In this document: piece by piece, positions 1-64,000 of the stretch
Layout: each line of letters starts with the position of its first letter
Numbering within the stretch: position 1 is the stretch's first letter
Made by a program: the position numbers and the translations under genes
The notes under the pieces: model-generated
The model's database searches: none
What the model was told of the DNA's origin: nothing
Seen by the model: the letters and a program-made list of their open reading frames with translations, nothing else
Source: an uncultured Prevotellaceae bacterium
GTDB taxonomy: Bacteria > Bacteroidota > Bacteroidia > Bacteroidales > Bacteroidaceae
Direction of reading: 5' to 3'
Length of the DNA stretch: 64,000 nt
Assembly: GCA_902768785.1 (NCBI GenBank)
Contig: CACXMM010000005.1
Coordinates: 1-64,000 of the forward strand

Positions 1-240
1 GAACAGGCCAAAATCGCAAATAATATGGTTGATATAGGCCCTCGATTTCCTTGCCTGGGAAGCAAGTGCCGACAGCTGCGCATTCGTATAAAGACCTTCT
101 AAGTCATCGCACTGTGAGAGATACAGCAGGATCATCATATAGGTTCCAAAGCCCGTGCCCCCTTCTTCTGTAAGGAGATCGGTCAGCTCAGGCCTGGACA
201 ACACACTGCGATACAATTTGATAAATCCCTTATTCTTCAT
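1..240 (-). CDS. Partial hypothetical protein, C-terminus beyond the window
   Basis: The reading frame starts with ATG at 240 and runs off the left edge (80 codons seen, no stop). The visible part begins MKNKGFIKLYRSVL and contains a hydrophobic stretch (TYMMILLYLSQ) followed by a basic segment (ASQARKSRAYINHI) that could be a helix-turn-helix. This weakly recalls the N-terminal domain of Lin1244/Lin1753-like replication or phage-associated proteins, but that is an impression and not a firm family call. A Bacteroidota-type promoter at 421-452 points at it and implies a leader of about 180 nt that contains a palindromic repeat. Confidence 0.55.
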   Translation of the reverse strand, partial: MKNKGFIKLYRSVLSRPELTDLLTEEGGTGFGTYMMILLYLSQCDDLEGLYTNAQLSALASQARKSRAYINHIICDFGLF

Positions 241-310
241 TGTAAACAAATTTCAAGCTTTCTAATTCTGTTGTAGGTGTTCATTTTGTTGTTATCAAAA
301 TTACTGACCA

Positions 311-362
311 CACCCCTGCCCCTCCCATCGTAGGGGAGGGGTGAGCGGAGCGAGGGGTGGGG
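311..362. repeat. GC-rich palindromic element, copy D1
   Basis: The element reads as a CCCCTCC core, a short A/T-containing loop and GGAGGGG, followed by a purine-rich tail ending GGGGTGGGG. Related copies lie at 15667-15735 and 15801-15838 (uppS/bamA) and at 37476-37503 (after the ECF sigma gene). It forms a short hairpin and here lies in the untranslated leader of the first gene. Confidence 0.7.
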
Positions 363-420
363 TCCAGACGTTACCTTTTTCATTGTTATATATTTTTTTT
401 GTCATGAATAAAACACAATG

Positions 421-452
421 CAAAGGTAGTGAAAAAACGAGGCGATTGCAAG
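421..452 (-). promoter_or_regulatory. Promoter for the leftmost gene
   Basis: On the minus strand TACCTTTG (421-428) matches the Bacteroidota -7 consensus TAnnTTTG. Twenty bases upstream lies CTTG (449-452), one change from the -33 TTTG. It points towards the gene starting at 240. Confidence 0.55.
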
Positions 453-559
453 GAACGGCATACAATGTGCTATACAATTGTATATAGGAAAAGGCACATG
501 AGGGGCAGGGCGTTCACTGTCTTGTACTTGCGCAGCTGAGCATAAAGGGTGGGATAACT

Positions 560-650
560 AAATTGGAACACAAAGACTCAGAGACTCAGGGATAAAAAAT
601 CTAGAGAAAACAACCCTCTGTGTCTCTGAGTCTCTGTGTTTAAATAAATT
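560..650. repeat. Hairpin repeat C, copy 1 (about 90 bp)
   Basis: Two arms, AACACAAAGACTCAGAGAC... and its near-complement ending ...GTCTCTGTGTTT, flank an A/T-rich centre. A second copy in opposite orientation is at 21371-21455, with the same centre (TTTTCTCTAGATTTTTTATC). The element has no coding potential. Its place just downstream of the stop codon at 649 means it could also act as a terminator-like structure. Confidence 0.7.
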
Positions 651-1365
651 AGGGGGCACGGTTAACCCGTTTAGAGCGCTTGTAACATTGTTGGAGATCG
701 CACAGTCCGCATGTATAGTCAAGATGACGTACCTGCTTACCAAGGCCGATGATTCCGCTTACTGACTTGATGGGTATCATCAGGGAACTCTCCGTGAGGG
801 AAACGATCTCATGAGAGAAGGAGGGAGAGAGCCGGGAGATGAGTGGGAACAGTTTTTGCTGTTCACTCACCAACCACCCACAATAACCTGGAGAGAAACG
901 ATTGGTATGTTTCCACCCCAGCTTATCAATGGAAGCCTGAAGGGTTATCTCCATCTGATCGGCACATTTCTCTGCTATCACACTGCCCAAAGCGTCGGCG
1001 ATGAACATACGCACCATATCATTCTCTTGTTTCAGCTGCTGCTGGTAATTCTCAAATTCCATGCCTGCCGTACACACAAAGAGGGCGTATGCCTCACTTC
1101 CCTTGAGCTGTCGTGAAATGATCTTCCCGATGTGAAAAACCGTGGATGGGCTGTCAGTACCCAATATTCCCTTTTCCTCTTGCAGCTTCAGATCAGTAAT
1201 GACAAAGGAAAAACGCGGACGGAGGATGGTCCTCACCTCTTCCACAATTGTCGTAAGTTCGTTCAAGACAGTCTGATCAGGAATGGTGTCACCGTATCCC
1301 ATCTGTTCATATAGATCAGAAGGAGATATAGCCAAATCATGATATGTAAGTTCTTTGTATGTCAA
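649..1365 (-). CDS. Stand-alone MetH reactivation-domain protein
   Basis: 238 residues. The C-terminal half carries the signature of the cobalamin-dependent methionine synthase activation domain: RFSPGYCGW at 156-164, the SVSGIIGLG block near 201-209, and a cysteine cluster (Cys219, Cys222, Cys227). In MetH this domain binds S-adenosylmethionine and re-methylates oxidised cob(II)alamin. Here it is a separate protein, so it probably reactivates the corrinoid of another methyltransferase. The gene is 40 bp downstream of the UroD/MtaA-like methyltransferase on the same strand, consistent with one system. The start is TTG at 1365; a TAG precedes it in frame with no ATG or GTG between. No reductase or corrinoid-binding domain is present in this chain. 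Confidence 0.8.
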   Translation of the reverse strand: MTYKELTYHDLAISPSDLYEQMGYGDTIPDQTVLNELTTIVEEVRTILRPRFSFVITDLKLQEEKGILGTDSPSTVFHIGKIISRQLKGSEAYALFVCTAGMEFENYQQQLKQENDMVRMFIADALGSVIAEKCADQMEITLQASIDKLGWKHTNRFSPGYCGWLVSEQQKLFPLISRLSPSFSHEIVSLTESSLMIPIKSVSGIIGLGKQVRHLDYTCGLCDLQQCYKRSKRVNRAP

Positions 1366-1405
1366 GGAATCTATTCGGACCTAGCAAAACAGTTATGATG
1401 TTTCT

Positions 1406-2416
1406 TCATTTCGGAACCTGGTTATAATCATCCAGGGCTTCAAAGAAAGCACGTATATTCTCAACGGGTGTTTGCGGTGGTATATCACACCCACTTGACA
1501 GCACAAAATTGGGATAGTCCTTCATTTTCGTCAGCAGATCGGTGACAACAGCCTTTATCTTCTCAGGAACAGAATCCTTCAAAACAGACACAGGGTCAAT
1601 GTTTCCCATGGAAAGGACGTTCGGAGGAACCTCACGCGTTACCTCTTCCATATCACATTTATTCCCAAAATGATAGGCTGCAGCTCCTGTTGTTACCATT
1701 GCCTCCGTGCAATGTCCTGTATTACCACAGTTATGCAACACCACAATGAAATGATCATCCTGCACACGCTGCACCACCTCCCGCACATATGGTGAAGAGA
1801 ACTGCTTACAATCTTCATTACTTAACAAACCAGCAGCCGGCTCCGCCATCATCACGCCCTGACTTCCCGTTGCCTTCAGCGCCATACAGTATTTGAGGAT
1901 GAACTCGTTGCATTTCCTGAGAAGTAAATGGGCAGCCTCTGGCTGTTCGTAAATCAGAATCATCAGTTCCGACATGTCATAGAGTCTGCCCGCCAAAGAG
2001 AACGGTCCGATGCATCCACTTAATACAGGACGGTCTGCTATCGCTTTTGCCGCCAGTAAGTTGGCTTTGAGATAGGCTGGGATCCTGCCCGACTGCAACG
2101 ACGGTACCTGTAGCTGTTCGATGTCATCAACACTCTTCAGCAGTCTTCCGGCTACAGCAGGAACAGCATGATCAGAAAAGACGATATCTGCTCCAAAGCA
2201 TTCAGCCTCGGCAGTGAGATCCATGATGGTCGTAGCCATGGCACAGGGATACGCCTTGGTCATTTCCATGATAGCCTCAAAGTGAGCCTTTCCATTGCTG
2301 ACAGCCTCCCTGACGGTATAACCTTTCATCTCAATACCCGGGTGTGTCATGATGGGCACCGCCGTCACCTGTTTTTCCTGGATCACCTCATCGATCCACG
2401 ATTTCATGTTTATCAT
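1406..2416 (-). CDS. UroD/MtaA-family cobalamin-dependent methyltransferase
   Basis: 336 residues with a uroporphyrinogen-decarboxylase-type barrel. The zinc-site pattern of the MtaA/CmuA methyltransferase branch is visible: His228 and Cys230 in LHNCGNT and Cys310 in SSGCDIPP. True UroD lacks this set, so methyl transfer between a corrinoid protein and a thiol or other acceptor is more likely than haem synthesis. The substrate cannot be read from sequence. It is followed 40 bp later by a corrinoid-reactivation protein. No separate corrinoid-binding protein is encoded beside it. The start may be ATG 2416 or ATG 2407 (MKSWIDEV). Confidence 0.78.
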   Translation of the reverse strand: MINMKSWIDEVIQEKQVTAVPIMTHPGIEMKGYTVREAVSNGKAHFEAIMEMTKAYPCAMATTIMDLTAEAECFGADIVFSDHAVPAVAGRLLKSVDDIEQLQVPSLQSGRIPAYLKANLLAAKAIADRPVLSGCIGPFSLAGRLYDMSELMILIYEQPEAAHLLLRKCNEFILKYCMALKATGSQGVMMAEPAAGLLSNEDCKQFSSPYVREVVQRVQDDHFIVVLHNCGNTGHCTEAMVTTGAAAYHFGNKCDMEEVTREVPPNVLSMGNIDPVSVLKDSVPEKIKAVVTDLLTKMKDYPNFVLSSGCDIPPQTPVENIRAFFEALDDYNQVPK

Positions 2417-2452
2417 AATTGTATAGTTTATCGGGGCACGTGGTGCGGAGGT

Positions 2453-2478
2453 GCATAGGAGCGCTCTCGCTCTTATGC
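2453..2478. other. Stem-loop at the end of the Na/Pi symporter gene
   Basis: An 11-bp stem (one G-U pair) with a 4-base loop overlaps the stop codon of the symporter gene at 2473. There is no T-run on either strand, so it is not a standard terminator. It could separate symporter mRNA from the downstream methyltransferase message. Confidence 0.5.
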
Positions 2479-4185
2479 ATCACGCTGTTTCGTACCCATG
2501 CGGGCCTCCACTACGTTGATGACATAATCGCCGAGTTTCTCGCACTCGTTGATGATATCCATATAGATGGTGCCGATGCCGTAGGTATAGACGTGGTTGT
2601 TCACATCGTTAATATTCTGACTCTTCAGCTGGTCACGGAAGTTGTTGATCTCATTCTCGATGTTGAACGAACGGTTCACATTGAAGCTCTCCTTGCGGCC
2701 ACCCATCAGGTTGTTCATCTGGGAAAGGGCACTTTCGGTGAGCTCCATCATCTGGTGCATGTGTTCATACTGGCGAGTATTGAAATGCTCATTCTTGCCC
2801 TGTACCTTGCGGTTGATGGTACGTGCCATATTATAACAGGCATCACCGATGGACTCCAGCTCGCTGATCTCGCGGAGCATCGCACGGATCTTTCCTTTGG
2901 TTTCATCGGAGAGGTGTGCATCGGAGACCTGTTCCAGATAAGAGGCGATCTCTATCTCCATATTGTCGGAGATGCTCTCGTATTTCTCTATACGGGTGAA
3001 CAGCTTGGTGAACTTCTGGTCGTCTTTCTCGGAGAGGAGCTCACGCACCATTCCAAACATCCGCTGCATACGCTCGCTGAAGCTGACAATCTCTTTCTGG
3101 GCTTCGAGCACCGAGAGCTCCGGCGTCTTCAGGAGACCAGCGGTAATGAAATGCAGGCGGAAATCCTCCTCATCATCAACCTTCTTCGACTTGATTACCC
3201 AGCAAACGAAACGTTCTATTTGAGGGATGAACCAGATCAGGATACCGGCGTTGATGACGTTGAAACAGGAGTGGAAGGCTGCCAGAACGAAATTGAGCTT
3301 TTCGGTGGACTCCATGTGGGCCATGTCTTTTCCCAACCAGTTACCTACATCATCAACAAGCCACATGACACCATCGATGAACCAGTGGAAGATGAACAGG
3401 ATCCAGATGACACCGAAGACATTGAAGAACATGTGTGCCAAGGCGGCCCTGCGTGCTTGTGTGTTGGCCGATAAGGCGGCGAGGTTGGAAGTGACAGTGG
3501 TTCCGATATTCTCACCCAGCACAAGGGCGATACCCTGATAGATGGGCATGGCACCCGTGGAACAGAGCAACATGGTAATGGCCATCACGGCAGCACTCGA
3601 CTGTACGCAGAAGGTCATCACACCACCCAGAAGCAGGAAAACAATCGTTGTAAGGAATGAGTCGGGGTCAAACGACTGGAAGAAAGCCGTGACGGCCTCG
3701 TTATGCCCCAGATCCATGGCCGTTCCCGTGGCTTTCAGTGTGGTCAGACCCAACAGGAGGAAGGCCAGACCGAACAGGAAATCACCCACATAGCGATGCT
3801 TTTTCAAGTAGATCAGGATGATACCAAGGAAGAAGCCCGGATAGACGGCTACGCTGATGTCGAATGATGTTCCCAGTGCCATAATCCATGCCGTCAGGGT
3901 AGTACCGATATTGGCACCCATGATGACAGAGATGGCCTGTGCCAGCGTCAGCAATCCGGCATTGACGAACGAAACGGTCATCACGGTGGTAGCTGTTGAC
4001 GACTGTACGGAAGCGGTCACGACAGTACCTGTGAGTAAACCTGTAAAACGGTTGGTGGTCATAGCGCCCAAAGCATGGCGCAACTGGGGACCGGCCATCT
4101 TCTGCAGAGCCTCGCTCATGCTTTTCATACCGAACATCAGCAGGGCGAGTGATCCGAGAAGCTTAAAGATAATCCAGATAGACAT
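2473..4185 (-). CDS. Na+/phosphate symporter with C-terminal PhoU-like domain
   Basis: 570 residues. The N-terminal ~320 residues are membrane-spanning and show the two inverted QSS repeats typical of the NptA/PNaS family (VQSSTATTVMTV and CVQSSAAVMAI). A polar helical C-terminal part (~345-560) resembles the PhoU bundle, with EIELESIGDACYNMAR and INECEKLGDYVINVVEAR as its paired motifs. It probably imports phosphate driven by sodium, with the PhoU-like domain regulating flux. A consensus promoter lies at 4243-4274. The call to family is firm; the ion is inferred. Confidence 0.9.
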   Translation of the reverse strand: MSIWIIFKLLGSLALLMFGMKSMSEALQKMAGPQLRHALGAMTTNRFTGLLTGTVVTASVQSSTATTVMTVSFVNAGLLTLAQAISVIMGANIGTTLTAWIMALGTSFDISVAVYPGFFLGIILIYLKKHRYVGDFLFGLAFLLLGLTTLKATGTAMDLGHNEAVTAFFQSFDPDSFLTTIVFLLLGGVMTFCVQSSAAVMAITMLLCSTGAMPIYQGIALVLGENIGTTVTSNLAALSANTQARRAALAHMFFNVFGVIWILFIFHWFIDGVMWLVDDVGNWLGKDMAHMESTEKLNFVLAAFHSCFNVINAGILIWFIPQIERFVCWVIKSKKVDDEEDFRLHFITAGLLKTPELSVLEAQKEIVSFSERMQRMFGMVRELLSEKDDQKFTKLFTRIEKYESISDNMEIEIASYLEQVSDAHLSDETKGKIRAMLREISELESIGDACYNMARTINRKVQGKNEHFNTRQYEHMHQMMELTESALSQMNNLMGGRKESFNVNRSFNIENEINNFRDQLKSQNINDVNNHVYTYGIGTIYMDIINECEKLGDYVINVVEARMGTKQRDA

Positions 4186-4242
4186 AAATATATAAAATAA
4201 TGATTGTTATGCTGTAAGGGATGGATCTCTGTAATTTTGCTG

Positions 4243-4274
4243 CAAATATACAAAAATTCTTGTAAAGCTCCAAA
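4243..4274 (-). promoter_or_regulatory. Promoter of the Na/Pi symporter gene
   Basis: Minus-strand TATATTTG (4243-4250) with TTTG (4271-4274) 20 bases upstream is a full match to the Bacteroidota -7/-33 pair. The leader would be about 55 nt. Confidence 0.7.
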
Positions 4275-4366
4275 CAAATACCTTCTTTTATAAAAAAACT
4301 AAAAAAAGAACGAATCTGAAAAAATATGCGTATCTTTACGGCCAGAATCTGAAAACGAACGGTTCA

Positions 4367-6031
4367 ATGCTTATGAAAACAGTTGAGATCTGGTGTAAAA
4401 ACAATAATGAGCGCAAGGAGATTCCCCTGGGATCGAATCTATCTGAGATTTTCGATATCTTCGGACTGGAGATGAAATACGGTCCTGTGTGCGCCAAGGT
4501 AAATAACAAGGTGGAAGGGATGCATTTCCGTGTGTATAACCCCAAGACGGTGGAATTCCTTGACATGGAATCAGCCAGTGGATCACGTACCTATACCCGT
4601 ACTCTTTTCTTTGTGTTGTGCAAGGCTGTCCACAACCTCTATAAAGACTGCACAGTAAGCATCAACACACCCGTGAGCAACGGCTATTATGTAGATCTGA
4701 AGATCGGTCGTCCCATCACATTGGAGGAAGTGGGAGAGATCCGCACCCGCATGAAGGAGATTATCGATGCCGCCTACCCCATCCATCGCCATGAGACAAC
4801 CACCGAGGAGGCTATCCGGCTATTCGAGTCGGTGGGTGCCCATTCGAAGGTGAAGCTGCTGAAAAGCACCGGGAAATGCTATACGGTCTTCTATGACATC
4901 AACGGTTACTACGACTATTACTACGGGGCGCTGCTTACCAATACCTCACAGCTCTATCTCTTCGGACTAGAGAAATATGGTGACGGACTCCTGCTGCGTA
5001 TCCCCTCCAGGGAGCATCCCTCGGAGCTGGGTGAGATGACCCATCAGGACAAAATGTTCAACATCTTCAGGGAGCACCATCAATGGCAGAGAATCCTGGG
5101 CATGAGCACCATCGGTGACCTGAACGAACTGGTGGAAAAGGGATGGACCTCGCAGCTCATCCAGGTGTCGGAGGCCTTACAGGAGAAAAAGATTGCTCGT
5201 ATCGCCGATGAGATCGCCAACAGAAAGGGCGTCAGGATGGTTCTCATTGCCGGACCTTCGTCATCGGGGAAGACTACCACATGCAAACGTCTCTCGGTAC
5301 AGCTCGTTACCAACAGTATCAAACCTGTGCCCATCTCCTTGGATGACTACTTCATTGACCGGGAGCTGACACCCCGCGATGAGCATGGCGACTACGACTA
5401 TGAGCACCTCCACGCACTGAACATCCCCTTGCTGAATGAGCAGATGAATGCCCTCCTCGCTGGGGAGGAGGTGCAACTACCACGGTATAACTTCCAGACA
5501 GGAAAGAGTACACCTGATGGAAGAAAGCTCCGCCTGCGCAAAGATGAGGTGCTGGTGGTGGAGGGTATCCATGCCCTGAACCCGGAACTTACAGCACAGG
5601 TGCCGCAGGATCAGATCTTCCGTATCTATGCCTCCGCCCTGACTACCCTTTTGCTGGATGAGCATAACTATGTTCCCACGACCGACAACCGACTGCTGCG
5701 GCGTATCATCCGTGACCATAAATACCGGGGAGTGAGTGCACGGGATACCATCCACCGATGGCCCAGTGTGAGAGCCGGTGAGAACAAATGGATCTTCCCC
5801 TATCAGGAGAAAGCCGATGCAATGTTCAACACCGCCATGCTCTTCGAACTGGCAGTCATCAAGAGTCAGGCGGAACCACTGCTGGAACAGGTCCCCGAGA
5901 GCTGTAACGAGCATGCGGAGGCTTACCGTCTGCTGAAATTCCTGCGCTATATCAAGCCTATTCCTGAGGGACAGATCCCGCCCACATCCCTTTTGCGTGA
6001 GTTCCTCGGAGGAAGCTCGTTTAAGTATTAG
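4367..6031 (+). CDS. Nucleoside (uridine-kinase-like) kinase with TGS/ThrRS-like N-terminus
   Basis: 554 residues. Residues ~1-65 resemble a TGS domain and ~70-230 the second additional domain of threonyl-tRNA synthetase. A P-loop kinase of the uridine kinase/phosphoribulokinase family follows (Walker A GPSSSGKTT at 296-304, then SLDDYFIDR). This fused architecture is common in Bacteroidales and Firmicutes and is annotated as nucleoside kinase. It presumably phosphorylates uridine/cytidine or a related substrate. Two in-frame ATGs (4367, 4373) are both possible starts. It is a single gene followed by a repeat-bearing spacer. Confidence 0.85.
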   Translation: MLMKTVEIWCKNNNERKEIPLGSNLSEIFDIFGLEMKYGPVCAKVNNKVEGMHFRVYNPKTVEFLDMESASGSRTYTRTLFFVLCKAVHNLYKDCTVSINTPVSNGYYVDLKIGRPITLEEVGEIRTRMKEIIDAAYPIHRHETTTEEAIRLFESVGAHSKVKLLKSTGKCYTVFYDINGYYDYYYGALLTNTSQLYLFGLEKYGDGLLLRIPSREHPSELGEMTHQDKMFNIFREHHQWQRILGMSTIGDLNELVEKGWTSQLIQVSEALQEKKIARIADEIANRKGVRMVLIAGPSSSGKTTTCKRLSVQLVTNSIKPVPISLDDYFIDRELTPRDEHGDYDYEHLHALNIPLLNEQMNALLAGEEVQLPRYNFQTGKSTPDGRKLRLRKDEVLVVEGIHALNPELTAQVPQDQIFRIYASALTTLLLDEHNYVPTTDNRLLRRIIRDHKYRGVSARDTIHRWPSVRAGENKWIFPYQEKADAMFNTAMLFELAVIKSQAEPLLEQVPESCNEHAEAYRLLKFLRYIKPIPEGQIPPTSLLREFLGGSSFKY

Positions 6032-6170
6032 GGAACTATATGATTTGACCTAAGTAGAGCTTTGTCAAGAATTAGAGAATTCGAGAACTGAAAGTCGCTG
6101 GCCGAAGGGAAAAGCAATTCATTCTCTCATTCTCTAATTCTTGATAAATACGGTCTAAAAGTATATTTAT
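6032..6170. repeat. Intergenic repeat B, copy 1
   Basis: The segment starts with GGGAACTATATGATTTGACC and ends near TCTAAAAGTATAT. Internally it includes GTCGCTGGCCGAAGGGAAAA. Related pieces recur at 21255-21366 and 21460-21527, and in reverse at 36395-36478. It is non-coding. Unlike the copy at 21313-21366, this one has only the left arm of the large hairpin. Confidence 0.7.
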
Positions 6171-6231
6171 GCATTTTGTGACATAGAGATTGAGTTTTTT
6201 CTGCCAAATAACCACTTTTCTGCAAAATTAT

Positions 6232-6262
6232 TTTGTAGATTCAATTATATTTATGACCTTTG
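6232..6262 (+). promoter_or_regulatory. Likely promoter of korAB
   Basis: TTTG (6232-6235), 19 bases, then GACCTTTG (6255-6262), one mismatch from TAnnTTTG. The distance to the korA start codon at 6293 is 30 nt. Confidence 0.5.
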
Positions 6263-6292
6263 CACCTTGAAATTCAAACATATAGATAGAAT

Positions 6293-8140
6293 ATGGCAGA
6301 AGAACTCGAAGTGAAAGAGCTGGATCAAGTCGTGGTCCGCTTCTCTGGTGATTCCGGCGATGGTATGCAATTGGCCGGAAACATCTTCTCTACGGTGAGT
6401 GCCACCGTTGGTAACGGCATTTCAACATTCCCTGACTACCCTGCAGACATCCGTGCTCCGCAGGGATCACTTACAGGTGTGAGTGGTTTTCAGGTACATA
6501 TTGGTGCAGGAAAAGTTTATACACCAGGTGACTTGTGTGATGTGTTGGTAGCGATGAACGCTGCCGCCTTGAAGACACAGTATCGCTATGCCAAGCCGCA
6601 AGCCACCATCATCATCGATACCGACTCTTTTGGTCCGAACGATCTGAAGAAAGCTGCCTTCCAGACGGAAGACTACTTGGGTGAGATGGGTATCGATCCT
6701 GATAGAGTGATTCAATGTCCGCTGACCACCATGGTAAAGGACTGTCTGAAGGACAGCGGAATGGACAACAAGGCCGTTCTGAAGTGCCGCAATATGTTCG
6801 CACTGGGTCTGGTCTGCTGGTTGTTTAACCGTGACCTGAACCTTGTGGCCAACTTCCTCCGCGACAAATTTGCCAAGAAACCCGCTATTGCCGAGAACAA
6901 CATCAAGGTGGTACAGGCAGGATTCGACTATGGTCATAATACACATGCCAGTGTCCCCGCAACCTATCGCATCGAGTCGAAGTCGAAGGTGCCTGGCCGT
7001 TACATGGACATCACAGGAAACAAAGCAACGGCCTATGGCCTGATTGCTGCTGCAGAGAAGGCAGGACTGCGTCTGTATCTGGGATCCTATCCTATTACGC
7101 CGGCAACTGATATCCTGCATGAGCTCTCCAAGCATAAGAGCTGTGGCGTGATAACCGTGCAATGTGAAGACGAGATCAGCGGATGCGCCAGTTCCGTAGG
7201 TGCAGCCTTTGCTGGTGCCCTGGCTGCCACTTCCACCTCTGGACCTGGTATCTGTCTGAAGAGTGAGGCCATGAACCTTGCCGTCATCGATGAGCTGCCT
7301 CTGGTGATTATCGACGTGCAGCGTGGTGGTCCCTCCACGGGTCTTCCCACCAAGAGTGAGCAGACGGATCTGCTGCAGGCTCTTTATGGTAGAAATGGTG
7401 AGAGTCCGATGCCGGTAATTGCCGCTACCAGTCCTACCGACTGCTTCGATGCTGTCTATAGTGCTGCCAAGATCGCCTTGGAGCATCTTACCCCCGTCAT
7501 TCTGCTCACCGACGCGTTCATCGCCAATGGCTCTGCAGCCTGGAAACTTCCTACCATGGAGGAGCTGCCAGCCATCAAGCCTCACTATGCCACACCGGAG
7601 ATGAAGGATCATTATACTCCGTATTTCCGTGACGAGGAGACAAAGGTGCGCTATTGGGCAATCCCAGGACAAGAGGGCTATACCCATATCCTTGGCGGTT
7701 TGGAGAAGGATGGCAAGACAGGTGCTATCTCCACTGATCCTGAGAACCATGATATGATGACCCGTCTGCGTGCGGAGAAGGTGGCCAAGATTCCTGTACC
7801 CGACTTGGAGGTGGCAGGTGATGCCGATGCAGACCTGCTCATCGTAGGCTTCGGTTCTACATACGGTCATCTGTACAGTGCCATGGAAGAACTGCAGAAG
7901 AAAGGCTATAAAGTGGCACAGGCACAGTTCAAGTTCATCAACCCGCTTCCCAAGAACACCGCCGACGTGCTCTTACGCTACAAGAAAGTGGTGGTGGCAG
8001 AACAGAATATGGGTCAGCTGGCTGTTTACCTGCGTTCGAAGGTTGATGGCTTCGTACCTGAGCAGTTCAATCAGGTGAAGGGCCAGCCGTTTGTAGTCAG
8101 TGAGTTGGTAAACGCTTTTGAGAATATTTTAAAGAAGTAA
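6293..8140 (+). CDS. korA: 2-oxoacid:acceptor oxidoreductase, fused gamma-alpha subunit
   Basis: 615 residues. The N-terminal ~190 residues form the gamma (catalytic-linker) domain, with FSGDSGDGMQLAGNIFS, and are fused to the alpha pyrimidine-binding domain (LGSYPITPATDILHELS and RGGPSTGLPTKSEQTDLLQ). This is the usual KorA layout of Bacteroidetes 2-oxoglutarate:ferredoxin oxidoreductase, which converts 2-oxoglutarate and CoA to succinyl-CoA or runs in reverse. Six bases separate it from korB. No delta ferredoxin subunit is encoded here. Specificity for 2-oxoglutarate over other 2-oxoacids rests on family resemblance only. Confidence 0.9.
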   Translation: MAEELEVKELDQVVVRFSGDSGDGMQLAGNIFSTVSATVGNGISTFPDYPADIRAPQGSLTGVSGFQVHIGAGKVYTPGDLCDVLVAMNAAALKTQYRYAKPQATIIIDTDSFGPNDLKKAAFQTEDYLGEMGIDPDRVIQCPLTTMVKDCLKDSGMDNKAVLKCRNMFALGLVCWLFNRDLNLVANFLRDKFAKKPAIAENNIKVVQAGFDYGHNTHASVPATYRIESKSKVPGRYMDITGNKATAYGLIAAAEKAGLRLYLGSYPITPATDILHELSKHKSCGVITVQCEDEISGCASSVGAAFAGALAATSTSGPGICLKSEAMNLAVIDELPLVIIDVQRGGPSTGLPTKSEQTDLLQALYGRNGESPMPVIAATSPTDCFDAVYSAAKIALEHLTPVILLTDAFIANGSAAWKLPTMEELPAIKPHYATPEMKDHYTPYFRDEETKVRYWAIPGQEGYTHILGGLEKDGKTGAISTDPENHDMMTRLRAEKVAKIPVPDLEVAGDADADLLIVGFGSTYGHLYSAMEELQKKGYKVAQAQFKFINPLPKNTADVLLRYKKVVVAEQNMGQLAVYLRSKVDGFVPEQFNQVKGQPFVVSELVNAFENILKK

Positions 8141-8145
8141 GAGGT

Positions 8146-9150
8146 ATGAGCTATACAGCAAATGATTATAAAAAAGGACAACCGAGGTGGTGTCCTGGCT
8201 GCGGTGACCATTTCTTCCTCGCATCACTGCACAAAGCAATGGCAGAAGTAGGCGTTGCTCCCCATGAGATGGCTGTCATCTCGGGTATTGGCTGTTCCAG
8301 CCGTCTGCCGTATTATGTTAGTCCGTATGCCATGCAGACGATCCATGGTCGTGCCGCCAGTATTGCTACTGGTGCGAAGGTGGCTAATCCGAATCTCACC
8401 GTATGGCAGGTAAGTGGCGACGGTGACGGTCTGGCCATCGGTGGAAATCATTTTATCCATGCCATGCGTCGTAACATCGACTTGAACATGATTCTGCTGA
8501 ACAACCGTATCTACGGACTGACCAAAGGACAGTATTCACCTACCAGTCCCAGGGGATTCGTGAGTAAGTCTAGTCCTTACGGTACGGTGGAGGATCCCTT
8601 CCGTCCTGCAGAGTTGTGTTTCGGTGCTCGCGGTCATTTCTTCGCCCGTTCGGTGGCTACCGACAACGCGGAGACCGTGGAGATCCTGAAGGCAGCTTAT
8701 CATCATAAAGGCGCTGCCGTATGCGAGATCCTGCAGAACTGTGTGATCTTCAACAACGGCTGCTATGATCCTATCTATACCAAGGAAGGTCGTAAGAACA
8801 ATGCGATCTATGTGCGCCATGGTGAGAAACTGGTATTCGGTCCTAACAACGAATATGGTCTGGTACAGGAAGGCTTCGGCTTGAAGGTGGTGACCATCGG
8901 TCAGGATGGCTATACACTGGATGATGTCCTGGTGCACGATGCCCATTGTGAGGATGATACCTTACAGCTCAAACTGGCCATGATGGATAATGAGCATGGA
9001 TTCCCGGTAGCGCTGGGTGTGATCCGCGATGTAGAGGCTCCCACCTACAATGATGCTGTACATGCACAGATCAAGGAGGTGTCGGCACAGAAGAAGTACC
9101 ATAACTTCATGGAACTCTTGGAAACCAATGATATTTGGGAGGTGAAGTAA
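8146..9150 (+). CDS. korB: 2-oxoacid:ferredoxin oxidoreductase beta subunit
   Basis: 334 residues with the thiamine-diphosphate domain: CPGCGDHFFLAS near the N-terminus binds iron-sulfur or cofactor, and GDGDGLAIGGNHFIHAMRR with LNNRIYGLTKGQYSPTS is the GDG...NN ThDP/Mg motif. The TSPRG segment is typical of KorB. It pairs with the preceding KorA as a two-gene operon. Ferredoxin is the expected electron acceptor. Confidence 0.92.
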   Translation: MSYTANDYKKGQPRWCPGCGDHFFLASLHKAMAEVGVAPHEMAVISGIGCSSRLPYYVSPYAMQTIHGRAASIATGAKVANPNLTVWQVSGDGDGLAIGGNHFIHAMRRNIDLNMILLNNRIYGLTKGQYSPTSPRGFVSKSSPYGTVEDPFRPAELCFGARGHFFARSVATDNAETVEILKAAYHHKGAAVCEILQNCVIFNNGCYDPIYTKEGRKNNAIYVRHGEKLVFGPNNEYGLVQEGFGLKVVTIGQDGYTLDDVLVHDAHCEDDTLQLKLAMMDNEHGFPVALGVIRDVEAPTYNDAVHAQIKEVSAQKKYHNFMELLETNDIWEVK

Positions 9151-9170
9151 GTTCTTTAAAAGGAAAGGTT

Positions 9171-9806
9171 ATGAAGCAGTTTCTGATTTCGTCGCTCCTG
9201 CTACTGGCAACGCTACAAGGGGTTGCCCAGCAGATCACGCCAGCCCTTACGGTATATCAGGAATTCCAGCCTGCTACCGTTCTCCTGACCAGCGGAAAGA
9301 CTCTGAAACTGCCTCTGGCCAATGTGTTCCTCAAGAACAGTTCACTGCTGTATATGAGTGGTGAAATCGTCAAAGAGGCCGATACCAAGGCATTACAACG
9401 GGTGGATTTCAAGGACCGCTCCTATATCCCCATCGATAATCAGCTGGTCTATCCTGTCGATAGCGTAGGAGGGGATGTCCTGTATTGTGCTAAGGTGATC
9501 GATTTGAAATCATTTAAACAGCAAAGGGCGAACAGTGCCAATATCACGAACATTGACCTCAGTAACATCACAAACACACTGGGGTACACCACCATTGATG
9601 CTGGCGGGAGAGATAGCATAGAGTTCCCCGTAATCCCTGTTTATTATTTCAAGATTGGAGAAAAAGTCGTACTGGCGCATGAAAGACATCTCAAGCGCGC
9701 ATTACCCAAAGAGAAAGTGAGGGTCATGGAATCTGTCATGAACCTGCCAGGTTTCAGCTGGACCAATGAGAAATACCTGATGATCCTGTTGGAGAAAATC
9801 AGGTAA
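9171..9806 (+). CDS. Secreted protein of unknown function
   Basis: 211 residues from ATG 9171, 20 bp after korB. An in-frame upstream extension exists, but only this ATG gives a clean signal peptide (MKQFLISSLLLLATLQGVAQ). The mature part has no motif I recognise: short beta-rich segments and a tail ending in LEKIR. It lies close behind korB and may share its transcript, but a link to oxidoreductase function is not apparent. It converges with upp, only 10 bp away. Confidence 0.7.
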   Translation: MKQFLISSLLLLATLQGVAQQITPALTVYQEFQPATVLLTSGKTLKLPLANVFLKNSSLLYMSGEIVKEADTKALQRVDFKDRSYIPIDNQLVYPVDSVGGDVLYCAKVIDLKSFKQQRANSANITNIDLSNITNTLGYTTIDAGGRDSIEFPVIPVYYFKIGEKVVLAHERHLKRALPKEKVRVMESVMNLPGFSWTNEKYLMILLEKIR

Positions 9807-9816
9807 ATCACCACCG

Positions 9817-10473
9817 CTACATCTTTTCACCGTAACATAAGTCCCCGGCATCGCCAAAGCCGGGGACGATGTATTTATGCTCGTTCATGCCGGGATCGAT
9901 GGCTGCACACCAGAGTGTGATGTCCTCATGGATATTCTTTTCAAGCATGTCAATACCTTCAGGCGTACCGATCACACAGGCAATATGCACCTTGGCAGGC
10001 TTTCCGGTCTTTAGCAGGGCTTCGTAAGCTGCTACCATGGAACCGCCCGTAGCCAACATGGGATCTACGATGAGCAGTGTCTTCCCTTTCACGGATGGCG
10101 ATGCCATGTATTCAGTGTGTATGCCTACTTCTGTATGTTCCCGGTTGGTGTACATGCGGTAGGCAGAGACAAAAGCATTGGCGGCATGGTCAAACACATG
10201 GAGGAACCCTTCATGGAAGGGCAGTCCCGCCCTTAACACGGTGGCGATAACCAGATCGTCTTTGATAAGCGGAATGTCGATGGTACCCAATGGGGTCGTT
10301 ACCGTTTTGGTCTTGTAGTTCATGGTCTTTGACATCTCGTAGGCCATCATCTCGCCGATTCGTTGGATGTTATTACGAAAAAGCAGACGGTTACGCTGAT
10401 ATCCCTTGTCGCGGATTTCCGACAAGTATTGATTGATGACAGAGTTCTGTTCACTGAAATTAATGATGTTCAT
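9817..10473 (-). CDS. upp: Uracil phosphoribosyltransferase
   Basis: 218 residues. The PRPP-binding loop reads DPMLATGGSMVAA (about residues 137-149), and the C-terminal uracil-binding region ends in IVPGFGDAGDLCYG. It makes UMP from uracil and PRPP. Its promoter faces that of pckA. Length is normal for the family. Confidence 0.95.
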   Translation of the reverse strand: MNIINFSEQNSVINQYLSEIRDKGYQRNRLLFRNNIQRIGEMMAYEMSKTMNYKTKTVTTPLGTIDIPLIKDDLVIATVLRAGLPFHEGFLHVFDHAANAFVSAYRMYTNREHTEVGIHTEYMASPSVKGKTLLIVDPMLATGGSMVAAYEALLKTGKPAKVHIACVIGTPEGIDMLEKNIHEDITLWCAAIDPGMNEHKYIVPGFGDAGDLCYGEKM

Positions 10474-10499
10474 ATTATTGTAGCTTGATTATCTGGGTG

Positions 10500-10530
10500 C
10501 AAAGTTACGAAATTTCATTATTTTTGCAAG
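10500..10530 (-). promoter_or_regulatory. Promoter of upp
   Basis: Minus-strand TAACTTTG (10500-10507), with CTTG (10527-10530) 19 bases upstream in place of TTTG. The leader is about 25 nt. Confidence 0.6.
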
Positions 10531-10621
10531 ACAGACTTTGCAAAATTGTTTGGGCACACGATGTTTTTAAATTCTTTAACCGAAAAAACACGCAAAAAGC
10601 GTTTTTTTGCTTATTTAATGT

Positions 10622-10652
10622 TTTGTGTATAGGTGATTTTTGAGTAATTTTG
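10622..10652 (+). promoter_or_regulatory. Promoter of pckA
   Basis: TTTG (10622-10625), exactly 19 bases, then TAATTTTG (10645-10652): a perfect Bacteroidota promoter about 50 nt before the pckA start at 10703. Confidence 0.75.
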
Positions 10653-10702
10653 CAGCCGATAAGGTTAAAAGGATTCAGTTACATTAAAAATATTCAATAA
10701 TT

Positions 10703-12316
10703 ATGGCAAAGTTAGATTTGACACAGTATGGCATTACGGGTTCTACCGTGATTGCTCATAACCCGTCGTATGAGTACCTCTTTGAGGAGGAGACAAAGGC
10801 CGGGCTCGAGGGTTTCGACAAGGGCGTAAACACTGAGCTCAACGCCGTGAACGTGATGACTGGTATCTATACCGGCCGTTCGCCTAAGGACAAGTACATC
10901 GTGAAGGATGCACAGAGCGAGGACAAGGTATGGTGGACTTCTGAGGAGTACAAGAACGACAACCACCCCATGAGCGAGGAGGTTTGGGCAAAGGTAAAGG
11001 ACATCGCCATCAAGGAGCTTTGCAACAAGAACCTGTATGTCATGGACGCTTTCTGTGGTGCCAACGAGGCTACCCGTCTGCGCGTTCGTTTCATCGTGGA
11101 GGTTGCTTGGCAGGCTCACTTCGTCAAGAACATGTTCATCCAGCCTACCGCTGAGGAACTGGAGAACTTTGAGCCTAACTTCGTTATCTATAACGCCTCT
11201 AAGGCAAAGGTAGAGAACTACAAGGAGCTGGGTCTGAACTCTGAGACTTGTGTTGCTTTCAACACTACAACCCGCGAGCAGTGCATCATCAACACCTGGT
11301 ACGGTGGTGAGATGAAGAAGGGTATGTTCTCCATGATGAACTACTATCTGCCGCTGCAGGGTATCGCTTCCATGCACTGCTCTGCCAACACCGATATGGA
11401 GGGTAAGAACACCGCTATCTTCTTCGGTCTCTCTGGAACAGGTAAGACCACACTGAGCACCGATCCGAAGCGTCTGCTGATTGGTGACGACGAGCACGGA
11501 TGGGACGACGAGGGTGTGTTCAACTTCGAGGGTGGCTGCTATGCCAAGGTGATCAACCTCGACAAGGAGAGCGAGCCCGATATCTACAACGCTATCCGTC
11601 GTGATGCCCTTCTCGAGAACGTTACCGTTGACGAGGCTGGTAAGATTGACTTCGCTGACAAGAGCGTAACTGAGAACACCCGTGTTTCTTATCCTATCAA
11701 CCACATTGAGAAGATTGCCCAGAAGGTGAACAAGAAGAGCGCTGGTCCTGAGGCTAAGAACGTAATCTTCCTGAGCGCCGACGCATTCGGTGTGCTGCCC
11801 CCGGTATCTATCCTGACTCCTGAGCAGACGAAGTACTACTTCCTCTCTGGTTTCACCGCAAAGCTGGCTGGTACAGAGCGCGGCATCACTGAGCCCACTC
11901 CTACATTCTCAGCTTGCTTCGGACAGGCATTCCTCGAGCTGCATCCTACAAAGTATGCTGAGGAGCTGGTGAAGAAGATGGAGAAGAGCGGCGCCAAGGC
12001 TTATCTGGTGAACACTGGTTGGAACGGAACAGGCAAGCGTATCTCTATCAAGGATACACGTGGTATCATCGACGCTATCCTGGGTGGTGACATCCTGAAC
12101 GCACCTACCAAGAAGATTCCTTACTTCGACTTCGAGGTTCCCACACAGCTCAACGGCGTGGCATGGGGTATTCTCGATCCTCGTGACACCTATCAGAACC
12201 GCGATGAGTGGGAAGAGAAGGCAAAAGACCTGGCTGCCCGCTTCATCAAGAACTTCAAGAAGTACGAAGGCAACGAGGCTGGTAAGGCACTCGTCGCTGC
12301 AGGTCCGAAATTGTAA
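10703..12316 (+). CDS. pckA: Phosphoenolpyruvate carboxykinase (ATP)
   Basis: 537 residues. The kinase P-loop [11 protein letters not shown] lies near residues 241-251. The PCK-specific region ([11 protein letters not shown] near the N-terminus, [20 protein letters not shown] after the P-loop) is intact. In Prevotella the enzyme mainly fixes CO2 onto PEP to make oxaloacetate during succinate production, and it can run towards gluconeogenesis. Codon use is strongly biased to C-ending codons, as expected for a highly expressed gene. A perfect promoter precedes it and an intrinsic terminator follows at 12338-12370. Confidence 0.96.
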
Positions 12317-12337
12317 GATTTGATTTAAATCAAAATA

Positions 12338-12370
12338 ACGGGCGGTTTTTCATAAAACTGCCCGTTTTTA
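12338..12370 (+). terminator. Intrinsic terminator of pckA
   Basis: ACGGGCGG pairs with CTGCCCGT (one G-T pair), extended by T/A pairs, with a CAT loop and a following T-run. It begins 21 bp after the pckA stop. Confidence 0.8.
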
Positions 12371-12401
12371 TTTGCAAATACGAAAAAACATCGTACCTTT
12401 G
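12371..12401 (+). promoter_or_regulatory. Strong promoter of a small transcription unit
   Basis: TTTG (12371-12374), 19 bases, TACCTTTG (12394-12401): an exact consensus promoter immediately after the pckA terminator. The predicted transcript starts near 12405 with a 6-bp stem-loop (GCATTC/GAATGC at about 12407-12422). Confidence 0.75.
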
Positions 12402-12474
12402 CATCGCATTCGGGAGAATGCATTCCGTTAAAGTTTTCATAGGTTAGTAGTTTGATAGATTTAAGGTAAAGATT

Positions 12475-12558
12475 ATGTTATTAGATTTTGAAACAACTAT
12501 GATGCTGGCGGTAACAATACTTAGTATTGTATGTTTAGTTAACACCAACATCCGTTAG
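12475..12558 (+). CDS. Small ORF, 27-residue hydrophobic peptide
   Basis: An ATG at 12475 opens 28 codons ending in TAG at 12558. The peptide starts MLLDFETT, has a hydrophobic core (MMLAVTILSIVCLV) and ends NTNIR, which fits a single short membrane segment. It sits in its own unit: consensus promoter at 12371-12401, leader hairpin at 12407-12422, terminator at 12571-12608. The same features would fit a small RNA of about 200 nt with a fortuitous ORF. I do not recognise a family. No Shine-Dalgarno is seen, which is normal for Bacteroidota. Confidence 0.45.
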   Translation: MLLDFETTMMLAVTILSIVCLVNTNIR

Positions 12559-12570
12559 AATTGTTTTCAG

Positions 12571-12608
12571 GAGGCCGAAGTGAGTGATTCATATCGTCCT
12601 CTTTTTTT
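12571..12608 (+). terminator. Intrinsic terminator of the small unit
   Basis: GAGGCCGA (12571-12578) pairs with TCGTCCTC (12594-12601) with one mismatch, followed by seven T. It closes the small transcript before the DUF6242 gene. Confidence 0.65.
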
Positions 12609-12748
12609 ATTCCCTTTTCTCAAGAAACTCTAAACATAACTTAAAAAATGCTCATTTAATGAATAATTTGCATAATAAAGCACCCAAAAGGATTCCTTTT
12701 TGCGGAATTCTAAGTAAATTTGCACCCAAAAATCAAAAGCGACAGCTC

Positions 12749-14173
12749 ATGAAAAGGATATTGATACCTTTCGCGATACTGTTCTCAGCGGTAATGGTTT
12801 GTACGTCATGTCTGAAATCAGACGATGACGATGCCATCTATTACGATGATACGGCCATCACGGCCTTTACTCTGGGAACATTGAAGAGAACGGTTCACAC
12901 CACCTCATCGAAAGGTGCAGACAGCACTTATACGACAACGCTTACAGGCAGCGACTACCAGTTCTATATCGACCAGGAGAAACGGGAGATCTATAACCCA
13001 GACTCTCTGCCCTATGGAACGGATGTGGCTCATGTCATCTGTACGGTATCGACCAAGAATGGAGGAGTTATAGTGCTGAAGAGTGTCACCAGCGACTCGC
13101 TGAGGTATTATTCCGCTACCGATTCCATTGATTTCTCCACACCCCGTCAGATGGTGGCTTACTCCAACAGCGGAAATGCCTATCGGACGTATACGGTGCA
13201 TGTCAATGTGCATCAAGAGGAAGGGGAGGTGTTCAACTGGTCGGAGCGTACGGCTCAGAGCATTCTGGCTGGAATGAAAGACATGAAAGCCGTGGCTTGT
13301 GGCGATCATCTTTATGTGTTCGGACAGCGTGACGGATATACGGTGGGATATGCCACCCTGTTGGCTGATGGCTCTGATTTTACCCCTTTGGCCTTTAACT
13401 TCAAGCATCGTCTTGAACCCGATGCCTATCAGAACCTCCTGGCACAAGACAATAATCTCTTCCTCCTCGATAAGGAAAGCCTGATACGCTCTACAGACGG
13501 ACAGAATTGGACTACGGTAAGTACCCCCCATCTCACCCGTTTGCTGGCTGTCAGCAGTCTGAAACTTTATGGTATGGATGCCGAAGGAACCATCATGAGC
13601 TCTGCCGATAAAGGTAAGACCTGGACGAAAGAACTGATGGGTGATGAGACATCATGGCTGCCGCAGGGTTCATTGAGCTATGCCTGCACCACCCTGAAGA
13701 CCAATACCGATGTGGAACGTGTTATCGTAACGGGCAACCGTGACCTGACAAAGTGGCCCAATGACAGCTATGCTGTGGTGTGGGGGAAATTGGAAGACCT
13801 CTCCAACCCTCTTCAGATGAGCGAATGGTCCTACTATACTCCATCGGATAATTCTCAGTATAGGCTGCCGCGACTGTCCAATCTCTCCATGTTTGCCTAT
13901 GATGGCGTACTGATCGCTTTCGGCGGTTCGGGTTTGGGTGCTTGTACGGAACGTCCCTTCTTGACGACATACGTAAGCAAAGATGGAGGTATTACCTGGA
14001 AGGGTAGCACCCTTTATCCTCTGCCAGCTGCACTGAGCGGGAACGATATCCCCCATACTGCAGCAGTCGATAGCCAGTGGTGCCTCTGGATCATCAACGG
14101 TGAGAATGGTCAGGTATGGCGTGGCCGTCTGAACCGTCTGGGCTGGACGAAGATACAGAAAGAGTTTCAATAA
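12749..14173 (+). CDS. DUF6242-type lipoprotein
   Basis: 474 residues from ATG 12749. A lipoprotein signal peptide (MKRILIPFAILFSAVMVCTSC) gives Cys21 as the lipid anchor, followed by an acidic KSDDDDAI stretch typical of surface-exposed Bacteroidetes lipoproteins. The C-terminal two thirds have repeated short beta motifs such as STDGQNW, SADKGKTW and SKDGGITW, the Asp-box pattern of beta-propellers. A longer frame opens at 12584 but lacks a signal peptide at its start. Function is unknown; ligand binding at the cell surface is possible. It precedes the DUF6089/uppS/bamA cluster by 35 bp. Confidence 0.75.
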   Translation: MKRILIPFAILFSAVMVCTSCLKSDDDDAIYYDDTAITAFTLGTLKRTVHTTSSKGADSTYTTTLTGSDYQFYIDQEKREIYNPDSLPYGTDVAHVICTVSTKNGGVIVLKSVTSDSLRYYSATDSIDFSTPRQMVAYSNSGNAYRTYTVHVNVHQEEGEVFNWSERTAQSILAGMKDMKAVACGDHLYVFGQRDGYTVGYATLLADGSDFTPLAFNFKHRLEPDAYQNLLAQDNNLFLLDKESLIRSTDGQNWTTVSTPHLTRLLAVSSLKLYGMDAEGTIMSSADKGKTWTKELMGDETSWLPQGSLSYACTTLKTNTDVERVIVTGNRDLTKWPNDSYAVVWGKLEDLSNPLQMSEWSYYTPSDNSQYRLPRLSNLSMFAYDGVLIAFGGSGLGACTERPFLTTYVSKDGGITWKGSTLYPLPAALSGNDIPHTAAVDSQWCLWIINGENGQVWRGRLNRLGWTKIQKEFQ

Positions 14174-14208
14174 CCCGGTGTCTATAATATAATAAGGAGA
14201 ACCGATTG

Positions 14209-14898
14209 ATGAGAGTGTGCCGAGCCGTATGCAGCTTCCTCCTCCTCGCTTCCACAATGGCAGCTCATGCCCAGTGGGATGATGAGTACCGCATGGAGAT
14301 TGGCGGTGGTGTGGGAATGGTGAGCTACGAAGGCGATTTCAACGGCAACATCTTCGGGAACATGCAACCGATGGCCACCATCTTGGTCAGGAGGATTTTC
14401 AATCCCTATATGGGACTGGCGGCCAGTTTGTCGTATGGTACCCTAAAAGGTGACTCCCGTAAGGTGAACACCTATTATCCCGAATGGCAACAGCCCATGA
14501 AATTCAGTCATAAAATGGCTGATCTGGGTATCCGCTACGAGTATAATTTCTGGCCATACGGTACAGGTCTTGACTACCGTGGCGCGAAAAGGGTGACTCC
14601 CTTCGTGTTCCTGGGTGTGGGAGGCTCGTATGTCGATGCCTCTCAAAAGAAGGTCTTCGCAGCGAATATCCCCATTGGTGTGGGTGTGAAATACAAAGTG
14701 GCCACACGTCTGAATCTCGGAGTGGAGTGGGCGATGCATTTCACCTTTTCCGACAAACTCGACGGTGTGGTGGACCCATACCTAATCAAGAGTACCGGGG
14801 CTTTTAAAAACCGTGACTGTTTCTCAGCCTTGCAGCTGACACTCACATACAGTTTTATGGCAAAATGTAGAACTTGTAATAATGACAAAGATGACTGA
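14209..14898 (+). CDS. DUF6089-type outer-membrane beta-barrel protein
   Basis: 229 residues from ATG 14209 (a TTG lies just before it). The signal peptide ends ...STMAAHAQ. The mature protein has alternating aromatic/hydrophobic strands and a terminal strand ending in aromatic residues, consistent with a small beta-barrel. It overlaps uppS by 17 bp, and proteins of this type commonly head uppS-bamA clusters in Bacteroidales. Possibly a component or client of the envelope assembly cluster. Confidence 0.75.
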
Positions 14899-15691
14899 TC
14901 AGATAGACATGAGCCGCATTCCGAAACATATTGCCATCATCATGGATGGCAACGGACGATGGGCCAACCAACGTGGCAAAGAGCGCAGCTACGGCCATCA
15001 GGCGGGTGTGGAAGCTGTTCATCGCGTCACCACGGCGTGTGTGAACCTCGGTGTGAAATACCTCACCCTCTACACCTTCTCCACCGAGAATTGGAACCGT
15101 CCTATCGATGAGGTAACTGCCCTGATGGGACTGATTCTCACTTCGCTGGAGGAGGAGATCTTCATGAAGAATAACGTGCGGTTCCGGATGATTGGCGACA
15201 TGAAGCGTCTGCCCGATGAGGTACAGGAGAAGATCCTTGAGCTGGAAGAGCATACGGCAAAGAATGATGCCATGACGTTTGTCATCGCCCTGAGCTATTC
15301 CAGTCGCTGGGAGATCACCCAGGCTGTGAAGAAGATCGTCTCTGAAGTCCACGACATGGAGGAACTGCCTGAGAATATCCTCAAGAATTGGCGTACGGGC
15401 GGTATCCGTGCTGAAGACATCACCGAGGAAACAATCAGTCAGCATCTGGAGACCAACTTCATGCCCGATCCTGATTTGCTCATCCGCACGGGCGGTGAAT
15501 TGCGCATCAGTAACTACCTGCTGTGGCAGATTGCCTATTCCGAGCTGTATTTCTGCGATACCTTCTGGCCTGATTTTGATGAGGAGTGCCTTCGTAAGGC
15601 CATCGTGAACTATCAGGGTCGTCAGCGCCGCTTTGGAAAGACCGAGGCACAGGTGGAAGAAGAGAGTCCCACCCCCAGCCCCTCTGAATGA
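14882..15691 (+). CDS. uppS: Isoprenyl transferase (undecaprenyl diphosphate synthase)
   Basis: 269 residues with the UPP-synthase hallmarks: [12 protein letters not shown] (catalytic Asp), [13 protein letters not shown], and [20 protein letters not shown] near the C-terminus. It makes the C55 lipid carrier for peptidoglycan and O-antigen. The last nine or so residues ([10 protein letters not shown]) and the stop codon are encoded by a palindromic repeat and are not part of the conserved enzyme. Translation may start at ATG 14882 or 14891. Confidence 0.93.
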
Positions 15692-15735
15692 TGGAGGGGT
15701 AGAGACCCAGCCCCTCCCTATGATGGAGGGGAGTA
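15667..15735. repeat. Palindromic element D, two tandem copies
   Basis: Two copies of the CCCCTCC...GGAGGGG element lie head to tail. The first covers the 3' end and stop codon of uppS. The second (15711-15734) is the exact inverse of 15802-15825, inside bamA. Confidence 0.85.
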
Positions 15736-15825
15736 ATTACTTCAAAGGAAATATTTGACAATTATGATAAGATATATAACAGAAAAGGCAGGAAACATTT
15801 CACTCCCCTCCATCATAGGGAGGGG
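15711..15825 (+). promoter_or_regulatory. Long stem-loop enclosing the bamA start codon
   Basis: Positions 15711-15734 and 15802-15825 are perfect 24-bp inverted repeats. In the mRNA they would enclose a 67-nt loop containing the bamA ATG at 15764. Each arm can also fold into a small hairpin by itself, so alternative structures exist. This could affect bamA translation or RNA processing. Confidence 0.6.
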
Positions 15826-18484
15826 ATGGGGGTGGGTCTTCCTTTTCCTCTTTTCATTTAGCAGCATCGCTGCCCAGGAGAAAATCATAAACCCTGACAT
15901 CACCTATGCCGGCATCCCTCGCGAATGCACTGTTGCCGGCATCGCCGTATCGGGCGTGGAGGGATATGAGGACTATGTGCTCACGGGTATCTCTGGCCTG
16001 TCGATAGGACAGACGGTTTCCGTACCAGGAAATGAGATTACCGAGGCTGTGAAACGCTATTGGAAACATGGCTTGTTCTCACAAGTCGTCATCTCCGCCG
16101 ACTCACTCATCGGTGACAAGATCTATCTGCACATCCACTTGGCCGTGAGGCCCCGCGTGTCGGAGATTCATTATATCGGTCTGAAGAAAAGCGAGCGCGA
16201 GGACATGGAGAAAAAGCTTGGTCTTCTCAAAGGCAACCAGATCACTCCGAACATGATCGACCGTGCTAAGATTCTCGCCAAGAAATATTTTGATGACAAA
16301 GGCTACAAGAATGCCGATATCTCCATCGTTCAGCGTGACGATGTGGCGAACAAGAACCAGGTGATCCTGGATGTCACCGTTGATAAGAAGATGAAGATGA
16401 AGGTGCATCAAATCATCATCGAGGGTAACGAGAAACTCTCCGACGGAAAGATCAAGGGTAAGCTGTTCACCAAGGGAGCCTTTAACTCGATTCATGAGGC
16501 CGGCAAACTGTCAACATTCCTGAAGAAGAAGAAATACACCCCCGAACGGTGGAAAGAGGACAAGCTGAATCTGATTGCCAAATACAACGAATACGGTTAC
16601 CGTGATGCCGCCATCCTTGCCGACAGCGTGTGGAACTACGACGAGAAGCATGTGAACGTCTATGTGAAGGTGGAGGAAGGACAGAAATACTACATCCGCG
16701 ACATCAAGTGGGTGGGTAACACCGTTTATACCACCGATCGCCTGAACGAGCTGCTCACCTTGAAGAAAGGAGATGTCTATAACCAGAAGCTCATGGACAA
16801 ACGACTTCGTGAGGACGATGATGCCGTAGGTAACCTCTACTGGAATAACGGATACGTATTCTCCAGCATCGAGCCTACCGACGTAAACATTGTGGGAGAT
16901 TCCATCGACTTGGAGATGCGTGTTCAGGAAGGACCGCAGGCACACCTCAGTCATGTGCGCATCCATGGTAACGACAAACTCTACGAGAATGTGATCCGTC
17001 GTGAGCTGCGTACCAAACCGGGTGACCTCTTCTCGAAAGATGCTTTGATGCGTACAGCCCGTGAACTGGCTTCCATGGGACATTTCGACCCCGAGGAGGT
17101 TAAGCCCGATGTGAAACCCAATGCTGAGGACGGTACCGTTGACATCAACTGGGATCTTGTGCAGAAATCCAACGACCAGATAGAGCTGTCGTTAGGCTGG
17201 GGACAGACGGGTATTATCATGCGCGTGGGACTCAAGCTGAACAACTTCTCCATGGCGAACCTCTTCAACAAGAACAAGGAGCACCGTGGAATCCTACCCG
17301 TGGGTGATGGTGAGGTGCTGTCAATCGGTGCTCAGACCAATGCCCGCTACTATCAGTCGTATAACGCTTCCTACTCCACTTCCTGGTTCGGTGGCAAACG
17401 ACCCATCCAGTTCTCTGTGGGTGCTTTCTACTCCAAGCAGAGCGACGTTTCCAGCAACTACTACAACACCGCCTACCAGTATAATATGTATAATTATATG
17501 TATGGCTACGGCAACTACGGTTACGGTAATTATGGTAACTACGGTTACAGCATGGAGAGCTTCATGGATCCCGACACCTATGTGAAACTGTTCGGTGCCA
17601 GTCTGGGATGGGGTAAGCGCCTGCGTTGGCCTGATGACTATTTCACACTGAGTGCAGAGGTGTCATATACCCGTTATATGCTGAAGAACTGGCGTTACTT
17701 CCTCATTCAGAATGGTAACTGTAACAACCTGAACCTGGGAATCACCTTGTCGCGTGCTTCTACCGACAACCCGCTCTTCCCGCGTAATGGTTCCGAGTTC
17801 ACGGCCTCTGTATCCCTCACACCACCATGGTCATTGTGGGACGGCAAAGACTATGAACACCTCGCCACCGACTATCAGGCAGCTGACTTCACGAAGCAGC
17901 AGCAGGATAAATACCGCTGGATAGAGTATCACAAATGGAAGTTCAAGAGTAAGACCTACACAGCACTCACTGGCGGAAGTAAATGTTTCGTGCTGATGAC
18001 GCGCGTGGAGTTAGGTCTGCTCGGATCCTATAACAGTTACAAGAAATCTCCGTTCGAGACATTCTATGTGGGTGGTGATGGCATGAGTGGATACTCCACC
18101 AGCTATGCTGAGGAGACCATCGGACTCCGAGGCTATGAGAATGGTACCATCTCTTATTCGGCAGCACGCGAGGCCGGCTCCAGCGGTGGTTCTAATGCCT
18201 ATGCCTACGACCGTTTGTCTTTGGAGATCCGCTACCCGTTCCTTTTGGGTAACACCACCATCTATGGATTAGGATTCGCTGAGGCAGGTAATGCCTGGTA
18301 CGATCCGAAGAAATTCAACCCCTTCGACATGAAACGTTCTGCGGGTGTCGGTGTGCGCATCTATCTCCCCATGGTGGGTCTGATGGGTATCGACTGGGCC
18401 TACGGTTTCGACAAGGTGTATAATAACGGGGCTAACAAGCGTGGTGGCAGTCAGTTCCACTTTGTGTTAGGACAGGAGTTCTGA
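15764..18484 (+). CDS. bamA: Outer-membrane assembly factor BamA
   Basis: 906 residues from ATG 15764. A signal peptide (hydrophobic VFLFLFSFSSIAA) is preceded by an unusual SLPSIIGRGWGW segment encoded by a palindromic repeat. Five POTRA-like repeats follow (to ~residue 480), then the 16-strand Omp85 barrel, ending in the aromatic-terminated VLGQEF. It folds and inserts outer-membrane proteins. A Tyr/Gly/Asn-rich stretch (about residues 567-597) sits in the early barrel, probably in an external loop. It is followed by three Skp/OmpH-type periplasmic chaperone genes, which supports the assignment. Confidence 0.93.
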   Translation: MIRYITEKAGNISLPSIIGRGWGWVFLFLFSFSSIAAQEKIINPDITYAGIPRECTVAGIAVSGVEGYEDYVLTGISGLSIGQTVSVPGNEITEAVKRYWKHGLFSQVVISADSLIGDKIYLHIHLAVRPRVSEIHYIGLKKSEREDMEKKLGLLKGNQITPNMIDRAKILAKKYFDDKGYKNADISIVQRDDVANKNQVILDVTVDKKMKMKVHQIIIEGNEKLSDGKIKGKLFTKGAFNSIHEAGKLSTFLKKKKYTPERWKEDKLNLIAKYNEYGYRDAAILADSVWNYDEKHVNVYVKVEEGQKYYIRDIKWVGNTVYTTDRLNELLTLKKGDVYNQKLMDKRLREDDDAVGNLYWNNGYVFSSIEPTDVNIVGDSIDLEMRVQEGPQAHLSHVRIHGNDKLYENVIRRELRTKPGDLFSKDALMRTARELASMGHFDPEEVKPDVKPNAEDGTVDINWDLVQKSNDQIELSLGWGQTGIIMRVGLKLNNFSMANLFNKNKEHRGILPVGDGEVLSIGAQTNARYYQSYNASYSTSWFGGKRPIQFSVGAFYSKQSDVSSNYYNTAYQYNMYNYMYGYGNYGYGNYGNYGYSMESFMDPDTYVKLFGASLGWGKRLRWPDDYFTLSAEVSYTRYMLKNWRYFLIQNGNCNNLNLGITLSRASTDNPLFPRNGSEFTASVSLTPPWSLWDGKDYEHLATDYQAADFTKQQQDKYRWIEYHKWKFKSKTYTALTGGSKCFVLMTRVELGLLGSYNSYKKSPFETFYVGGDGMSGYSTSYAEETIGLRGYENGTISYSAAREAGSSGGSNAYAYDRLSLEIRYPFLLGNTTIYGLGFAEAGNAWYDPKKFNPFDMKRSAGVGVRIYLPMVGLMGIDWAYGFDKVYNNGANKRGGSQFHFVLGQEF
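15801..15838. repeat. Palindromic element D inside the bamA signal-peptide region
   Basis: This is the inverted copy of the element at 15711-15734, in the reading frame of bamA. It encodes LPSIIGRGWGW between the basic N-terminus and the hydrophobic core of the signal peptide. Confidence 0.85.
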
Positions 18485-18487
18485 TGG

Positions 18488-18530
18488 GGAGTTGATCATT
18501 GATAATTGACAATTGATAATTGATAATTAA
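18488..18530. repeat. Degenerate ATTGATAATT tandem spacer repeat
   Basis: About five degenerate copies of a GATAATT/GACAATT unit fill the spacer between bamA and the first ompH gene. Confidence 0.7.
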
Positions 18531-18632
18531 GAAGCAGATAAAGACTGAAAATTGTTTAAAATCCTTGGCGGGCTATTAACTTTTCGTTTTCGTGCTCGTC
18601 ATATAATCGTTGAACCAATCATCATTGAGCCT

Positions 18633-19145
18633 ATGAAGAAAATGATCATGATGGCCCTCCTCGCCCTGGTGGCGATGACGGCAAGCGCACAGAAGTTTGC
18701 GCTCATCGACATGGAGTATGTGCTGAAGAATATACCCGCCTACGAGCGTGCCAACGAACAGCTTAACCAGGTGTCGAAAAAATGGCAAGCTGAAGTGGAG
18801 GCTTTGAACACGGAGGCACAGACCATGTATAAGAACTACCAGAACGAAGTGGTGTTCCTCTCGCAGGAGCAGAAGAAAGCCAAGCAGGAGGAGATTATGA
18901 AGAAAGAGAAGGAGGCCAGTGACCTGAAGAAGAAATATTTCGGACCAGAAGGTGAACTCTTCAAGAAACGCGAGGCCCTGATGACACCTATCCAGGAGGA
19001 GATTTATAACGCGGTGAAAGACCTGAGCGACCTCCATGGTTACAGTATGGTGCTCGACCGCTCCTCCGATACCGCTATTATCTTCGGCAGTCCGAAAATC
19101 GATATCAGTAATGAAGTGCTGAAGAAACTGGGATATGGAAGGTGA
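18633..19145 (+). CDS. OmpH/Skp-family periplasmic chaperone 1
   Basis: 170 residues from ATG 18633, chosen because it starts a clear signal peptide (MKKMIMMALLALVAMTASAQ). The mature protein opens KFALIDMEYVLKNIP, the OmpH N-terminal strand, followed by a long charged coiled coil rich in Lys, Glu and Gln. Skp proteins are trimeric chaperones holding unfolded outer-membrane proteins on the way to BamA. It is the first of three paralogues in tandem. Confidence 0.87.
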   Translation: MKKMIMMALLALVAMTASAQKFALIDMEYVLKNIPAYERANEQLNQVSKKWQAEVEALNTEAQTMYKNYQNEVVFLSQEQKKAKQEEIMKKEKEASDLKKKYFGPEGELFKKREALMTPIQEEIYNAVKDLSDLHGYSMVLDRSSDTAIIFGSPKIDISNEVLKKLGYGR

Positions 19146-19156
19146 TATTTGTAAAG

Positions 19157-19215
19157 AATTGAAGAATTGAAGAATTGAAGAATTGAAAAATTGAAAAATT
19201 GAAGAATTAAAGAAT
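19157..19215. repeat. GAATTGAA tandem spacer repeat
   Basis: About seven degenerate copies of AAGAATTG/AAAAATTG fill the gap between two ompH genes. The complementary motif (TTCAATTC) fills the spacer at 53444-53498. Confidence 0.75.
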
Positions 19216-19236
19216 TTTATTTAACTAATAGAAAAG

Positions 19237-19737
19237 ATGAAAAAGATTATCATTATGCTGATGTTGCTCGCACCAATGGCAACATTCGCACAGAAGTTTG
19301 GACATGTAGATGCACAGTCAATCATGCAGTCAATGCCTGAATTCATCAAGGCCCGCGGCGATCTCGAAGCACTGAGCAAGCAGTACGAGAACGACCTGAA
19401 GGCCATGCAGGATGAGATCCAGCGCAAGGCCGATGAGTATGAAAAGACCAAGAGCACGATGAATGCCACCAAGCAGCAGGAGACTGAGGCTAACATCAAC
19501 CAGCTGATGCAGAAATACCAGCAGGCTTATCAGGACAACCAGCAGGAACTGGCAAAGCAGCAGCAGGAGAAGATGGCTCCCATCATGAACAAGATTACCA
19601 CAGCCATCAAGAATGTAGGTAAGAACGGAGGCTATGTATATATCATGGACGTGAGTGCCGGCATCCCCTACATCAGCGACACACTGAGCAAGGACGTGAC
19701 AGCTGATGTGAAGGCTGAAGTGAATAAGATTAAGTAA
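19237..19737 (+). CDS. OmpH/Skp-family periplasmic chaperone 2
   Basis: 166 residues. The signal peptide MKKIIIMLMLLAPMATFAQ is followed by KFGHVDAQSIMQSMPE and a long Gln/Lys/Glu coiled coil (~40-125). The C-terminal part returns to the OmpH beta core (YVYIMDVSAGIPYISD). Same role as its neighbours; only six bases precede the next gene. Confidence 0.88.
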   Translation: MKKIIIMLMLLAPMATFAQKFGHVDAQSIMQSMPEFIKARGDLEALSKQYENDLKAMQDEIQRKADEYEKTKSTMNATKQQETEANINQLMQKYQQAYQDNQQELAKQQQEKMAPIMNKITTAIKNVGKNGGYVYIMDVSAGIPYISDTLSKDVTADVKAEVNKIK

Positions 19738-19743
19738 ACATTC

Positions 19744-20259
19744 ATGAAGAAACTCATCCTTTCCCTCTTCATCTGTGCGCTGCCCCTATGGGCCAGTGCA
19801 CAGGTGAAGTTCGGGTATTTCAGCTACCAAGAGGTCTTCCGTGCCATGCCCGACTATGAGATAGCGCAGAAGAACCTTTCCGACCTACGCACCCAGTATG
19901 AGGCGGAGATGAAGCGTGCCGAGGAGGAGTTCAACAAGAAATACGAAGAGTTCTTGGAAGGACAACACGATTTCGCGGTGCCCATCCGTCAGAAACGACA
20001 GGCGGAGCTGCAGGAACTCATGGAGAGGAATCTCGCCTTTAAGGAGGAAGCACGACGGTTGCTCGATGCAGCACAGCGCGATGCCTATATGCCTCTTCGC
20101 GAGAAACTCAGTGCAGCCGTCAAACGACTGGGTGAGGAGCGCGGCTATGCGCTGATTCTCAACACCGACAACGACTGCTGTCCTTATATTGATCCCGCCA
20201 TGGGTGAGGATGTGACCTCCCTCTTGAAAGACATCCTCAAGAAGGCCTCACAAAAGTAA
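19744..20259 (+). CDS. OmpH/Skp-family periplasmic chaperone 3
   Basis: 171 residues. The signal peptide ends ...LPLWASAQ, then VKFGYFSYQEVFRAMPDYE begins the conserved core, followed by a charged helical arm (AEMKRAEEEFNKKYEEFL). It is the third consecutive paralogue and the most diverged (Arg-rich arm). It probably has a distinct client range or forms hetero-oligomers; that is inference. Confidence 0.87.
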   Translation: MKKLILSLFICALPLWASAQVKFGYFSYQEVFRAMPDYEIAQKNLSDLRTQYEAEMKRAEEEFNKKYEEFLEGQHDFAVPIRQKRQAELQELMERNLAFKEEARRLLDAAQRDAYMPLREKLSAAVKRLGEERGYALILNTDNDCCPYIDPAMGEDVTSLLKDILKKASQK

Positions 20260-20306
20260 TTCCGCTCCCACGATCCCACGGGCTTCCGTACCTTCGTTCC
20301 TTCGAA

Positions 20307-21131
20307 ATGACAACTCCCATCGGTGTATTCGACAGCGGCTATGGCGGTCTGACCATTCTTCATCAGGTACGCCAGATGCTTCCCCAGTACGACTATCTGT
20401 ACTTGGGCGACAATGCCCGTGCTCCCTACGGTTCCCGCTCCTTCGAGGTGGTGTATGAATTCACGCGGCAAGCCGTATTAAAACTTTTCGAACGAGGATG
20501 CCACTTGGTCATCCTTGGTTGTAACACCGCCTCCGCCAAAGCCCTGCGAAGCATACAGCAGAACGACCTGCCGCGTGTGGCACCCGACCGTCGGGTGTTA
20601 GGCGTGATTCGTCCTACGGCAGAGATCATCGGGAACCTCACGCGTTCCCGTCATGTGGGTATCCTTGCCACTGAAGGCACCATCCGCAGCGAGAGCTATA
20701 ACCTTGAAATCCAAAAACTATTCCCCGACATCCAAGTGTCTGGCGTGGCTTGTCCGCTGTGGGCAGCTATCGTGGAGGCTAATGAGGCCGACAGTCCTGG
20801 TGCCGACTATTTCGTGGAGAAGCGTATCCGTCAGCTGATGCGCAAGGATCCCCTCATTGATGCCATCATCCTCGGTTGCACGCACTATCCCCTGTTGATG
20901 CCCAAGATCGTGAAATATGTTGATCCTGGAGTACGCATCATCCCACAGGGCGAATATGTGGCCAACAGCCTGAAAGACTATCTCCTCCGTCATCCAGAAA
21001 TCGAACAGCGTTGTTCGAAGAATGCCACCTGCCGCTACCTCACCACCGAAAGTCCTGAAGCATTCCGCAAGAGTGCCCAGCTCTTCCTGCATGAGGAGGT
21101 GGAAGAGGTAGAGAATGTTTCGCTGGAGTAA
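20307..21131 (+). CDS. murI: Glutamate racemase
   Basis: 274 residues. IGVFDSGYGGLT (Asp9) and the two catalytic cysteines, Cys72 in LGCNTASA and Cys191 in LGCTHYPL, are all present. It supplies D-glutamate for peptidoglycan. It ends the uppS-bamA-ompH cluster, an arrangement common in Bacteroidales. The 47-bp spacer before it contains a CGGGCTTCCGT-type motif that resembles the direct repeat at 37500-37552. Confidence 0.95.
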   Translation: MTTPIGVFDSGYGGLTILHQVRQMLPQYDYLYLGDNARAPYGSRSFEVVYEFTRQAVLKLFERGCHLVILGCNTASAKALRSIQQNDLPRVAPDRRVLGVIRPTAEIIGNLTRSRHVGILATEGTIRSESYNLEIQKLFPDIQVSGVACPLWAAIVEANEADSPGADYFVEKRIRQLMRKDPLIDAIILGCTHYPLLMPKIVKYVDPGVRIIPQGEYVANSLKDYLLRHPEIEQRCSKNATCRYLTTESPEAFRKSAQLFLHEEVEEVENVSLE

Positions 21132-21312
21132 AGGGGGTGACTGCAAAAGAAAAGTTGGTCATCAGCACTTACAGTGCCCAGTTTGATTCCCGCACCTTCT
21201 TGGAGCCACACAGACTGATTTTTCGCATTTCTGTGTAAGAAAAAGGGTACTATGTATGATTTGACCTAAGTAAATCTTTATCAAGTATTTGAGAATTTGG
21301 GAACTGAAAGTC

Positions 21313-21372
21313 GCTGGCCGAAGGGAAAAGCAATTCATTCTCTCATTGCTTTTCCCTTCGGCCAGCCTTTTT
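21313..21372 (+). terminator. Large perfect hairpin with T-run downstream of murI
   Basis: Arms 21313-21334 and 21345-21366 are perfect 22-bp complements (GCTGGCCGAAGGG... and its inverse) around a 10-base loop, followed by CTTTTTT. The form is that of an intrinsic terminator, although it is embedded in dispersed repeat B and is 180 bp after murI. Confidence 0.6.
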
Positions 21373-21455
21373 TATTTAAACACAGAGACACAGAGTTTTT
21401 TCTCTAGATTTTTTATCTCTGAGTCTCTGTGTCTTTGTGTTCCAATTTAGTTATT
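21371..21455. repeat. Hairpin repeat C, copy 2 (inverted)
   Basis: Reverse-complement copy of the element at 560-650: arms AACACAGAGACACAGAG and CTCTGTGTCTTTGTGTT around the same TCTCTAGATTTTTTATC centre. Confidence 0.75.
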
Positions 21456-21617
21456 TTTGGGGAACTATATATGATTTGACCCAGGTAGATCTTTATCAAG
21501 AATGTGCCTAAAAGTATATAATAGCCAAAAAAAACATAATATCTATGTGAAAAACTCTGTTGACTCCGTTGACTCTGTGTGAAGGTATTATCTGTGTGAA
21601 GGTATTATCAGCATACT

Positions 21618-21705
21618 TTGTGCAGAACCTGTGCACAACTTGTGCAGAGCCTTTGCACACTTTGTGCAGATACGTTGCACACTTTGTGCAGAGCCTTTGC
21701 ACAAA
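21618..21705. repeat. Four-unit 22-bp palindrome array 1
   Basis: Four back-to-back 22-bp units start at 21618, 21640, 21662 and 21684. Each is TTGTGCA, seven variable bases, (T/G)GCACA and two bases, so each unit is an imperfect palindrome. The centres differ (GAACCTG, GAGCCTT, GATACGT, GAGCCTT). The array lies directly downstream of the fur stop codon. A matching inverted array is at 42176-42263. Confidence 0.85.
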
Positions 21706-21706
21706 C

Positions 21707-22141
21707 TCAACTTTTCTCACTGCATTCCGGACAGAGTCCTTTCAGCACATAGTTGACACTGTTCAGGGTGAAGCCGTCGGGCAGGGGCACCACGGGCACG
21801 TGGATCTGCTTCAGACAGAACGTGCGGCGGCAACGCTCACAGAAGAAGTGCGTATGCTCATCGTCAATATCCTCGGCGCAGTCGCAGTCGTCTGCGCATA
21901 CATTGTATTTCAGGGAGCCGCTGCCATCATCGACGGCATGGATCAGTCCGTGCAGGAGGAACAGCGACAATGCCCGTGAGATGGTTGACTTATCCACGGT
22001 GGGCAGCAGCCGTTCCAATTCGGGCAGCGACACCATCTCATCACCCCTGCACATCTGTCGCAGAATCAGCAGTCGTGTGGCCGTGGGCTTGATCTGACGG
22101 TGTTCTAACTTATGAACAAAGAATTCTTCATCAGTCATCAT
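21707..22141 (-). CDS. Fur-family metal-dependent regulator
   Basis: 144 residues. A winged helix (residues ~10-80, with KPTATRLLILRQM and DKSTISRALSLF) is followed by the metal-binding dimerisation domain: HTHFFCERC (His96, His98, Cys101, Cys104) and CPEC (Cys137, Cys140) for structural zinc. An extra acidic, Cys-containing loop (Cys82, Cys86, Cys88) precedes it. Whether it senses iron, zinc or peroxide cannot be told. It begins 12 bp after the zinc alcohol dehydrogenase stop, so it is probably co-transcribed with the sugar-oxidation genes. Confidence 0.88.
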   Translation of the reverse strand: MMTDEEFFVHKLEHRQIKPTATRLLILRQMCRGDEMVSLPELERLLPTVDKSTISRALSLFLLHGLIHAVDDGSGSLKYNVCADDCDCAEDIDDEHTHFFCERCRRTFCLKQIHVPVVPLPDGFTLNSVNYVLKGLCPECSEKS

Positions 22142-22153
22142 CTATACCTTTCC

Positions 22154-23173
22154 TTACAATTCCACCAGGATACGGAACACCTTGGCGGGAGCAGCGGCCC
22201 ATTGGCGCATAGCATCGAGGGCAGTCTCGGGTGTTGCCACGGCGGAGATCAGCTCGTCTTTCGGATAGTCACGGTTCTGCTGCATATAGTGGATTACAGC
22301 ACGGAAGTCAGCAGGTTTGGCATTGCGCGACCCACGGATGTCGAGTTCTTTCTGAACGAAGAGCTTCGTGACGAACTCCGTGCCCCCCTTGGCGTAGCCG
22401 ATGAAGACGATACGTCCTGTGAAGGCCACCTCGTTCACAGCCTGATTCTGTGTGAACGCATTGCCCACAGCTTCGATCACCACATCAGGTCCTAACCCCT
22501 CTGTCAGCTCTGATAGGCGGGCATGCAGGTCTTCGGTCTTGGAGTTCACCACATAGTGTGCTCCCATCCGTTTGGCCAATGCGAGCTTTTCGTCATCGAG
22601 GTCCACGGCAATGACGGTGGCCCCCCTCAGACTGGCACGTACGATGGCACCGATACCGATCATGCCACAGCCGATGACCAATACTCTGTCGATATCAGTC
22701 ACTTCGGCACGGTTCACGGCATGGAAGCCCACGCTCATCGGCTCGATCAGTGCAATCTCCTTCTCGGTGAGTCCTGTGGCAGGGATAATTTTCTGCCACG
22801 GCATGGCGAGGTATTCGCGCATGGCTCCATTGCGCTGCACCCCTAACGTCTCGTTGTGCTCACAGGCATTGGCACGCTCATGACGGCAGGAGGCACAGTG
22901 TCCACAGTTGCTATAGGGATCAACGGTCACTGCCATCCCCACCTTCAGATCGGCAGGCACCTCACTGCCTACGGCAGCAATCACCGCACTTACCTCATGA
23001 CCGGGAATCACCGGCATGTTGACCATGGGGTTCCTGCCCAGGAACGTGTTCAGGTCGCTGCCGCAGAACCCCACATACTTCATCTTCAAGAGCACCTCAT
23101 TGCTCTTGATCTCTGGTTTCTCTAATTCTACCACCGCCATCTGCTGTTCGGCGGTTATCTGTACTGCTTTCAT
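22154..23173 (-). CDS. Zinc-dependent alcohol dehydrogenase, probable L-galactonate 5-dehydrogenase
   Basis: 339 residues of the medium-chain dehydrogenase family. The catalytic zinc motif GFCGSD, the GHE motif (PGHEVSAVIAAVG) and the four structural-zinc cysteines (CGHCASCRHERANAC) are all present, as is the Rossmann motif VIGCGMIGIGA. In its operon it follows an L-galactose-dehydrogenase-like reductase and a COG3618-type lactonase, so oxidation of L-galactonate to D-tagaturonate is the best guess. Other polyol or sugar-acid substrates remain possible. Confidence 0.82.
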   Translation of the reverse strand: MKAVQITAEQQMAVVELEKPEIKSNEVLLKMKYVGFCGSDLNTFLGRNPMVNMPVIPGHEVSAVIAAVGSEVPADLKVGMAVTVDPYSNCGHCASCRHERANACEHNETLGVQRNGAMREYLAMPWQKIIPATGLTEKEIALIEPMSVGFHAVNRAEVTDIDRVLVIGCGMIGIGAIVRASLRGATVIAVDLDDEKLALAKRMGAHYVVNSKTEDLHARLSELTEGLGPDVVIEAVGNAFTQNQAVNEVAFTGRIVFIGYAKGGTEFVTKLFVQKELDIRGSRNAKPADFRAVIHYMQQNRDYPKDELISAVATPETALDAMRQWAAAPAKVFRILVEL

Positions 23174-23175
23174 TA

Positions 23176-23218
23176 TAAGTTTTAAGTAATAAGTTTCAAG
23201 TGATAAGTTACAAGTGTG
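23176..23218. repeat. AAGTTTTAAGTAATAAG-type spacer repeat
   Basis: Degenerate copies of an ATAAGTTTCAAGTG-like unit fill the spacer between the lactonase and dehydrogenase genes. Confidence 0.55.
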
Positions 23219-23256
23219 ATGACCACGATGGGTGTATCATCGGGTGGAAGGTCTGC

Positions 23257-24174
23257 TCATTCCGACATATTCTTGATATACGGTAGCTCCACCAGATGAT
23301 CGAAACCATAGAACCGACGGGCATTCTCACCTAAGAACAAGGATTTTTCGTGCTCCGACAGTTCCTTGCTCTTCGTGACGAAGTCGTACGACATCCTGTA
23401 GGTGATGGCGGTGATGGTGCGGGGATAGTCGGAGCCCCACATCAGCTTCTCGATGCCAGCGATGTCGATGGCCTCGCGGATGGCACGGATAGCCCCGTGG
23501 AAAGGATAGAACTCACTGTTGAAGAGCCAGGTGATACCTCCCGACTCGATCATGACATTCGGATGACGGGCGAGTTTGATCTGTTCCTGCCAGCGTGGTG
23601 TGGTAGGCATGCCGAAGTGTCCGATGGCGATCTTCAGGTTGGGACATTCTTCAATAATCTCCTTCATCTCGGCCACGTTCGTGTCACCGTCAGCAAGATC
23701 CACAGAGAAGATCACTCCGCGGTCTTCCATCAAGTGGAACATCCGCATCATCTCATCACTGGTCATCCAGATACGTCGGTCGTCTAACAGCAGGCGGTGG
23801 GCGGGAATCTTGATGGCCTTGAAGCCACGGTTGATCAGTTCCTCTGTCTGCTGGGCGAATCCCGGATGGAAATAATCCGCCATACCGCATACGAAGAAAC
23901 GGTCGGGATAACGTTTCTGCACTTCCTCCAGGTAATCATTCTGGATCCCGTCGATGAACTCCTGAGTCACCACGGCTGCCGACACCTGTGCATAGTTCAT
24001 GTTCGACAGGAACACCTCTGCGGAGTTCCGGCCATCGATCATGAAGGGCGGCACCATCTGCACTTCCTCACCGAGGAACATCGAGCGACCGTTTTCCAAG
24101 GTTTTGATCACCTTCCCGTTCCAGGTCGTGTCCTGTCTGAGCCATAAATGGCTGTGCGCATCGATGATTTTCAT
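23257..24174 (-). CDS. Amidohydrolase (COG3618 type), probable sugar lactonase
   Basis: 305 residues from ATG 24174; the longer frame from 24204 lacks similarity in its first ten residues. It opens MKIIDAHSHLWL, the metal-binding DxHxH motif of amidohydrolases, and later has IAIGHFGMP and LMWGSDYPR (catalytic Asp). COG3618 members include L-fucono- and L-galactono-1,5-lactonases. Lying between an aldose dehydrogenase and a sugar-acid dehydrogenase, it probably opens L-galactono-1,5-lactone. The assignment to this substrate is inferred from context. Confidence 0.78.
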   Translation of the reverse strand: MKIIDAHSHLWLRQDTTWNGKVIKTLENGRSMFLGEEVQMVPPFMIDGRNSAEVFLSNMNYAQVSAAVVTQEFIDGIQNDYLEEVQKRYPDRFFVCGMADYFHPGFAQQTEELINRGFKAIKIPAHRLLLDDRRIWMTSDEMMRMFHLMEDRGVIFSVDLADGDTNVAEMKEIIEECPNLKIAIGHFGMPTTPRWQEQIKLARHPNVMIESGGITWLFNSEFYPFHGAIRAIREAIDIAGIEKLMWGSDYPRTITAITYRMSYDFVTKSKELSEHEKSLFLGENARRFYGFDHLVELPYIKNMSE

Positions 24175-24207
24175 ATCATTATCAATTGGCAGTTTCAATT
24201 GCACCCA

Positions 24208-25158
24208 TTACGTATTCTTCCATCGTACGCGCATCTGATCGCCGATGATGTCCTGCACCTCCTTGACCAGCTGCTCATCCATGGGAGCATTCACGTAGTC
24301 GATGTTCTTCAGTACATTCTTGGGGTTGGCAGAACTGAACAACGTAGTGGCAATGCGGGGATTCAGATGCGTACTGTATTGCACGGCCAGTTTCTCGATG
24401 GGATAGTCCTTTGCGGCACAGTGCTCGGCCGCTTTCCTACATGCCTCCTTCAGACTTTCAGGTGCCGGATGCCAGCTGGGGGCACCCCGCTGGGAGAGCA
24501 GTCCCATGGAGAACGGTGATGCGTTGATCACACCGATGCCGCGTTTCTCGAAGAAGTCGAGATAGTCAAGCAGCATCTCATCGTTCAGACTATAATGACA
24601 GAAGCAGAGCACCGACTCCACCGTACCGGGGGCTGCATGCTCTATCACCCATTGCAGATTCTCAGGCTGCAGGTCGGTAATGCCCACATGCTTCACTACC
24701 CCTTTTTCGCGCAGCGCCACCAGGGCAGGGAGTGTCTCATCGACAATCTTCTGCAGTCCACCTTCACGGTCGGCTTGGAACTCCACATCGTGCACATTAA
24801 TCAAGTCGATATAGTCGATGTTCAGACGTTCCATGCTCTCATACACACTGTCTGTAACCCGTTGTGCGGAGTAGTCCCAGAGATTCACGCCATCTTTCCC
24901 ATAACGTCCCACCTTCGTGGAGAGGTAGTATTTGTCACGTGGGATCTCTTTCAAAGCCTTGCCCAGAACGGTCTCTGCCTTCAGATGACCGTAGTAAGGT
25001 GACACATCGATGAAATTGATGCCATGATCGATGGCAGTGTGGACGGCCTGGATACCTTCCACCTCGCGGATATCGTGGAATACTCCACCTAAGGAGGAGG
25101 CACCGAAGCCCAGATTCGACAGTTTCATTCCTGTCTTTCCCAGTTCATTATAAACCAT
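24208..25158 (-). CDS. Aldo/keto reductase, L-galactose dehydrogenase-like
   Basis: 316 residues from ATG 25158 (MVYNELGKTGMKLS). The aldo/keto reductase tetrad region is present (Asp in NFIDVSPYYG, Tyr next to it, Lys in STKVGRYG, His in NVHDVEF). The sequence follows plant-type L-galactose dehydrogenases closely in LGFGASSLGGVF, SYNDEMLLDYL-like and ASPFSMGLLSQRGAPSWHPA segments. Oxidation of L-galactose (or the related L-fucose) to the lactone is the likely reaction. It heads the galactose-type gene set, 50 bp downstream of the helicase gene. Confidence 0.82.
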   Translation of the reverse strand: MVYNELGKTGMKLSNLGFGASSLGGVFHDIREVEGIQAVHTAIDHGINFIDVSPYYGHLKAETVLGKALKEIPRDKYYLSTKVGRYGKDGVNLWDYSAQRVTDSVYESMERLNIDYIDLINVHDVEFQADREGGLQKIVDETLPALVALREKGVVKHVGITDLQPENLQWVIEHAAPGTVESVLCFCHYSLNDEMLLDYLDFFEKRGIGVINASPFSMGLLSQRGAPSWHPAPESLKEACRKAAEHCAAKDYPIEKLAVQYSTHLNPRIATTLFSSANPKNVLKNIDYVNAPMDEQLVKEVQDIIGDQMRVRWKNT

Positions 25159-25208
25159 AATCTTTCTATTTATTTGTAAAACGTCTTGATGAATCATTTG
25201 TAACTAAG

Positions 25209-28200
25209 TCACGGTGAGGTGGCCTCCTCCATCAACTGGCGGAACAAGGGGTTCACAGCGAGCACCTGCGGGTTCCCTGTCAGGATGAGTAGCCTGCGTG
25301 CCCTCGTAATCGCCACGTTCAGTTTCCGGTCGATGAGACGGGACGAGCCGTCGGCATCGCTCTCAACGAACGTGTTACTGGTAAGGAACTCCAGCTGATA
25401 GGGGTGCTGGATGGTGAAGGAGTAGATGATGACATCGCGCTGACTGCCCTGATAACGCTCCACAGTGTCGATGGAGATCTCTAACAACGAGGGGATATGC
25501 AGCTGCTCGATCTCCTTGCGGATGACGGCAATCTGGTTTCGATAAGGTACGATGACGCCGACGGTGGTGTGAGCACTGAAGTCATTGCCGTAGTGTTCAT
25601 AGATCTTTTGCAGCTCTTCAGCCACGATACGTGCCTCATCGGTGTTCACCTTGTCGGAGAGTCCTGGGTGATGGCAGTACCTTGAAGGGATGAAACGCAC
25701 ATTGGCATGGGCTTCCTCCTGCTGATGAGGCAGTGGAACGGGCTCAATGTGCTCATGTGGATAGAACATCCTGCAAGGGAAGTCGGCGATGGCAGGATGC
25801 ATCCGTCCCTGCCGGTGAAGGACACCTTTCACAGGATAAGCGGCAAAGAGCGTTGACAACCGCTCGAAGAGTGAGTGCCGACAGTTGGTGAGACCGATAG
25901 TCCGCAGCAGCGGGTCGCTGACCTCACTGTCATGTTCCGACTGCTGTACGACCGCCGGCAGTTGTTTGTGATCACCGATCAGGATGAATTTGTCGATGCA
26001 GCAATGGTCGCCCTGATGGGCAGACAGCAGTCCGATGATATCTGGTTCCAAAATCTGACTGGCCTCATCTACGATAGCCAGGGAGAAATGTTTCAGGTTA
26101 AAGATCTCAGGATGACTTGATAAGGTGGTTGTCGTACCCACGAGGATGGGTGTCTGACGGATACGGTCGCTCATGGTGTCCAGACGGGGGCACGACTCGA
26201 TGAGGTTCCCGATCAGGTAGGGATGGAAGCGGGGGTCGCAGCGGTGAGGACTGCCGATGCGTATGAAATCCTTTCCTGCCTCTACGAGCATGGAACAGAT
26301 CTCATCCACAGCACGGTTGGTGTAGGCAGTGAGGAGAAGGGAGGAGGACTCTTGGAGAGCCTCATCCACCAGGAAGCGCAGGGCCATGCTGGTCTTTCCC
26401 GTTCCTGGCGGTCCTACCAGCAGATAGCAGTCTTGTGCCTGTTTGGCTTGTAGGACGATCTCATCGTAATGGGGATGGTAGCTACGTGATAACGACAAGG
26501 AGTGATCTACCCGCGGCACACGCTGTCCTAACAGCAGGTCTTTCCGTTCCTTGGGAGCAGAGATGAAGGTGTGTAAGGAACGGATGGCAGTGGTGGAAGT
26601 GTCGGAGGGGGCATGCTCGATGGCATAGAAAGAGGAGGATGAGGTGGAAGGTGATGGGATGACAAAGAGGTCGGGATTCTGCTGTCCGTCAGCGAGAATC
26701 ACAGTGACCTCATCTGTCAGGATGCGCTGGAGTGTCCCTTTGAACAAGATGCTCTTCCGCACATCAGGTTCCGTTCCCTCCTGATAGGCGTAGAGAAAAA
26801 TCATATCACCTGTACGGAAGTTGGGGAGGAAGTCATCACCCTGGACAGGTACGTGGAGCGTCAAGGTGTCGTAACCGTTGTATTCGGCACTTTTCTCTTT
26901 GTGGATCAGTGTAAGTCGTGTATAGATATTCCCAGTCTCGACCTTCTCTGTCAAGGGCATGTTCCACAGATCGGAGCTGCATGTGCTCACCCCTTCCTGT
27001 GCCCCTAACCGTGCCACCCGCTGCTCGCGATACACGAAGGTCATCATCGTACAGTAATAGGCACGTTCCAGGTCTGACATCTCCCGCAGGGGCTGGCATA
27101 CAGCTTGCAGGGCAGGTAACTTCCATGTGAGGAAGAAGCGGTCGCGGAGATTCTTAACATTCACCGTTTCCGGACGGATCCATTCAAGGATACTCTCGAA
27201 GCCATGACGAGCCACATGGAGGTCCCATGCCACGATGAGGTTACGCAGCTGGATGGCTTCCCGAAACAGACTTTGCAGGTAGTTGACCACCACCAGTCCT
27301 TTGTCAGGGGGATATTTCGAATAGAGCAGGCGCATGTCCACATGGTCGAACCCTAAATGGAAGTTATACCGCAGCACACCATAATAGAGTAAGAGCTGCA
27401 CATAGTTGGGCTCAGGCATCATACTGCCATGTTCATCGGGACGACCTGTCTCCACGAACCAGTTCCTGCCCGATTTCTGCTCCACCAGTAATTGGAAATC
27501 GGTGGTCATCAGATCGACACGTCCTGTGATCCCTAACCGTTCACAGATAAAGGTAGGTTCGAGGAGCGCTTTCCGTTTGTCCGTATGCTCGAAGAGCGTC
27601 GTCACGGCCTGCTGGATGTTGGCAGCCTGCGTGTGGGCATCACTCATGAACTGCTCTGACTGGAAGTCAGGACAGGTGCAGAATTCCATGGCTTTCTGCT
27701 TGAAACTGTTCATGATGGTGGTATTCACCCGGCTCTCCCCGTTGTTCACGGCATCGTCGAGGGCTTTCCCTGCAAAATGCCCTAAGAGGATAGCCTGCGA
27801 GAGTGCCGATGGTTCCATGCGGTGGAGCGTGTAGTTCAGCGGGTGATGACCATACGATTCAAAGCAGCGGGCGATGCTACTGATATCGATCAGGAAGTCG
27901 GGTTCCACGATGATCAACGCAGGTTCCCATCTGTCGGCTCCTTCTTTTTTCCTGACACCGAGCATGTTCAGTTGAATGCCCTCCTGCAGGATGTCCTTGA
28001 GGTAGCGCAGGTGGTCGGCGGTATAGTCGATGAGCAGCGTGTCGGTATGATCCTCCTGTTCCATGGTCACGGTGATGGTCTCCTCATCCCATGTCTCCAC
28101 CACGCCTCGCAGATAGTCATAGTAGGGACTATATATGGGGTCGTAGGGTTTGTTCGAATGGGGGATACGGGTGGCAACGGCATGAGGTATGGATGTCTCG

Positions 28201-28544
28201 AAGACTGCCGAAATGAAAAGGGCGAGAGCACGGATGTCGTACATCAGGTCCTCATGCGAGAGAGCTTCCCTATGGTTGCTGTGTCTTCGCATCGTCTGTA
28301 TGGCAATACGGTCTTTCACGGCAATATGGTGTTTCTTGCAGAGGTAGTCCACCTGTGAGAAAAGATTACCATAGGCTTGGTTCGTGTCACGTATGCCCTC
28401 ATGACATGTGATGACGAGTACTCGGTGGAGGGTGTGCTGTGGCATGAATACATCACCGCTCTGTAAAAGCAGATCCAATAACTCCCCTATCTGTGCGAAC
28501 AACTCTTCGGCAGATACCCTGTATGGTTCATATCCCTCACTCAT
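25209..28544 (-). CDS. Dna2-like nuclease-helicase (SF1B)
   Basis: 1111 residues. The N-terminal half has a PD-(D/E)xK nuclease-like core (RVDLMTT...VEQKSGR near residues 338-352: Asp, then Glu-x-Lys). The C-terminal half is an SF1B helicase: Walker A GPPGTGKTS near 708, Walker B VDEASQ near 822, motif III IGDHKQLPAVV, TVERYQGSQRDVII, and VAITRARRLLIL. This order matches Dna2/Cas4-nuclease fusions, acting on single-stranded DNA flaps in repair. It begins 13 bp after the esterase/nucleotidase-like gene. No Cas or typical defence gene is nearby. A strict four-cysteine Fe-S cluster is not obvious. Confidence 0.78.
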   Translation of the reverse strand: MSEGYEPYRVSAEELFAQIGELLDLLLQSGDVFMPQHTLHRVLVITCHEGIRDTNQAYGNLFSQVDYLCKKHHIAVKDRIAIQTMRRHSNHREALSHEDLMYDIRALALFISAVFETSIPHAVATRIPHSNKPYDPIYSPYYDYLRGVVETWDEETITVTMEQEDHTDTLLIDYTADHLRYLKDILQEGIQLNMLGVRKKEGADRWEPALIIVEPDFLIDISSIARCFESYGHHPLNYTLHRMEPSALSQAILLGHFAGKALDDAVNNGESRVNTTIMNSFKQKAMEFCTCPDFQSEQFMSDAHTQAANIQQAVTTLFEHTDKRKALLEPTFICERLGITGRVDLMTTDFQLLVEQKSGRNWFVETGRPDEHGSMMPEPNYVQLLLYYGVLRYNFHLGFDHVDMRLLYSKYPPDKGLVVVNYLQSLFREAIQLRNLIVAWDLHVARHGFESILEWIRPETVNVKNLRDRFFLTWKLPALQAVCQPLREMSDLERAYYCTMMTFVYREQRVARLGAQEGVSTCSSDLWNMPLTEKVETGNIYTRLTLIHKEKSAEYNGYDTLTLHVPVQGDDFLPNFRTGDMIFLYAYQEGTEPDVRKSILFKGTLQRILTDEVTVILADGQQNPDLFVIPSPSTSSSSFYAIEHAPSDTSTTAIRSLHTFISAPKERKDLLLGQRVPRVDHSLSLSRSYHPHYDEIVLQAKQAQDCYLLVGPPGTGKTSMALRFLVDEALQESSSLLLTAYTNRAVDEICSMLVEAGKDFIRIGSPHRCDPRFHPYLIGNLIESCPRLDTMSDRIRQTPILVGTTTTLSSHPEIFNLKHFSLAIVDEASQILEPDIIGLLSAHQGDHCCIDKFILIGDHKQLPAVVQQSEHDSEVSDPLLRTIGLTNCRHSLFERLSTLFAAYPVKGVLHRQGRMHPAIADFPCRMFYPHEHIEPVPLPHQQEEAHANVRFIPSRYCHHPGLSDKVNTDEARIVAEELQKIYEHYGNDFSAHTTVGVIVPYRNQIAVIRKEIEQLHIPSLLEISIDTVERYQGSQRDVIIYSFTIQHPYQLEFLTSNTFVESDADGSSRLIDRKLNVAITRARRLLILTGNPQVLAVNPLFRQLMEEATSP

Positions 28545-28557
28545 TTTTTTATAAGTT

Positions 28558-29574
28558 CTATGAGGAAGGCTCCCCTATTCTGTCAAAAAAGGTGATGATC
28601 TCCTCCCATGTCTTGAACGTGTCACTGCCAAAGTCAATCCGCGTACTCATGAAACCCTTTGAGCCATTGCTGTCAGTGGAATCGATCAGGTAGTCACCGT
28701 AGAGCAAATCCTTGCGGTTGGTAAAAATCAGGTGCTGATAGGCAGGGACGTTCACCACCTCTTTCACCCAGTCGCGCATCCCCTTGATGTATGAGTCATC
28801 ATAATCGGGCGCATTGATCACGATATAGATATTGTACCTTTCCAACAAGAAGCGGAAAGCCTTCATAGCGGAAGAGTGCTGCATACCACGGTGATCACGC
28901 AGCGTGTCAATCGTGATATAGATGATGGGGCGCTCCCTTCCCTCTTGACGGTCGTCAATCCAACGGATGACAGGCATCACGCTATGATGGAACACCTTGT
29001 CGTTGGTGCGGTGTTCCCCGTGGAATGAGATGCCTTGTGTGTAATGTTCCATATACAGGTCGTAGGTATCAACGAGCTCGTCTTTGTCACCGAAGAGTGC
29101 CCACACCCTGTCATGCTCCCCCTCGTCGTCGGCATGACTGAAGCATCGTTCCTGCATGTCGCGGTATTCCTTCACGATGGCCTTGGTGACGAGAAACTCC
29201 TGGATGCCGTCTTTGCGCGGATTCTGGAATACCTGCTTACCCGTCAGGCCATGGGCTCCCATCGTGTCAGCGATGCGAAAGGCGGGGTTGATGAGGATAC
29301 GGTCGAAGCCATAGAGCATCTCTGTGTACATCCCTCCCATCGACGTACCGATAATCAAGTCGGGCTTCTCACGTTCTGCCATCGTCTGGAGCATGGCAAA
29401 GCCCTCCTCGGGATGCACGGGGATGTCCTCGGCGATGACGGTGGCGTTAGGCAGCATCTCACGGATACGTGTCACTGTGCCCGACTGTGCCGATGAGCCG
29501 AAGCCGTGTACATACATGATCTTCTTCCCGTTCATGATGTCGGGATATTGTTTGATGTAGCTGTTCTCTTCCAT
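28558..29574 (-). CDS. Fusion of YqiA-type esterase with degenerate 5'-nucleotidase-like domain
   Basis: 338 residues. Residues ~15-200 are an alpha/beta hydrolase of the YqiA/UPF0227 type (MYVHGFGSSAQSG, nucleophile region IGTSMGGMY near residue 77, LFGDKDELVD, then a late His pair FHHS). From ~207 a second domain resembles the 5'(3')-deoxyribonucleotidase family (HLIFTNRKDLLYGDYLIDS, FGSDTFKTWEEI). Its opening strand reads IYITIDTLRD, where the family has a VDMDG-like Asp pair, so the nucleophilic Asp is replaced by Thr. The first domain is probably active; the second may only bind. It heads an operon driven by promoter repeat A1. Confidence 0.72.
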   Translation of the reverse strand: MEENSYIKQYPDIMNGKKIMYVHGFGSSAQSGTVTRIREMLPNATVIAEDIPVHPEEGFAMLQTMAEREKPDLIIGTSMGGMYTEMLYGFDRILINPAFRIADTMGAHGLTGKQVFQNPRKDGIQEFLVTKAIVKEYRDMQERCFSHADDEGEHDRVWALFGDKDELVDTYDLYMEHYTQGISFHGEHRTNDKVFHHSVMPVIRWIDDRQEGRERPIIYITIDTLRDHRGMQHSSAMKAFRFLLERYNIYIVINAPDYDDSYIKGMRDWVKEVVNVPAYQHLIFTNRKDLLYGDYLIDSTDSNGSKGFMSTRIDFGSDTFKTWEEIITFFDRIGEPSS

Positions 29575-29597
29575 CCTCTTCTGTCCTTTCCTAAGTA

Positions 29598-29729
29598 TAT
29601 CTTTGCAAAGATACGATTAAGTGAGGGAAATACAAAATAAATTCTAATTTATTTTTGTTCCGAACGTGAGTATTTTCGTCAAAGACAAAGATACGATTAA
29701 GTGAGCAAAAAGCCAAATTAATTTGAGAA
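29598..29729 (-). repeat. Promoter-carrying repeat A, copy 1
   Basis: The copy contains two minus-strand boxes CTCACTTAATCGTATCTTTG. The -7 elements TATCTTTG lie at 29606-29613 and 29686-29693, each with TTTG 19 or 20 bases upstream. The first starts transcription about 30 nt from the ATG at 29574. The right end runs AAAAGCCAAATTAATTTGAG, shared with the other copies. Confidence 0.8.
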
Positions 29730-29744
29730 AAAACCACCTTGTTA

Positions 29745-29776
29745 TTTGGCTCTTATTTCTTTTATTCGTATTTTTG
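29745..29776 (+). promoter_or_regulatory. Promoter of the YitT-family gene
   Basis: TTTG (29745-29748), 20 bases, TATTTTTG (29769-29776), 18 nt before the ATG at 29795. Confidence 0.65.
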
Positions 29777-29794
29777 CATCGAGAACTTTAACAA

Positions 29795-30682
29795 ATGACG
29801 ATGGTTACCAATCCGCACATCCAAAGGAGGAGATATGTCAGTGAGATACAAGACTATCTACTCATCGCATTTGCCATGTTACTGGGAAGTGTGGGATGGG
29901 TGGTGTTTCTGTTGCCAAACGAGATCACCATGGGAGGATTGCCAGGTATCTCCTCCATCATCTTTTGGGGATTCGGGGTGCCAGTGCAGGTGTCGTATTT
30001 CGTGCTGAATGCCATCCTGTTAGGTATCGCCCTGAAGGTGATGGGTTGGAAGTTCTGTGTGAAGACCATCTATGCCGTGGTGTTGTTCACCTTCTTCACG
30101 TCGGTGGTACAGCCATGGGCTGCTCCTCTCCATCTGCTACACGACCAGCCCTTCATGGCGGCTATCGTGGGAGGTGCCTTTATGGGCCTCACCTCTGGCA
30201 TCGGCTTGTATTGCAACGGCAGTACCGGCGGTTCTGATCTGGTGGCGGCGATGGTGAACAAATACCATGATATCTCTTTGGGGAAGATTATCCTGATCTG
30301 CGACCTCATCATTATCACTGCCAGTTATCTGGTACTGCACGACTGGGAGAAAGTGATCTATGGTTTTGTGGTACTTTTCGTGGGCTCGTTTTGTGTGGAC
30401 CATTTCGTGAACTCCATGCGCAGCTCAGTGCAGTTCTTCATCATCTCACAACAGTATGAGGAGATCGGACGACTCATCAATCAGAATGCTCAGCGGGGAT
30501 GCACGGTCATCAACAGTCAGGGCTTCTATTCCGGTAAGGAGGTGAAGATGCTGTTTGTGCTGGCACGGCGGAATGAGTCGCAGCGCATCTTCCAGATTAT
30601 TGAGGAGACCGATCCCCATGCCTTCGTCTCACAATGTCCGGTAATCGGTGTCTATGGACTGGGCTTCGATCAGTTTAAGTAA
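29795..30682 (+). CDS. YitT-family membrane protein (DUF161 + DUF2179)
   Basis: 295 residues. Five or six hydrophobic helices fill the first ~210 residues (e.g. YLLIAFAMLLGSVGWVVFLL, GLTSGIGLYCNGSTGGSDL). A soluble C-terminal domain of the DUF2179 type follows (GRLINQNAQRGCTVINSQGFYSGKEVKMLFVLARR). Family members are predicted transporters of unknown substrate. A clear promoter lies upstream and a 32-bp gap leads to the next gene. Confidence 0.88.
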   Translation: MTMVTNPHIQRRRYVSEIQDYLLIAFAMLLGSVGWVVFLLPNEITMGGLPGISSIIFWGFGVPVQVSYFVLNAILLGIALKVMGWKFCVKTIYAVVLFTFFTSVVQPWAAPLHLLHDQPFMAAIVGGAFMGLTSGIGLYCNGSTGGSDLVAAMVNKYHDISLGKIILICDLIIITASYLVLHDWEKVIYGFVVLFVGSFCVDHFVNSMRSSVQFFIISQQYEEIGRLINQNAQRGCTVINSQGFYSGKEVKMLFVLARRNESQRIFQIIEETDPHAFVSQCPVIGVYGLGFDQFK

Positions 30683-30714
30683 ATGATTATGACCACTAAA
30701 GCAACTATTCAAAA

Positions 30715-31977
30715 ATGGAAAGACGTATCAAAAATGGAATCTGGCTCATTGTCGCCTTCTGCGCTATGACCTTGTCTGTCAAGGCACAGGATCATGAGAC
30801 GGCAGTCATCGACTCCACCAGACTCACCTATGAGGTGACTGGTGATGTGCGCGATGCCTCTACAGGACGGCGACTGCAATATGTCAACGTGCGTGTCTCA
30901 GGGAAAAAGTTCGCCACCGTGACGAATGCCGACGGCGGTTTCACCATCAAGACCAACGAGAAGCCACAACAGCTGGTGGTGTCGCACATTGGCTATCGTA
31001 CACAAAGGGTATCGCTCCAGGATGGTAATACAGGAAATGTCCGGGTGCGATTGGTACCCAATACGGTGATACTGGACAATGTGGTGGTGAGATCCGGCAA
31101 TCCCGAGACCATTGTGCGGGAGGCCATCCGCAAGATCCCTGATAACTACAGTAAGGTGCCGGAACTGTACAAGTGTTTCTACCGTGAGATTGCCCAGAAG
31201 CGGAAAAACTATATCTACATTGCCGAAGCTGTGACGGATATGTACAAGACTCCGTATAAATACGGTGTTGCGCAGGACCGTGTCTCTATCGTGAAGGGCA
31301 GGCGACTGGTGAGTCCAAGACAGAAAGACACCCTGTCGGTGAAGGTGATAGGTGGTCCTGTACAGGCCGTGATGCTCGATGCCGTAAAGAACTTGGATAT
31401 CCTGTTGAATGAGGAAGAACTTGCGTTATATGAACTGAAGATGGGTGATCCGGTAATGATTGGCGACCGCAAGCAGTTCACCATAACGCTCACGCCCCTA
31501 TACAACATCCATTACGCCTTGTTCTTCGGCACGCTCTACATCGACCAGGAAACCTTAGCGTTTACCCGCATCGAACTGTCACTGGATATGCGCGACCGAG
31601 AGAATGCCACACGTGCCATGCTGGTGAACAAACCTGCCGGGGTGCGGTTCCGACCTCGTGAGATGTCGTTTCTGATTAACTACAGCTACGATGGGGAATC
31701 ATCACATCTGAGCTATGTGCGTACACTTTTCCGGTTCAACTGCGACTGGAAGAAGCGTCTCTTTGCCACCAGTTTCACCGCCGTAAATGAGATGGTGGTG
31801 ACAGACAGGAAGAGTCACGACGTGAAACCTATTCCACGACGTGACTCCTTCGGTGGACACCAGTCACTCTACGACCGATCACAATATTTCGAAGACTCCG
31901 ACTTCTGGAAAGACTATAACATCATCAAGCCTACGGAGAGTCTGGAGGATGCCGTTGACCGTCTGCGGCATCGGTAA
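30715..31977 (+). CDS. Secreted protein with carboxypeptidase-regulatory-like domain
   Basis: 420 residues with a signal peptide ending MTLSVKAQ. Residues ~45-130 form a CarboxypepD_reg-like beta sandwich (YEVTGDVRDASTGRRLQYVNVRVSG...GGFTIKTNEKPQQLVVSHIGY). The remainder (REAIRKIPDNYSK...FYRE) matches the region found in many Bacteroidetes periplasmic proteins that accompany outer-membrane receptors, but lacks the receptor barrel. Function unknown; a structural or transport-accessory role at the outer membrane is likely. Confidence 0.78.
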   Translation: MERRIKNGIWLIVAFCAMTLSVKAQDHETAVIDSTRLTYEVTGDVRDASTGRRLQYVNVRVSGKKFATVTNADGGFTIKTNEKPQQLVVSHIGYRTQRVSLQDGNTGNVRVRLVPNTVILDNVVVRSGNPETIVREAIRKIPDNYSKVPELYKCFYREIAQKRKNYIYIAEAVTDMYKTPYKYGVAQDRVSIVKGRRLVSPRQKDTLSVKVIGGPVQAVMLDAVKNLDILLNEEELALYELKMGDPVMIGDRKQFTITLTPLYNIHYALFFGTLYIDQETLAFTRIELSLDMRDRENATRAMLVNKPAGVRFRPREMSFLINYSYDGESSHLSYVRTLFRFNCDWKKRLFATSFTAVNEMVVTDRKSHDVKPIPRRDSFGGHQSLYDRSQYFEDSDFWKDYNIIKPTESLEDAVDRLRHR

Positions 31978-31983
31978 TTCTTC

Positions 31984-34209
31984 CTATCGGATGAACAGCA
32001 TCTCACGATATTTCGGCAGCGTCCACAGCTCATCTGCCACGGTGAGCTCCAGCTTGTCAATATGATAGCGTATCTCATCCATCTTCGGTTCCACGGTGTC
32101 GTGATAGGCAATGGCCTTCTCGCGTTCACTCTCTATCCTATTGGCAACCTTCCGTGCGTTCACCAGTTCCTCCACCATGGTCTCGATGGTCTGGGTGCGC
32201 TCAGCAATCTCCTTGATGATCTTGATGTTCCGTGCGCAGAGCTTTTCTGCCTCCTCAGGTGAGAACACCTCACGCATGCTACCCACGTTCTTTGCCAGAC
32301 GCGTCTGGTAATGTGTAGCCACAGGGATGATATGATTCATGGTAAGGTCGCCTAATACACGTGCCTCAATCTGTATCTTCTTCGTGTAGGTCTCCCATTT
32401 CACCTCGTTGCGTGCCTTCAGCTCCTTCCTGTTCATGATGTTAAGGCTCTCGAACATGTAGATGCTCTCGGGGTCGAGGTAACGGTCGAAGATCAGCGGA
32501 CAGCTCTTCTCAACGTCCAGACCGCGTTTAGTTGCTTCCACCACCCATTCATCGCTGTAGCCATTCCCATCGAAGTGGATGGGTTTGCAGGTCTTGATGT
32601 CCTCGCGGATCACGTCGATGATGGCATGGAAGGTAGCAGAATGTTCTGATCCCTCAGCATATTCGGCCTTGTCGGCAATCTCGGCGATACGGGCATCCAC
32701 GCGTTTCTTGAAGTCGGTGAGGGCTTCGGCCACGGCGGCGTTCAGGGCGATCATCGCACTGGCGCAGTTAGCTTCCGATCCCACGGCACGGAACTCAAAG
32801 CGGTTTCCCGTAAAGGCGAAGGGTGATGTGCGGTTACGGTCGGTATTGTCGATAAGCAGTTCGGGAATCTCAGGGATGTCGAGTTCCATCTTCTTCTTAC
32901 CGGCCACCACGAAGAGGTCGTCTTTATCAGCTTTTTCGATATGTTCCAACAGTTCGCTCACCTGCTTGCCGAGGAAACTGGAAATGATGGCAGGGGGAGC
33001 CTCGTTGGCACCCAGACGGTGGGCATTGGTGGCACTCATGATACTCGCCTTGAGAAGACCGTTATGGCGATATACACCCATCAGCGTTTCCACGATGAAG
33101 GTCACGAATCGCAGGTTCTGCTCAGGAGTCTTCCCTGGAGCATGGAGCAAAGTGCCCGTGTCGGTGCTCAGACTCCAGTTGTTGTGCTTTCCCGATCCGT
33201 TGATGCCGTCGAAAGGCTTCTCATGGAGCAGTACGCGGAAACCATGCTTGCGAGCCACCTTTTTCATCAGCGACATCAGTAGCATGTTATGATCCACGGC
33301 CAGGTTCGTCTCCTCATAGATCGGGGCAATCTCGAACTGGTTCGGTGCCACCTCGTTATGACGAGTCTTACAGGGGATGGCCAGCTCCAGGGCTTGGATC
33401 TCCAGGTCTTTCATGAACGCCTGTACACGATCGGGGATCGTACCGAAGTAGTGGTCGTCCATCTGCTGGTTCTTGGCAGAGTCGTGTCCCATCAGTGTTC
33501 GTCCGGTGAGCATCAGATCGGGACGTGCCGAATACAAGCCTTCGTCCACCAGGAAATACTCCTGTTCCCATCCCAGGTTACTGATTACCTTCTTCACGTT
33601 CGGGTCGAAATAGCGGGCCACGGCAGCGGCAGCCTCACCCACGGCGCGCAGGGAACGTTTCAGCGGAGCCTTGTAGTCGAGGGCCTCACCGGTATAGGAG
33701 ATGAAGATGGTGGGGATACACAAGGTGTCATCGATGATGAACACAGGTGATGTGGGATCCCAGGCAGAATAGCCGCGGGCCTCAAAGGTAGCGCGGATTC
33801 CTCCGCTGGGGAACGACGAGGCGTCAGGCTCCTGTTGTACGAGCAGCTTCCCTGAGAATTCCTCAATCATGCCGCCCTTGCCGTCGTGCTCGATGAAGGC
33901 GTCGTGCTTCTCAGCCGTGCCCTCCGTCAGCGGTTGAAACCAGTGGGTGTAGTGGGTGACACCGTTCTCATCGGCCCACTGCTTCATTCCTTTGGCCACG
34001 GCATCGGCGATGCTTCTGTCGAGGGGTGCGCCGTTGTCGATAACATCGATGAGCTTCTCATAGACGTCGCGCTGCAGGTATTTGTACATCTTGGCACGTG
34101 TGAACACATACTTGCCAAAATACTCCGAGGGACGTTCCACGGGTGCAATGACGTCGAGTGGTTTCTTCTTGAAGGCCTCTTCAACAACCTGAAATCTTAA
34201 ATTTGCCAT
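31984..34209 (-). CDS. glnN: Type III glutamine synthetase
   Basis: 741 residues, the length of GSIII, with the family's blocks FGKYVFTRAKMYKYLQ, CKTRHNEVAPNQFEIAPIYEE, DGINGSGKHNNWSLST and RNRTSPFAFTGNRFE. It makes glutamine from glutamate and ammonia; GSIII is the usual enzyme in Bacteroidetes. A -7 promoter element lies upstream at 34287-34294, and the leader contains a CTCCTG/CAGGAG stem-loop near 34252-34268. No nitrogen regulator is encoded close by. It converges with the preceding gene with 6 bp between. Confidence 0.95.
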   Translation of the reverse strand: MANLRFQVVEEAFKKKPLDVIAPVERPSEYFGKYVFTRAKMYKYLQRDVYEKLIDVIDNGAPLDRSIADAVAKGMKQWADENGVTHYTHWFQPLTEGTAEKHDAFIEHDGKGGMIEEFSGKLLVQQEPDASSFPSGGIRATFEARGYSAWDPTSPVFIIDDTLCIPTIFISYTGEALDYKAPLKRSLRAVGEAAAAVARYFDPNVKKVISNLGWEQEYFLVDEGLYSARPDLMLTGRTLMGHDSAKNQQMDDHYFGTIPDRVQAFMKDLEIQALELAIPCKTRHNEVAPNQFEIAPIYEETNLAVDHNMLLMSLMKKVARKHGFRVLLHEKPFDGINGSGKHNNWSLSTDTGTLLHAPGKTPEQNLRFVTFIVETLMGVYRHNGLLKASIMSATNAHRLGANEAPPAIISSFLGKQVSELLEHIEKADKDDLFVVAGKKKMELDIPEIPELLIDNTDRNRTSPFAFTGNRFEFRAVGSEANCASAMIALNAAVAEALTDFKKRVDARIAEIADKAEYAEGSEHSATFHAIIDVIREDIKTCKPIHFDGNGYSDEWVVEATKRGLDVEKSCPLIFDRYLDPESIYMFESLNIMNRKELKARNEVKWETYTKKIQIEARVLGDLTMNHIIPVATHYQTRLAKNVGSMREVFSPEEAEKLCARNIKIIKEIAERTQTIETMVEELVNARKVANRIESEREKAIAYHDTVEPKMDEIRYHIDKLELTVADELWTLPKYREMLFIR

Positions 34210-34286
34210 AATCTTTTATCCTTAAATAATCTGACCTATGATTCTTTCTGTGCTCCTGCTCGACAGGAGTTGTAGATTTTGCCCTG

Positions 34287-34294
34287 CAAAGGTA
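34287..34294 (-). promoter_or_regulatory. Promoter -7 element of glnN
   Basis: Minus-strand TACCTTTG lies 78 nt upstream of the glnN ATG. No TTTG is seen at the usual -33 distance. The leader contains a stem-loop (CTCCTG...CAGGAG) that could be regulatory. Confidence 0.45.
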
Positions 34295-34341
34295 ATGCTT
34301 TTTTTTCTTTTATCGGCGATTGTCATCGATTTTCCTATCAT

Positions 34342-35580
34342 TTAGGCATGCAGCCACGCACGGATGCGGTGCAGGGCTTCCTCACAATCCCTGTGCTGAC
34401 AGAACGAGGTGAGGCGCACGAAACCCTCTCCCGAAGGTCCGAAGCCCACGCCCGGAGTACAGACCACCTGCGCTCCGTAAAGCATCTTCTCAAAGAAACC
34501 CCAGCTGCTGGTGCCGCGGGGAGTCTTCATCCACAGGTATGGAGCATTCTCCCCTCCATAGACGGTGAATCCCAGTCGGGTGAGCGTGTCTTTCATCAGT
34601 CGTGCGTTACCCATGTAATAGTCGATGGTCTGTTTCACCTGTTCCTTCCCCTCGGGGGTATAGATTGCTTCAGCGGCCCGTTGACTGATATAGCTGGTTC
34701 CGTTGAATTTGGTACTTTGTCTGCGGTTCCACAAGGGGTTAAGAGCAAGACGTTGTGTGCCGTCCATGGTCGCGGCAGTGATCTCCTTGGGCACAACGGT
34801 ATAGCCGCAGCGCACCCCTGTGAATCCTGCCGTCTTACTATAGCTGTGGAACTCGATGGCCACCTTCCGTGCCCCCTTGATCTCATAGATGGAATGTGGG
34901 ATGCTGTCATCTTGGATATAGGCCTGGTAGGCGGCATCGTAGAAGATGACCGCATCGTTCTTCAGGGCGAAGTTCACCCATTTGCGCAGTTCTTCCTTCG
35001 TGATGACCATTCCCGTGGGGTTATTGGGATAGCACAAGTAGATCATATCCACGCGGTGGTTGGGAATCTGGGGCACGAAACCGTTCTCCTCCGTACAGGG
35101 CATGTAGGTGACGTTACTCCATTCCCCCCGCTCGTTCACCGTTCCTGCCCTTCCGTTCATCACGTTGGAATCGATATATACGGGATAGATGGGATCGGTG
35201 ACGGCCATGGAGTTGTCCCACCGCACCAGATCACCGATGTTTCCCGTATCACTCTTGGCACCGTCGTTTACAAACACCTCTTCCGGACTGATATGGATGC
35301 CGCGGGGCAGGAAATCGTTCTTCACGATAGCCTCGCGCAGCCAGGGGTAGCCCTGTTCCGGTCCGTAGCCATGGAAACCTTCCAGAGTGCCCATATCATC
35401 AACGGCACGGTGCATGGCTTCGATGACGGCAGGACAGAGCGGTTGTGTGACATCCCCAATGCCTAAGCTGATCACCCGTGCGTTGTGATGGCTCACCTTG
35501 TAGGCGTTCACCTTCTTGGCGATGTCGGCGAAGAGATAGTTCTTCGTCAGTTTCAGATAGTGTTCGTTGATCAGCGCCAT
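34342..35580 (-). CDS. dapL: LL-diaminopimelate aminotransferase
   Basis: 412 residues of the PLP-dependent class I/II aminotransferases, matching the DapL branch (VSHHNARVISLGIGDVTQPLCPAV, LCYPNNPTGMVI, PLP-lysine in HSYSKTAGFTGVRCGY). It converts tetrahydrodipicolinate to LL-diaminopimelate in one step, giving lysine and peptidoglycan precursors without succinylated or acetylated intermediates. It starts 2 bp after the nitroreductase stop; that gene precedes it on the same strand. Confidence 0.92.
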   Translation of the reverse strand: MALINEHYLKLTKNYLFADIAKKVNAYKVSHHNARVISLGIGDVTQPLCPAVIEAMHRAVDDMGTLEGFHGYGPEQGYPWLREAIVKNDFLPRGIHISPEEVFVNDGAKSDTGNIGDLVRWDNSMAVTDPIYPVYIDSNVMNGRAGTVNERGEWSNVTYMPCTEENGFVPQIPNHRVDMIYLCYPNNPTGMVITKEELRKWVNFALKNDAVIFYDAAYQAYIQDDSIPHSIYEIKGARKVAIEFHSYSKTAGFTGVRCGYTVVPKEITAATMDGTQRLALNPLWNRRQSTKFNGTSYISQRAAEAIYTPEGKEQVKQTIDYYMGNARLMKDTLTRLGFTVYGGENAPYLWMKTPRGTSSWGFFEKMLYGAQVVCTPGVGFGPSGEGFVRLTSFCQHRDCEEALHRIRAWLHA

Positions 35581-35582
35581 TC

Positions 35583-36212
35583 TTAGTCCTTCGGATAGCC
35601 AATCGGGTGGTTCAGTTCAAGGTAGGCACCCTCGGGGAGTCCCAGTTCCTTGCGCACCGCCTCCTGGTTCATCATGGCACGGGCCACGGTACGCAGTCCC
35701 ATGGCAGCACAGGCTAAGTAAATATTCTGGGATACATAGCCGGCATCCATGGCACCATAGTGCTCGTTCTTACGGTCGCGTGTGCTCTGGTCACTTACCA
35801 GCAGCAGGTTCACCGTCACTTCGGCAGCAAACTTCTGAGGACCTGCCAGTGCTTCGCGAATATCCTTGCTGATGACAGGGATCAATGTGTTCTCCTTCGC
35901 GTTATACAGACAAACGCCTTGTGCGGTGCACACATAGATCTTGATGTCTTGCATGTTCACGGCAGTAGGAGCCGTGAGTTTCCCACTCTGCTTGTCGTTC
36001 ACACCGCTGGCTGCCCAGAGCAGTGTTGACAGCTGCTGCGGTGTAATCTCTTTCACGGTGTATTCGCGGTAAGAGCGCCTGTTCTGCAAGGCCTCGCCTA
36101 ACGGCATGTTCAACGACTCTTTCTCGGGTTGTGGCAGCTGAATAGCTTGTTGTGCCTGTACGCATCCGCCCATCATCATCAGGACCAATGCCAATGTCAT
36201 CATTTTCTTCAC
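35583..36212 (-). CDS. SagB/nitroreductase-family protein with lipoprotein-like signal
   Basis: 209 residues. A signal sequence with lipobox (MMMGGC, Cys17) precedes the FMN-dependent nitroreductase fold: LQNRRSYREYTVKEI, LLWAASGVN, and VSQNIYLACAAMGL (flavin-binding helix). SagB/ThcOx-type members are exported in several Bacteroidetes. Its substrate is unknown. It is driven by promoter repeat A2 and precedes dapL by 2 bp, perhaps only through shared transcription. Confidence 0.8.
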   Translation of the reverse strand: MKKMMTLALVLMMMGGCVQAQQAIQLPQPEKESLNMPLGEALQNRRSYREYTVKEITPQQLSTLLWAASGVNDKQSGKLTAPTAVNMQDIKIYVCTAQGVCLYNAKENTLIPVISKDIREALAGPQKFAAEVTVNLLLVSDQSTRDRKNEHYGAMDAGYVSQNIYLACAAMGLRTVARAMMNQEAVRKELGLPEGAYLELNHPIGYPKD

Positions 36213-36239
36213 GTTTCTTTAATTTTAGTAAATTCTGCG

Positions 36240-36400
36240 TGCAAAGATACGATTAAGCGAGGGAAATACAAAATAAATTCTAATTTATTTTTATTTGCTT
36301 TCCTCACTTCGTGAACAGCGACCGTTGGTTCCGAGCGTGAGTATCTTCGACGAAGTCAAAGATACGATTAAGTGAGCAAAAAGCCAAATTTATTGGCTAT
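36240..36400 (-). repeat. Promoter-carrying repeat A, copy 2
   Basis: Two minus-strand promoter boxes with -7 elements at 36242-36249 and 36357-36364. Both have TTTG 19 or 20 bases upstream. Box 1 points at the nitroreductase start 30 nt away. About 35 extra bases lie between the boxes relative to copy 1. Confidence 0.8.
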
Positions 36401-36478
36401 TATATACTTTTAGACCCCATTTTTCAGTTCTCAAATTCTTGATAAAGATCTACCTGAGTCAAATCATATTAAAAAAGC
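36395..36478 (-). repeat. Intergenic repeat B, reverse copy
   Basis: Reverse of the 6032/21460 elements: GGCTATTATATACTTTTAGA to TCAAATCATATT. It abuts promoter repeat A2. Confidence 0.65.
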
Positions 36479-36863
36479 AATGGAGCAGGAACTGTATCAC
36501 ACCAGTCAGCTCCTACTCCCGCAATCCCTACAGTCCAGATGAGGGACGGTATTTTGTGTTTGTTTATATCTTTGCGGATGAACCGTTCTTTTGTCTGCCC
36601 TTTTGGGAGGTATGTTTCTATTTGCTTGCAAAAGTAAGAAGAATCTGTCAAACTGACACCCTTTCTCATAAAAATCTTCCCACTTTTATTCAATATTAAA
36701 AGCAAAAATAACAATCTGTAACTATTATCATTTCCTTTCCTTACGATTTGACATCAAATGAATGTCTTTTTCTTATAATCTCACAAATTGACTGTTTTGT
36801 TTGCTTTATACTATAAATATGGTATTTTTGGGGTGAATGTGCTGATGAATCAAAAATTTTTCT

Positions 36864-36871
36864 TACTTTTG
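36864..36871 (+). promoter_or_regulatory. -7 element of the ECF sigma gene
   Basis: TACTTTTG matches TAnnTTTG, 26 nt before the ATG at 36898. No TTTG lies 19-20 bases upstream. Confidence 0.4.
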
Positions 36872-36897
36872 CAGTCATGTTTTAATCATTGAGAGAG

Positions 36898-37473
36898 ATG
36901 TCTTCCGAAGAGCGTGATCTGAATCTGGATGTGATCCACCAATGGAGCAATCTGTCCTTGCAGATGCTTTATAGAGTGTTCTATAAGGCATTGGTGGGTT
37001 TTGCCGTGCAGATGGTGGAGGAGCGTCAGATAGCGGAGGACATCATTCAGGAGGTGTTTTTCAATACCTGGCGGAAGAAGAATGTCTTCCAATCGGTGGG
37101 TACTTTAAAGGCCTATCTCTATAATTCCACCCGTAACGAGTGCATCAACCATATCCGTCGCCGTCAGGTACGGCAAGAACATGTGAAGCGCATCGAGGAG
37201 GCCTACCGTGAGATGCGCACCGATGGGAATATGGAACTGCTGCTACATAAGGAGGAGGTATATCGGCAGTTGTTCGTTGCCATCGACCAGTTGCCGCCGA
37301 AGCAGCGTGAGATTTTCCTGCTGGCCATGAAGGGGAAGAAGAACACCGAGATAGCTGAAGCGATGGGCATCACGTTGAACACAGTAAAGAAACAGCGGCA
37401 GAGAGGTCTTGAGTCGCTACGTGCAACGATGCGTCCAGAAGCCTTCCTGCTGCTGCTTGGGATATTTCATTGA
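36898..37473 (+). CDS. ECF-type RNA polymerase sigma factor
   Basis: 191 residues from ATG 36898 (a TTG lies nine bases upstream). Region 2 (VQMVEERQIAEDIIQEVFFNTWRK) and region 4 (LPPKQREIFLLAMKGKKNTEIAEAMGITLNTVKKQRQRG) are present. It belongs to the Bacteroides-type ECF group that normally precedes a FecR anti-sigma gene and a SusC/SusD pair. No anti-sigma follows here: the next genes are a carboxylesterase on the other strand and a leucine-rich-repeat protein. Targets are unknown. Confidence 0.85.
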   Translation: MSSEERDLNLDVIHQWSNLSLQMLYRVFYKALVGFAVQMVEERQIAEDIIQEVFFNTWRKKNVFQSVGTLKAYLYNSTRNECINHIRRRQVRQEHVKRIEEAYREMRTDGNMELLLHKEEVYRQLFVAIDQLPPKQREIFLLAMKGKKNTEIAEAMGITLNTVKKQRQRGLESLRATMRPEAFLLLLGIFH

Positions 37474-37475
37474 GG

Positions 37476-37503
37476 CCACCCCCACCCCTCCATAAGGAGG
37501 GGC
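37476..37503. repeat. Palindromic element D, copy after the sigma gene
   Basis: CCCCACCCCTCCATAAGGAGGGG is the same CCCCTCC...GGAGGGG hairpin with a shorter loop, immediately after the sigma-gene stop. Confidence 0.65.
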
Positions 37504-37552
37504 TTTCGTGCCCACGTTCCTCCGTACTCACGGGCTTTCGTGCCCACGTTCC
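37500..37552. repeat. 21-bp direct repeat, two copies, 32-bp period
   Basis: GGGCTTTCGTGCCCACGTTCC occurs at 37500-37520 and again at 37532-37552. It lies between the ECF sigma gene and the carboxylesterase. A degenerate version is in the ompH-murI spacer near 20279-20302. Confidence 0.65.
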
Positions 37553-37558
37553 CTCGAA

Positions 37559-39079
37559 TTATCTTCCGAATCCGAAACCGAAGCCTTGCTGCGGAGCTTT
37601 CTCCGGATCACCGAAGAACGAGGCCTCATCGTCCTTGTCATTCAGTTTGAACACCATGAACTTCGGGTTCTTTGATGTACAGGGAGCCCATGCGCCACCC
37701 TTCGGTCCGTTGGGATCACTATACTTGGCGAAGTTCGTCCATGCTGTCAGCATCTTCTCCGAGAGATCCCAGTCACCCTTTGTCCAAGGACGCCAGCAGT
37801 GCTTCAGACTCTTGAACACGAACCAAAGGTCGCTGGAGTGGAAGGCACCGCGCAGACGCTGTGTCACCTCTGGGTGGGAGCCGTCATCAGGCAGCGGACG
37901 AGCGAACTCGTAAGCCCAAGCCTTTCCACCCTTGCTCTCGCGGACCTTACAGAACTCTGCAATGCCTGCACCCATGTCACCCATGTCGTTGAGGGTGTAG
38001 CCAATCATATAGGGCACATCTGCCAACGATCCTTCGCGTGTGGCATCGTCGAAGCTCTTCACACTGACATAACCGTCGATCATCGGCATGAAGCCCATTC
38101 CCATGCGCATCATTCCCATCATACCGCCGCCTTGCTGTCCGGCATTGTTCACCTGTGCGTAGATAGTAGGCAGTGCGAAGATTGTCTCCGTAGAAGCCTG
38201 GCGCATCTTCTGCAGGTCGGTCATACCTGCCCAGTCGAACATCTTCTTGGCATTGGCAGCAGCATCCTCGATGGAACCGCCACTGCGGCGACCGCCTATC
38301 ATACCACCGCCATTGGGATTGGGAACGGCAATACCGCTGGCACTCATGATCACTGCCTTGTGGAACAAGCCACGTGCCAGGGGTGACTCACAGAGCGTAC
38401 GTACACTACCACCACCGGCACTCTGTCCGAAGATCGTCACGTTGTTGGGATCACCGCCGAACTGTGCGATATTCTTCTTAATCCATTTCAAGGCCTCGAT
38501 CTGATCCAGGATACCGTAGTTGCCGGAAACATGATTCGGACTCTCTTCCGTCAGTAAGGGATGAGCCAGGAATCCGAAGATACCTAAACGGTAGTTGATG
38601 CTGACGAGCACCACATCCTTGGCACCCCATTCCTGTCCGTCGAACTCAGGCTCGGAACCGAATCCCTCGCGGTAGCCGCCACCATGGATCCACAGGGCCA
38701 CAGGCAGTTTCTTACCCACCTTCCCAGGAGCCTTCGTCCATACGTTCAGATACAGACAGTCCTCACTGAAGGCTGCCTCCTTGCCATAGCCCCACTCCGT
38801 GTAGTAGCCGCCGGTATATTGTATAGCCTGATAGCTTGGACGACCGAAGGTGTCACAGATCTTCACGCCTTTCCAAGGTACTACGGGCTGTGGAGCCTTC
38901 CAGCGGTTCTCCCTGATGGGAGGGGCAGCATAAGGGATGCCGCGATAGACATACACATCAGGATGATCGTCGGCAAACACACCTTGTACCTGACCACCTT
39001 CAATCGTTAACACGGGGTTTTCTGCAGCATGAGCAGACAGGGCTACCAAGAGCAGTAGCGGTAAGAATAATTTTTTCAT
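37559..39079 (-). CDS. Type-B carboxylesterase, secreted
   Basis: 506 residues with a signal peptide (MKKLFLPLLLLVALSAHAA). Fold markers are PVALWIHGGGYREGFGSEPEFDG (oxyanion hole), the nucleophile in IFGQSAGGGSV (GQSAG in place of GESAG), and a late HSSDLWFVF His. A Met/Gly-rich insertion (QQGGGMMGMMRMGMGFM, about residues 312-330) and a C-terminus of GFGFGFGR are unusual. It may deacylate plant polymers; no substrate can be given. Codon use resembles the neighbours. Confidence 0.87.
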   Translation of the reverse strand: MKKLFLPLLLLVALSAHAAENPVLTIEGGQVQGVFADDHPDVYVYRGIPYAAPPIRENRWKAPQPVVPWKGVKICDTFGRPSYQAIQYTGGYYTEWGYGKEAAFSEDCLYLNVWTKAPGKVGKKLPVALWIHGGGYREGFGSEPEFDGQEWGAKDVVLVSINYRLGIFGFLAHPLLTEESPNHVSGNYGILDQIEALKWIKKNIAQFGGDPNNVTIFGQSAGGGSVRTLCESPLARGLFHKAVIMSASGIAVPNPNGGGMIGGRRSGGSIEDAAANAKKMFDWAGMTDLQKMRQASTETIFALPTIYAQVNNAGQQGGGMMGMMRMGMGFMPMIDGYVSVKSFDDATREGSLADVPYMIGYTLNDMGDMGAGIAEFCKVRESKGGKAWAYEFARPLPDDGSHPEVTQRLRGAFHSSDLWFVFKSLKHCWRPWTKGDWDLSEKMLTAWTNFAKYSDPNGPKGGAWAPCTSKNPKFMVFKLNDKDDEASFFGDPEKAPQQGFGFGFGR

Positions 39080-39191
39080 AATAAGTTATTATTATACAAT
39101 TGTACAGTTGTTTAGGGATAATAATGTTCTTTTGACTGTTAAACTTATAAAAAGTTTAAACTGATTTTCGTTTTTTTTCATTTATTTGTCT

Positions 39192-39199
39192 TATCTTTG
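39192..39199 (+). promoter_or_regulatory. -7 element of the LRR gene
   Basis: TATCTTTG lies 38 nt before the ATG at 39237. No TTTG is found at the standard distance. Its position and match make it the likely promoter. Confidence 0.5.
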
Positions 39200-39236
39200 T
39201 AACAACTCAATAACAATCTTTAAAATAGGTACCATT

Positions 39237-42137
39237 ATGAAAACTAAAGAAACGACAAATAGGGGAATAGGGAAGTGCATCATCTTCCTGATGGTCATAC
39301 TTTTTTCAACCGTATCTTTCTCTGCCCATGCCAAGTCCTACGGCTTCAAGATAGGCGGCGTGGAAGTCACCTCCGACAACTATAGCAACGTGACGGGTGA
39401 CAACATCAGTGGCACAGTGAAGTACAACACAACCACCAATACTGTGACGCTGACCTATGTCACCATTAACCGCACGTCCTCCGACGGCCGATGCATAGAT
39501 AACTTCAACAACTCTGGACTCATTGTAGAACTGAAGGGGACGAACAACCTTACCGCTAAAACCTCTCCCGTGAAACTTCAGAAAGAAACCACATTCAAGG
39601 CCACGTCTGGAAGTACCACCAACATTGAAGGCAGGGAGGGCAACGCCAATGGTATATATGTCACCGCCGAAAGAGGATTTTACGTCAACTTCGAAGGAAC
39701 GGGAACCATCAACATCAAGTCGGACAATGATGCCGCCTTCTGGCGCAGCAGCTACGACTCCTACGCCCCCATACGTGCTTTCTTCAAGGGACCCAAGGTC
39801 AACATACAGGGAGTGAAGGGAGATCTTGTCAACATTGACATAACGTTTAGCGGGGGTGAGGTAACCTTGAAAGCCACCAACAGCCAGAGCACACCCAACG
39901 TCATCAGCTGCGGAATTACCCTCCAGGAAAAGATGGCCATCCTGAAGCCATGGGGTGCCACCGTTTCGGGAAACACCATCAAGGTCAACAATCCCGTTTA
40001 CTCAACTGATATCCTCATCAGCTCCAACTATGTGGCACTTCTGACCGAAGACTACTTCCCCGACACCAACTTCCGCAACTACATGCAGACGCTCTACTCG
40101 AAGGGCTACATCACCGAAAGCGACGTGGCGGCACGGACATCACTCAGTGCTTACAACCAAAACATTGCATGGATGAAGGGCATTGAATACTTCACGGAGC
40201 TGAAGACACTCTACGTACAGGGCAACCCCAACCTCTCACAACTCGACCTTACCAGCAACAAGATACTGGAAAACCTCGTTTGCTCAGAATGTAATATCAG
40301 CTCACTCCTCATTCAGGGGCTCAACAAACTGAAGACCATCAACTGCTCGAACAATGCGCTGACCTACGTCAACCTTTCCACCAACACCGCGTTGGAGAGC
40401 CTCAACATCGAAAACAACGCGCTCAACTCTATCAACGTCGCCAACTGCACCAATCTGATTTTTCTCAACTGTGCCAGAAACAATCTCACCACCCTCACCG
40501 CGGAATACCTCCCGAAACTGCAAACCCTCAGTTGCCATGACTGCACATCGCTGAAAACCCTCAAGTGCAGGTACAATGCGCTGACAGAACTCGATATTAC
40601 CGGGTGTGCAAATCTTGAGACCTTACAATGCGGAACCAACAAATTCACAACCCTCGAAATCAACGGTTTCTCCAAGCTGAACATACTCGACTGCTCGGCA
40701 TGCAATTTGCTCACATCGCTTAATTGCAGCAACAACGCCCTGACGGAGCTTTACGTTTCAGAATGTAATGAACTCGCCACCATCAACTGCAATTTTAACA
40801 AATTCACCACCCTCAGAATCAACAACTTGCCAAGCCTCTATGAACTTCGCTGCGCCAACGCCTACCTGGAAACCCTCGACTGTCGCTACAACACGTTAGA
40901 TGATATTTATTTAACGAATTCTTCGTTAGAGGGATATTCTTTAAAAAATCTATACCTCGGTGGTAATGATTTCTATAGTTTATCATTAACTTCCGAAGAA
41001 TTTGAAACAGTGGAGACACTTGACGTAAGCAATAGCATGCGATTGGAATATTTAACTATCGAAGATTTTAATTCTCTTCAGAACCTTAACGTGTCTGGAT
41101 GCCCCAATATGGAAGTAATAGCAATTACAAATACGTCTCTCACTTCGCTCGATGTGTCGGGTTTATCCAATCTACGGAAATTAACTTGTAATGATAATCA
41201 TCTCGAAACACTCAACATGTCAGGATGTACAGAATTGACTGTGTTGAATTGTGAAAACAACTCGCTCACATCGCTCGATGTATCCGGGTTAATCTATCTT
41301 AATGATTTTAATTGTAATGATAACTCGCTCAACTCGCTCGATGTATCCGGGTTAGACAATCTTTATTATTTATATTGTAACAACAACTCGCTCAACTCAC
41401 TCAATCTGCAGGACAACTCAAATTTACGAAAATTATACTGTTCAAATAATTCCATCAATTCGCTCAATCTGACCAATTGCAATTATTTAGGATATCTATA
41501 TTGTAATAATAATCAAATCAATTCTCTCAATTTACCAACGGGCCATTTAGTAGAATTTGATTGTAGCTATAATTCCCTCACCTCGCTCAACCTTTCAGGA
41601 ATGCTCATTGAACGTTTGGTCTGTAACAACAACAAGCTGACATCCCTCAACATCCCATCGGAATATATAATATATTTGGAATGCCAGAACAACCGGCTCA
41701 CCTCGCTGACAGTGCCGAGCATCAATAGGCTCGAATATGTGAAATGCTACGGCAACCGCCTTCAAGAACAGGCGATGAACAACCTGATCATTGCACTAAG
41801 TGTGAATGAGCCAAGCGTTTGGAATTGGATAATGGACAAATACGTGATCTACGCCATCAACCTCGGCGACCCCAAAGAGCGGAACATCGTCAACACGGCC
41901 CATGTCAGCACGGCAAAATCGAAAGGATGGAATATCATGTATTCCAAGGACGGAGAAAACTGGACCTATGATTACCCTGGCACTTACACTCCCAACCCCA
42001 TCGCAACAGATGTGCAAGGTGTTGATGCCAATAAGGAAGACGACTCTCCCCGCTATAACCTCGGTGGCCAGCGCGTGAAGAACGACTATAAGGGTATTGT
42101 GGTTGTCGGTGGAAAGAAAGTGGTAGTGAAAGAGTGA
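39237..42137 (+). CDS. Large secreted leucine-rich-repeat protein
   Basis: 966 residues from ATG 39237. Signal sequence MKTKET...LMVILFSTVSFSAHA. Residues ~30-265 are beta-rich (YGFKIGGVEVTSDN...), of no recognised family. From ~290 to ~860 run about 26 leucine-rich repeats of roughly 21 residues, pattern LxxLxCSNNxLTSLDVSG, internalin-like. The C-terminus (RYNLGGQRVKNDYKGIVVVGG) resembles the terminal sorting or anchoring tails of Prevotella surface proteins. The middle (about 40,895-41,570) is much more A/T-rich in codon choice than both ends. Probably an adhesin or host/microbe recognition protein; partner unknown. Confidence 0.85.
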   Translation: MKTKETTNRGIGKCIIFLMVILFSTVSFSAHAKSYGFKIGGVEVTSDNYSNVTGDNISGTVKYNTTTNTVTLTYVTINRTSSDGRCIDNFNNSGLIVELKGTNNLTAKTSPVKLQKETTFKATSGSTTNIEGREGNANGIYVTAERGFYVNFEGTGTINIKSDNDAAFWRSSYDSYAPIRAFFKGPKVNIQGVKGDLVNIDITFSGGEVTLKATNSQSTPNVISCGITLQEKMAILKPWGATVSGNTIKVNNPVYSTDILISSNYVALLTEDYFPDTNFRNYMQTLYSKGYITESDVAARTSLSAYNQNIAWMKGIEYFTELKTLYVQGNPNLSQLDLTSNKILENLVCSECNISSLLIQGLNKLKTINCSNNALTYVNLSTNTALESLNIENNALNSINVANCTNLIFLNCARNNLTTLTAEYLPKLQTLSCHDCTSLKTLKCRYNALTELDITGCANLETLQCGTNKFTTLEINGFSKLNILDCSACNLLTSLNCSNNALTELYVSECNELATINCNFNKFTTLRINNLPSLYELRCANAYLETLDCRYNTLDDIYLTNSSLEGYSLKNLYLGGNDFYSLSLTSEEFETVETLDVSNSMRLEYLTIEDFNSLQNLNVSGCPNMEVIAITNTSLTSLDVSGLSNLRKLTCNDNHLETLNMSGCTELTVLNCENNSLTSLDVSGLIYLNDFNCNDNSLNSLDVSGLDNLYYLYCNNNSLNSLNLQDNSNLRKLYCSNNSINSLNLTNCNYLGYLYCNNNQINSLNLPTGHLVEFDCSYNSLTSLNLSGMLIERLVCNNNKLTSLNIPSEYIIYLECQNNRLTSLTVPSINRLEYVKCYGNRLQEQAMNNLIIALSVNEPSVWNWIMDKYVIYAINLGDPKERNIVNTAHVSTAKSKGWNIMYSKDGENWTYDYPGTYTPNPIATDVQGVDANKEDDSPRYNLGGQRVKNDYKGIVVVGGKKVVVKE

Positions 42138-42175
42138 AATCGATTCCTTAGAATCAGACTCGTTATCCTTCAAAA

Positions 42176-42263
42176 ATGTGCAGAGGCGTTGCACAAGTTG
42201 TGCAAAGGCTCTGCACAAGTTGTGCAACACGTCTGCACAAAGTGTGCAAGGGCTCTGCACAAA
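42176..42263. repeat. Four-unit 22-bp palindrome array 2 (inverted relative to array 1)
   Basis: Units start at 42176, 42198, 42220 and 42242; each is (T)GTGCA, seven or so variable bases, TGCACAA. Read on the minus strand the arms and one centre (GAGCCTT) are identical to array 1. It lies 38 bp after the LRR gene stop and before a duplicated LRR-gene 3' fragment. Confidence 0.85.
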
Positions 42264-42283
42264 CTTGATCTATGGATTTAATC

Positions 42284-42351
42284 ACTCTCCCCGCTATCAC
42301 CTCGGTGGTCAGCGTGTGAAGAACGACTATAGGTATTGTAGTTGTCGGAGG
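42284..42351 (+). pseudogene. Decayed copy of the LRR gene 3' end
   Basis: The segment reads as CTCTCCCCGCTATCACCTCGG... and is an 88-95% copy by eye of the LRR gene at about 42044-42112, encoding RYHLGGQRVKNDY. It has a 2-base deletion after the Asp-Tyr codons that breaks the frame. The last codons of the opposite-strand methyltransferase lie within it. Confidence 0.7.
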
Positions 42352-42875
42352 AACTCCCACATGACGATACCTGCGGTGACGGATACATTCATGGAGTGCT
42401 TCGTCCCGAACTGGGGAATCTCCAGACAGTCATCGCAGGCATCCACCACCTCCTGATGAACACCCTTCACCTCATTGCCAAACACTACGGCATAATGATC
42501 TTTGGAAGGAAGAGCCCGCTCTCCTCGAAGCAGCTCTTGCAATTTTGTACTCCCTTCGCATTGTTCCACGGCATAGACGAAGTAGCCGTTGCGATGCAAG
42601 TCTTCCACGGCTTCGAGGGCTGTGGGGAAGTAACGCCAGGCAACACTGTCCTCACCTCCTAAGGCGGTCTTATGGATCTCAGGATGAGGCGGAGTGGCAG
42701 TGATGCCACAGAGATAGACAGCTTCCACACGGAAGGCATCGGCAGTACGGAACACGCTGCCGATGTTATACATCGACCGCACATCGTCCAGCACCACCAC
42801 CAAAGGCAGCTTCTCGGCTTCCTTGAACTCCTCCACCGACAGCCGGTTAATTTCTATCGTCCTTAGTTTTCTCAT
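42327..42875 (-). CDS. SpoU/TrmH-family RNA 2'-O-ribose methyltransferase
   Basis: 182 residues with the knotted SPOUT motifs: motif 1 LDDVRSMYNIGSVFRTADAF, motif 2 AVVFGNEVKGV, motif 3 IPQFGTKHSMNVSVTAGIVMWE. The N-terminal RNA-binding extension is short. It methylates a ribose in tRNA or rRNA. The final RQLQYL residues and the stop are encoded within the antisense of the duplicated LRR fragment. A low-complexity inverted repeat lies upstream. Confidence 0.88.
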   Translation of the reverse strand: MRKLRTIEINRLSVEEFKEAEKLPLVVVLDDVRSMYNIGSVFRTADAFRVEAVYLCGITATPPHPEIHKTALGGEDSVAWRYFPTALEAVEDLHRNGYFVYAVEQCEGSTKLQELLRGERALPSKDHYAVVFGNEVKGVHQEVVDACDDCLEIPQFGTKHSMNVSVTAGIVMWEFLRQLQYL

Positions 42876-42889
42876 CTATTTGATTTTAT

Positions 42890-43150
42890 TGGGGAGGTTT
42901 TTTTCGAGGAGGGATTTTTTGAGGAGGGGGATTTCGAGGAGTGATTTTTTTTGAGGAGGGGGATTTCGAGGAGTGTGGAGTGAGGAGTGTGGAGTGAGAA
43001 TAGTTCAGAGATAAAGTATTCATATATCTAGCCACTTGTACTTGAAAGCATATCTCACTCCACACTCCTCACTCCACACTCCTCAAAATCTCCACTCCAC
43101 ACTCCACACTCCTCGAAATAAATCCACACTCCTCACTCCACACTCCTTCC
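42890..43150. repeat. Low-complexity inverted-repeat block
   Basis: Left part (about 42,890-42,999) is a run of GAGGAGGG and GAGGAGTGTGGAGTGA units; right part (about 43,050-43,150) is made of their complement, CTCACTCCACACTCCTC. They flank about 50 bases. The block spans the spacer between sufE and the SpoU gene and reaches the sufE stop. Confidence 0.75.
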
Positions 43151-43600
43151 CTTGTACGCCAAAGCATAGGCCCGCATCTGCTTCACCATGGCCAGCAGAC
43201 CATTGGAGCGAGTGGGTGACAGGTGTTCTTTCAGTCCGATCTCCTCAATGAAATAGAGATCGGCATCCAGGATCTCCTGGGGCGTATGACCGCTGAGCAC
43301 GCGGATGAGCAGGGCCACGATTCCCTTCACGATGAGCGCATCGCTCTCTGCCGTAAAGAAAAGCTTCCCATCGGTGTAGTCAGCTTGCAGCCACACCCTA
43401 CTCTGACAGCCGTCAATCAAGTTACTTTCTGTCTTGTATTGCTCTGCCAGCGGCTCCTGTTCGTTGCCGAGGTCTATCAGCAGCTGGTACTTGTCCATCC
43501 AGTCGTCTAAGCTGGAGAACTCTTCTATAATCTCGTCTTGAATATCGTTGATGGTCATATCTGTCATTTGCTTGATAATCATTGGGTTTCTACGATTCAT
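43133..43600 (-). CDS. sufE: SufE-family sulfur acceptor
   Basis: 155 residues if ATG 43600 is used (overlapping the preceding stop as ATGA). ATG 43558 (MTINDIQDEIIEEF) would match the family start more closely. The conserved active Cys lies in NLIDGCQSRVW, and the C-terminal helix LSPTRSNGLLAMVKQMRAYA is typical. It accepts persulfide from the cysteine desulfurase SufS in Fe-S assembly. SufS is not in the window. Translational coupling to the U32 peptidase gene is suggested by the overlap. Confidence 0.87.
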   Translation of the reverse strand: MNRRNPMIIKQMTDMTINDIQDEIIEEFSSLDDWMDKYQLLIDLGNEQEPLAEQYKTESNLIDGCQSRVWLQADYTDGKLFFTAESDALIVKGIVALLIRVLSGHTPQEILDADLYFIEEIGLKEHLSPTRSNGLLAMVKQMRAYALAYKGRSVE

Positions 43601-44853
43601 TCAGTCTCAGCAGGATCCAGACGGAACAGCTTATCACTGGGGCGCACCTTAGCACTGACGGCTATGGAGACGCGCGTTCCCTGCTGGGCTATCTCCACAG
43701 GACCGTTGTCACCGTGGATCTCATCGGCAGTGACATACATGACACCCGTGGTGGGACCCGTGATGAGCATCTTGTCACCCACCTTGAAGGTGTTCGCCTC
43801 CACGGAGAACTCCGCTACACCCAGCTTCGAGAAATATTTCACACCCCTGCCGATATATACCTTCCGCTCCGTGGCATTGGAACCATAGTTCTTGTTCCAC
43901 TCCCCCATGAGCTGTCCCTGATAATAGCCGTCCCAGAACCCGCGGTTAAAGACGCGTGCCAGTCGCTCGTCCCACTCATCCTTCTTCTCATTGGTAAACG
44001 TACCGTCGAGCACGCTCTGGATGGCTTCCTTGTAACAGCGCACCACGGTATAGACATATTCAGGACCGCGGGCACGACCTTCTATCTTAAACACCCGCAC
44101 ACCTGCCTTCATCATCCGATCGATGAAACGCACGGTCTTGAGATCCTTCGGACTCATCAGGTACTTGTTATCCACCTCGATCTGATGTCCTGTCTCTGCA
44201 TCAGTGAGGAGATATGAGCGACGGCAGATCTGCACGCACTCACCACGGTTCGCAGAACGATTGGCCGCATCCAGACTCATATAGCACTTTCCCGAAATGG
44301 CCATGCACAGGGCTCCATGACAGAACATCTCAATGCGGATGGGCTGTCCGGAGGGACCGCAGATATGCTGTTCCACCGCCTGACGGTGAATCTCTTCCAC
44401 CTGTTCCATGTTCAACTCACGTGCCAGTACCACCACATCGGCAAACTGGGCATAGAAACGCAGGGCCTCGATGTTCGAGATATTCAGCTGCGTACTGAGA
44501 TGCACCTCTTGTCCTACCTCACGACAGTAGGTCATCACGGCCACGTCGGAGGCGATGACAGCGCTGATCTTCGCCTCCTTGGCAGCATCGATGATCTCGC
44601 GCATCAGTGGCAGATCCTCCCCGTAGATAATGGTGTTCACCGTGAGGTAGGTCTTGACGCCCCGTTCCTCGCAGGTCTGGGCAATGCTCCGCAGATCGTT
44701 GATGGTGAACGTCGAAGCGGAATGGGCCCGCATGTTCAGCTTCTCGATACCGAAGTAGATGGAGTCGGCTCCTGCCTGCAAGGCTGCCGCCAGACTTTCC
44801 TGCGAGCCTACGGGTGCCATGATTTCAAAATCCGAAAGCTTTTCTTCTATCAT
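43597..44853 (-). CDS. Peptidase U32-family protein
   Basis: 418 residues from ATG 44853. The frame can be extended to a TTG but the promoter lies there. Family hallmarks: FEIMAPVGSQESLAAALQAGADSIYFG at the N-terminus, EMFCHGALCMAISGKCYMS with CVQICRRSYL cysteines, and the KIEGRARGPEYV motif. Members of this family (YegQ/TrhP-like) take part in tRNA or rRNA hydroxylation, and some are collagenase-like. The -7 element TACCTTTG ends only four bases before the start, implying a leaderless mRNA. Confidence 0.85.
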   Translation of the reverse strand: MIEEKLSDFEIMAPVGSQESLAAALQAGADSIYFGIEKLNMRAHSASTFTINDLRSIAQTCEERGVKTYLTVNTIIYGEDLPLMREIIDAAKEAKISAVIASDVAVMTYCREVGQEVHLSTQLNISNIEALRFYAQFADVVVLARELNMEQVEEIHRQAVEQHICGPSGQPIRIEMFCHGALCMAISGKCYMSLDAANRSANRGECVQICRRSYLLTDAETGHQIEVDNKYLMSPKDLKTVRFIDRMMKAGVRVFKIEGRARGPEYVYTVVRCYKEAIQSVLDGTFTNEKKDEWDERLARVFNRGFWDGYYQGQLMGEWNKNYGSNATERKVYIGRGVKYFSKLGVAEFSVEANTFKVGDKMLITGPTTGVMYVTADEIHGDNGPVEIAQQGTRVSIAVSAKVRPSDKLFRLDPAETE

Positions 44854-44857
44854 GGTG

Positions 44858-44865
44858 CAAAGGTA
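44858..44865 (-). promoter_or_regulatory. -7 element overlapping the U32 start, leaderless
   Basis: Minus-strand TACCTTTG with CTTG about 17 bases upstream; ATG 44853 begins four bases later. Confidence 0.6.
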
Positions 44866-44915
44866 CAAAAAAACACGGATACCAAGGATATAATAGGAAA
44901 GATTTTATTCCTCAC

Positions 44916-46241
44916 TTACTTCAGATGCTTTTTGATCCATTCCATGTGACCGTATTCCGTAGCCTCACTGGTCCAGTGCTCATTGATGGGGGTGATCAGT
45001 GACTCTTTCTCCCCTGGTAATGTGTTCCATACGGCATAGCTGGTAGTGGGTGGACAGGTATCATCGTTGTATCCCCAGGTGAGATAGGATACGGCTTTCA
45101 CATAACGGGCGAAGTTCACCACGTCGTAGTAAGCCATGGTCTGTATCTTCTCGGGGGTAAGCATGTGGTTCATCTTGTTGAAGTGAGGATAGCCGCCAGT
45201 ACGTCCTTTCTCAGCATATCCCGCCATGTCGCTTAATGCAGGGTGGTTTGCCACACAGAGGGTGACGCGGGGATCAAGTCCTGCGGTGACGATAGCCAAG
45301 GCACCGCCCTGACTGCCTCCCTGCACTGCCACGTTCCTACCGTCCCATTCGGGTAAGGAGGTAAGGAGATCGATGCTGCGCACACAGGCCAGATAGACCC
45401 GTTTCATGTAGTAGTTCTCACGACTGTCGAGTCCGTTCTCCAAGTAACCGTTGTCACCGCTGTTCAGGGCATTGCTGATCTCCTTGAACTGCTCATCGGT
45501 CATCGTGGGGTTCAGTCCGTGGATCTCTATCTCGAAACGGATGAAGCCGTTCTCGGCATAGTATTTGTGGCGCAGGGGCTCCTTGATGGTTTTCACACCC
45601 GCTCCCGGTGGGCACATCACCACAGGACAGCTGCCTTTCTTCGCGTTCTTGGGATAGAACAAGTAACCGTAGATGACATGTCCGCGACTGTCTAACTGCA
45701 GACGTACCAGATAGCAGTCGATCTTGTCGGTACAATACTCCTTAGCCAGCTCCTTCGTATAGGTGAGGGGGAAACGGGCCGCCTCTGTCTTACACTGATC
45801 CCAGAAGGTCTTGAAATCCTTCGGCTCCTGTGTGAAAGGACGGATCTTCTCTGGAGAGAAGCCCACTTTCACATGGTGCTTGTACTCCTTGCCGTCGAGG
45901 GTGATCTTCAGGCGGAGGTCACGGAACCCAGGATCCTTGCGCGTTCCTATAGGTATCAGTGCCCGTCCGTTCTTCAAGGCAACCGTCCCTTTATCGTCAT
46001 CGGGCAGCATATCATTGCCCACGGTATAGACAACAGTACCCTCACGGGGGATGCCGTACTTGTAGAACTGCACCTCGATGGTCGCTTTCTCACCCGTCTG
46101 ATAGATCCAGTCGGCATGATCGGGCACAGTAACCCAAAGGTAGTCACTGCGATAGGGATAGTTCTCGGCATGGACTCCCAATAAGGTTACCCAGAGGAAC
46201 ATGACGGTCATGACAGTGCTCCGTAAGATATTCTTCTTCAT
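44916..46241 (-). CDS. Acetylxylan-esterase-like (AXE1) hydrolase
   Basis: 441 residues with signal peptide. The N-terminal ~140 residues form a beta-sandwich-like region. The catalytic domain has VVMCPPGAGVKTIKEPL, the nucleophile in AVQGGSQGGALAI, and a late Asp/His (GYNDDTCPPTTSYA; NEHWTSEATEYGHME). AXE1/cephalosporin-C-deacetylase members remove acetyl groups from xylo-oligosaccharides. It is driven by promoter repeat A3. No other hemicellulose genes lie alongside it. Confidence 0.85.
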   Translation of the reverse strand: MKKNILRSTVMTVMFLWVTLLGVHAENYPYRSDYLWVTVPDHADWIYQTGEKATIEVQFYKYGIPREGTVVYTVGNDMLPDDDKGTVALKNGRALIPIGTRKDPGFRDLRLKITLDGKEYKHHVKVGFSPEKIRPFTQEPKDFKTFWDQCKTEAARFPLTYTKELAKEYCTDKIDCYLVRLQLDSRGHVIYGYLFYPKNAKKGSCPVVMCPPGAGVKTIKEPLRHKYYAENGFIRFEIEIHGLNPTMTDEQFKEISNALNSGDNGYLENGLDSRENYYMKRVYLACVRSIDLLTSLPEWDGRNVAVQGGSQGGALAIVTAGLDPRVTLCVANHPALSDMAGYAEKGRTGGYPHFNKMNHMLTPEKIQTMAYYDVVNFARYVKAVSYLTWGYNDDTCPPTTSYAVWNTLPGEKESLITPINEHWTSEATEYGHMEWIKKHLK

Positions 46242-46281
46242 TGCTTTTGATTTGTTTGAGTATAGATGCCAATTTTTCCTG

Positions 46282-46400
46282 CAAAGATACGATTAAGTGA
46301 GAGAAATACAAAATAAATCAATTTATTTTTATTTCCGAGCGCAAGTATCTTCGACGAAGTCAAAGATTAAGTGAGCAAAAAGCCAAATTTATTTGAGCTT
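46282..46400 (-). repeat. Promoter-carrying repeat A, copy 3
   Basis: One complete minus-strand box has -7 element 46282-46289 and TTTG 19 bases upstream, 40 nt before the esterase start at 46241. The second box (about 46361) has lost five bases and reads AATCTTTG, so it is probably inactive. Confidence 0.78.
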
Positions 46401-46428
46401 TTCCCAGCGGAAGTATATAGTTTTTTGT

Positions 46429-46436
46429 TATCTTTG
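46429..46436 (+). promoter_or_regulatory. -7 element of the C1 protease gene
   Basis: TATCTTTG on the plus strand, 16 nt before the ATG at 46452, next to promoter repeat A3. No clear TTTG at the usual distance. Confidence 0.5.
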
Positions 46437-46451
46437 CACCGTTGTTGGAAA

Positions 46452-47504
46452 ATGAATCTCATGAGCAAAAGAGGAATCTTCTGTATCTGTGCCCTGCTGT
46501 CCCTGGCATCCTGCAAGAAAGAAGGGGAGCATGTGCGACAGGTGATGCAAGTACCGCAAACGGAATGTCTGGTGAAGACCACCCCCGTGAAGAACCAGGG
46601 GATGAGTGATCTGTGCTGGGCCTACGCGATGCTCGCTACCATCGAGAGCGACCACCTGATGGAGGGTGACTCGGTGAACCTCTCCCCCCTGTATCTTGGC
46701 AGGAGATTCCTGGAGGAACAAACCGACCGCTTCTTCCTCTCAGGAGGGAAAGAGAAGATCGGGATGCGCGGAATGGCCTCGATGACCCTCCACCTGCTGA
46801 ACCGCTATGGCATCACCCACTATGATGCTTTCCACCGCGATGAGGTGAATATCCGCGTATTGGCACGGAAAGCGGAACAGACGGCCACTGCCAGCATCGC
46901 ACAGCAGAAAGGACTGTCATCCATGCGTGAGCAGCTGGGAAATCTCCTGGATGAACACCTGCCCACGGTGCCACGCTATGTCTTTATGCTGGGAGCCGAA
47001 TATACCACCCTGGAGTTTGCCCATAGCGTGTATCGCGAAGGGGAATACGAGGCGCTGACCAGTTTCACCCATCACCCCTTCGGCAGCCGTTTCGTTCTGG
47101 AGTCGGTGGATAACAGGATGAATGACGAGTTCCTGAATGTACCCCTCGACACCCTGATGCAGCACATCGAGCATGCCTTGCGTACAGGACATGCCGTATG
47201 CTGGGAGGGAGACATCAGTGAGAAGAAGTTCTCGTTCCAAAAAGGCATCGCGAAGATAGAGGACGAGCAGCAGCGGGTGACACAGGAACGACGGCAGCAG
47301 GACTTCGAGCGGCGCCTTACCACCGATGACCACTGTATGGAGATCATCGGTATGGCACGGACAGAGAAGGGCAGCCGCTATTTCATCTGCAAGAACTCCT
47401 GGGGCACGAAGAATCCCTTCGGGGGATGGATGTACCTCAGTGAGAACTATGTAAGGGCCAAGACCATTGCAGTATGGATCAACCAGTCAGCACTGAACAA
47501 CTGA
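46452..47504 (+). CDS. C1 (papain-type) cysteine protease, lipoprotein
   Basis: 350 residues from ATG 46452. The lipobox LASC places Cys21 as the lipid anchor. Catalytic residues: Cys55 in VKNQGMSDLCWAYAM (QGSCGSCW in papain, here QGMSDLCW), His in TTDDHCMEIIGMA, Asn in FICKNSWGTKNPFGGWMY. The spacing and insertions are closer to bleomycin-hydrolase-like C1B members. It is probably a periplasmic or surface protease; substrate unknown. Confidence 0.85.
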   Translation: MNLMSKRGIFCICALLSLASCKKEGEHVRQVMQVPQTECLVKTTPVKNQGMSDLCWAYAMLATIESDHLMEGDSVNLSPLYLGRRFLEEQTDRFFLSGGKEKIGMRGMASMTLHLLNRYGITHYDAFHRDEVNIRVLARKAEQTATASIAQQKGLSSMREQLGNLLDEHLPTVPRYVFMLGAEYTTLEFAHSVYREGEYEALTSFTHHPFGSRFVLESVDNRMNDEFLNVPLDTLMQHIEHALRTGHAVCWEGDISEKKFSFQKGIAKIEDEQQRVTQERRQQDFERRLTTDDHCMEIIGMARTEKGSRYFICKNSWGTKNPFGGWMYLSENYVRAKTIAVWINQSALNN

Positions 47505-47521
47505 ATCTATGGCCTTCCGAC

Positions 47522-49711
47522 TCACTGAATCACCACCCGGCGGCCATCAATGATGTAGATGCCCTTTTGGGTGGGCAGCTCGTTCAGCTTGCGACCGTCG
47601 AGGGTGTAGATGCCCTTCACAGTGGTTGCTTTGGCGGGAACCGCTTCGATGTGGGTGGCGATGCCTGTGACTACATCTGTGAAGTAGCCCGGGTTGCTCG
47701 TGCCACCGTCGATGTGGGCATAAGCCTTGTCAATGTGGTTGGCATCATAGGTCGTGCCGTGACCGCCCACCAGGCTGGTGCAGCCGTCGAACATATCATT
47801 GGATTGTATCACTGCTGCCGTACTCCAGCCATCGCCCACATAGATGGTGTGCAATTTGGTGCATCCAGAGAACATCAAATTCATATAGGCCACCTTGGAC
47901 GTGTTGAAACTGCTCAGGTCGAGGCTCGTCAAGCTACTACAGCCGTCGAACAATTTGGACATGCCTGTCACCTTGGACGTATTGAAGTGGCTCACATCAA
48001 TGTTCGTCAATTTTATACAGCTTTCGAACATATGAGTCATATCGGTCACCTCGCTGGTGTTCAGATACTCCATACCCGTGATGGATTCAAGGTTCTTCAT
48101 GAAATAGAACCAATCGTAGGTTGTCGTCGGGCGGGCACTAGCGAACGAAGAGTTAAAGACCACCTGGGTCACGCTGGCATTGGTGCCGTCGGTGTCCCAA
48201 TCAGTATCGGTTTTGCCCGTGTTCAGGTTATATTTCGTGCCCTCGCGGCTGTTGCGCTGGGTGTCGTAGTAGAATGTCAGCGTCGTGTTCGACGGTGTGT
48301 AGCAGGCATAGACCTCACGCGTAGCTCCATCGGTGAGGTATCCCGGGTTGTTCGTGCCACCGTCGATGTGCGCATATGTCGCGTCCGTCGGATTGGATGA
48401 GCTGTAGGCCGTGCTCTGACCGCCCTTCAGGAAGATGCAATGATTGAACATATTAATGGATGATTTCAAGGCAGCCGTGCTCCAGCCATCGCCCACATAG
48501 ATGGTCCGTAGATGAGTGCAGGTATTGAACATGTTACCCATGTTGGTCACCTTGGCCGTGTTGAAACTGCTCAAGTCAAGACTTTTCAGCATTAAGCAGT
48601 CAGCGAACATGGATTGCATGCTGGTCACCTTGGACGTGTTGAAGTGGCTCACATCTACGCTCGCCAAACTTATGCATCTATGGAACATCCAACCCATATT
48701 GGTCACCTCGCTGGTGTTCAGGTACTCCATACCCGTGATGGATTCAAGGTTCTCCATGTTATAGAACCAATCGTAGGTCGTCGTCGGGCGGGCATCAGCG
48801 AACGAGGAGTCAAAGACAACCTTGGTCACATTTTTATAGGTGCCGTCTTTGTCTATTGACCAGCCGGGCTTGTCGGTGCCCGTGTTCAAGTCATAGGCCG
48901 TGCCTGGGCGGGAATCGCGCTGGGTGTCGTAGTAGAACGTCAATGTCTTGTTCTCAGACGTGTAGCAGGCATAGGCCTCGGGCACCTTCTCGGTGAAGTA
49001 TCCCGGGTTGCTCGGGCCGCCATCGATGTGGGCATATGTCGCGTCCGTCGGGTTAGATGAGCTGTAGGCCGTGCCCTGGCCGCCCACCAGACTGACGCAA
49101 TCATGGAACATTACTTCGGAAAATGTCACGGCAGCCGTGCTCCAGCCATCGCCCACATAGATGGTCTCCAGATTCCAGTCACCACTAAACAACTGGTACA
49201 TGTTGGTCACCTTGGACGTGTTGAAACTGCTCAAATCAAGGCTCGTCAAAAACTGGCAGGCGGCGAACATGCTGTTCATGCTTGTCACCTTGGCCGTGTT
49301 GAAGTGGCTCAAGTCTATGCTCGATAATTCATTACAGAAAGCAAACATCCAATCCATATTGGTCACCTCGCTGGTGTTCAGGTAGTTTAATCCCGTGATA
49401 GATTGAAGATTTGTCATTTCATTGAACCATCCGTAGGTGGTTGTGGGACGGGCTGCGGCGAACGAAAAGTTAAAGACCACCCTGGTCACATTTTTATTGG
49501 TGCCATCGGTTTTCCAACCGGGGTGGTTCTCGCCGGTGTTCAAGTCATAGGTAGTGCCCGTGCGTGAGCGTCTGTTGTTGTCGCAGTAGAACGTGAGCGT
49601 CTTGTTCTCAGACGTGTAGCAGGCATAGGCCTCTTGGGCATTGGCGCCAAGGGCACACATCAAGGTTGCCACCAGGACGGCCATTCTTCGGAGTATAGTT
49701 TTCGGTTTCAT
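47522..49711 (-). CDS. BspA-like surface protein with three ~220-residue repeats
   Basis: 729 residues with a signal peptide ending GANAQ. Three tandem units, each starting EAYACYTSENKTLTFYYD-like and ending DATYAHIDGGTSNPGYF, carry the DUF285/BspA leucine-rich pattern LxSLDLSSFNTSKVTNMxxMF. The C-terminus (VKGIYTLDGRKLNELPTQKG) resembles a Prevotella C-terminal tail. BspA-family proteins bind host matrix or promote co-aggregation. The three units are very alike at the nucleotide level, as expected of recent expansion. A -7 element is at 49782-49789. Confidence 0.85.
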   Translation of the reverse strand: MKPKTILRRMAVLVATLMCALGANAQEAYACYTSENKTLTFYCDNNRRSRTGTTYDLNTGENHPGWKTDGTNKNVTRVVFNFSFAAARPTTTYGWFNEMTNLQSITGLNYLNTSEVTNMDWMFAFCNELSSIDLSHFNTAKVTSMNSMFAACQFLTSLDLSSFNTSKVTNMYQLFSGDWNLETIYVGDGWSTAAVTFSEVMFHDCVSLVGGQGTAYSSSNPTDATYAHIDGGPSNPGYFTEKVPEAYACYTSENKTLTFYYDTQRDSRPGTAYDLNTGTDKPGWSIDKDGTYKNVTKVVFDSSFADARPTTTYDWFYNMENLESITGMEYLNTSEVTNMGWMFHRCISLASVDVSHFNTSKVTSMQSMFADCLMLKSLDLSSFNTAKVTNMGNMFNTCTHLRTIYVGDGWSTAALKSSINMFNHCIFLKGGQSTAYSSSNPTDATYAHIDGGTNNPGYLTDGATREVYACYTPSNTTLTFYYDTQRNSREGTKYNLNTGKTDTDWDTDGTNASVTQVVFNSSFASARPTTTYDWFYFMKNLESITGMEYLNTSEVTDMTHMFESCIKLTNIDVSHFNTSKVTGMSKLFDGCSSLTSLDLSSFNTSKVAYMNLMFSGCTKLHTIYVGDGWSTAAVIQSNDMFDGCTSLVGGHGTTYDANHIDKAYAHIDGGTSNPGYFTDVVTGIATHIEAVPAKATTVKGIYTLDGRKLNELPTQKGIYIIDGRRVVIQ

Positions 49712-50102
49712 AAGCTTTATCTTTTTAGTCGTTGTTATTAACTGATTGGTCGATAGTTAGCAATCCAAATAGATGATGGTGCAAATGTATATAATTTTTT
49801 TGAAACAGCCAACATTTTCGCGTTTTTTTGCAATCATATAGCAGGTTGCGCCCGACAATGCGCGATCAGGAGAATCCGTCACCAGCATCGGAATTAGAAT
49901 AACCCAAATATGTTTGATTTCACATTATCCGCAGAATTTACACAAATGCGATTACTACTTCACCTTCATGCTCATCTCCATCGCTATGTTCTTCCTCGTG
50001 TTCTTCATGATTTTTAATTATTTTTCTTTGCATTGCGGAATATTATTGTTACCTTTGTGGCATCATTTATCAAGAAGACAACAAAACTATTCCGCAATCA
50101 AT
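49712..50102. other. 391-bp spacer with two promoters
   Basis: It holds the -7 element TACATTTG (minus strand, 49782-49789) of the BspA-like gene and the promoter of the phosphatase (50027-50057). Between them are an A/T-rich stretch and a TGCGC...GCGCA hairpin (near 49847-49863). An in-frame upstream extension of the phosphatase is present but has no signal peptide. I see no further gene. Confidence 0.6.
50027..50057 (+). promoter_or_regulatory. Promoter of the histidine acid phosphatase
   Basis: TTTG (50027-50030), 19 bases, TACCTTTG (50050-50057): a perfect consensus, 45 nt before the start at 50103. Confidence 0.7.
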
Positions 50103-51389
50103 ATGAGAAAATTTTTCGTCACTTTGCTGATGACAAGCAGTGTCCTTGTCATGAACGCACAGACAGCCAAGGAGGAGATCGCACAGAACCCTTGCCTCTC
50201 TGCCAGTAACTACCTCGCCTATCCCGGTCCTTCAAAAGAACTCACCAAGGCCCCCAAGGGCTATAAGCCATTCTACATCAGTCATTACGGAAGACATGGC
50301 TCCCGTTACCTCATTGGTACCGATGACTACTATACGCCCGTGAAGGTGATGGAGGAAGCCGACCAGGCAGGGAAGCTCACAGTGTTGGGAAAGGATGTGC
50401 TGCGCCGTCTCATCATGATCCGTGACGAAGCAGAGAAACGTGACGGGGAACTCACTCAGTTGGGTGCCGAGCAGCATCAGCAGATCGCGGCGCGGATGTA
50501 CGAACGCTTTCCCGAGGTGTTCAAAGGTGATGTGTGCATCGATGCCAAGAGTACTATTGTCATCCGCTGCATCCTCTCCATGGAAAATGAACTCCACCAG
50601 TTCCTGATCAGGAATCCCAAGCTGCGCATCACCCATGATGCCAGTGAACATGATATGTATTTCATGAACCAACAGGACAAACCGTTGTACGACAAGAAAC
50701 TGCCACAACGCTCCAAGGTGCTCTTCCAGGAGTTCTGCGACCGGCGTCCTACCCACCAGCGACTCCTCAGTACGCTCTTCAATGATCCCGATTACATCCA
50801 CTATGATGTTGACGGTGAGAAACTCTGTAACACACTCTTTAAACTCGCCAGTAACCTGCAGAGTTCTGAACTCCGGAAGGAGATCACCCTCTATGACCTC
50901 TTCACTCCGGAAGAGATCTATCAGAACTGGGAGAAAAACAATGTGTGGTGGTATCTCACCTATGCCAACTGCAGCTATAACGGAGGAACACAGCCTTTCT
51001 CACAACGTAACCTCCTGCGGAATATCATCCATCAGGCTGACAGCTGTATAGCATTGGAGCGTCCGGGTGCCACCCTCCGCTTCGGACATGAGACCATGGT
51101 GATGCCACTCACCTGTCTGCTGAACCTCAACGGCTATGGTGAACAGACGGATGACTTGGAGCAATTGGTGGCAAACGGGTGGTATAACTACCGTATCTTC
51201 CCCATGGGTGCGAACATCCAGTTCATCTTCTACCGCAAATCCTTCGGCAGTGATGTCATCTTCAAGGTACTGCTCAACGAGAATGAGGCCACGCTGCCCA
51301 TCGCTACGGACATGGCCCCATACTACCACTGGAACGACTTCAAGGATTATTTCCTGAAGAAGCTTGATAGTTATTCAGACCAGCCTTGA
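50103..51389 (+). CDS. Histidine acid phosphatase (MINPP/phytase-like)
   Basis: 428 residues from ATG 50103, chosen for the signal peptide MRKFFVTLLMTSSVLVMNAQ. The catalytic ISHYGRHGSRYL motif (nucleophile His) and the late RFGHETMVMPL (HE, proton donor) place it in branch 2 histidine phosphatases, closest to multiple inositol polyphosphate phosphatase. It probably removes phosphate from phytate or sugar phosphates in the periplasm. Its last 50 bp overlap the 3' end of dsbD on the other strand. Confidence 0.85.
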   Translation: MRKFFVTLLMTSSVLVMNAQTAKEEIAQNPCLSASNYLAYPGPSKELTKAPKGYKPFYISHYGRHGSRYLIGTDDYYTPVKVMEEADQAGKLTVLGKDVLRRLIMIRDEAEKRDGELTQLGAEQHQQIAARMYERFPEVFKGDVCIDAKSTIVIRCILSMENELHQFLIRNPKLRITHDASEHDMYFMNQQDKPLYDKKLPQRSKVLFQEFCDRRPTHQRLLSTLFNDPDYIHYDVDGEKLCNTLFKLASNLQSSELRKEITLYDLFTPEEIYQNWEKNNVWWYLTYANCSYNGGTQPFSQRNLLRNIIHQADSCIALERPGATLRFGHETMVMPLTCLLNLNGYGEQTDDLEQLVANGWYNYRIFPMGANIQFIFYRKSFGSDVIFKVLLNENEATLPIATDMAPYYHWNDFKDYFLKKLDSYSDQP

Positions 51390-53433
51390 GGAAGTCAACA
51401 TATTTGGCGATGTCCTCATCATAGACGGCAGAGCCCGTGAGGGGATTGCCCTCGTTGTCGAGAGCGACATAGAACGGCTGTGCATTGGCACCGAACTTCG
51501 AGCGTTGCAGATAGCTCCATTTGTCACCTACGGTGCGCAGCGTACGTTTCTGTCCGTTCTCCTCTGTCACTTCCATCTGCTCTGGCAGCGGTGTCTTGTC
51601 ATCCACGAAGAGGGAGATCAGGATATAGTCATCATTCAGGAGGTTAGCCACAGCAGGATCCGTCCATACGGCGGCCTCCATCTTCCGACAGTTCACACAG
51701 CCAAAGCCGGTGAAATCGATGAGAACAGGCTTCCCTTGTGCCTTGGCGGCAGCCATGCCTTCCTCATAGTTCAGGAACTTCGCCCTTACCTCGTTGGCTT
51801 TGTAGAGGTTGAAGTCCTGGGTGCTCATAGGAGGTGCGAAGGCACTGACGGCCTTACACGGTGCTCCCCATAAGCCGGGCACCATATAGATGGCGAAGGC
51901 GATGGATACCAGTCCGAGCATGATACATACCACAGGCATGGGCTTATCCATCTCGCCTCCTTCCCAGTCGCTCTGGAACTTCAGCTTTCCGATGAGGTAG
52001 AGGCCCATGGCACCGAAGATGACGATCCACAGACAGAGGAACACCTCACGGTCGAGAAGGCGCCATCCGTAGGCAAGGTCGGCCACGGAGAAGAACTTCA
52101 GGGCGAAGGCAAGCTCGATGAATCCCAAGGTCACCTTGATGGTATTCATCCATCCTCCCGACTTCGGTGCTTTCTTCAGCCATGTGGGGAACATGGCAAA
52201 GAGCGTGAAGGGCAATGCCAGGGCGAGGGCGAAACCGAACATTCCGATGGCGGGTCCCATGATACTGCCGCTGGTCGTCAGCTCCACGAGCAGGAAGCCG
52301 ATGATGGGTCCTGTACAGGAGAAGCTCACCAATGAGAGGGTGAAGGCCATGAGGAAGATAGAGAGGAGTCCGCTGGTGCTGCTGGCCTTGCTATCCACCT
52401 TATTCGTCCATGAGGAGGGCAGGGTGAGTTCGAACCAGCCGAAGAAGCTGAGTGCGAACACCACGAGCAGCAGACAGAAGAAGATGTTAAAGATGGCATT
52501 CGTGGAAAGGGCGTTCAGGGCACTGGCACCGAAGATGGCGGTGATGGCCAGACCCAGTGCGAGGTAGATCACCACGATGGAGATGCCATAGGTGATGGCA
52601 TCCTTGATCCCTTTCTTCTTATCGTCTTTCGCCCTTTTCAGGAAGAAGCTCACCGTCATGGGGATGATAGGCCATACGCAAGGGGTGAACAGAGCCACTA
52701 ATCCTCCCACGAAGCCCATCAGGAAAATATACAGCCAGGAACGGTCCTGACTGCTGTCACCATTGAAGGCCTGCAGTTCCTTGATCACCGGTTTCCATAA
52801 GCTGTTCACCTCGGTGGAATCGAGGGGAACGACGGCAGCGGCGGCAAGACTGTCGCTATTGACTTTCAGGGAGTCGGCATTGGCAGTGAGGAGTGCAGCT
52901 GTGGCGGCATCCTCCGCATCAGTCACTTCATTTTTTTTTTCGTCCTGAGTAGTCTCAGGAGCATCTTTCGGGCCCTCACCCTTGAAGTCGAACTCCACCT
53001 GTGTGGGAGGCAGACAGCTCTGGTCGTTGCAGGCACCATACTCCAGGAATCCCTTGATATGATAGGTCTTGTCCGTAATCTTGAACCGCTGCACGAAAGT
53101 CACGTTATGCTCGAAGTAGCGCAGATTCATGTCAAACAGCTTATCGAAGCTGCTGATCTCCTTCCCTTGGGCCTTCAGCTTCCCATCAGCCTTTGCACCT
53201 TCCACCAGGTCGGTGTTCATGGATGCGGAGATAGGACCGTCGGCGGGTAGTCCGGTGGAATACACATGCCATCCGGCATCGATCTTACCCGTGAAGATCA
53301 CATCGACCTCTGTGGGAGATACCTGTTTCTGACTTACCGTGAAATGCACGGGATCTTGCATCTGTGCCTGTGCTGCCACGGCAAACACCGTGAGCATCAG
53401 CATGAGCATGGTCGTTTTAATCGTTCTTCTCAT
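51340..53433 (-). CDS. dsbD: Thiol:disulfide interchange protein DsbD
   Basis: 697 residues. After the signal peptide comes an N-terminal periplasmic domain with YGACNDQSCLPP cysteines. It is followed by a ~260-residue eight-helix membrane domain (Cys in FTPCVWPIIPMTV and SFSCTGPIIG), then a C-terminal thioredoxin-like domain (FTGFGCVNCRKMEA). It carries electrons from the cytosol to periplasmic thiol oxidoreductases. The linker between the first two domains contains a ten-base A homopolymer (52931-52940 on the plus strand as T10), a possible slippage point. A TTCAATTCTTC repeat lies upstream. Confidence 0.9.
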   Translation of the reverse strand: MRRTIKTTMLMLMLTVFAVAAQAQMQDPVHFTVSQKQVSPTEVDVIFTGKIDAGWHVYSTGLPADGPISASMNTDLVEGAKADGKLKAQGKEISSFDKLFDMNLRYFEHNVTFVQRFKITDKTYHIKGFLEYGACNDQSCLPPTQVEFDFKGEGPKDAPETTQDEKKNEVTDAEDAATAALLTANADSLKVNSDSLAAAAVVPLDSTEVNSLWKPVIKELQAFNGDSSQDRSWLYIFLMGFVGGLVALFTPCVWPIIPMTVSFFLKRAKDDKKKGIKDAITYGISIVVIYLALGLAITAIFGASALNALSTNAIFNIFFCLLLVVFALSFFGWFELTLPSSWTNKVDSKASSTSGLLSIFLMAFTLSLVSFSCTGPIIGFLLVELTTSGSIMGPAIGMFGFALALALPFTLFAMFPTWLKKAPKSGGWMNTIKVTLGFIELAFALKFFSVADLAYGWRLLDREVFLCLWIVIFGAMGLYLIGKLKFQSDWEGGEMDKPMPVVCIMLGLVSIAFAIYMVPGLWGAPCKAVSAFAPPMSTQDFNLYKANEVRAKFLNYEEGMAAAKAQGKPVLIDFTGFGCVNCRKMEAAVWTDPAVANLLNDDYILISLFVDDKTPLPEQMEVTEENGQKRTLRTVGDKWSYLQRSKFGANAQPFYVALDNEGNPLTGSAVYDEDIAKYVDFLKAGLNNYQASSGNNP

Positions 53434-53443
53434 ATCCTTATCT

Positions 53444-53498
53444 TTTCAATTCTTCAACTCTTCAATTCTTCAACTCTTCAATTCTTCAATTCTTCAAT
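53444..53498. repeat. TTCAATTCTTC tandem spacer repeat
   Basis: About six near-perfect copies of an AATTCTTC/AACTCTTC unit lie between dsbD and the cysteine desulfidase gene. The complementary unit fills 19157-19215. Confidence 0.75.
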
Positions 53499-53499
53499 T

Positions 53500-54816
53500 T
53501 TACTTATGTGTCATAATGTCGAGCACGAAACGGTCTGTCTCGTCCATGCCCCTACTGCCGATGGCCGTGAGGTTACGGATGCTCTTATCGACATCATCCT
53601 CGATGATGCCCTCTGCGGAGGTGACATATTTATGCTGTATGGCAAGCATGGCACTCATCACCGCGGTACTCACACCCGTAGTGAGTTTCAGGGCACACGA
53701 CGGCTTGGCACCGTCGCAGATCATTCCCGTGAGGTTCGCTATCATGTTCTTGACGGAATAGCTGATCTGCTCGAAGCTTCCCCCCATCAGGTAGGTGATG
53801 CCGCAGCTGCTGCCCGTGCTTGCCACCACACAGCCACACAAAGCACTGAGCGATCCCAGTGTCTGCTTGATATAGATGGCGGTGAGATTACTGATGATCA
53901 AGGCACGGATGAGCTCCTCTTCAGTATTGTGGTTCTCCTCGGCGAACACCACCACAGGCATGGTGGCGCAGATGCCTTGGTTTCCGCTACCGCTGTTGCT
54001 CATCACGGGAATCATCGCCCCTGCCATACGGGCATCGCAGGCACAGCTGGTGACACTGAGCACCTTCGAGAAGATGCTGTCACCCATGATGCCGCGCCCC
54101 AAGGGAGAGCACATCGTCTTTCCTAACTGATGACCGTAGTTCTCACGGAGTCCGCTGGCTGCTGCCTCGGCGTTCAGTCTTTTGGCCTCCAAGATAAAAC
54201 GCAGCTCCTCCACATCGGTCTGCGTGGCAAACTCATACACTTTATGGAGTGTCAGTTCCGGCTCCTGTTCCTCTGTGGAATGTCCTAAGGTGGCATCTCC
54301 TTGTGCTAAGGGAATCTCAGGAATGCTCCTGTCACCCTTCACCTCCTGTCCGTCCTTTGCCAGATAGACGAAATGGGTGTGATGCGTTTTGATACGTGCC
54401 TCTGCCTCATGACCGCCAGCCTGACAAACCACATTGATATAGAGCTTATCGGGATCGTTCTCTTCAAGCTTGATATCCATGCGGTTCTCGGCAATGAACC
54501 GTTTGCCTTCTTCCACGGCCTCACGGTTACAGTCACGCAGCACCTCCAGTTCCAGCTCTGGTCTTCCGATCAAAGCCCCCAGTGCAACGGCAATGGGCAG
54601 TCCGATCATTCCAGTACCGGGAATCCCCACGCCCATGGCATTTTTCAGGATATTGGCACTGAGGCGGATATTGATCTGTTCTGGTCTGCTACCCAGCAAG
54701 GCTGTTGCCTTTGCTACACATAAAGCCACTGCCATGGGCTCTGTACATCCGATGGCAGGTACTACTTGCTGGTGGATCAGTGCGATGATCGCGTTCTTCT
54801 CTTCTGTAGATAGCAT
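53500..54816 (-). CDS. L-cysteine desulfidase / UPF0597-family protein
   Basis: 438 residues of the YhaM/CdsB type. Characteristic are PAIGCTEPMAVALCVA near the N-terminus, SNSGSGNQGICATMPVV in the centre, and STGSSCGITYLMGG with SCALKLTTGVSTA near the end; the cysteines would ligate a 4Fe-4S cluster. Family members split L-cysteine into pyruvate, ammonia and sulfide, or act as serine dehydratase-like enzymes. It precedes dsbD on the same strand. Confidence 0.85.
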   Translation of the reverse strand: MLSTEEKNAIIALIHQQVVPAIGCTEPMAVALCVAKATALLGSRPEQINIRLSANILKNAMGVGIPGTGMIGLPIAVALGALIGRPELELEVLRDCNREAVEEGKRFIAENRMDIKLEENDPDKLYINVVCQAGGHEAEARIKTHHTHFVYLAKDGQEVKGDRSIPEIPLAQGDATLGHSTEEQEPELTLHKVYEFATQTDVEELRFILEAKRLNAEAAASGLRENYGHQLGKTMCSPLGRGIMGDSIFSKVLSVTSCACDARMAGAMIPVMSNSGSGNQGICATMPVVVFAEENHNTEEELIRALIISNLTAIYIKQTLGSLSALCGCVVASTGSSCGITYLMGGSFEQISYSVKNMIANLTGMICDGAKPSCALKLTTGVSTAVMSAMLAIQHKYVTSAEGIIEDDVDKSIRNLTAIGSRGMDETDRFVLDIMTHK

Positions 54817-54880
54817 TTCCGTTATTGTTTGTCCTTATTACGTTAACTACACTGGTTTGGTGTACTATTCCATTGTATTT

Positions 54881-55828
54881 TTATAATAAATTAATAATCG
54901 CAAAGACCAACACTACCATGATGATCTCACTCCAGAGGTTTACACGACAGGCAAGGCGCATATCATGGGTGTTCAGCTCACGGGAATGGTTACCGATATA
55001 CGGTTTCTCGATGACTTCCCCGAAATAGGTATGGGTACCGCCGAACTGACAGTTGAGGATCCCTGCCAGGGCACTCTCGGGATAGCCGCTGTTGGGTGAG
55101 GCATGCATCCTTCCGTATTTCCAAACGAATGTCAGGAGCTGCGGCTTTCCTGTCACGAGGATCATCAGCAGGGCGGTGAGGCGGGCAGGGACATAGTTGG
55201 CCACGTCATCGATACGTGCCGCCACGGTACCGAACTCCCGATAGCGTTCTGTACGGTAGCCGATCATGGAGTCGAGGGTGTTGATCATCTTATAGGTCAT
55301 CATACCGGGAACTCCTAAAAGCAGGTACCAGAACAGCGGAGCTATCACCCCGTCGGAGAGGTTCTCCGCCAAAGTCTCCAAGGCAGCCTGACGAATCTCC
55401 TGTGCATCCAGCTGTGAGGTGTCACGTCCTACGATGCGTGCCACCTGTCTCCTACCCTCCTCCAACGACCGGTCTAAGGCTTCGAACACCCTACGCACCT
55501 CTTTGATCAAGGTGGTACCAGCGAGACAGAAGAAGATGAGCAGACAGGAGAGGATGAAACGGACGACGGTCACGACAGGATGATCCGACGCCATCCATGT
55601 CCCCAGGAAGCCGGCGTCACCGATGATGAGCCAGGTAAGGAAAAAGGTGAGAAGGATCAGGGAAACGGCAAGCACTCCTCCTTTCATCCTTCGGTGCACC
55701 CCTTGGTTCAGCCGATGCTCCCCTCCGGCAATGGCTTTCCCGAAATAGACCACTGGATGGGGAAGCCACAAGGGATCGCCCATGACCTTATCCATCAGCC
55801 ATCCGATGAGCAGTGCACTATTCGTCAT
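54881..55828 (-). CDS. cbiB: Adenosylcobinamide-phosphate synthase (CobD/CbiB)
   Basis: 315 residues from ATG 55828, overlapping the upstream gene by 11 bp. Membrane-rich, with family motifs HPVVYFGKAI, RDTSQLDAQEIRQAALETLAENLSDGVIAPLFWYLLLG, and ESALAGILNCQFGGTHTYFGE. It attaches the aminopropanol phosphate to the corrin ring in cobalamin synthesis. The overlapping upstream gene supplies the precursor, so the pair forms a functional unit. A longer frame from 55858 has no plausible start region. Confidence 0.9.
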   Translation of the reverse strand: MTNSALLIGWLMDKVMGDPLWLPHPVVYFGKAIAGGEHRLNQGVHRRMKGGVLAVSLILLTFFLTWLIIGDAGFLGTWMASDHPVVTVVRFILSCLLIFFCLAGTTLIKEVRRVFEALDRSLEEGRRQVARIVGRDTSQLDAQEIRQAALETLAENLSDGVIAPLFWYLLLGVPGMMTYKMINTLDSMIGYRTERYREFGTVAARIDDVANYVPARLTALLMILVTGKPQLLTFVWKYGRMHASPNSGYPESALAGILNCQFGGTHTYFGEVIEKPYIGNHSRELNTHDMRLACRVNLWSEIIMVVLVFAIINLL

Positions 55829-56855
55829 GGCGGGTCGTTTTAGGGTTGAGAAGGGCATCCAGGGCCTTTACCAGCAGATCGTTCTCCTCGGGAGTCTGTG
55901 CGGCCACGCGGATATAATGACGGTCGAGTCCAGCGAAGTTATGTGCCGAGCGCACCAGGATACCATAACTGTCCACCAACCGGCGTTTCATCTCCAGACT
56001 GTCGGCTTCTGCCATCCTCACCAGCATGAAGTGGGTCTGTGTGGGCAATGCCTCTATGTGACGGATGCGGTTCAGTTGGTCACGGAGCCGCTGTGCCTCT
56101 TGCAAATAGCCATCCCTGTCGAAATGGAAATCACCATGATGCTCCAGAAGATAGCGGCAGGCCACCAAGGCCAGGGCGTTCACGCTCCAGGGCATCCGGT
56201 GGTCGCGGAGGGTGTCGATGAGTGACTGCGGCCCCGTGACATAGCCTAAGCGCAAACCTGGTATGCCGTATTTCTTTGTCATCGAATGCAGCAGGATGAC
56301 ATTCCCTAAATGGGCTGCCTCCCGCGACTGCAGCAGCTCTTCCCGGCAGAAGAACGCGTAACTCTGGTCGATGATGAATACCGTATGGGGATGGTCAAAG
56401 GCAGCCCTCACCAGCTGTTCCTTCGCCAGCACTTGTCCGGTGGGGTTGTTGGGGTTGCAGAGCCATACCACATTCATCTCATCGGTGACCTCATCGAGAG
56501 AATGGAGATAGGTTACCTGATGACCGTGCAGCCTGCAGGCATCGGCATATTCACTGAAGGTGGGTATGAGCACGGATGAACGGCATCCTGCTCCTGTGGC
56601 CTGCGCAATGAGATAGATAGCCTCGGTGGCTCCGCTGGTGACCAGTGTCTCCCCCTGACGGTTCCTGAGGAGGATGCTCAGCTCTCGTTCCAGTGCGGTG
56701 GCTGCTGCCGGCGGATAGTGATCGATGACATCCATCGATGCCGACAGGTATTCCTTCAGTCCTTCCATCCGGATAGTGGTGCACAGATTAGAGCTGAAAT
56801 TGTGCCTGATTACCCCTTCATATTCGTAAATATCGTCTCCATGTCCTGTAATCAT
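55818..56855 (-). CDS. Threonine-phosphate decarboxylase-like aminotransferase (CobC/CobD)
   Basis: 345 residues of the PLP fold-type I family: WLCNPNNPTGQV, FIIDQSYAFF and the PLP-lysine in LHSMTKKYGIPGLRLGY. It overlaps cbiB by 11 bp, so it is most likely L-threonine-O-3-phosphate decarboxylase, making aminopropanol phosphate for cobalamin. A histidinol-phosphate aminotransferase would look similar. The -7 element is four bases from ATG 56855, implying a leaderless mRNA. Confidence 0.85.
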   Translation of the reverse strand: MITGHGDDIYEYEGVIRHNFSSNLCTTIRMEGLKEYLSASMDVIDHYPPAAATALERELSILLRNRQGETLVTSGATEAIYLIAQATGAGCRSSVLIPTFSEYADACRLHGHQVTYLHSLDEVTDEMNVVWLCNPNNPTGQVLAKEQLVRAAFDHPHTVFIIDQSYAFFCREELLQSREAAHLGNVILLHSMTKKYGIPGLRLGYVTGPQSLIDTLRDHRMPWSVNALALVACRYLLEHHGDFHFDRDGYLQEAQRLRDQLNRIRHIEALPTQTHFMLVRMAEADSLEMKRRLVDSYGILVRSAHNFAGLDRHYIRVAAQTPEENDLLVKALDALLNPKTTRHDE

Positions 56856-56859
56856 GCTG

Positions 56860-56867
56860 CAAATATA
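56860..56867 (-). promoter_or_regulatory. -7 element overlapping the cobalamin operon start, leaderless
   Basis: Minus-strand TATATTTG ends four bases before ATG 56855. No clear -33 TTTG is present. Confidence 0.55.
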
Positions 56868-56884
56868 CAATTTTATTTAAAATA

Positions 56885-56918
56885 TTTGCGGATTATTGCG
56901 CGTTTTTCATTACTTTTG
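56885..56918 (+). promoter_or_regulatory. Promoter of rbfA
   Basis: TTTG (56885-56888), 22 bases, TACTTTTG (56911-56918), 22 nt before rbfA. It lies back to back with the cobalamin promoter. Confidence 0.6.
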
Positions 56919-56940
56919 CAATCAAAAAAGAAATTGAACG

Positions 56941-57276
56941 ATGCAAGAAACAAGACAGAATAGAATATCCCGACTGCTCCAAAAGGAGCTGAGCCTGATT
57001 TTTCAGAGTCAGACAAGAATGATGCGTGGGGTGATGGTGAGTGTGACCCGTGTGAAGATTTCACCCGACTTAAGTGTGTGTACCGCTTACCTGAGCATCT
57101 TCCCCAGTGAGAGAGGTGAGGAGCTGATGCAGAATATCCAGAAGAACGAAAAGACCATCCGTTACGAACTGGGTACAAGGGTGCGCAACCAGCTGCGCAT
57201 CATCCCCGAGCTGCGCTTCTTCATCGACGACTCGCTCGATTACATTGAGCACATCGATGAGCTCCTGAAGAAATAA
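56941..57276 (+). CDS. rbfA: Ribosome-binding factor A
   Basis: 111 residues of the KH-like RbfA fold: RISRLLQKELSLIF near the start, VKISPDLSVCTAYLSIF (central strand), and RIIPELRFFIDDSLDYIEHIDELLK at the end. It helps maturation of the 30S subunit at the 16S 5' end. The next gene, a permease, follows after a repeat-filled 78-bp spacer. Confidence 0.93.
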   Translation: MQETRQNRISRLLQKELSLIFQSQTRMMRGVMVSVTRVKISPDLSVCTAYLSIFPSERGEELMQNIQKNEKTIRYELGTRVRNQLRIIPELRFFIDDSLDYIEHIDELLKK

Positions 57277-57282
57277 CACCCC

Positions 57283-57350
57283 TCCCCCCTCATCCCTCAT
57301 CCCTCATCCTTCATCTTTAATCCCTCATCTTTAATCCCTCATCCCTCATC
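57283..57350. repeat. TCCCTCATC tandem spacer repeat
   Basis: About eight degenerate CTCATCC/CTTTAATCC units lie between rbfA and the LolC/E-like permease. The composition contrasts sharply with the coding sequence on both sides. Confidence 0.75.
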
Positions 57351-57354
57351 CAAA

Positions 57355-58584
57355 ATGTCCTTCCCCTTCTACATCGCCAAGCGCTACCTCTTCTCCAAGA
57401 AGAGCACGCATGCCATCAACCTGATCAGTGGGATCAGCGTGATCGGTGTGGCCGTGGCTACCATGGCCTTGGTGGTGACACTGAGCGTATTCAACGGATT
57501 CCACGACATGGTGGCCACGTTCTTTACGTCCTTTGATCCCCAGCTGAAGATTACACCGGCAAAGGGGAAGACAGCCCCTGCCGATGATCCGATCCTCACC
57601 GAGATACGCAAACTGCCTGCGGTGGATGTGGCCACGGAGAGCATGGAGGACAATGCGCTGGCTGTCTATGAAGGGCGTCAGGCCATGGTGGTGGTAAAGG
57701 GTGTGGACAACAACTTTGCCGAGCTCACCCATATCACCGAGATCCTTTATGGTGACGGAGAATTCGAGCTTCAGGCGGCAAACCTGCAATATGGGGTGTT
57801 GGGACTCCGGCTGGCGGCACAGTTAGGAACGGGAGCACGGTGGAAGGACTACCTGAAGATCTATGCGCCGAAGCGGGAAGGACAGCTTGATATGACTGCT
57901 CCCGAAGAGGCTTTCGTGGAAGACTCCCTGCTCTCCCCTGGCGTCATCTTCTCGGTGAAGCAGGCGAAATACGACAAGAACTATATCCTCGTGCCCATCA
58001 GCTTCGCACGTAACCTGTTCTGGCAGGAGGGCATGCTCTCTTCGCTGGAGCTGCGACTGAAGGCGGGTAGCGACCTCGACAAGGTGAAGAAGCAGATGCG
58101 GCAGATCGCCAAGGATAAATATAAGGTGGAAGACCGATACGAGCAGCAGGCCGATACCTTCCGTATCATGGAGGTGGAGAAGTTCATCGCCTATATCTTC
58201 CTCACGTTCATCCTCGTGGTGGCCTGCTTCAATATCATCGGCTCTCTCTCCATGCTCATCATCGACAAGAAAGACGATGTGGTGACGCTGCGCAACCTCG
58301 GGGCCAGCGACAAGCAGATTATCCGGATCTTCCTCTTTGAGGGGCGCATGATCTCAGCATTGGGAGCCGTCATCGGTATCCTCATCGGACTGCTCCTCTG
58401 CTGGATACAGCAAACATTCGGGGTGGTGAGCCTCGGACAGTCGAGCGGTTCGTTCGTCGTGGATGCCTATCCTGTGAGTGTGCATCCTACGGATATTATC
58501 CTGATCTTCTTCACCGTGCTTCTCGTGGGTTTCCTCGCCGTATGGTATCCCGTGAGGTATTTCGCCCGAAGACTGCTGGAGTAG
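57355..58584 (+). CDS. LolC/LolE-type FtsX permease
   Basis: 409 residues. An N-terminal helix (INLISGISVIGVAVATMALVVTLSVFNGF) is followed by a large periplasmic domain (~50-270) and three C-terminal helices (e.g. AYIFLTFILVVACFNIIGSLSMLIIDKK). KSTHAINLIS is typical of LolC/E, which extract lipoproteins from the inner membrane. The ATPase LolD is not encoded here. The family call is firm; the exact cargo is inferred. Confidence 0.87.
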   Translation: MSFPFYIAKRYLFSKKSTHAINLISGISVIGVAVATMALVVTLSVFNGFHDMVATFFTSFDPQLKITPAKGKTAPADDPILTEIRKLPAVDVATESMEDNALAVYEGRQAMVVVKGVDNNFAELTHITEILYGDGEFELQAANLQYGVLGLRLAAQLGTGARWKDYLKIYAPKREGQLDMTAPEEAFVEDSLLSPGVIFSVKQAKYDKNYILVPISFARNLFWQEGMLSSLELRLKAGSDLDKVKKQMRQIAKDKYKVEDRYEQQADTFRIMEVEKFIAYIFLTFILVVACFNIIGSLSMLIIDKKDDVVTLRNLGASDKQIIRIFLFEGRMISALGAVIGILIGLLLCWIQQTFGVVSLGQSSGSFVVDAYPVSVHPTDIILIFFTVLLVGFLAVWYPVRYFARRLLE

Positions 58585-58622
58585 GTCTTAGTTCATCGTT
58601 CATAGTTAGGAGTTGAAAGAAT

Positions 58623-60527
58623 ATGAAGGAAAGAGTATTTTATCTGGTAAGAATCTATCTCTTTATGGTGTTGGCACTGATCCTGGCAAAGCCGGTATTC
58701 ATGCTGTACAACCATGCAAACCATCCGTTTACCGCCCATGAGGTGATGCAGGTCATGAGCCATGGCATCACCCTCGACCTCTCCACGGCGTTGTATCTCA
58801 TCGTGGTGCCTTTCCTCGTCACCCTCCTGTCTGTATGGCTGTGGCGCTGGAACGGACTGCGACAGCTGCTCAAGGGATACTATGTCCTGGTGGCTTTCCT
58901 GCTCGCCCTCGCCTTTGTGGCCGATACCAGCCTGTACGAGTTCTGGGGCTTCAAGCTCGATGCCTCCGTGCTGCCCTATCTGAGCACACCGAAGGAGGCC
59001 TTTGCCAGCGTGTCGTTCTGGTATCTCCTGGTACGGATCCTGGTGATCGTACTCGTGGCCTGGATCCTCTATAAGATCATGGTGCTGCTCACCCCCGTGG
59101 AAAGGGAACGCCGGCGGAGCATCCGGCAGATCGGCTACTCCGGTGGCCGCTCCACCCAGAGGGGCTTGTTCCATATCTCCCCTGTCAAGATGGCGGGAAC
59201 ACGACTCATCGCCACCGTGGTGGGACTCCTGCTCATTCCTTTGTTCGTCATCGGCATGCGCGGGGGCACCAGTGTGTCAACGAGTAATGTCGGACAGGTG
59301 TATTTCTCGCAGAACCAGTTCCTGAACCATTCCGCCGTGAACCCGCTGTTCAGCTTCCTCTCGTCTTTCGGTAAGACGGCCACGGTGAAGGAGGAGAAGC
59401 ACGAATACGAGTTCTTCAGCGAGAAGGAGTGCAAGAAGCTCCTGGAGGGAATCTTCGATACACGCAGCGAGAACCCCGATGTCCTGCTTACCACCAAGAA
59501 CCCGAATATCCTGCTGGTAATCATGGAGGGCTGCGGCAGCATCTTCACCGAGGCCAACGGGAACGGCCATGTCACACCCAACCTCACGAAGCTGTCCGCC
59601 GAGGGGGTGTATTTCACCAACTGCATCGCCAACAGCTGGCGCACCGACCGCGGCATGGTGAGCATCCTCAGCGGCTATCCTGCCTTCCCCCATCAGTCGG
59701 TGATGAAGATGGCACAGAAATGCGAGACGCTCCCCTCCATCGCACGAACCCTGAAGGGCAAGGGCTATGCTACCACCTTCCTCTATGGGGGTGATGCGAA
59801 CTTCACCAATGCGCGCGGCTATCTCACCAGTACGGGCTTCGAGAAGATCATCAGCGAGGATGACTTCTCCAAGGAGGAACGCGGTGACTCCAAATGGGGC
59901 GTGAACGACTGGGTGGTGTTCGGACGTCTGCTCGACCTCGTGAAACAGCAGAACGATACAGGGAAGCCGTGGTTCACCACCATGCTCACCCTGAGCAGTC
60001 ATGAGCCGTGGGATGTGCCCATGAAGAAGAAATTCGATGACAAGATCCAGAACGCGTTCTATTTCCTCGACATCTGTCTGGGTGACTTCATCAACAAGCT
60101 GAAGAGGACTCCCGCGTGGGAGAACACCCTCGTGGTGATCCTGCCCGACCATAGCATCCAGTATCAGGATATCGACCAGACCAAGGCCATGCGTAACCGC
60201 ATCCCGATGATCTGGACGGGTGGCGCCGTGGCACAGGCGAAGCGCATCGGCATGGTGTGTAACCAGACGGATCTCGCCGCCACACTCTTCGGACAGATGG
60301 GACTCCCTCATGATGACTTCGCCTTCAGCCGTGACATCCTGAGCAAGACCTACCAGCGGCAGTTTGCCATGAACAACTGGACAGAGGGCTTCGCCACCTT
60401 CGATGCCACCGGCTTCAACGCCTATAGCCTGAACAGTAAGAAGATGATCGCAGGAAAGGAGGGCAAGGCCATCGAAACGGGTAAGGCCATCCTGCAGGCT
60501 ACCAGTGAGGACCTGAGGAAAAGATAA
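58623..60527 (+). CDS. LTA-synthase-like sulfatase/phosphoethanolamine transferase
   Basis: 634 residues. Five N-terminal membrane helices (to ~175) and a further one near 210 anchor an alkaline-phosphatase-fold domain. Catalytic landmarks are IMEGCGSIFTEANG (metal Glu), SWRTDRGMVSILSGYP (nucleophile Thr), and LPDHSIQY (metal Asp-His). Such proteins transfer a phospho-alcohol group to lipids or sugars in the envelope. It converges with the next gene with one base between stops. Confidence 0.88.
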   Translation: MKERVFYLVRIYLFMVLALILAKPVFMLYNHANHPFTAHEVMQVMSHGITLDLSTALYLIVVPFLVTLLSVWLWRWNGLRQLLKGYYVLVAFLLALAFVADTSLYEFWGFKLDASVLPYLSTPKEAFASVSFWYLLVRILVIVLVAWILYKIMVLLTPVERERRRSIRQIGYSGGRSTQRGLFHISPVKMAGTRLIATVVGLLLIPLFVIGMRGGTSVSTSNVGQVYFSQNQFLNHSAVNPLFSFLSSFGKTATVKEEKHEYEFFSEKECKKLLEGIFDTRSENPDVLLTTKNPNILLVIMEGCGSIFTEANGNGHVTPNLTKLSAEGVYFTNCIANSWRTDRGMVSILSGYPAFPHQSVMKMAQKCETLPSIARTLKGKGYATTFLYGGDANFTNARGYLTSTGFEKIISEDDFSKEERGDSKWGVNDWVVFGRLLDLVKQQNDTGKPWFTTMLTLSSHEPWDVPMKKKFDDKIQNAFYFLDICLGDFINKLKRTPAWENTLVVILPDHSIQYQDIDQTKAMRNRIPMIWTGGAVAQAKRIGMVCNQTDLAATLFGQMGLPHDDFAFSRDILSKTYQRQFAMNNWTEGFATFDATGFNAYSLNSKKMIAGKEGKAIETGKAILQATSEDLRKR

Positions 60528-60528
60528 A

Positions 60529-62508
60529 CTATAGCTTCCATCTGAGTTGGAATTCGAGATCCGTCATCGAGGAGCCATTTACCTGTTGGTAACCGCTGCC
60601 GATGACGGATCTGTCGAAATAGTCGGTCACAGCTATTCGCGTATGAATCATGAGTTTTTCCGACAACTGAGCTTTCAGCAGCAACGAGTAGCGGATACCT
60701 TTCCCATAGACCACGGGAAACGAGAAACTGTATAGCATGCCGCGCTCATAGAGATACATTCTGCTGTCATAATCATCCGTATGGAAATAGGCTGCGGCGA
60801 GATGAGCCTGAAACATCTTATTCATTCGCCAGCTGATCAACTGACTCACCGTCCATCCCCTGCTGCTTTTCTCATTCTGTACACAAGCGATGTCGGCTTG
60901 TGTCTTGGTGGAGAGGATGGTGCCATCAAAACTCACCGACACCCTTCCGCGATGCTCCTGTTGGGAGCAGAGTGCCGATTTCTGTTCGTTGTCCTTTTCT
61001 TTGATATGCAGACGGTAGCGTGCAGAGAACGTCCAGCTGCCTGAGAGGTAAGAAAAACTGAGCAGGTAGTCCTGATGATACGATGAGGCTGAAGCCTGAT
61101 ACCTTGGCCATGCAAAATAGGCGATGTCGGCATAGGCGGAAGCAAAGAGTTTACGGGATGGCTGCCAATGCGCTCCTACATACAGGCCGCTCTCGTTTTG
61201 CACATGACCGCCCTCACTGAATGCTTGTGCCTGCAATGCCGTATATCGCATGCCGTAGAAACGTTGCAGTACCATCAAGCTGAGTTCCGATGACATGTGT
61301 ATGTTGGCTGTATTTAAGGTAGCAAGAGCTCCTTTGCGGTCGATGGCTGTCTCCCCATGGAAGGACAGTCGATGATGGATATAGCCATAATCGATGCCCA
61401 TATTCAGGAAATCTCGTCCTTGAGGATAGTAGTAACGGTAGAGTATCTTCGTATTGGGTTTCAGGGGTCGGCTGAGATGGGAATAGACCAGGTTCATAGC
61501 CGCATGCCATGCACCGTTCCTGTAGCCCACTGTAGTCCCCGCTGTAGTCAGAAAGGTATTGTTCTTCTTTTTCAGTTCATTGACAGTGCGATGGTAACCT
61601 CCTTCCACAAGGGATGAGATACTGAGTGAGTCACTGTTTAAGGTACCATCCATAGGACGGTAGGACAAGAAGGGGGTGACCTGTAGGAACCTTGACAGCT
61701 GTAGGGTTGCTGCTAAACCCTGTAGATAATGTGCAGAGGAAGTGGAAGAGTGGGGACGTAGGATTTGACGCTGTCTGCCCAGAGAGGTCAGTGCTGCCGA
61801 CTTCCCCAATAGGAAGTCACTGTTCATCATCAGTCCCATGCCCATACTCATGCGGTATTTGCCGGCCATCAAGGTTTTCACTATTCCTACATGATTACAC
61901 ATCAGGTAAAAAGAATAGAAATCATAGCCCATCGTATTCCCGTTGCGGAAGAAAGGCTCACCCGAATCCTGTGCGCCAATCAGTCCTGCACGCCAACAGT
62001 CACCTTGGCGAAACGCATAACGTATCTGATGACGGTATCGTTCACCTAAATAGCCGTTGCGGTCACCTTTCCGTTCATAAAGGGGTGCCTTGAGCGTGAG
62101 CATTACCTCATGATGCCCCTTACCGTCTGACTGTTTTGTCTTTTCTTCCTCACCCAAGAAGACGAAACACTGCAGTAGCTGGCGTTTGATGGCAGGGAGT
62201 GACTCGATCATTGCCAACTCGCCAAAACTCTTCATCGGTGAATAATGATAAAGATAGGCACAAATCTCTTCAATTTCTTCATCGGTAAGAAAAGGCAGTT
62301 GGGATAGTTGTTCCGGGGTGGCAGTGTTCAGGTTAAAGGGGTGTTGCTCGAGATCACACAGCAGCTCACTCATCTCTTCCCATTGCGCCATCTCTATCTC
62401 ATCATGGTCATACAACTGGTGGTAATAACTCTCCCAGGTTTGTGCGGGAAGGAATTGACAAGGGAAAAGGATTAGGACAAATGTCCACAACAATGACTTT
62501 TTCATAGT
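60529..62508 (-). CDS. Helix-hairpin-helix outer-membrane protein
   Basis: 659 residues from ATG 62508 (MKKSLLWTFVLILFPCQFLPAQ signal peptide). Residues ~55-110 form a ComEA-like helix-hairpin-helix pair (FNLNTATPEQLSQLPFLTDEEIEEICAYL). The rest is a long series of amphipathic strands, consistent with a large outer-membrane beta-barrel. HhH-fold domains normally bind DNA, so a role in DNA uptake or in the outer-membrane handling of DNA is conceivable but not shown. Confidence 0.78.
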   Translation of the reverse strand, partial: TMKKSLLWTFVLILFPCQFLPAQTWESYYHQLYDHDEIEMAQWEEMSELLCDLEQHPFNLNTATPEQLSQLPFLTDEEIEEICAYLYHYSPMKSFGELAMIESLPAIKRQLLQCFVFLGEEEKTKQSDGKGHHEVMLTLKAPLYERKGDRNGYLGERYRHQIRYAFRQGDCWRAGLIGAQDSGEPFFRNGNTMGYDFYSFYLMCNHVGIVKTLMAGKYRMSMGMGLMMNSDFLLGKSAALTSLGRQRQILRPHSSTSSAHYLQGLAATLQLSRFLQVTPFLSYRPMDGTLNSDSLSISSLVEGGYHRTVNELKKKNNTFLTTAGTTVGYRNGAWHAAMNLVYSHLSRPLKPNTKILYRYYYPQGRDFLNMGIDYGYIHHRLSFHGETAIDRKGALATLNTANIHMSSELSLMVLQRFYGMRYTALQAQAFSEGGHVQNESGLYVGAHWQPSRKLFASAYADIAYFAWPRYQASASSYHQDYLLSFSYLSGSWTFSARYRLHIKEKDNEQKSALCSQQEHRGRVSVSFDGTILSTKTQADIACVQNEKSSRGWTVSQLISWRMNKMFQAHLAAAYFHTDDYDSRMYLYERGMLYSFSFPVVYGKGIRYSLLLKAQLSEKLMIHTRIAVTDYFDRSVIGSGYQQVNGSSMTDLEFQLRWKL

Positions 62509-62632
62509 TAAATGATTTAAGTTTGACATAGTGAAAGGGCAGGTGATTGTAGTCTTATCTTCTCATCCCACCACTTTTCAATCGACAAAGGTACGAATAA
62601 ATAAGCAAAAATACAAATATTATTTTGTAATT

Positions 62633-62730
62633 CTCTCACTTAATCGTATCTTTGACTTCGTCGAAGATACTCACGCTCGAAAAAGCTCAAATAAATTTGG
62701 CTTTTTGCTCACTTAATCGTATCTTTGCAG
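62633..62730 (+). repeat. Promoter-carrying repeat A, copy 4 (inverted)
   Basis: Two plus-strand boxes. The first has TTTG then 19 bases and TATCTTTG (62647-62654); the second has TTTG (62696-62699), 20 bases and TATCTTTG (62720-62727). The module order is permuted relative to copies 1-3. It ends five bases before the DUF4294 start. Confidence 0.8.
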
Positions 62731-62732
62731 CG

Positions 62733-63383
62733 ATGAAACAGTGGATGGTAATCATAGTATGGGTCGTGATGCTGGGAGTAGGATGCCCGTTATGGGCACA
62801 GTCTTCCGGTAAGGGACAGGTGAACCCTGAGGACCGTCCCGTGGATATGGACAACCCCACGTTCGTGCCGATGATCAAGGTGAGCAAGGTGATGCACGGC
62901 GGTGACAGCATCCAGTATATCGAGATGAACAACGTGTATGTGTATCCGCAACCCGTGTTCAAGAACGAGAAACAACGACAAGCCTACAACCGACTGGTGT
63001 ATAACGTGAAGAAGGTGCTGCCCATTGCCAAGGAGGTGAACCGCATCATCATCGAGACGGGCGACTACCTGCAGACACTGCCCGACAAGAAAGCGCGCGA
63101 CGCACACATGAAACTGGTGGAGGAGGATATCAAGAAAACCTATACGCCGAGGATGAAGAAACTGTCGTACTCCCAAGGAAAACTGCTCATCAAACTGGTG
63201 TATCGCGAATGTAACAGCTCGGGCTACGAGCTGATCAATGCCTTCCTCGGTCCTGTACGTGCTGGCGTGTGGCAGACCTTTGCCTGGCTCTACGGTGCCA
63301 GTCTGACGAAGAAATACGAGCCGGAGGGTATCGACCGCCTTACGGAAAGAATCGTGTTACAGGTGGAAGCAGGACAACTTTAA
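62733..63383 (+). CDS. DUF4294-type secreted protein
   Basis: 216 residues from ATG 62733, directly after promoter repeat A4. Signal peptide ends LWAQ. The body has the DUF4294 landmarks: MHGGDSIQYIEMNNVYVYP, YNRLVYNVKKVLPIAKEVN, and SYSQGKLLIKLVYREC. A metal-protease-like or processing role has been suggested for none of these with certainty, so function is unknown. The promoter-to-start distance of five bases implies a nearly leaderless mRNA. Confidence 0.82.
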   Translation: MKQWMVIIVWVVMLGVGCPLWAQSSGKGQVNPEDRPVDMDNPTFVPMIKVSKVMHGGDSIQYIEMNNVYVYPQPVFKNEKQRQAYNRLVYNVKKVLPIAKEVNRIIIETGDYLQTLPDKKARDAHMKLVEEDIKKTYTPRMKKLSYSQGKLLIKLVYRECNSSGYELINAFLGPVRAGVWQTFAWLYGASLTKKYEPEGIDRLTERIVLQVEAGQL

Positions 63384-63733
63384 TAAAAATAATGAAGCTG
63401 TGTTGAAATTGAGTTTTTTTCTCTCTCGCCATGGGCGACTAAAACTTAATTCCGACACAGCCTCTTAAACCTGAAACAATCCGTTCGCATTGCAAAAACA
63501 CTAATAATACCTAAATAATAACCTTTTTCGAAGTATTTAACTGAATCTGTTGCAAAGGTAAGTGTTCCCTTTTTCTCCTTTTATAAATTATCGTTCATTT
63601 GCTACAAAAAATGTTTCATGTATCAAATTTTGCAGCGTTTGAACGATATTTTCAATCCCGTACGCAGAATGCACACTACCTTTGCGACATAAAACTTATG
63701 TAGAGTACTAACCATAATCAAATCATCAAAGAA
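63384..63733. other. 350-bp spacer before the receptor gene
   Basis: It holds a large imperfect hairpin (63397-63461) just after the DUF4294 stop, an A/T-rich stretch, and the -7 element TACCTTTG (63677-63684) of the next gene, whose leader would be about 45 nt. I see no gene here. Confidence 0.6.
63397..63461. terminator. Large hairpin downstream of the DUF4294 gene
   Basis: GCTGTGTTGAAATTGAGTTTT pairs with AAAACTTAATTCCGACACAGC with four mismatches or G-T pairs. The inner loop holds TCGCC/GGGCGA complements. It is either a bidirectional terminator or a dispersed hairpin element. Confidence 0.55.
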
Positions 63734-64000
63734 TGGAAAAACTAAAACGATTCCTTTTGAGCATGATGCTCATGGCTGTATGTACTATAATGTACGCGCA
63801 ACAGCAGGAAATCACAGGTAGTGTCGTTGACCCTTCCGGCGAAGGAGTGATCGGTGCCACCGTGATGGTGAAAGGTACGTCGAACGGTACCATTACCGAT
63901 TTTGACGGAAACTTCACAATTAAAGTCAGTGAGGGTGCCATCCTCACCATCTCTTACATTGGCTACCAGACAGTGGAACTGCCTGCCCAGAATGGAATGC
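63734..64000 (+). CDS. Partial SusC/RagA-type TonB-linked receptor
   Basis: 89 codons from ATG 63734 to the window edge. The signal peptide (MEKLKRFLLSMMLMAVCTIMYAQ) is followed by the carboxypeptidase-regulatory-like domain found at the start of SusC proteins: ITGSVVDPSGEGVIGATVMVKG and TDFDGNFTIKV, then ILTISYIGYQTVEL. The plug and barrel lie outside the window, and its SusD partner would be expected downstream. Confidence 0.88.

Follow-up and report, generated by a model that had tools for sequence, protein, structure and literature searches.

Short promoter units dispersed in Prevotella genomes: a probably mobile family inserted behind -7 boxes

The window analyzed here, a 64-kb stretch of DNA from a Prevotella genome (G000, 3.41 Mb), contains copies of a short repeat. 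They probably belong to a family of mobile promoter units that are short, carry no coding sequence, do not move autonomously and are inserted behind -7 boxes. A unit typically comprises 73-86 bp (anatomy derived from 61 units); its first base is the one immediately behind a -7 box (TAnnTTTG), and its last is the final base of a second -7 box that the unit itself carries. Since a -7 box thus directly precedes the unit and another closes it, the junction TTTG^gene is restored. A literature search at the level of titles, abstracts and accessible passages found no earlier description of the element. The units in the window are the following.

29606..29685, minus strand: copy 1, gene-proximal full unit of 80 bp, which starts behind the upstream TTTG and finishes with its own TATCTTTG; predicted promoter of the UPF0227/HAD-like fusion gene 28558-29574
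29686..29729, minus strand: copy 1, partial unit lying upstream, made up of half a palindrome and an intact box (29686-29705)
36242..36356, minus strand: copy 2, gene-proximal unit, long variant of 115 bp with an additional module of about 38 bp (GGAACCAACGGTCGCTGTTCACGAAGTGAGGAAAGCAAAT); predicted promoter of the nitroreductase gene 35583-36212
36357..36400, minus strand: copy 2, upstream partial unit with an intact box (36357-36376)
46282..46360, minus strand: copy 3, gene-proximal full unit of 79 bp; predicted promoter of the acetylxylan esterase gene 44916-46241
46361..46400, minus strand: copy 3, upstream partial unit, box minus 5 bp (CTCACTTAATC/TTTG)
62586..62605, minus strand: fifth, divergent box of the family (CTTATTTATTCGTACCTTTG, 2 mismatches), facing the minus-strand gene 60529-62529
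62613..62654, plus strand: copy 4, upstream unit with an intact box (62635-62654); its palindrome is common to the divergent box
62655..62727, plus strand: copy 4, gene-proximal full unit of 73 bp; predicted promoter of the DUF4294 gene 62733-63383, the ATG of which lies 5 nt beyond the unit

A scan of the window with the 20-bp box CTCACTTAATCGTATCTTTG identifies exact matches on the minus strand (29606-29625, 29686-29705, 36357-36376 and 46282-46301) and on the plus strand (62635-62654 and 62708-62727), together with a match with one mismatch on the minus strand (36242-36261). These 7 matches at three or fewer mismatches compare with none in 100 dinucleotide shuffles of the window; genome-wide, the 20-mer yields 64 matches at the same threshold and the reversed pattern yields none. 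The dispersed repeat with a promoter box that was described in the original prediction is thus confirmed and is larger than reported, and the four copies listed there are not the full set, the related box at 62586-62605 having been missed. The gene-proximal TTTG is located 31, 29, 40 and 5 nt from the start codon in copies 1 to 4, respectively, in agreement with the proposed range of 5-40 nt; the start codon of copy 2 at 29 nt is GTG, and an ATG is found at 38 nt. The second box of copy 3 is damaged, as claimed (CTCACTTAATC-----TTTG, 46361-46375, minus strand), and the shared sequence does extend beyond the promoter. Copy 4, for which a different order of modules had been suggested, is better described as consecutive units with differing palindrome cores. 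The upstream unit is only partial in copies 1-3, an observation that was counted against the best explanation. An Rfam search detects no matches at the gathering score in the window or in four element loci.

The unit consists, in this order, of a hairpin loop, the motif AAGnTAC, the motif C[GA][CT]TCGG, a covarying AT-rich palindrome and a full promoter, TTTG-N19/20-TAnnTTTG. Sequence comparison identifies the -33 TTTG as the right arm of the palindrome; of the 198 terminal boxes, 186 have it at a spacing of 19 or 20 nt. The -7 and -33 motifs correspond to the housekeeping consensus of Bacteroides (PMC7366714) and, judging by consensus and spacing, the unit holds a complete predicted promoter of the housekeeping type. 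In an alignment of 49 units, 97 cells of the palindrome are changed on both sides of a pair, compared with 33.6 in shuffles (none of 500 reaches 97), so that the pairing is conserved and the sequence is not. The AAGnTAC/GTAnCTT inverted repeat is not at the extreme left tip, a loop of about 9 nt coming first; 95.9% of its cells are paired, and one pair occurs as GC, AU and UA (22, 16 and 9, respectively), a pairing figure that is partly biased because the units were picked with at most one mismatch in this region. RNAalifold found no consensus fold in the unit alignment, and the named helices were counted directly on it. The left-end pattern is noisy, with 70 matches compared to 39 in the control at three mismatches, and 36 matches at two or fewer. 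Units also form tandem arrays, some of which mix subfamilies, with a repeat period of 66-89 bp and with no leader or tail seen in the arrays examined.

A covariance model (CM) search identifies 103 matches in the genome of the window, 96 to at least 127 in each of the close relatives UBA3294, RUG047, RGIG9694 and Tb.RUG.501 (the counts at the top of this range are lower bounds), and roughly 100 or more per genome in the six closest. Some genome records occur in duplicate (G174/G260, G006/G179 and probably G177/G118). Among 398 sampled genomes of the genus, 257 possess at least one box and 141 possess none. Arrays of the same design with a different sequence are present in Segatella copri, Xylanibacter rarus and X. 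caecicola. The matches are not evenly spread relative to gene starts: 188 of 200 terminal boxes are followed by an ATG open reading frame of at least 80 aa within 200 nt, at a median distance of 23-27 nt, and the corresponding control fractions are 0.48-0.56 for random sites and 0.40-0.52 for the opposite direction. The downstream genes, as assigned by Pfam, include argS, metA, queC and those for a FabD-type acyltransferase, a ksgA-type methylase and a ferredoxin; a tRNA-Arg gene is also among them. Near-identical right ends of units (at least 87% identity over 55 bp) form 124 same-genome pairs with unrelated downstream DNA, and these pairs have nothing in common past the TTTG, the identity at the next three bases being 0.45, 0.60 and 0.31. 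The gene-proximal box is perfect in 76 of 91 cases, compared with 7 of 23 boxes that precede another unit (p = 3e-8); the unit nearest the gene evidently stays intact, and units farther upstream decay.

Comparison of sister genomes reveals filled and empty sites. At argS, a unit is present in G174, the genome of the window is empty at the same junction, and G175-G178 lack the unit. At a gene for a LolA-like protein, a unit is present in the genome of the window and in G175, and in G174, G176 and G177 the site is empty at the identical base; this distribution requires repeated losses or repeated insertions of the same type, so that presence and absence do not amount to one-way insertion. At a third locus, a TAAC-type unit is located directly behind a TACT-type box in G176 and is absent from G177. 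The G176-only unit has no near-identical donor in that genome (the best other match is 86-89%), and the best match overall, 93% over 71 nt, is in G178. At the level of sequence, units are demonstrably gained or lost between sister genomes as exact units with TTTG^ edges; an ancestral presence at every locus across the relatives is contradicted, and the original characterization of a dispersed, modular promoter element holds, the unit varying by lineage and the sister genomes differing in carriage. Among units that come first in an array, 15 of 20 independent rows contain a -7-like box (at most one mismatch) exactly at the left edge, compared with a shuffle expectation of 8.0%, and five contain none; the count was 20 of 26 before removal of five orthologous rows and one damaged family box. 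Most first units evidently lie directly behind a plain -7-like box. At the junction, the repeated CTTTG could belong to the host or to the unit, and the variable -7 bases are those of the unit; a target-site duplication is indistinguishable from a repeated -7 box. The metA locus was rejected as a clean empty/filled pair, having been made ambiguous by G176, and the "plain" left promoter of the G000 gene may itself be a truncated unit. The nitroreductase locus was left out of the presence/absence comparison, the best other orthologue (64%) not being close enough. Pairing of the junction hairpin with the host -7 box was rejected as a requirement because the unit complement matches the unit's own right box (the LolA-like site and S. 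copri L356).

The prediction of a mobile or gene-converting promoter element was right in substance, with the correction that the element lands on promoters already present. It does not deliver promoters to genes that lack one: comparable sites without a unit have a plain TAnnTTTG-type promoter at the same place. At the acetylxylan esterase locus of the sister genome UBA3294, a plain TATCTTTGCA is found near the matching place, without the unit. In the mechanism that we propose, a new unit would arrive by copying, at a point downstream of the -7 box and ahead of the transcription start, and would take over transcription; the old promoter, 75 bp upstream, would turn redundant and then decay, with recombination between short repeats later deleting or fusing units. 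Such a cycle would permit low-cost spread through promoters, including those of essential genes; the unit appears to spread from promoter to promoter without silencing, even at a protein-synthesis gene. In about 1.9 Mb of stretches chosen around matches, all but one of the 67 strict left ends are matched by a right end no more than 135 nt away, and therefore there is no longer autonomous copy in these stretches. Our first guess for the putative mobilizer is a transposase acting in trans. A bolder version, which we offer tentatively and regard as rather doubtful, is that the units are genus-wide non-coding parasites that integrate at the core promoter, into the -7 region of active promoters while its strands are separated (coupled to the open complex), rebuilding the promoter together with the next landing site.

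Without any transposase, ectopic template switching or gene conversion might replace one promoter with the sequence of another, a possibility that we take seriously and still find somewhat unlikely. The 8-10 bp CGTAnCTTTG repeats and the palindromes would provide short homologies at which repair or replication switches to a different unit and then returns, so that precisely the stretch lying between two -7 boxes is copied. The unit edges fall at the repeated -7 box, L272-888 and L266+17207 have hybrid or replaced units, units are reordered at fabD, the G176-only unit has no near-identical donor, and no transposase of the one family tested is found in G000; all of this is compatible with this route. 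At some loci, such as L266+17207, where the unit body is replaced inside conserved flanks, the replacement looks like recombination. However, first insertions into plain promoters have only about 8 bp in common with the donor, the unit complement at the LolA-like site and in S. copri L356 matches its own right box and not that of the host, and the roughly 100 copies per genome with a constant left end (loop, AAGnTAC and C..TCGG) look like one discrete mobile sequence. A conserved regulatory module, in which a DNA-binding regulator reads the palindrome or the CTCACTTATTCG box and co-regulation is selected across a regulon, would fit the conservation of gene-proximal boxes and their occurrence in most of the sampled genomes, but is improbable: unlike in an operator, pairing and not sequence is conserved in the palindrome, sister genomes disagree over which genes carry the unit, and the downstream genes range from argS to ferredoxin and tRNA-Arg. 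The proposal that the element puts unrelated genes under one control is not supported, no regulator having been found. An element of the IS200/IS605 or REP/RAYT type moved by a Y1 transposase is highly improbable, even though the units resemble the Y1 mode in having a hairpin at either end, in lying 3' of a short fixed sequence and in showing no clear duplication, and weak matches to PF01797 are detected in the high-copy genomes G007, G009 and G033; of the genomes searched, G000 (99.88% complete) and the high-copy genomes G032, G027 and G035 give no PF01797 match. Convergence of ordinary promoters on a strong lineage consensus, which the Bacteroides-like -7 and -33 motifs might suggest (PMC7366714), is already refuted, as the original prediction anticipated, by covarying palindrome arms and exact unit-sized indels, and moreover, outside the promoter, the units have the left end, the loop and the palindrome in common, and 141 genomes of the same genus lack the box.

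Generally, mobile elements avoid or wreck promoters, and the family of mobile promoter units favored here is found nearly only at promoters, which are rebuilt exactly; relatives with the same design occur in the human gut species Segatella copri. If the parasite reading is true, the core promoters of Prevotella and Segatella housekeeping genes would be continually replaced by a selfish element. The family itself would make the turnover of bacterial core promoters directly testable, would supply natural promoter arrays differing in unit number, would explain in part the unrelated promoter sequences that orthologous Prevotella genes can have, and would point to a putative mobilizing activity. 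In the annotation of promoters in carrier genomes, the arrays should be counted as repeats.

Several known systems share features with these units. REP/REPIN sequences are not known to sit at core promoters; those associated with RAYT (Y1) are likewise short, palindromic, extragenic and present in high copy (PMC3733652), and differ in their enzyme, no Y1 enzyme being found in G000 and only weak matches in some other carriers. Correia elements and the pneumococcal BOX are small dispersed repeats, of which some Correia elements carry promoters and BOX is modular with variable repeats. The present units resemble both in being small and dispersed, some Correia elements in bearing promoters and BOX in modularity, but we know of no -7 box target or regenerated promoter junction in either. 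The invertible promoters of Bacteroidales are also mobile promoter segments of the same bacterial order, but flip in place between inverted repeats, whereas the present units are added or disappear, and almost all of them point at a gene. Putative mobile promoters, promoter sequences that recur in a genome ahead of genes unrelated to one another, were reportedly described by Matus-Garcia, Nijveen and van Passel in 2012 ("Promoter propagation in prokaryotes", cited in PMC8049555 and PMC9208149). The 124 pairs of near-identical units upstream of non-homologous genes are of this kind; TTTG^ edges, the regenerated junction behind the -7 box, tandem arrays and the covarying palindrome are not known to be part of that definition. 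The small size (under about 600 bp), lack of coding capacity and high copy number are those of a MITE, as are the terminal inverted repeats AAGnTAC/GTAnCTT, although the loop precedes the left one. The BrickBuilt MITE of Porphyromonas gingivalis (PMC4596501) has 23-nt repeats between a leader and a tail, bidirectional promoters and 4-bp duplications, and is located 49-591 nt from genes. Like the units, it belongs to Bacteroidales, is non-coding and exclusively intergenic, has tandem repeats that expand and contract, and has promoter activity, here predicted; it differs from the units, in which each 66-89 bp repeat is a one-way predicted promoter close to the ATG. The kinds nearest to these units are mobile promoters and promoter-bearing MITEs, and what is new is the target, a core promoter that is rebuilt.

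The promoter repeat of the window is best explained as a non-autonomous mobile unit of small size that is copied in right behind a -7 box (TAnnTTTG). A typical unit is 73-86 bp long and ends in a -7 box of its own, the terminal box. The 20-bp family boxes lie at the positions that the original prediction assigned to them, six of them matching exactly and a seventh at one mismatch (shuffled sequences yield 0). The four copies (minus strand for copies 1 to 3, plus strand for copy 4) precede the following genes, with the distance from TTTG to the start codon.

Elements in the window
29598-29729, copy 1: UPF0227/HAD-like fusion, 31 nt
36240-36400, copy 2, a long variant with an extra module of ~38 bp: nitroreductase, 29/38 nt
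46282-46400, copy 3: acetyl xylan esterase, 40 nt
62633-62730, copy 4: DUF4294 protein, 5 nt
62586-62605, minus strand, an additional family box, the fifth: it diverges from copy 4, has a palindrome in common with it and faces the gene 60529-62529

The module of copy 2, GGAACCAACGGTCGCTGTTCACGAAGTGAGGAAAGCAAAT (about 36295-36332), also occurs within units of genome stretches L243 and L205, and is present in both the window's own genome (G000) and its sister, Prevotella sp. UBA3294 (G174); it may be a further small repeat lying inside the palindrome.

The anatomy, drawn from 61 units and 105 left-anchored units, reads, from 5' to 3' behind TAnnTTTG: a loop, GGCTTCGCC and variants; AAGnTAC; T..; C[GA][CT]TCGG; a palindrome, rich in AT, that varies in both length and sequence; CTC[AG]nTTnnYCG; and TAnCTTTG. 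The arms covary (97 double-change cells vs 33.6 in shuffles) and pair in 90.8% of cells vs 40-50% when slid; since units were admitted only if their terminal repeat had no more than one mismatch, that helix is partly biased, and the palindrome played no role in the choice. A different hairpin, formed with the CTTTG in front, is paired in 75.2% of cells vs 66.9% in shuffles. Among 198 terminal boxes, the -33 TTTG is spaced by 19 nt in 115 and by 20 nt in 71, under the -7/-33 consensus given for Bacteroides in PMC7366714, which we infer to apply to Prevotella.

Both edges are sharp. In 124 same-genome pairs of unrelated genes, chosen for similar right ends (55 bp ending at TTTG) so that the high inner identity reflects selection, the three bases beyond TTTG are identical at frequencies of 0.45, 0.60 and 0.31; unrelated genes with similar right ends thus share nothing past TTTG. 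At the left edge, a -7-like box (at most one mismatch) lies exactly in place in 20 of the 26 full units that no family box precedes, 7 being perfect. Without five rows that are orthologous and one that has a damaged family box, the count is 15/20, 5 perfect, which is far above the shuffle control (8.0%, perfect 0.5%). Gene-proximal boxes are perfect in 76/91 cases vs 7/23 when another unit follows (p = 3e-8), although selection of the stretches by good boxes possibly exaggerates this contrast; intact gene-proximal and decayed upstream boxes are as predicted if the newest unit takes over.

In four genomes, within stretches picked around matches so that densities do not stand for genome averages, 188/200 terminal boxes (G000, 59/65; G174, 51/54; Tb.RUG.501 (G177), 43/46; RGIG9694 (G176), 35/35) are followed within 200 nt by an ATG ORF of 80 aa or longer (median 23-27 nt), compared with 0.48-0.56 at random sites, a control that includes internal ATGs of genes, and 0.40-0.52 in the opposite direction. 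Among the 12 exceptions, one box precedes tRNA-Arg, one a 76-aa ferredoxin and another, by eye, a similar ferredoxin-like ORF; L185+13289 looks like a chance match within a coding region. Among the genes checked behind units are argS, genes for metA-type, FabD-type and QueC proteins, a LolA-like gene (under the Pfam cut-off) and, in S. copri, a ksgA-type gene. The same units also precede members of a multi-copy gene family whose starts are nearly identical (MRKAMRFT..; L178, L183, L197 and L207 in G000; L225 and L230 in G174), in two cases at contig ends, and the promoter may have been duplicated together with the gene. At L196:1849-1950 (G000) and the matching part of L264 (G177), a unit precedes a conserved stretch; in L196, this ends in a terminator-like hairpin with a T run, has no ORF of 80 aa and gives no match in Rfam, which makes it a candidate small RNA. 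A chain of CGATAT/ATAACG-type short repeats lies directly 5' of a unit in L187 (minus strand, unit index 8020) and L234, in G000 and UBA3294.

At up to three mismatches, G000 (3.41 Mb, 82 contigs) contains 64 boxes, and the reversed pattern gives 0. A covariance model built on the unit, with no more than 127 candidates scored per genome, finds at least 103 places in G000, 96 in UBA3294, 127 in RUG047 (G175), 122 in G176, 125 in G177 and 112 in RGIG7613 (G178). It matches 30/35 genomes at E 0.01, and none of G016, G181, G187, G188 and G195; among the distant genomes with weak matches, three were looked at individually. At up to two mismatches, 257 of 398 genus genomes, a sample with a few duplicate records, have at least one box (87/175 good assemblies; 1 to 99 per carrier) and 141 have none; outside the genus, 1/24 genomes has one match.

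Comparison of relatives reveals gain and loss. Blastn matches in the UBA3294 stretches examined exist for 30/57 G000 clusters, a few of them false orthologues (e.g., rows 4, 32, 35 and 42). At argS, one unit in UBA3294 separates TTTG from CA with exact edges, and the sequence of G000 is plain TATTCGTACCTTTGCA; no unit is present there in G175-G178, which are further off by protein identity. At the LolA-like gene, G000 and G175 share the same kind of unit, and the identical position is unoccupied in UBA3294, G176 and G177; either losses or gains must have recurred, which leaves this locus unpolarised. At copy 4, among 80 DUF4294 orthologues, for some of which the matched start falls inside the gene, the two-unit element appears in the 190 nt before that start only in UBA3294, one unit-like palindrome with a box (3 mismatches) is present in RUG047, and the remaining orthologues mostly have plain TAnnTTTG or none there. 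G176 and G177 are close to each other (91-97% identity over aligned segments); read by eye in 18 rows at 17 loci, they differ in units at 8 (L266+9653, L266+17207, L266-14489, L272-888, L273, L275, L279 and L283), and 9 look alike; by scripted count, 4/47 indels of at least 40 bp in 12 aligned segments have family boxes. Most clearly, a TAAC-type unit (a unit variant) directly behind ...CTCACTTATTCGTACTTTTG in G176 is missing from G177. A BLAST search with it gives 25 matches in G176 (own site counted), 19 in G177, 21 in G175 and 21 in G178, with no near-identical donor in G175-G178; the best are 86-89% elsewhere in G176 and 93% over 71 nt in G178. At fabD, units are reordered. Any single array may be an assembly error within tandem repeats. 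Intergenic short-repeat arrays of the AAAGTTCAAAGTTC type (L295, L266, L284) also vary strongly between G176 and G177.

What can be read from the sequences is that units are discrete with exact edges, that a plain -7-like box usually stands first and that boxes upstream decay. A unit would be copied by an enzyme acting in trans and would take over transcription from the old promoter, and deletion between repeats would follow. The main rival is template switching, which would move units without any enzyme. A Y1 transposase (PF01797-type) is not found in G000, G032, G027 and G035, and G007, G009 and G033 give weak matches; no autonomous copy is seen in the stretches examined.

For the mobile unit, related designs exist elsewhere. 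Arrays and units of the same plan and different sequence are found in Xylanibacter caecicola (74-89 bp, some units with TATATTTG boxes and the matching complement AATATA), X. rarus (77-84 bp) and Segatella copri (66-67 bp, one of 81 bp); the plan therefore predates any single sequence family. The literature searched yielded no description of a -7 box as landing site with exact regeneration, and this use of the box, apparently rebuilt exactly, is what seems new here. Mobile promoters and promoter-carrying MITEs are already known kinds.
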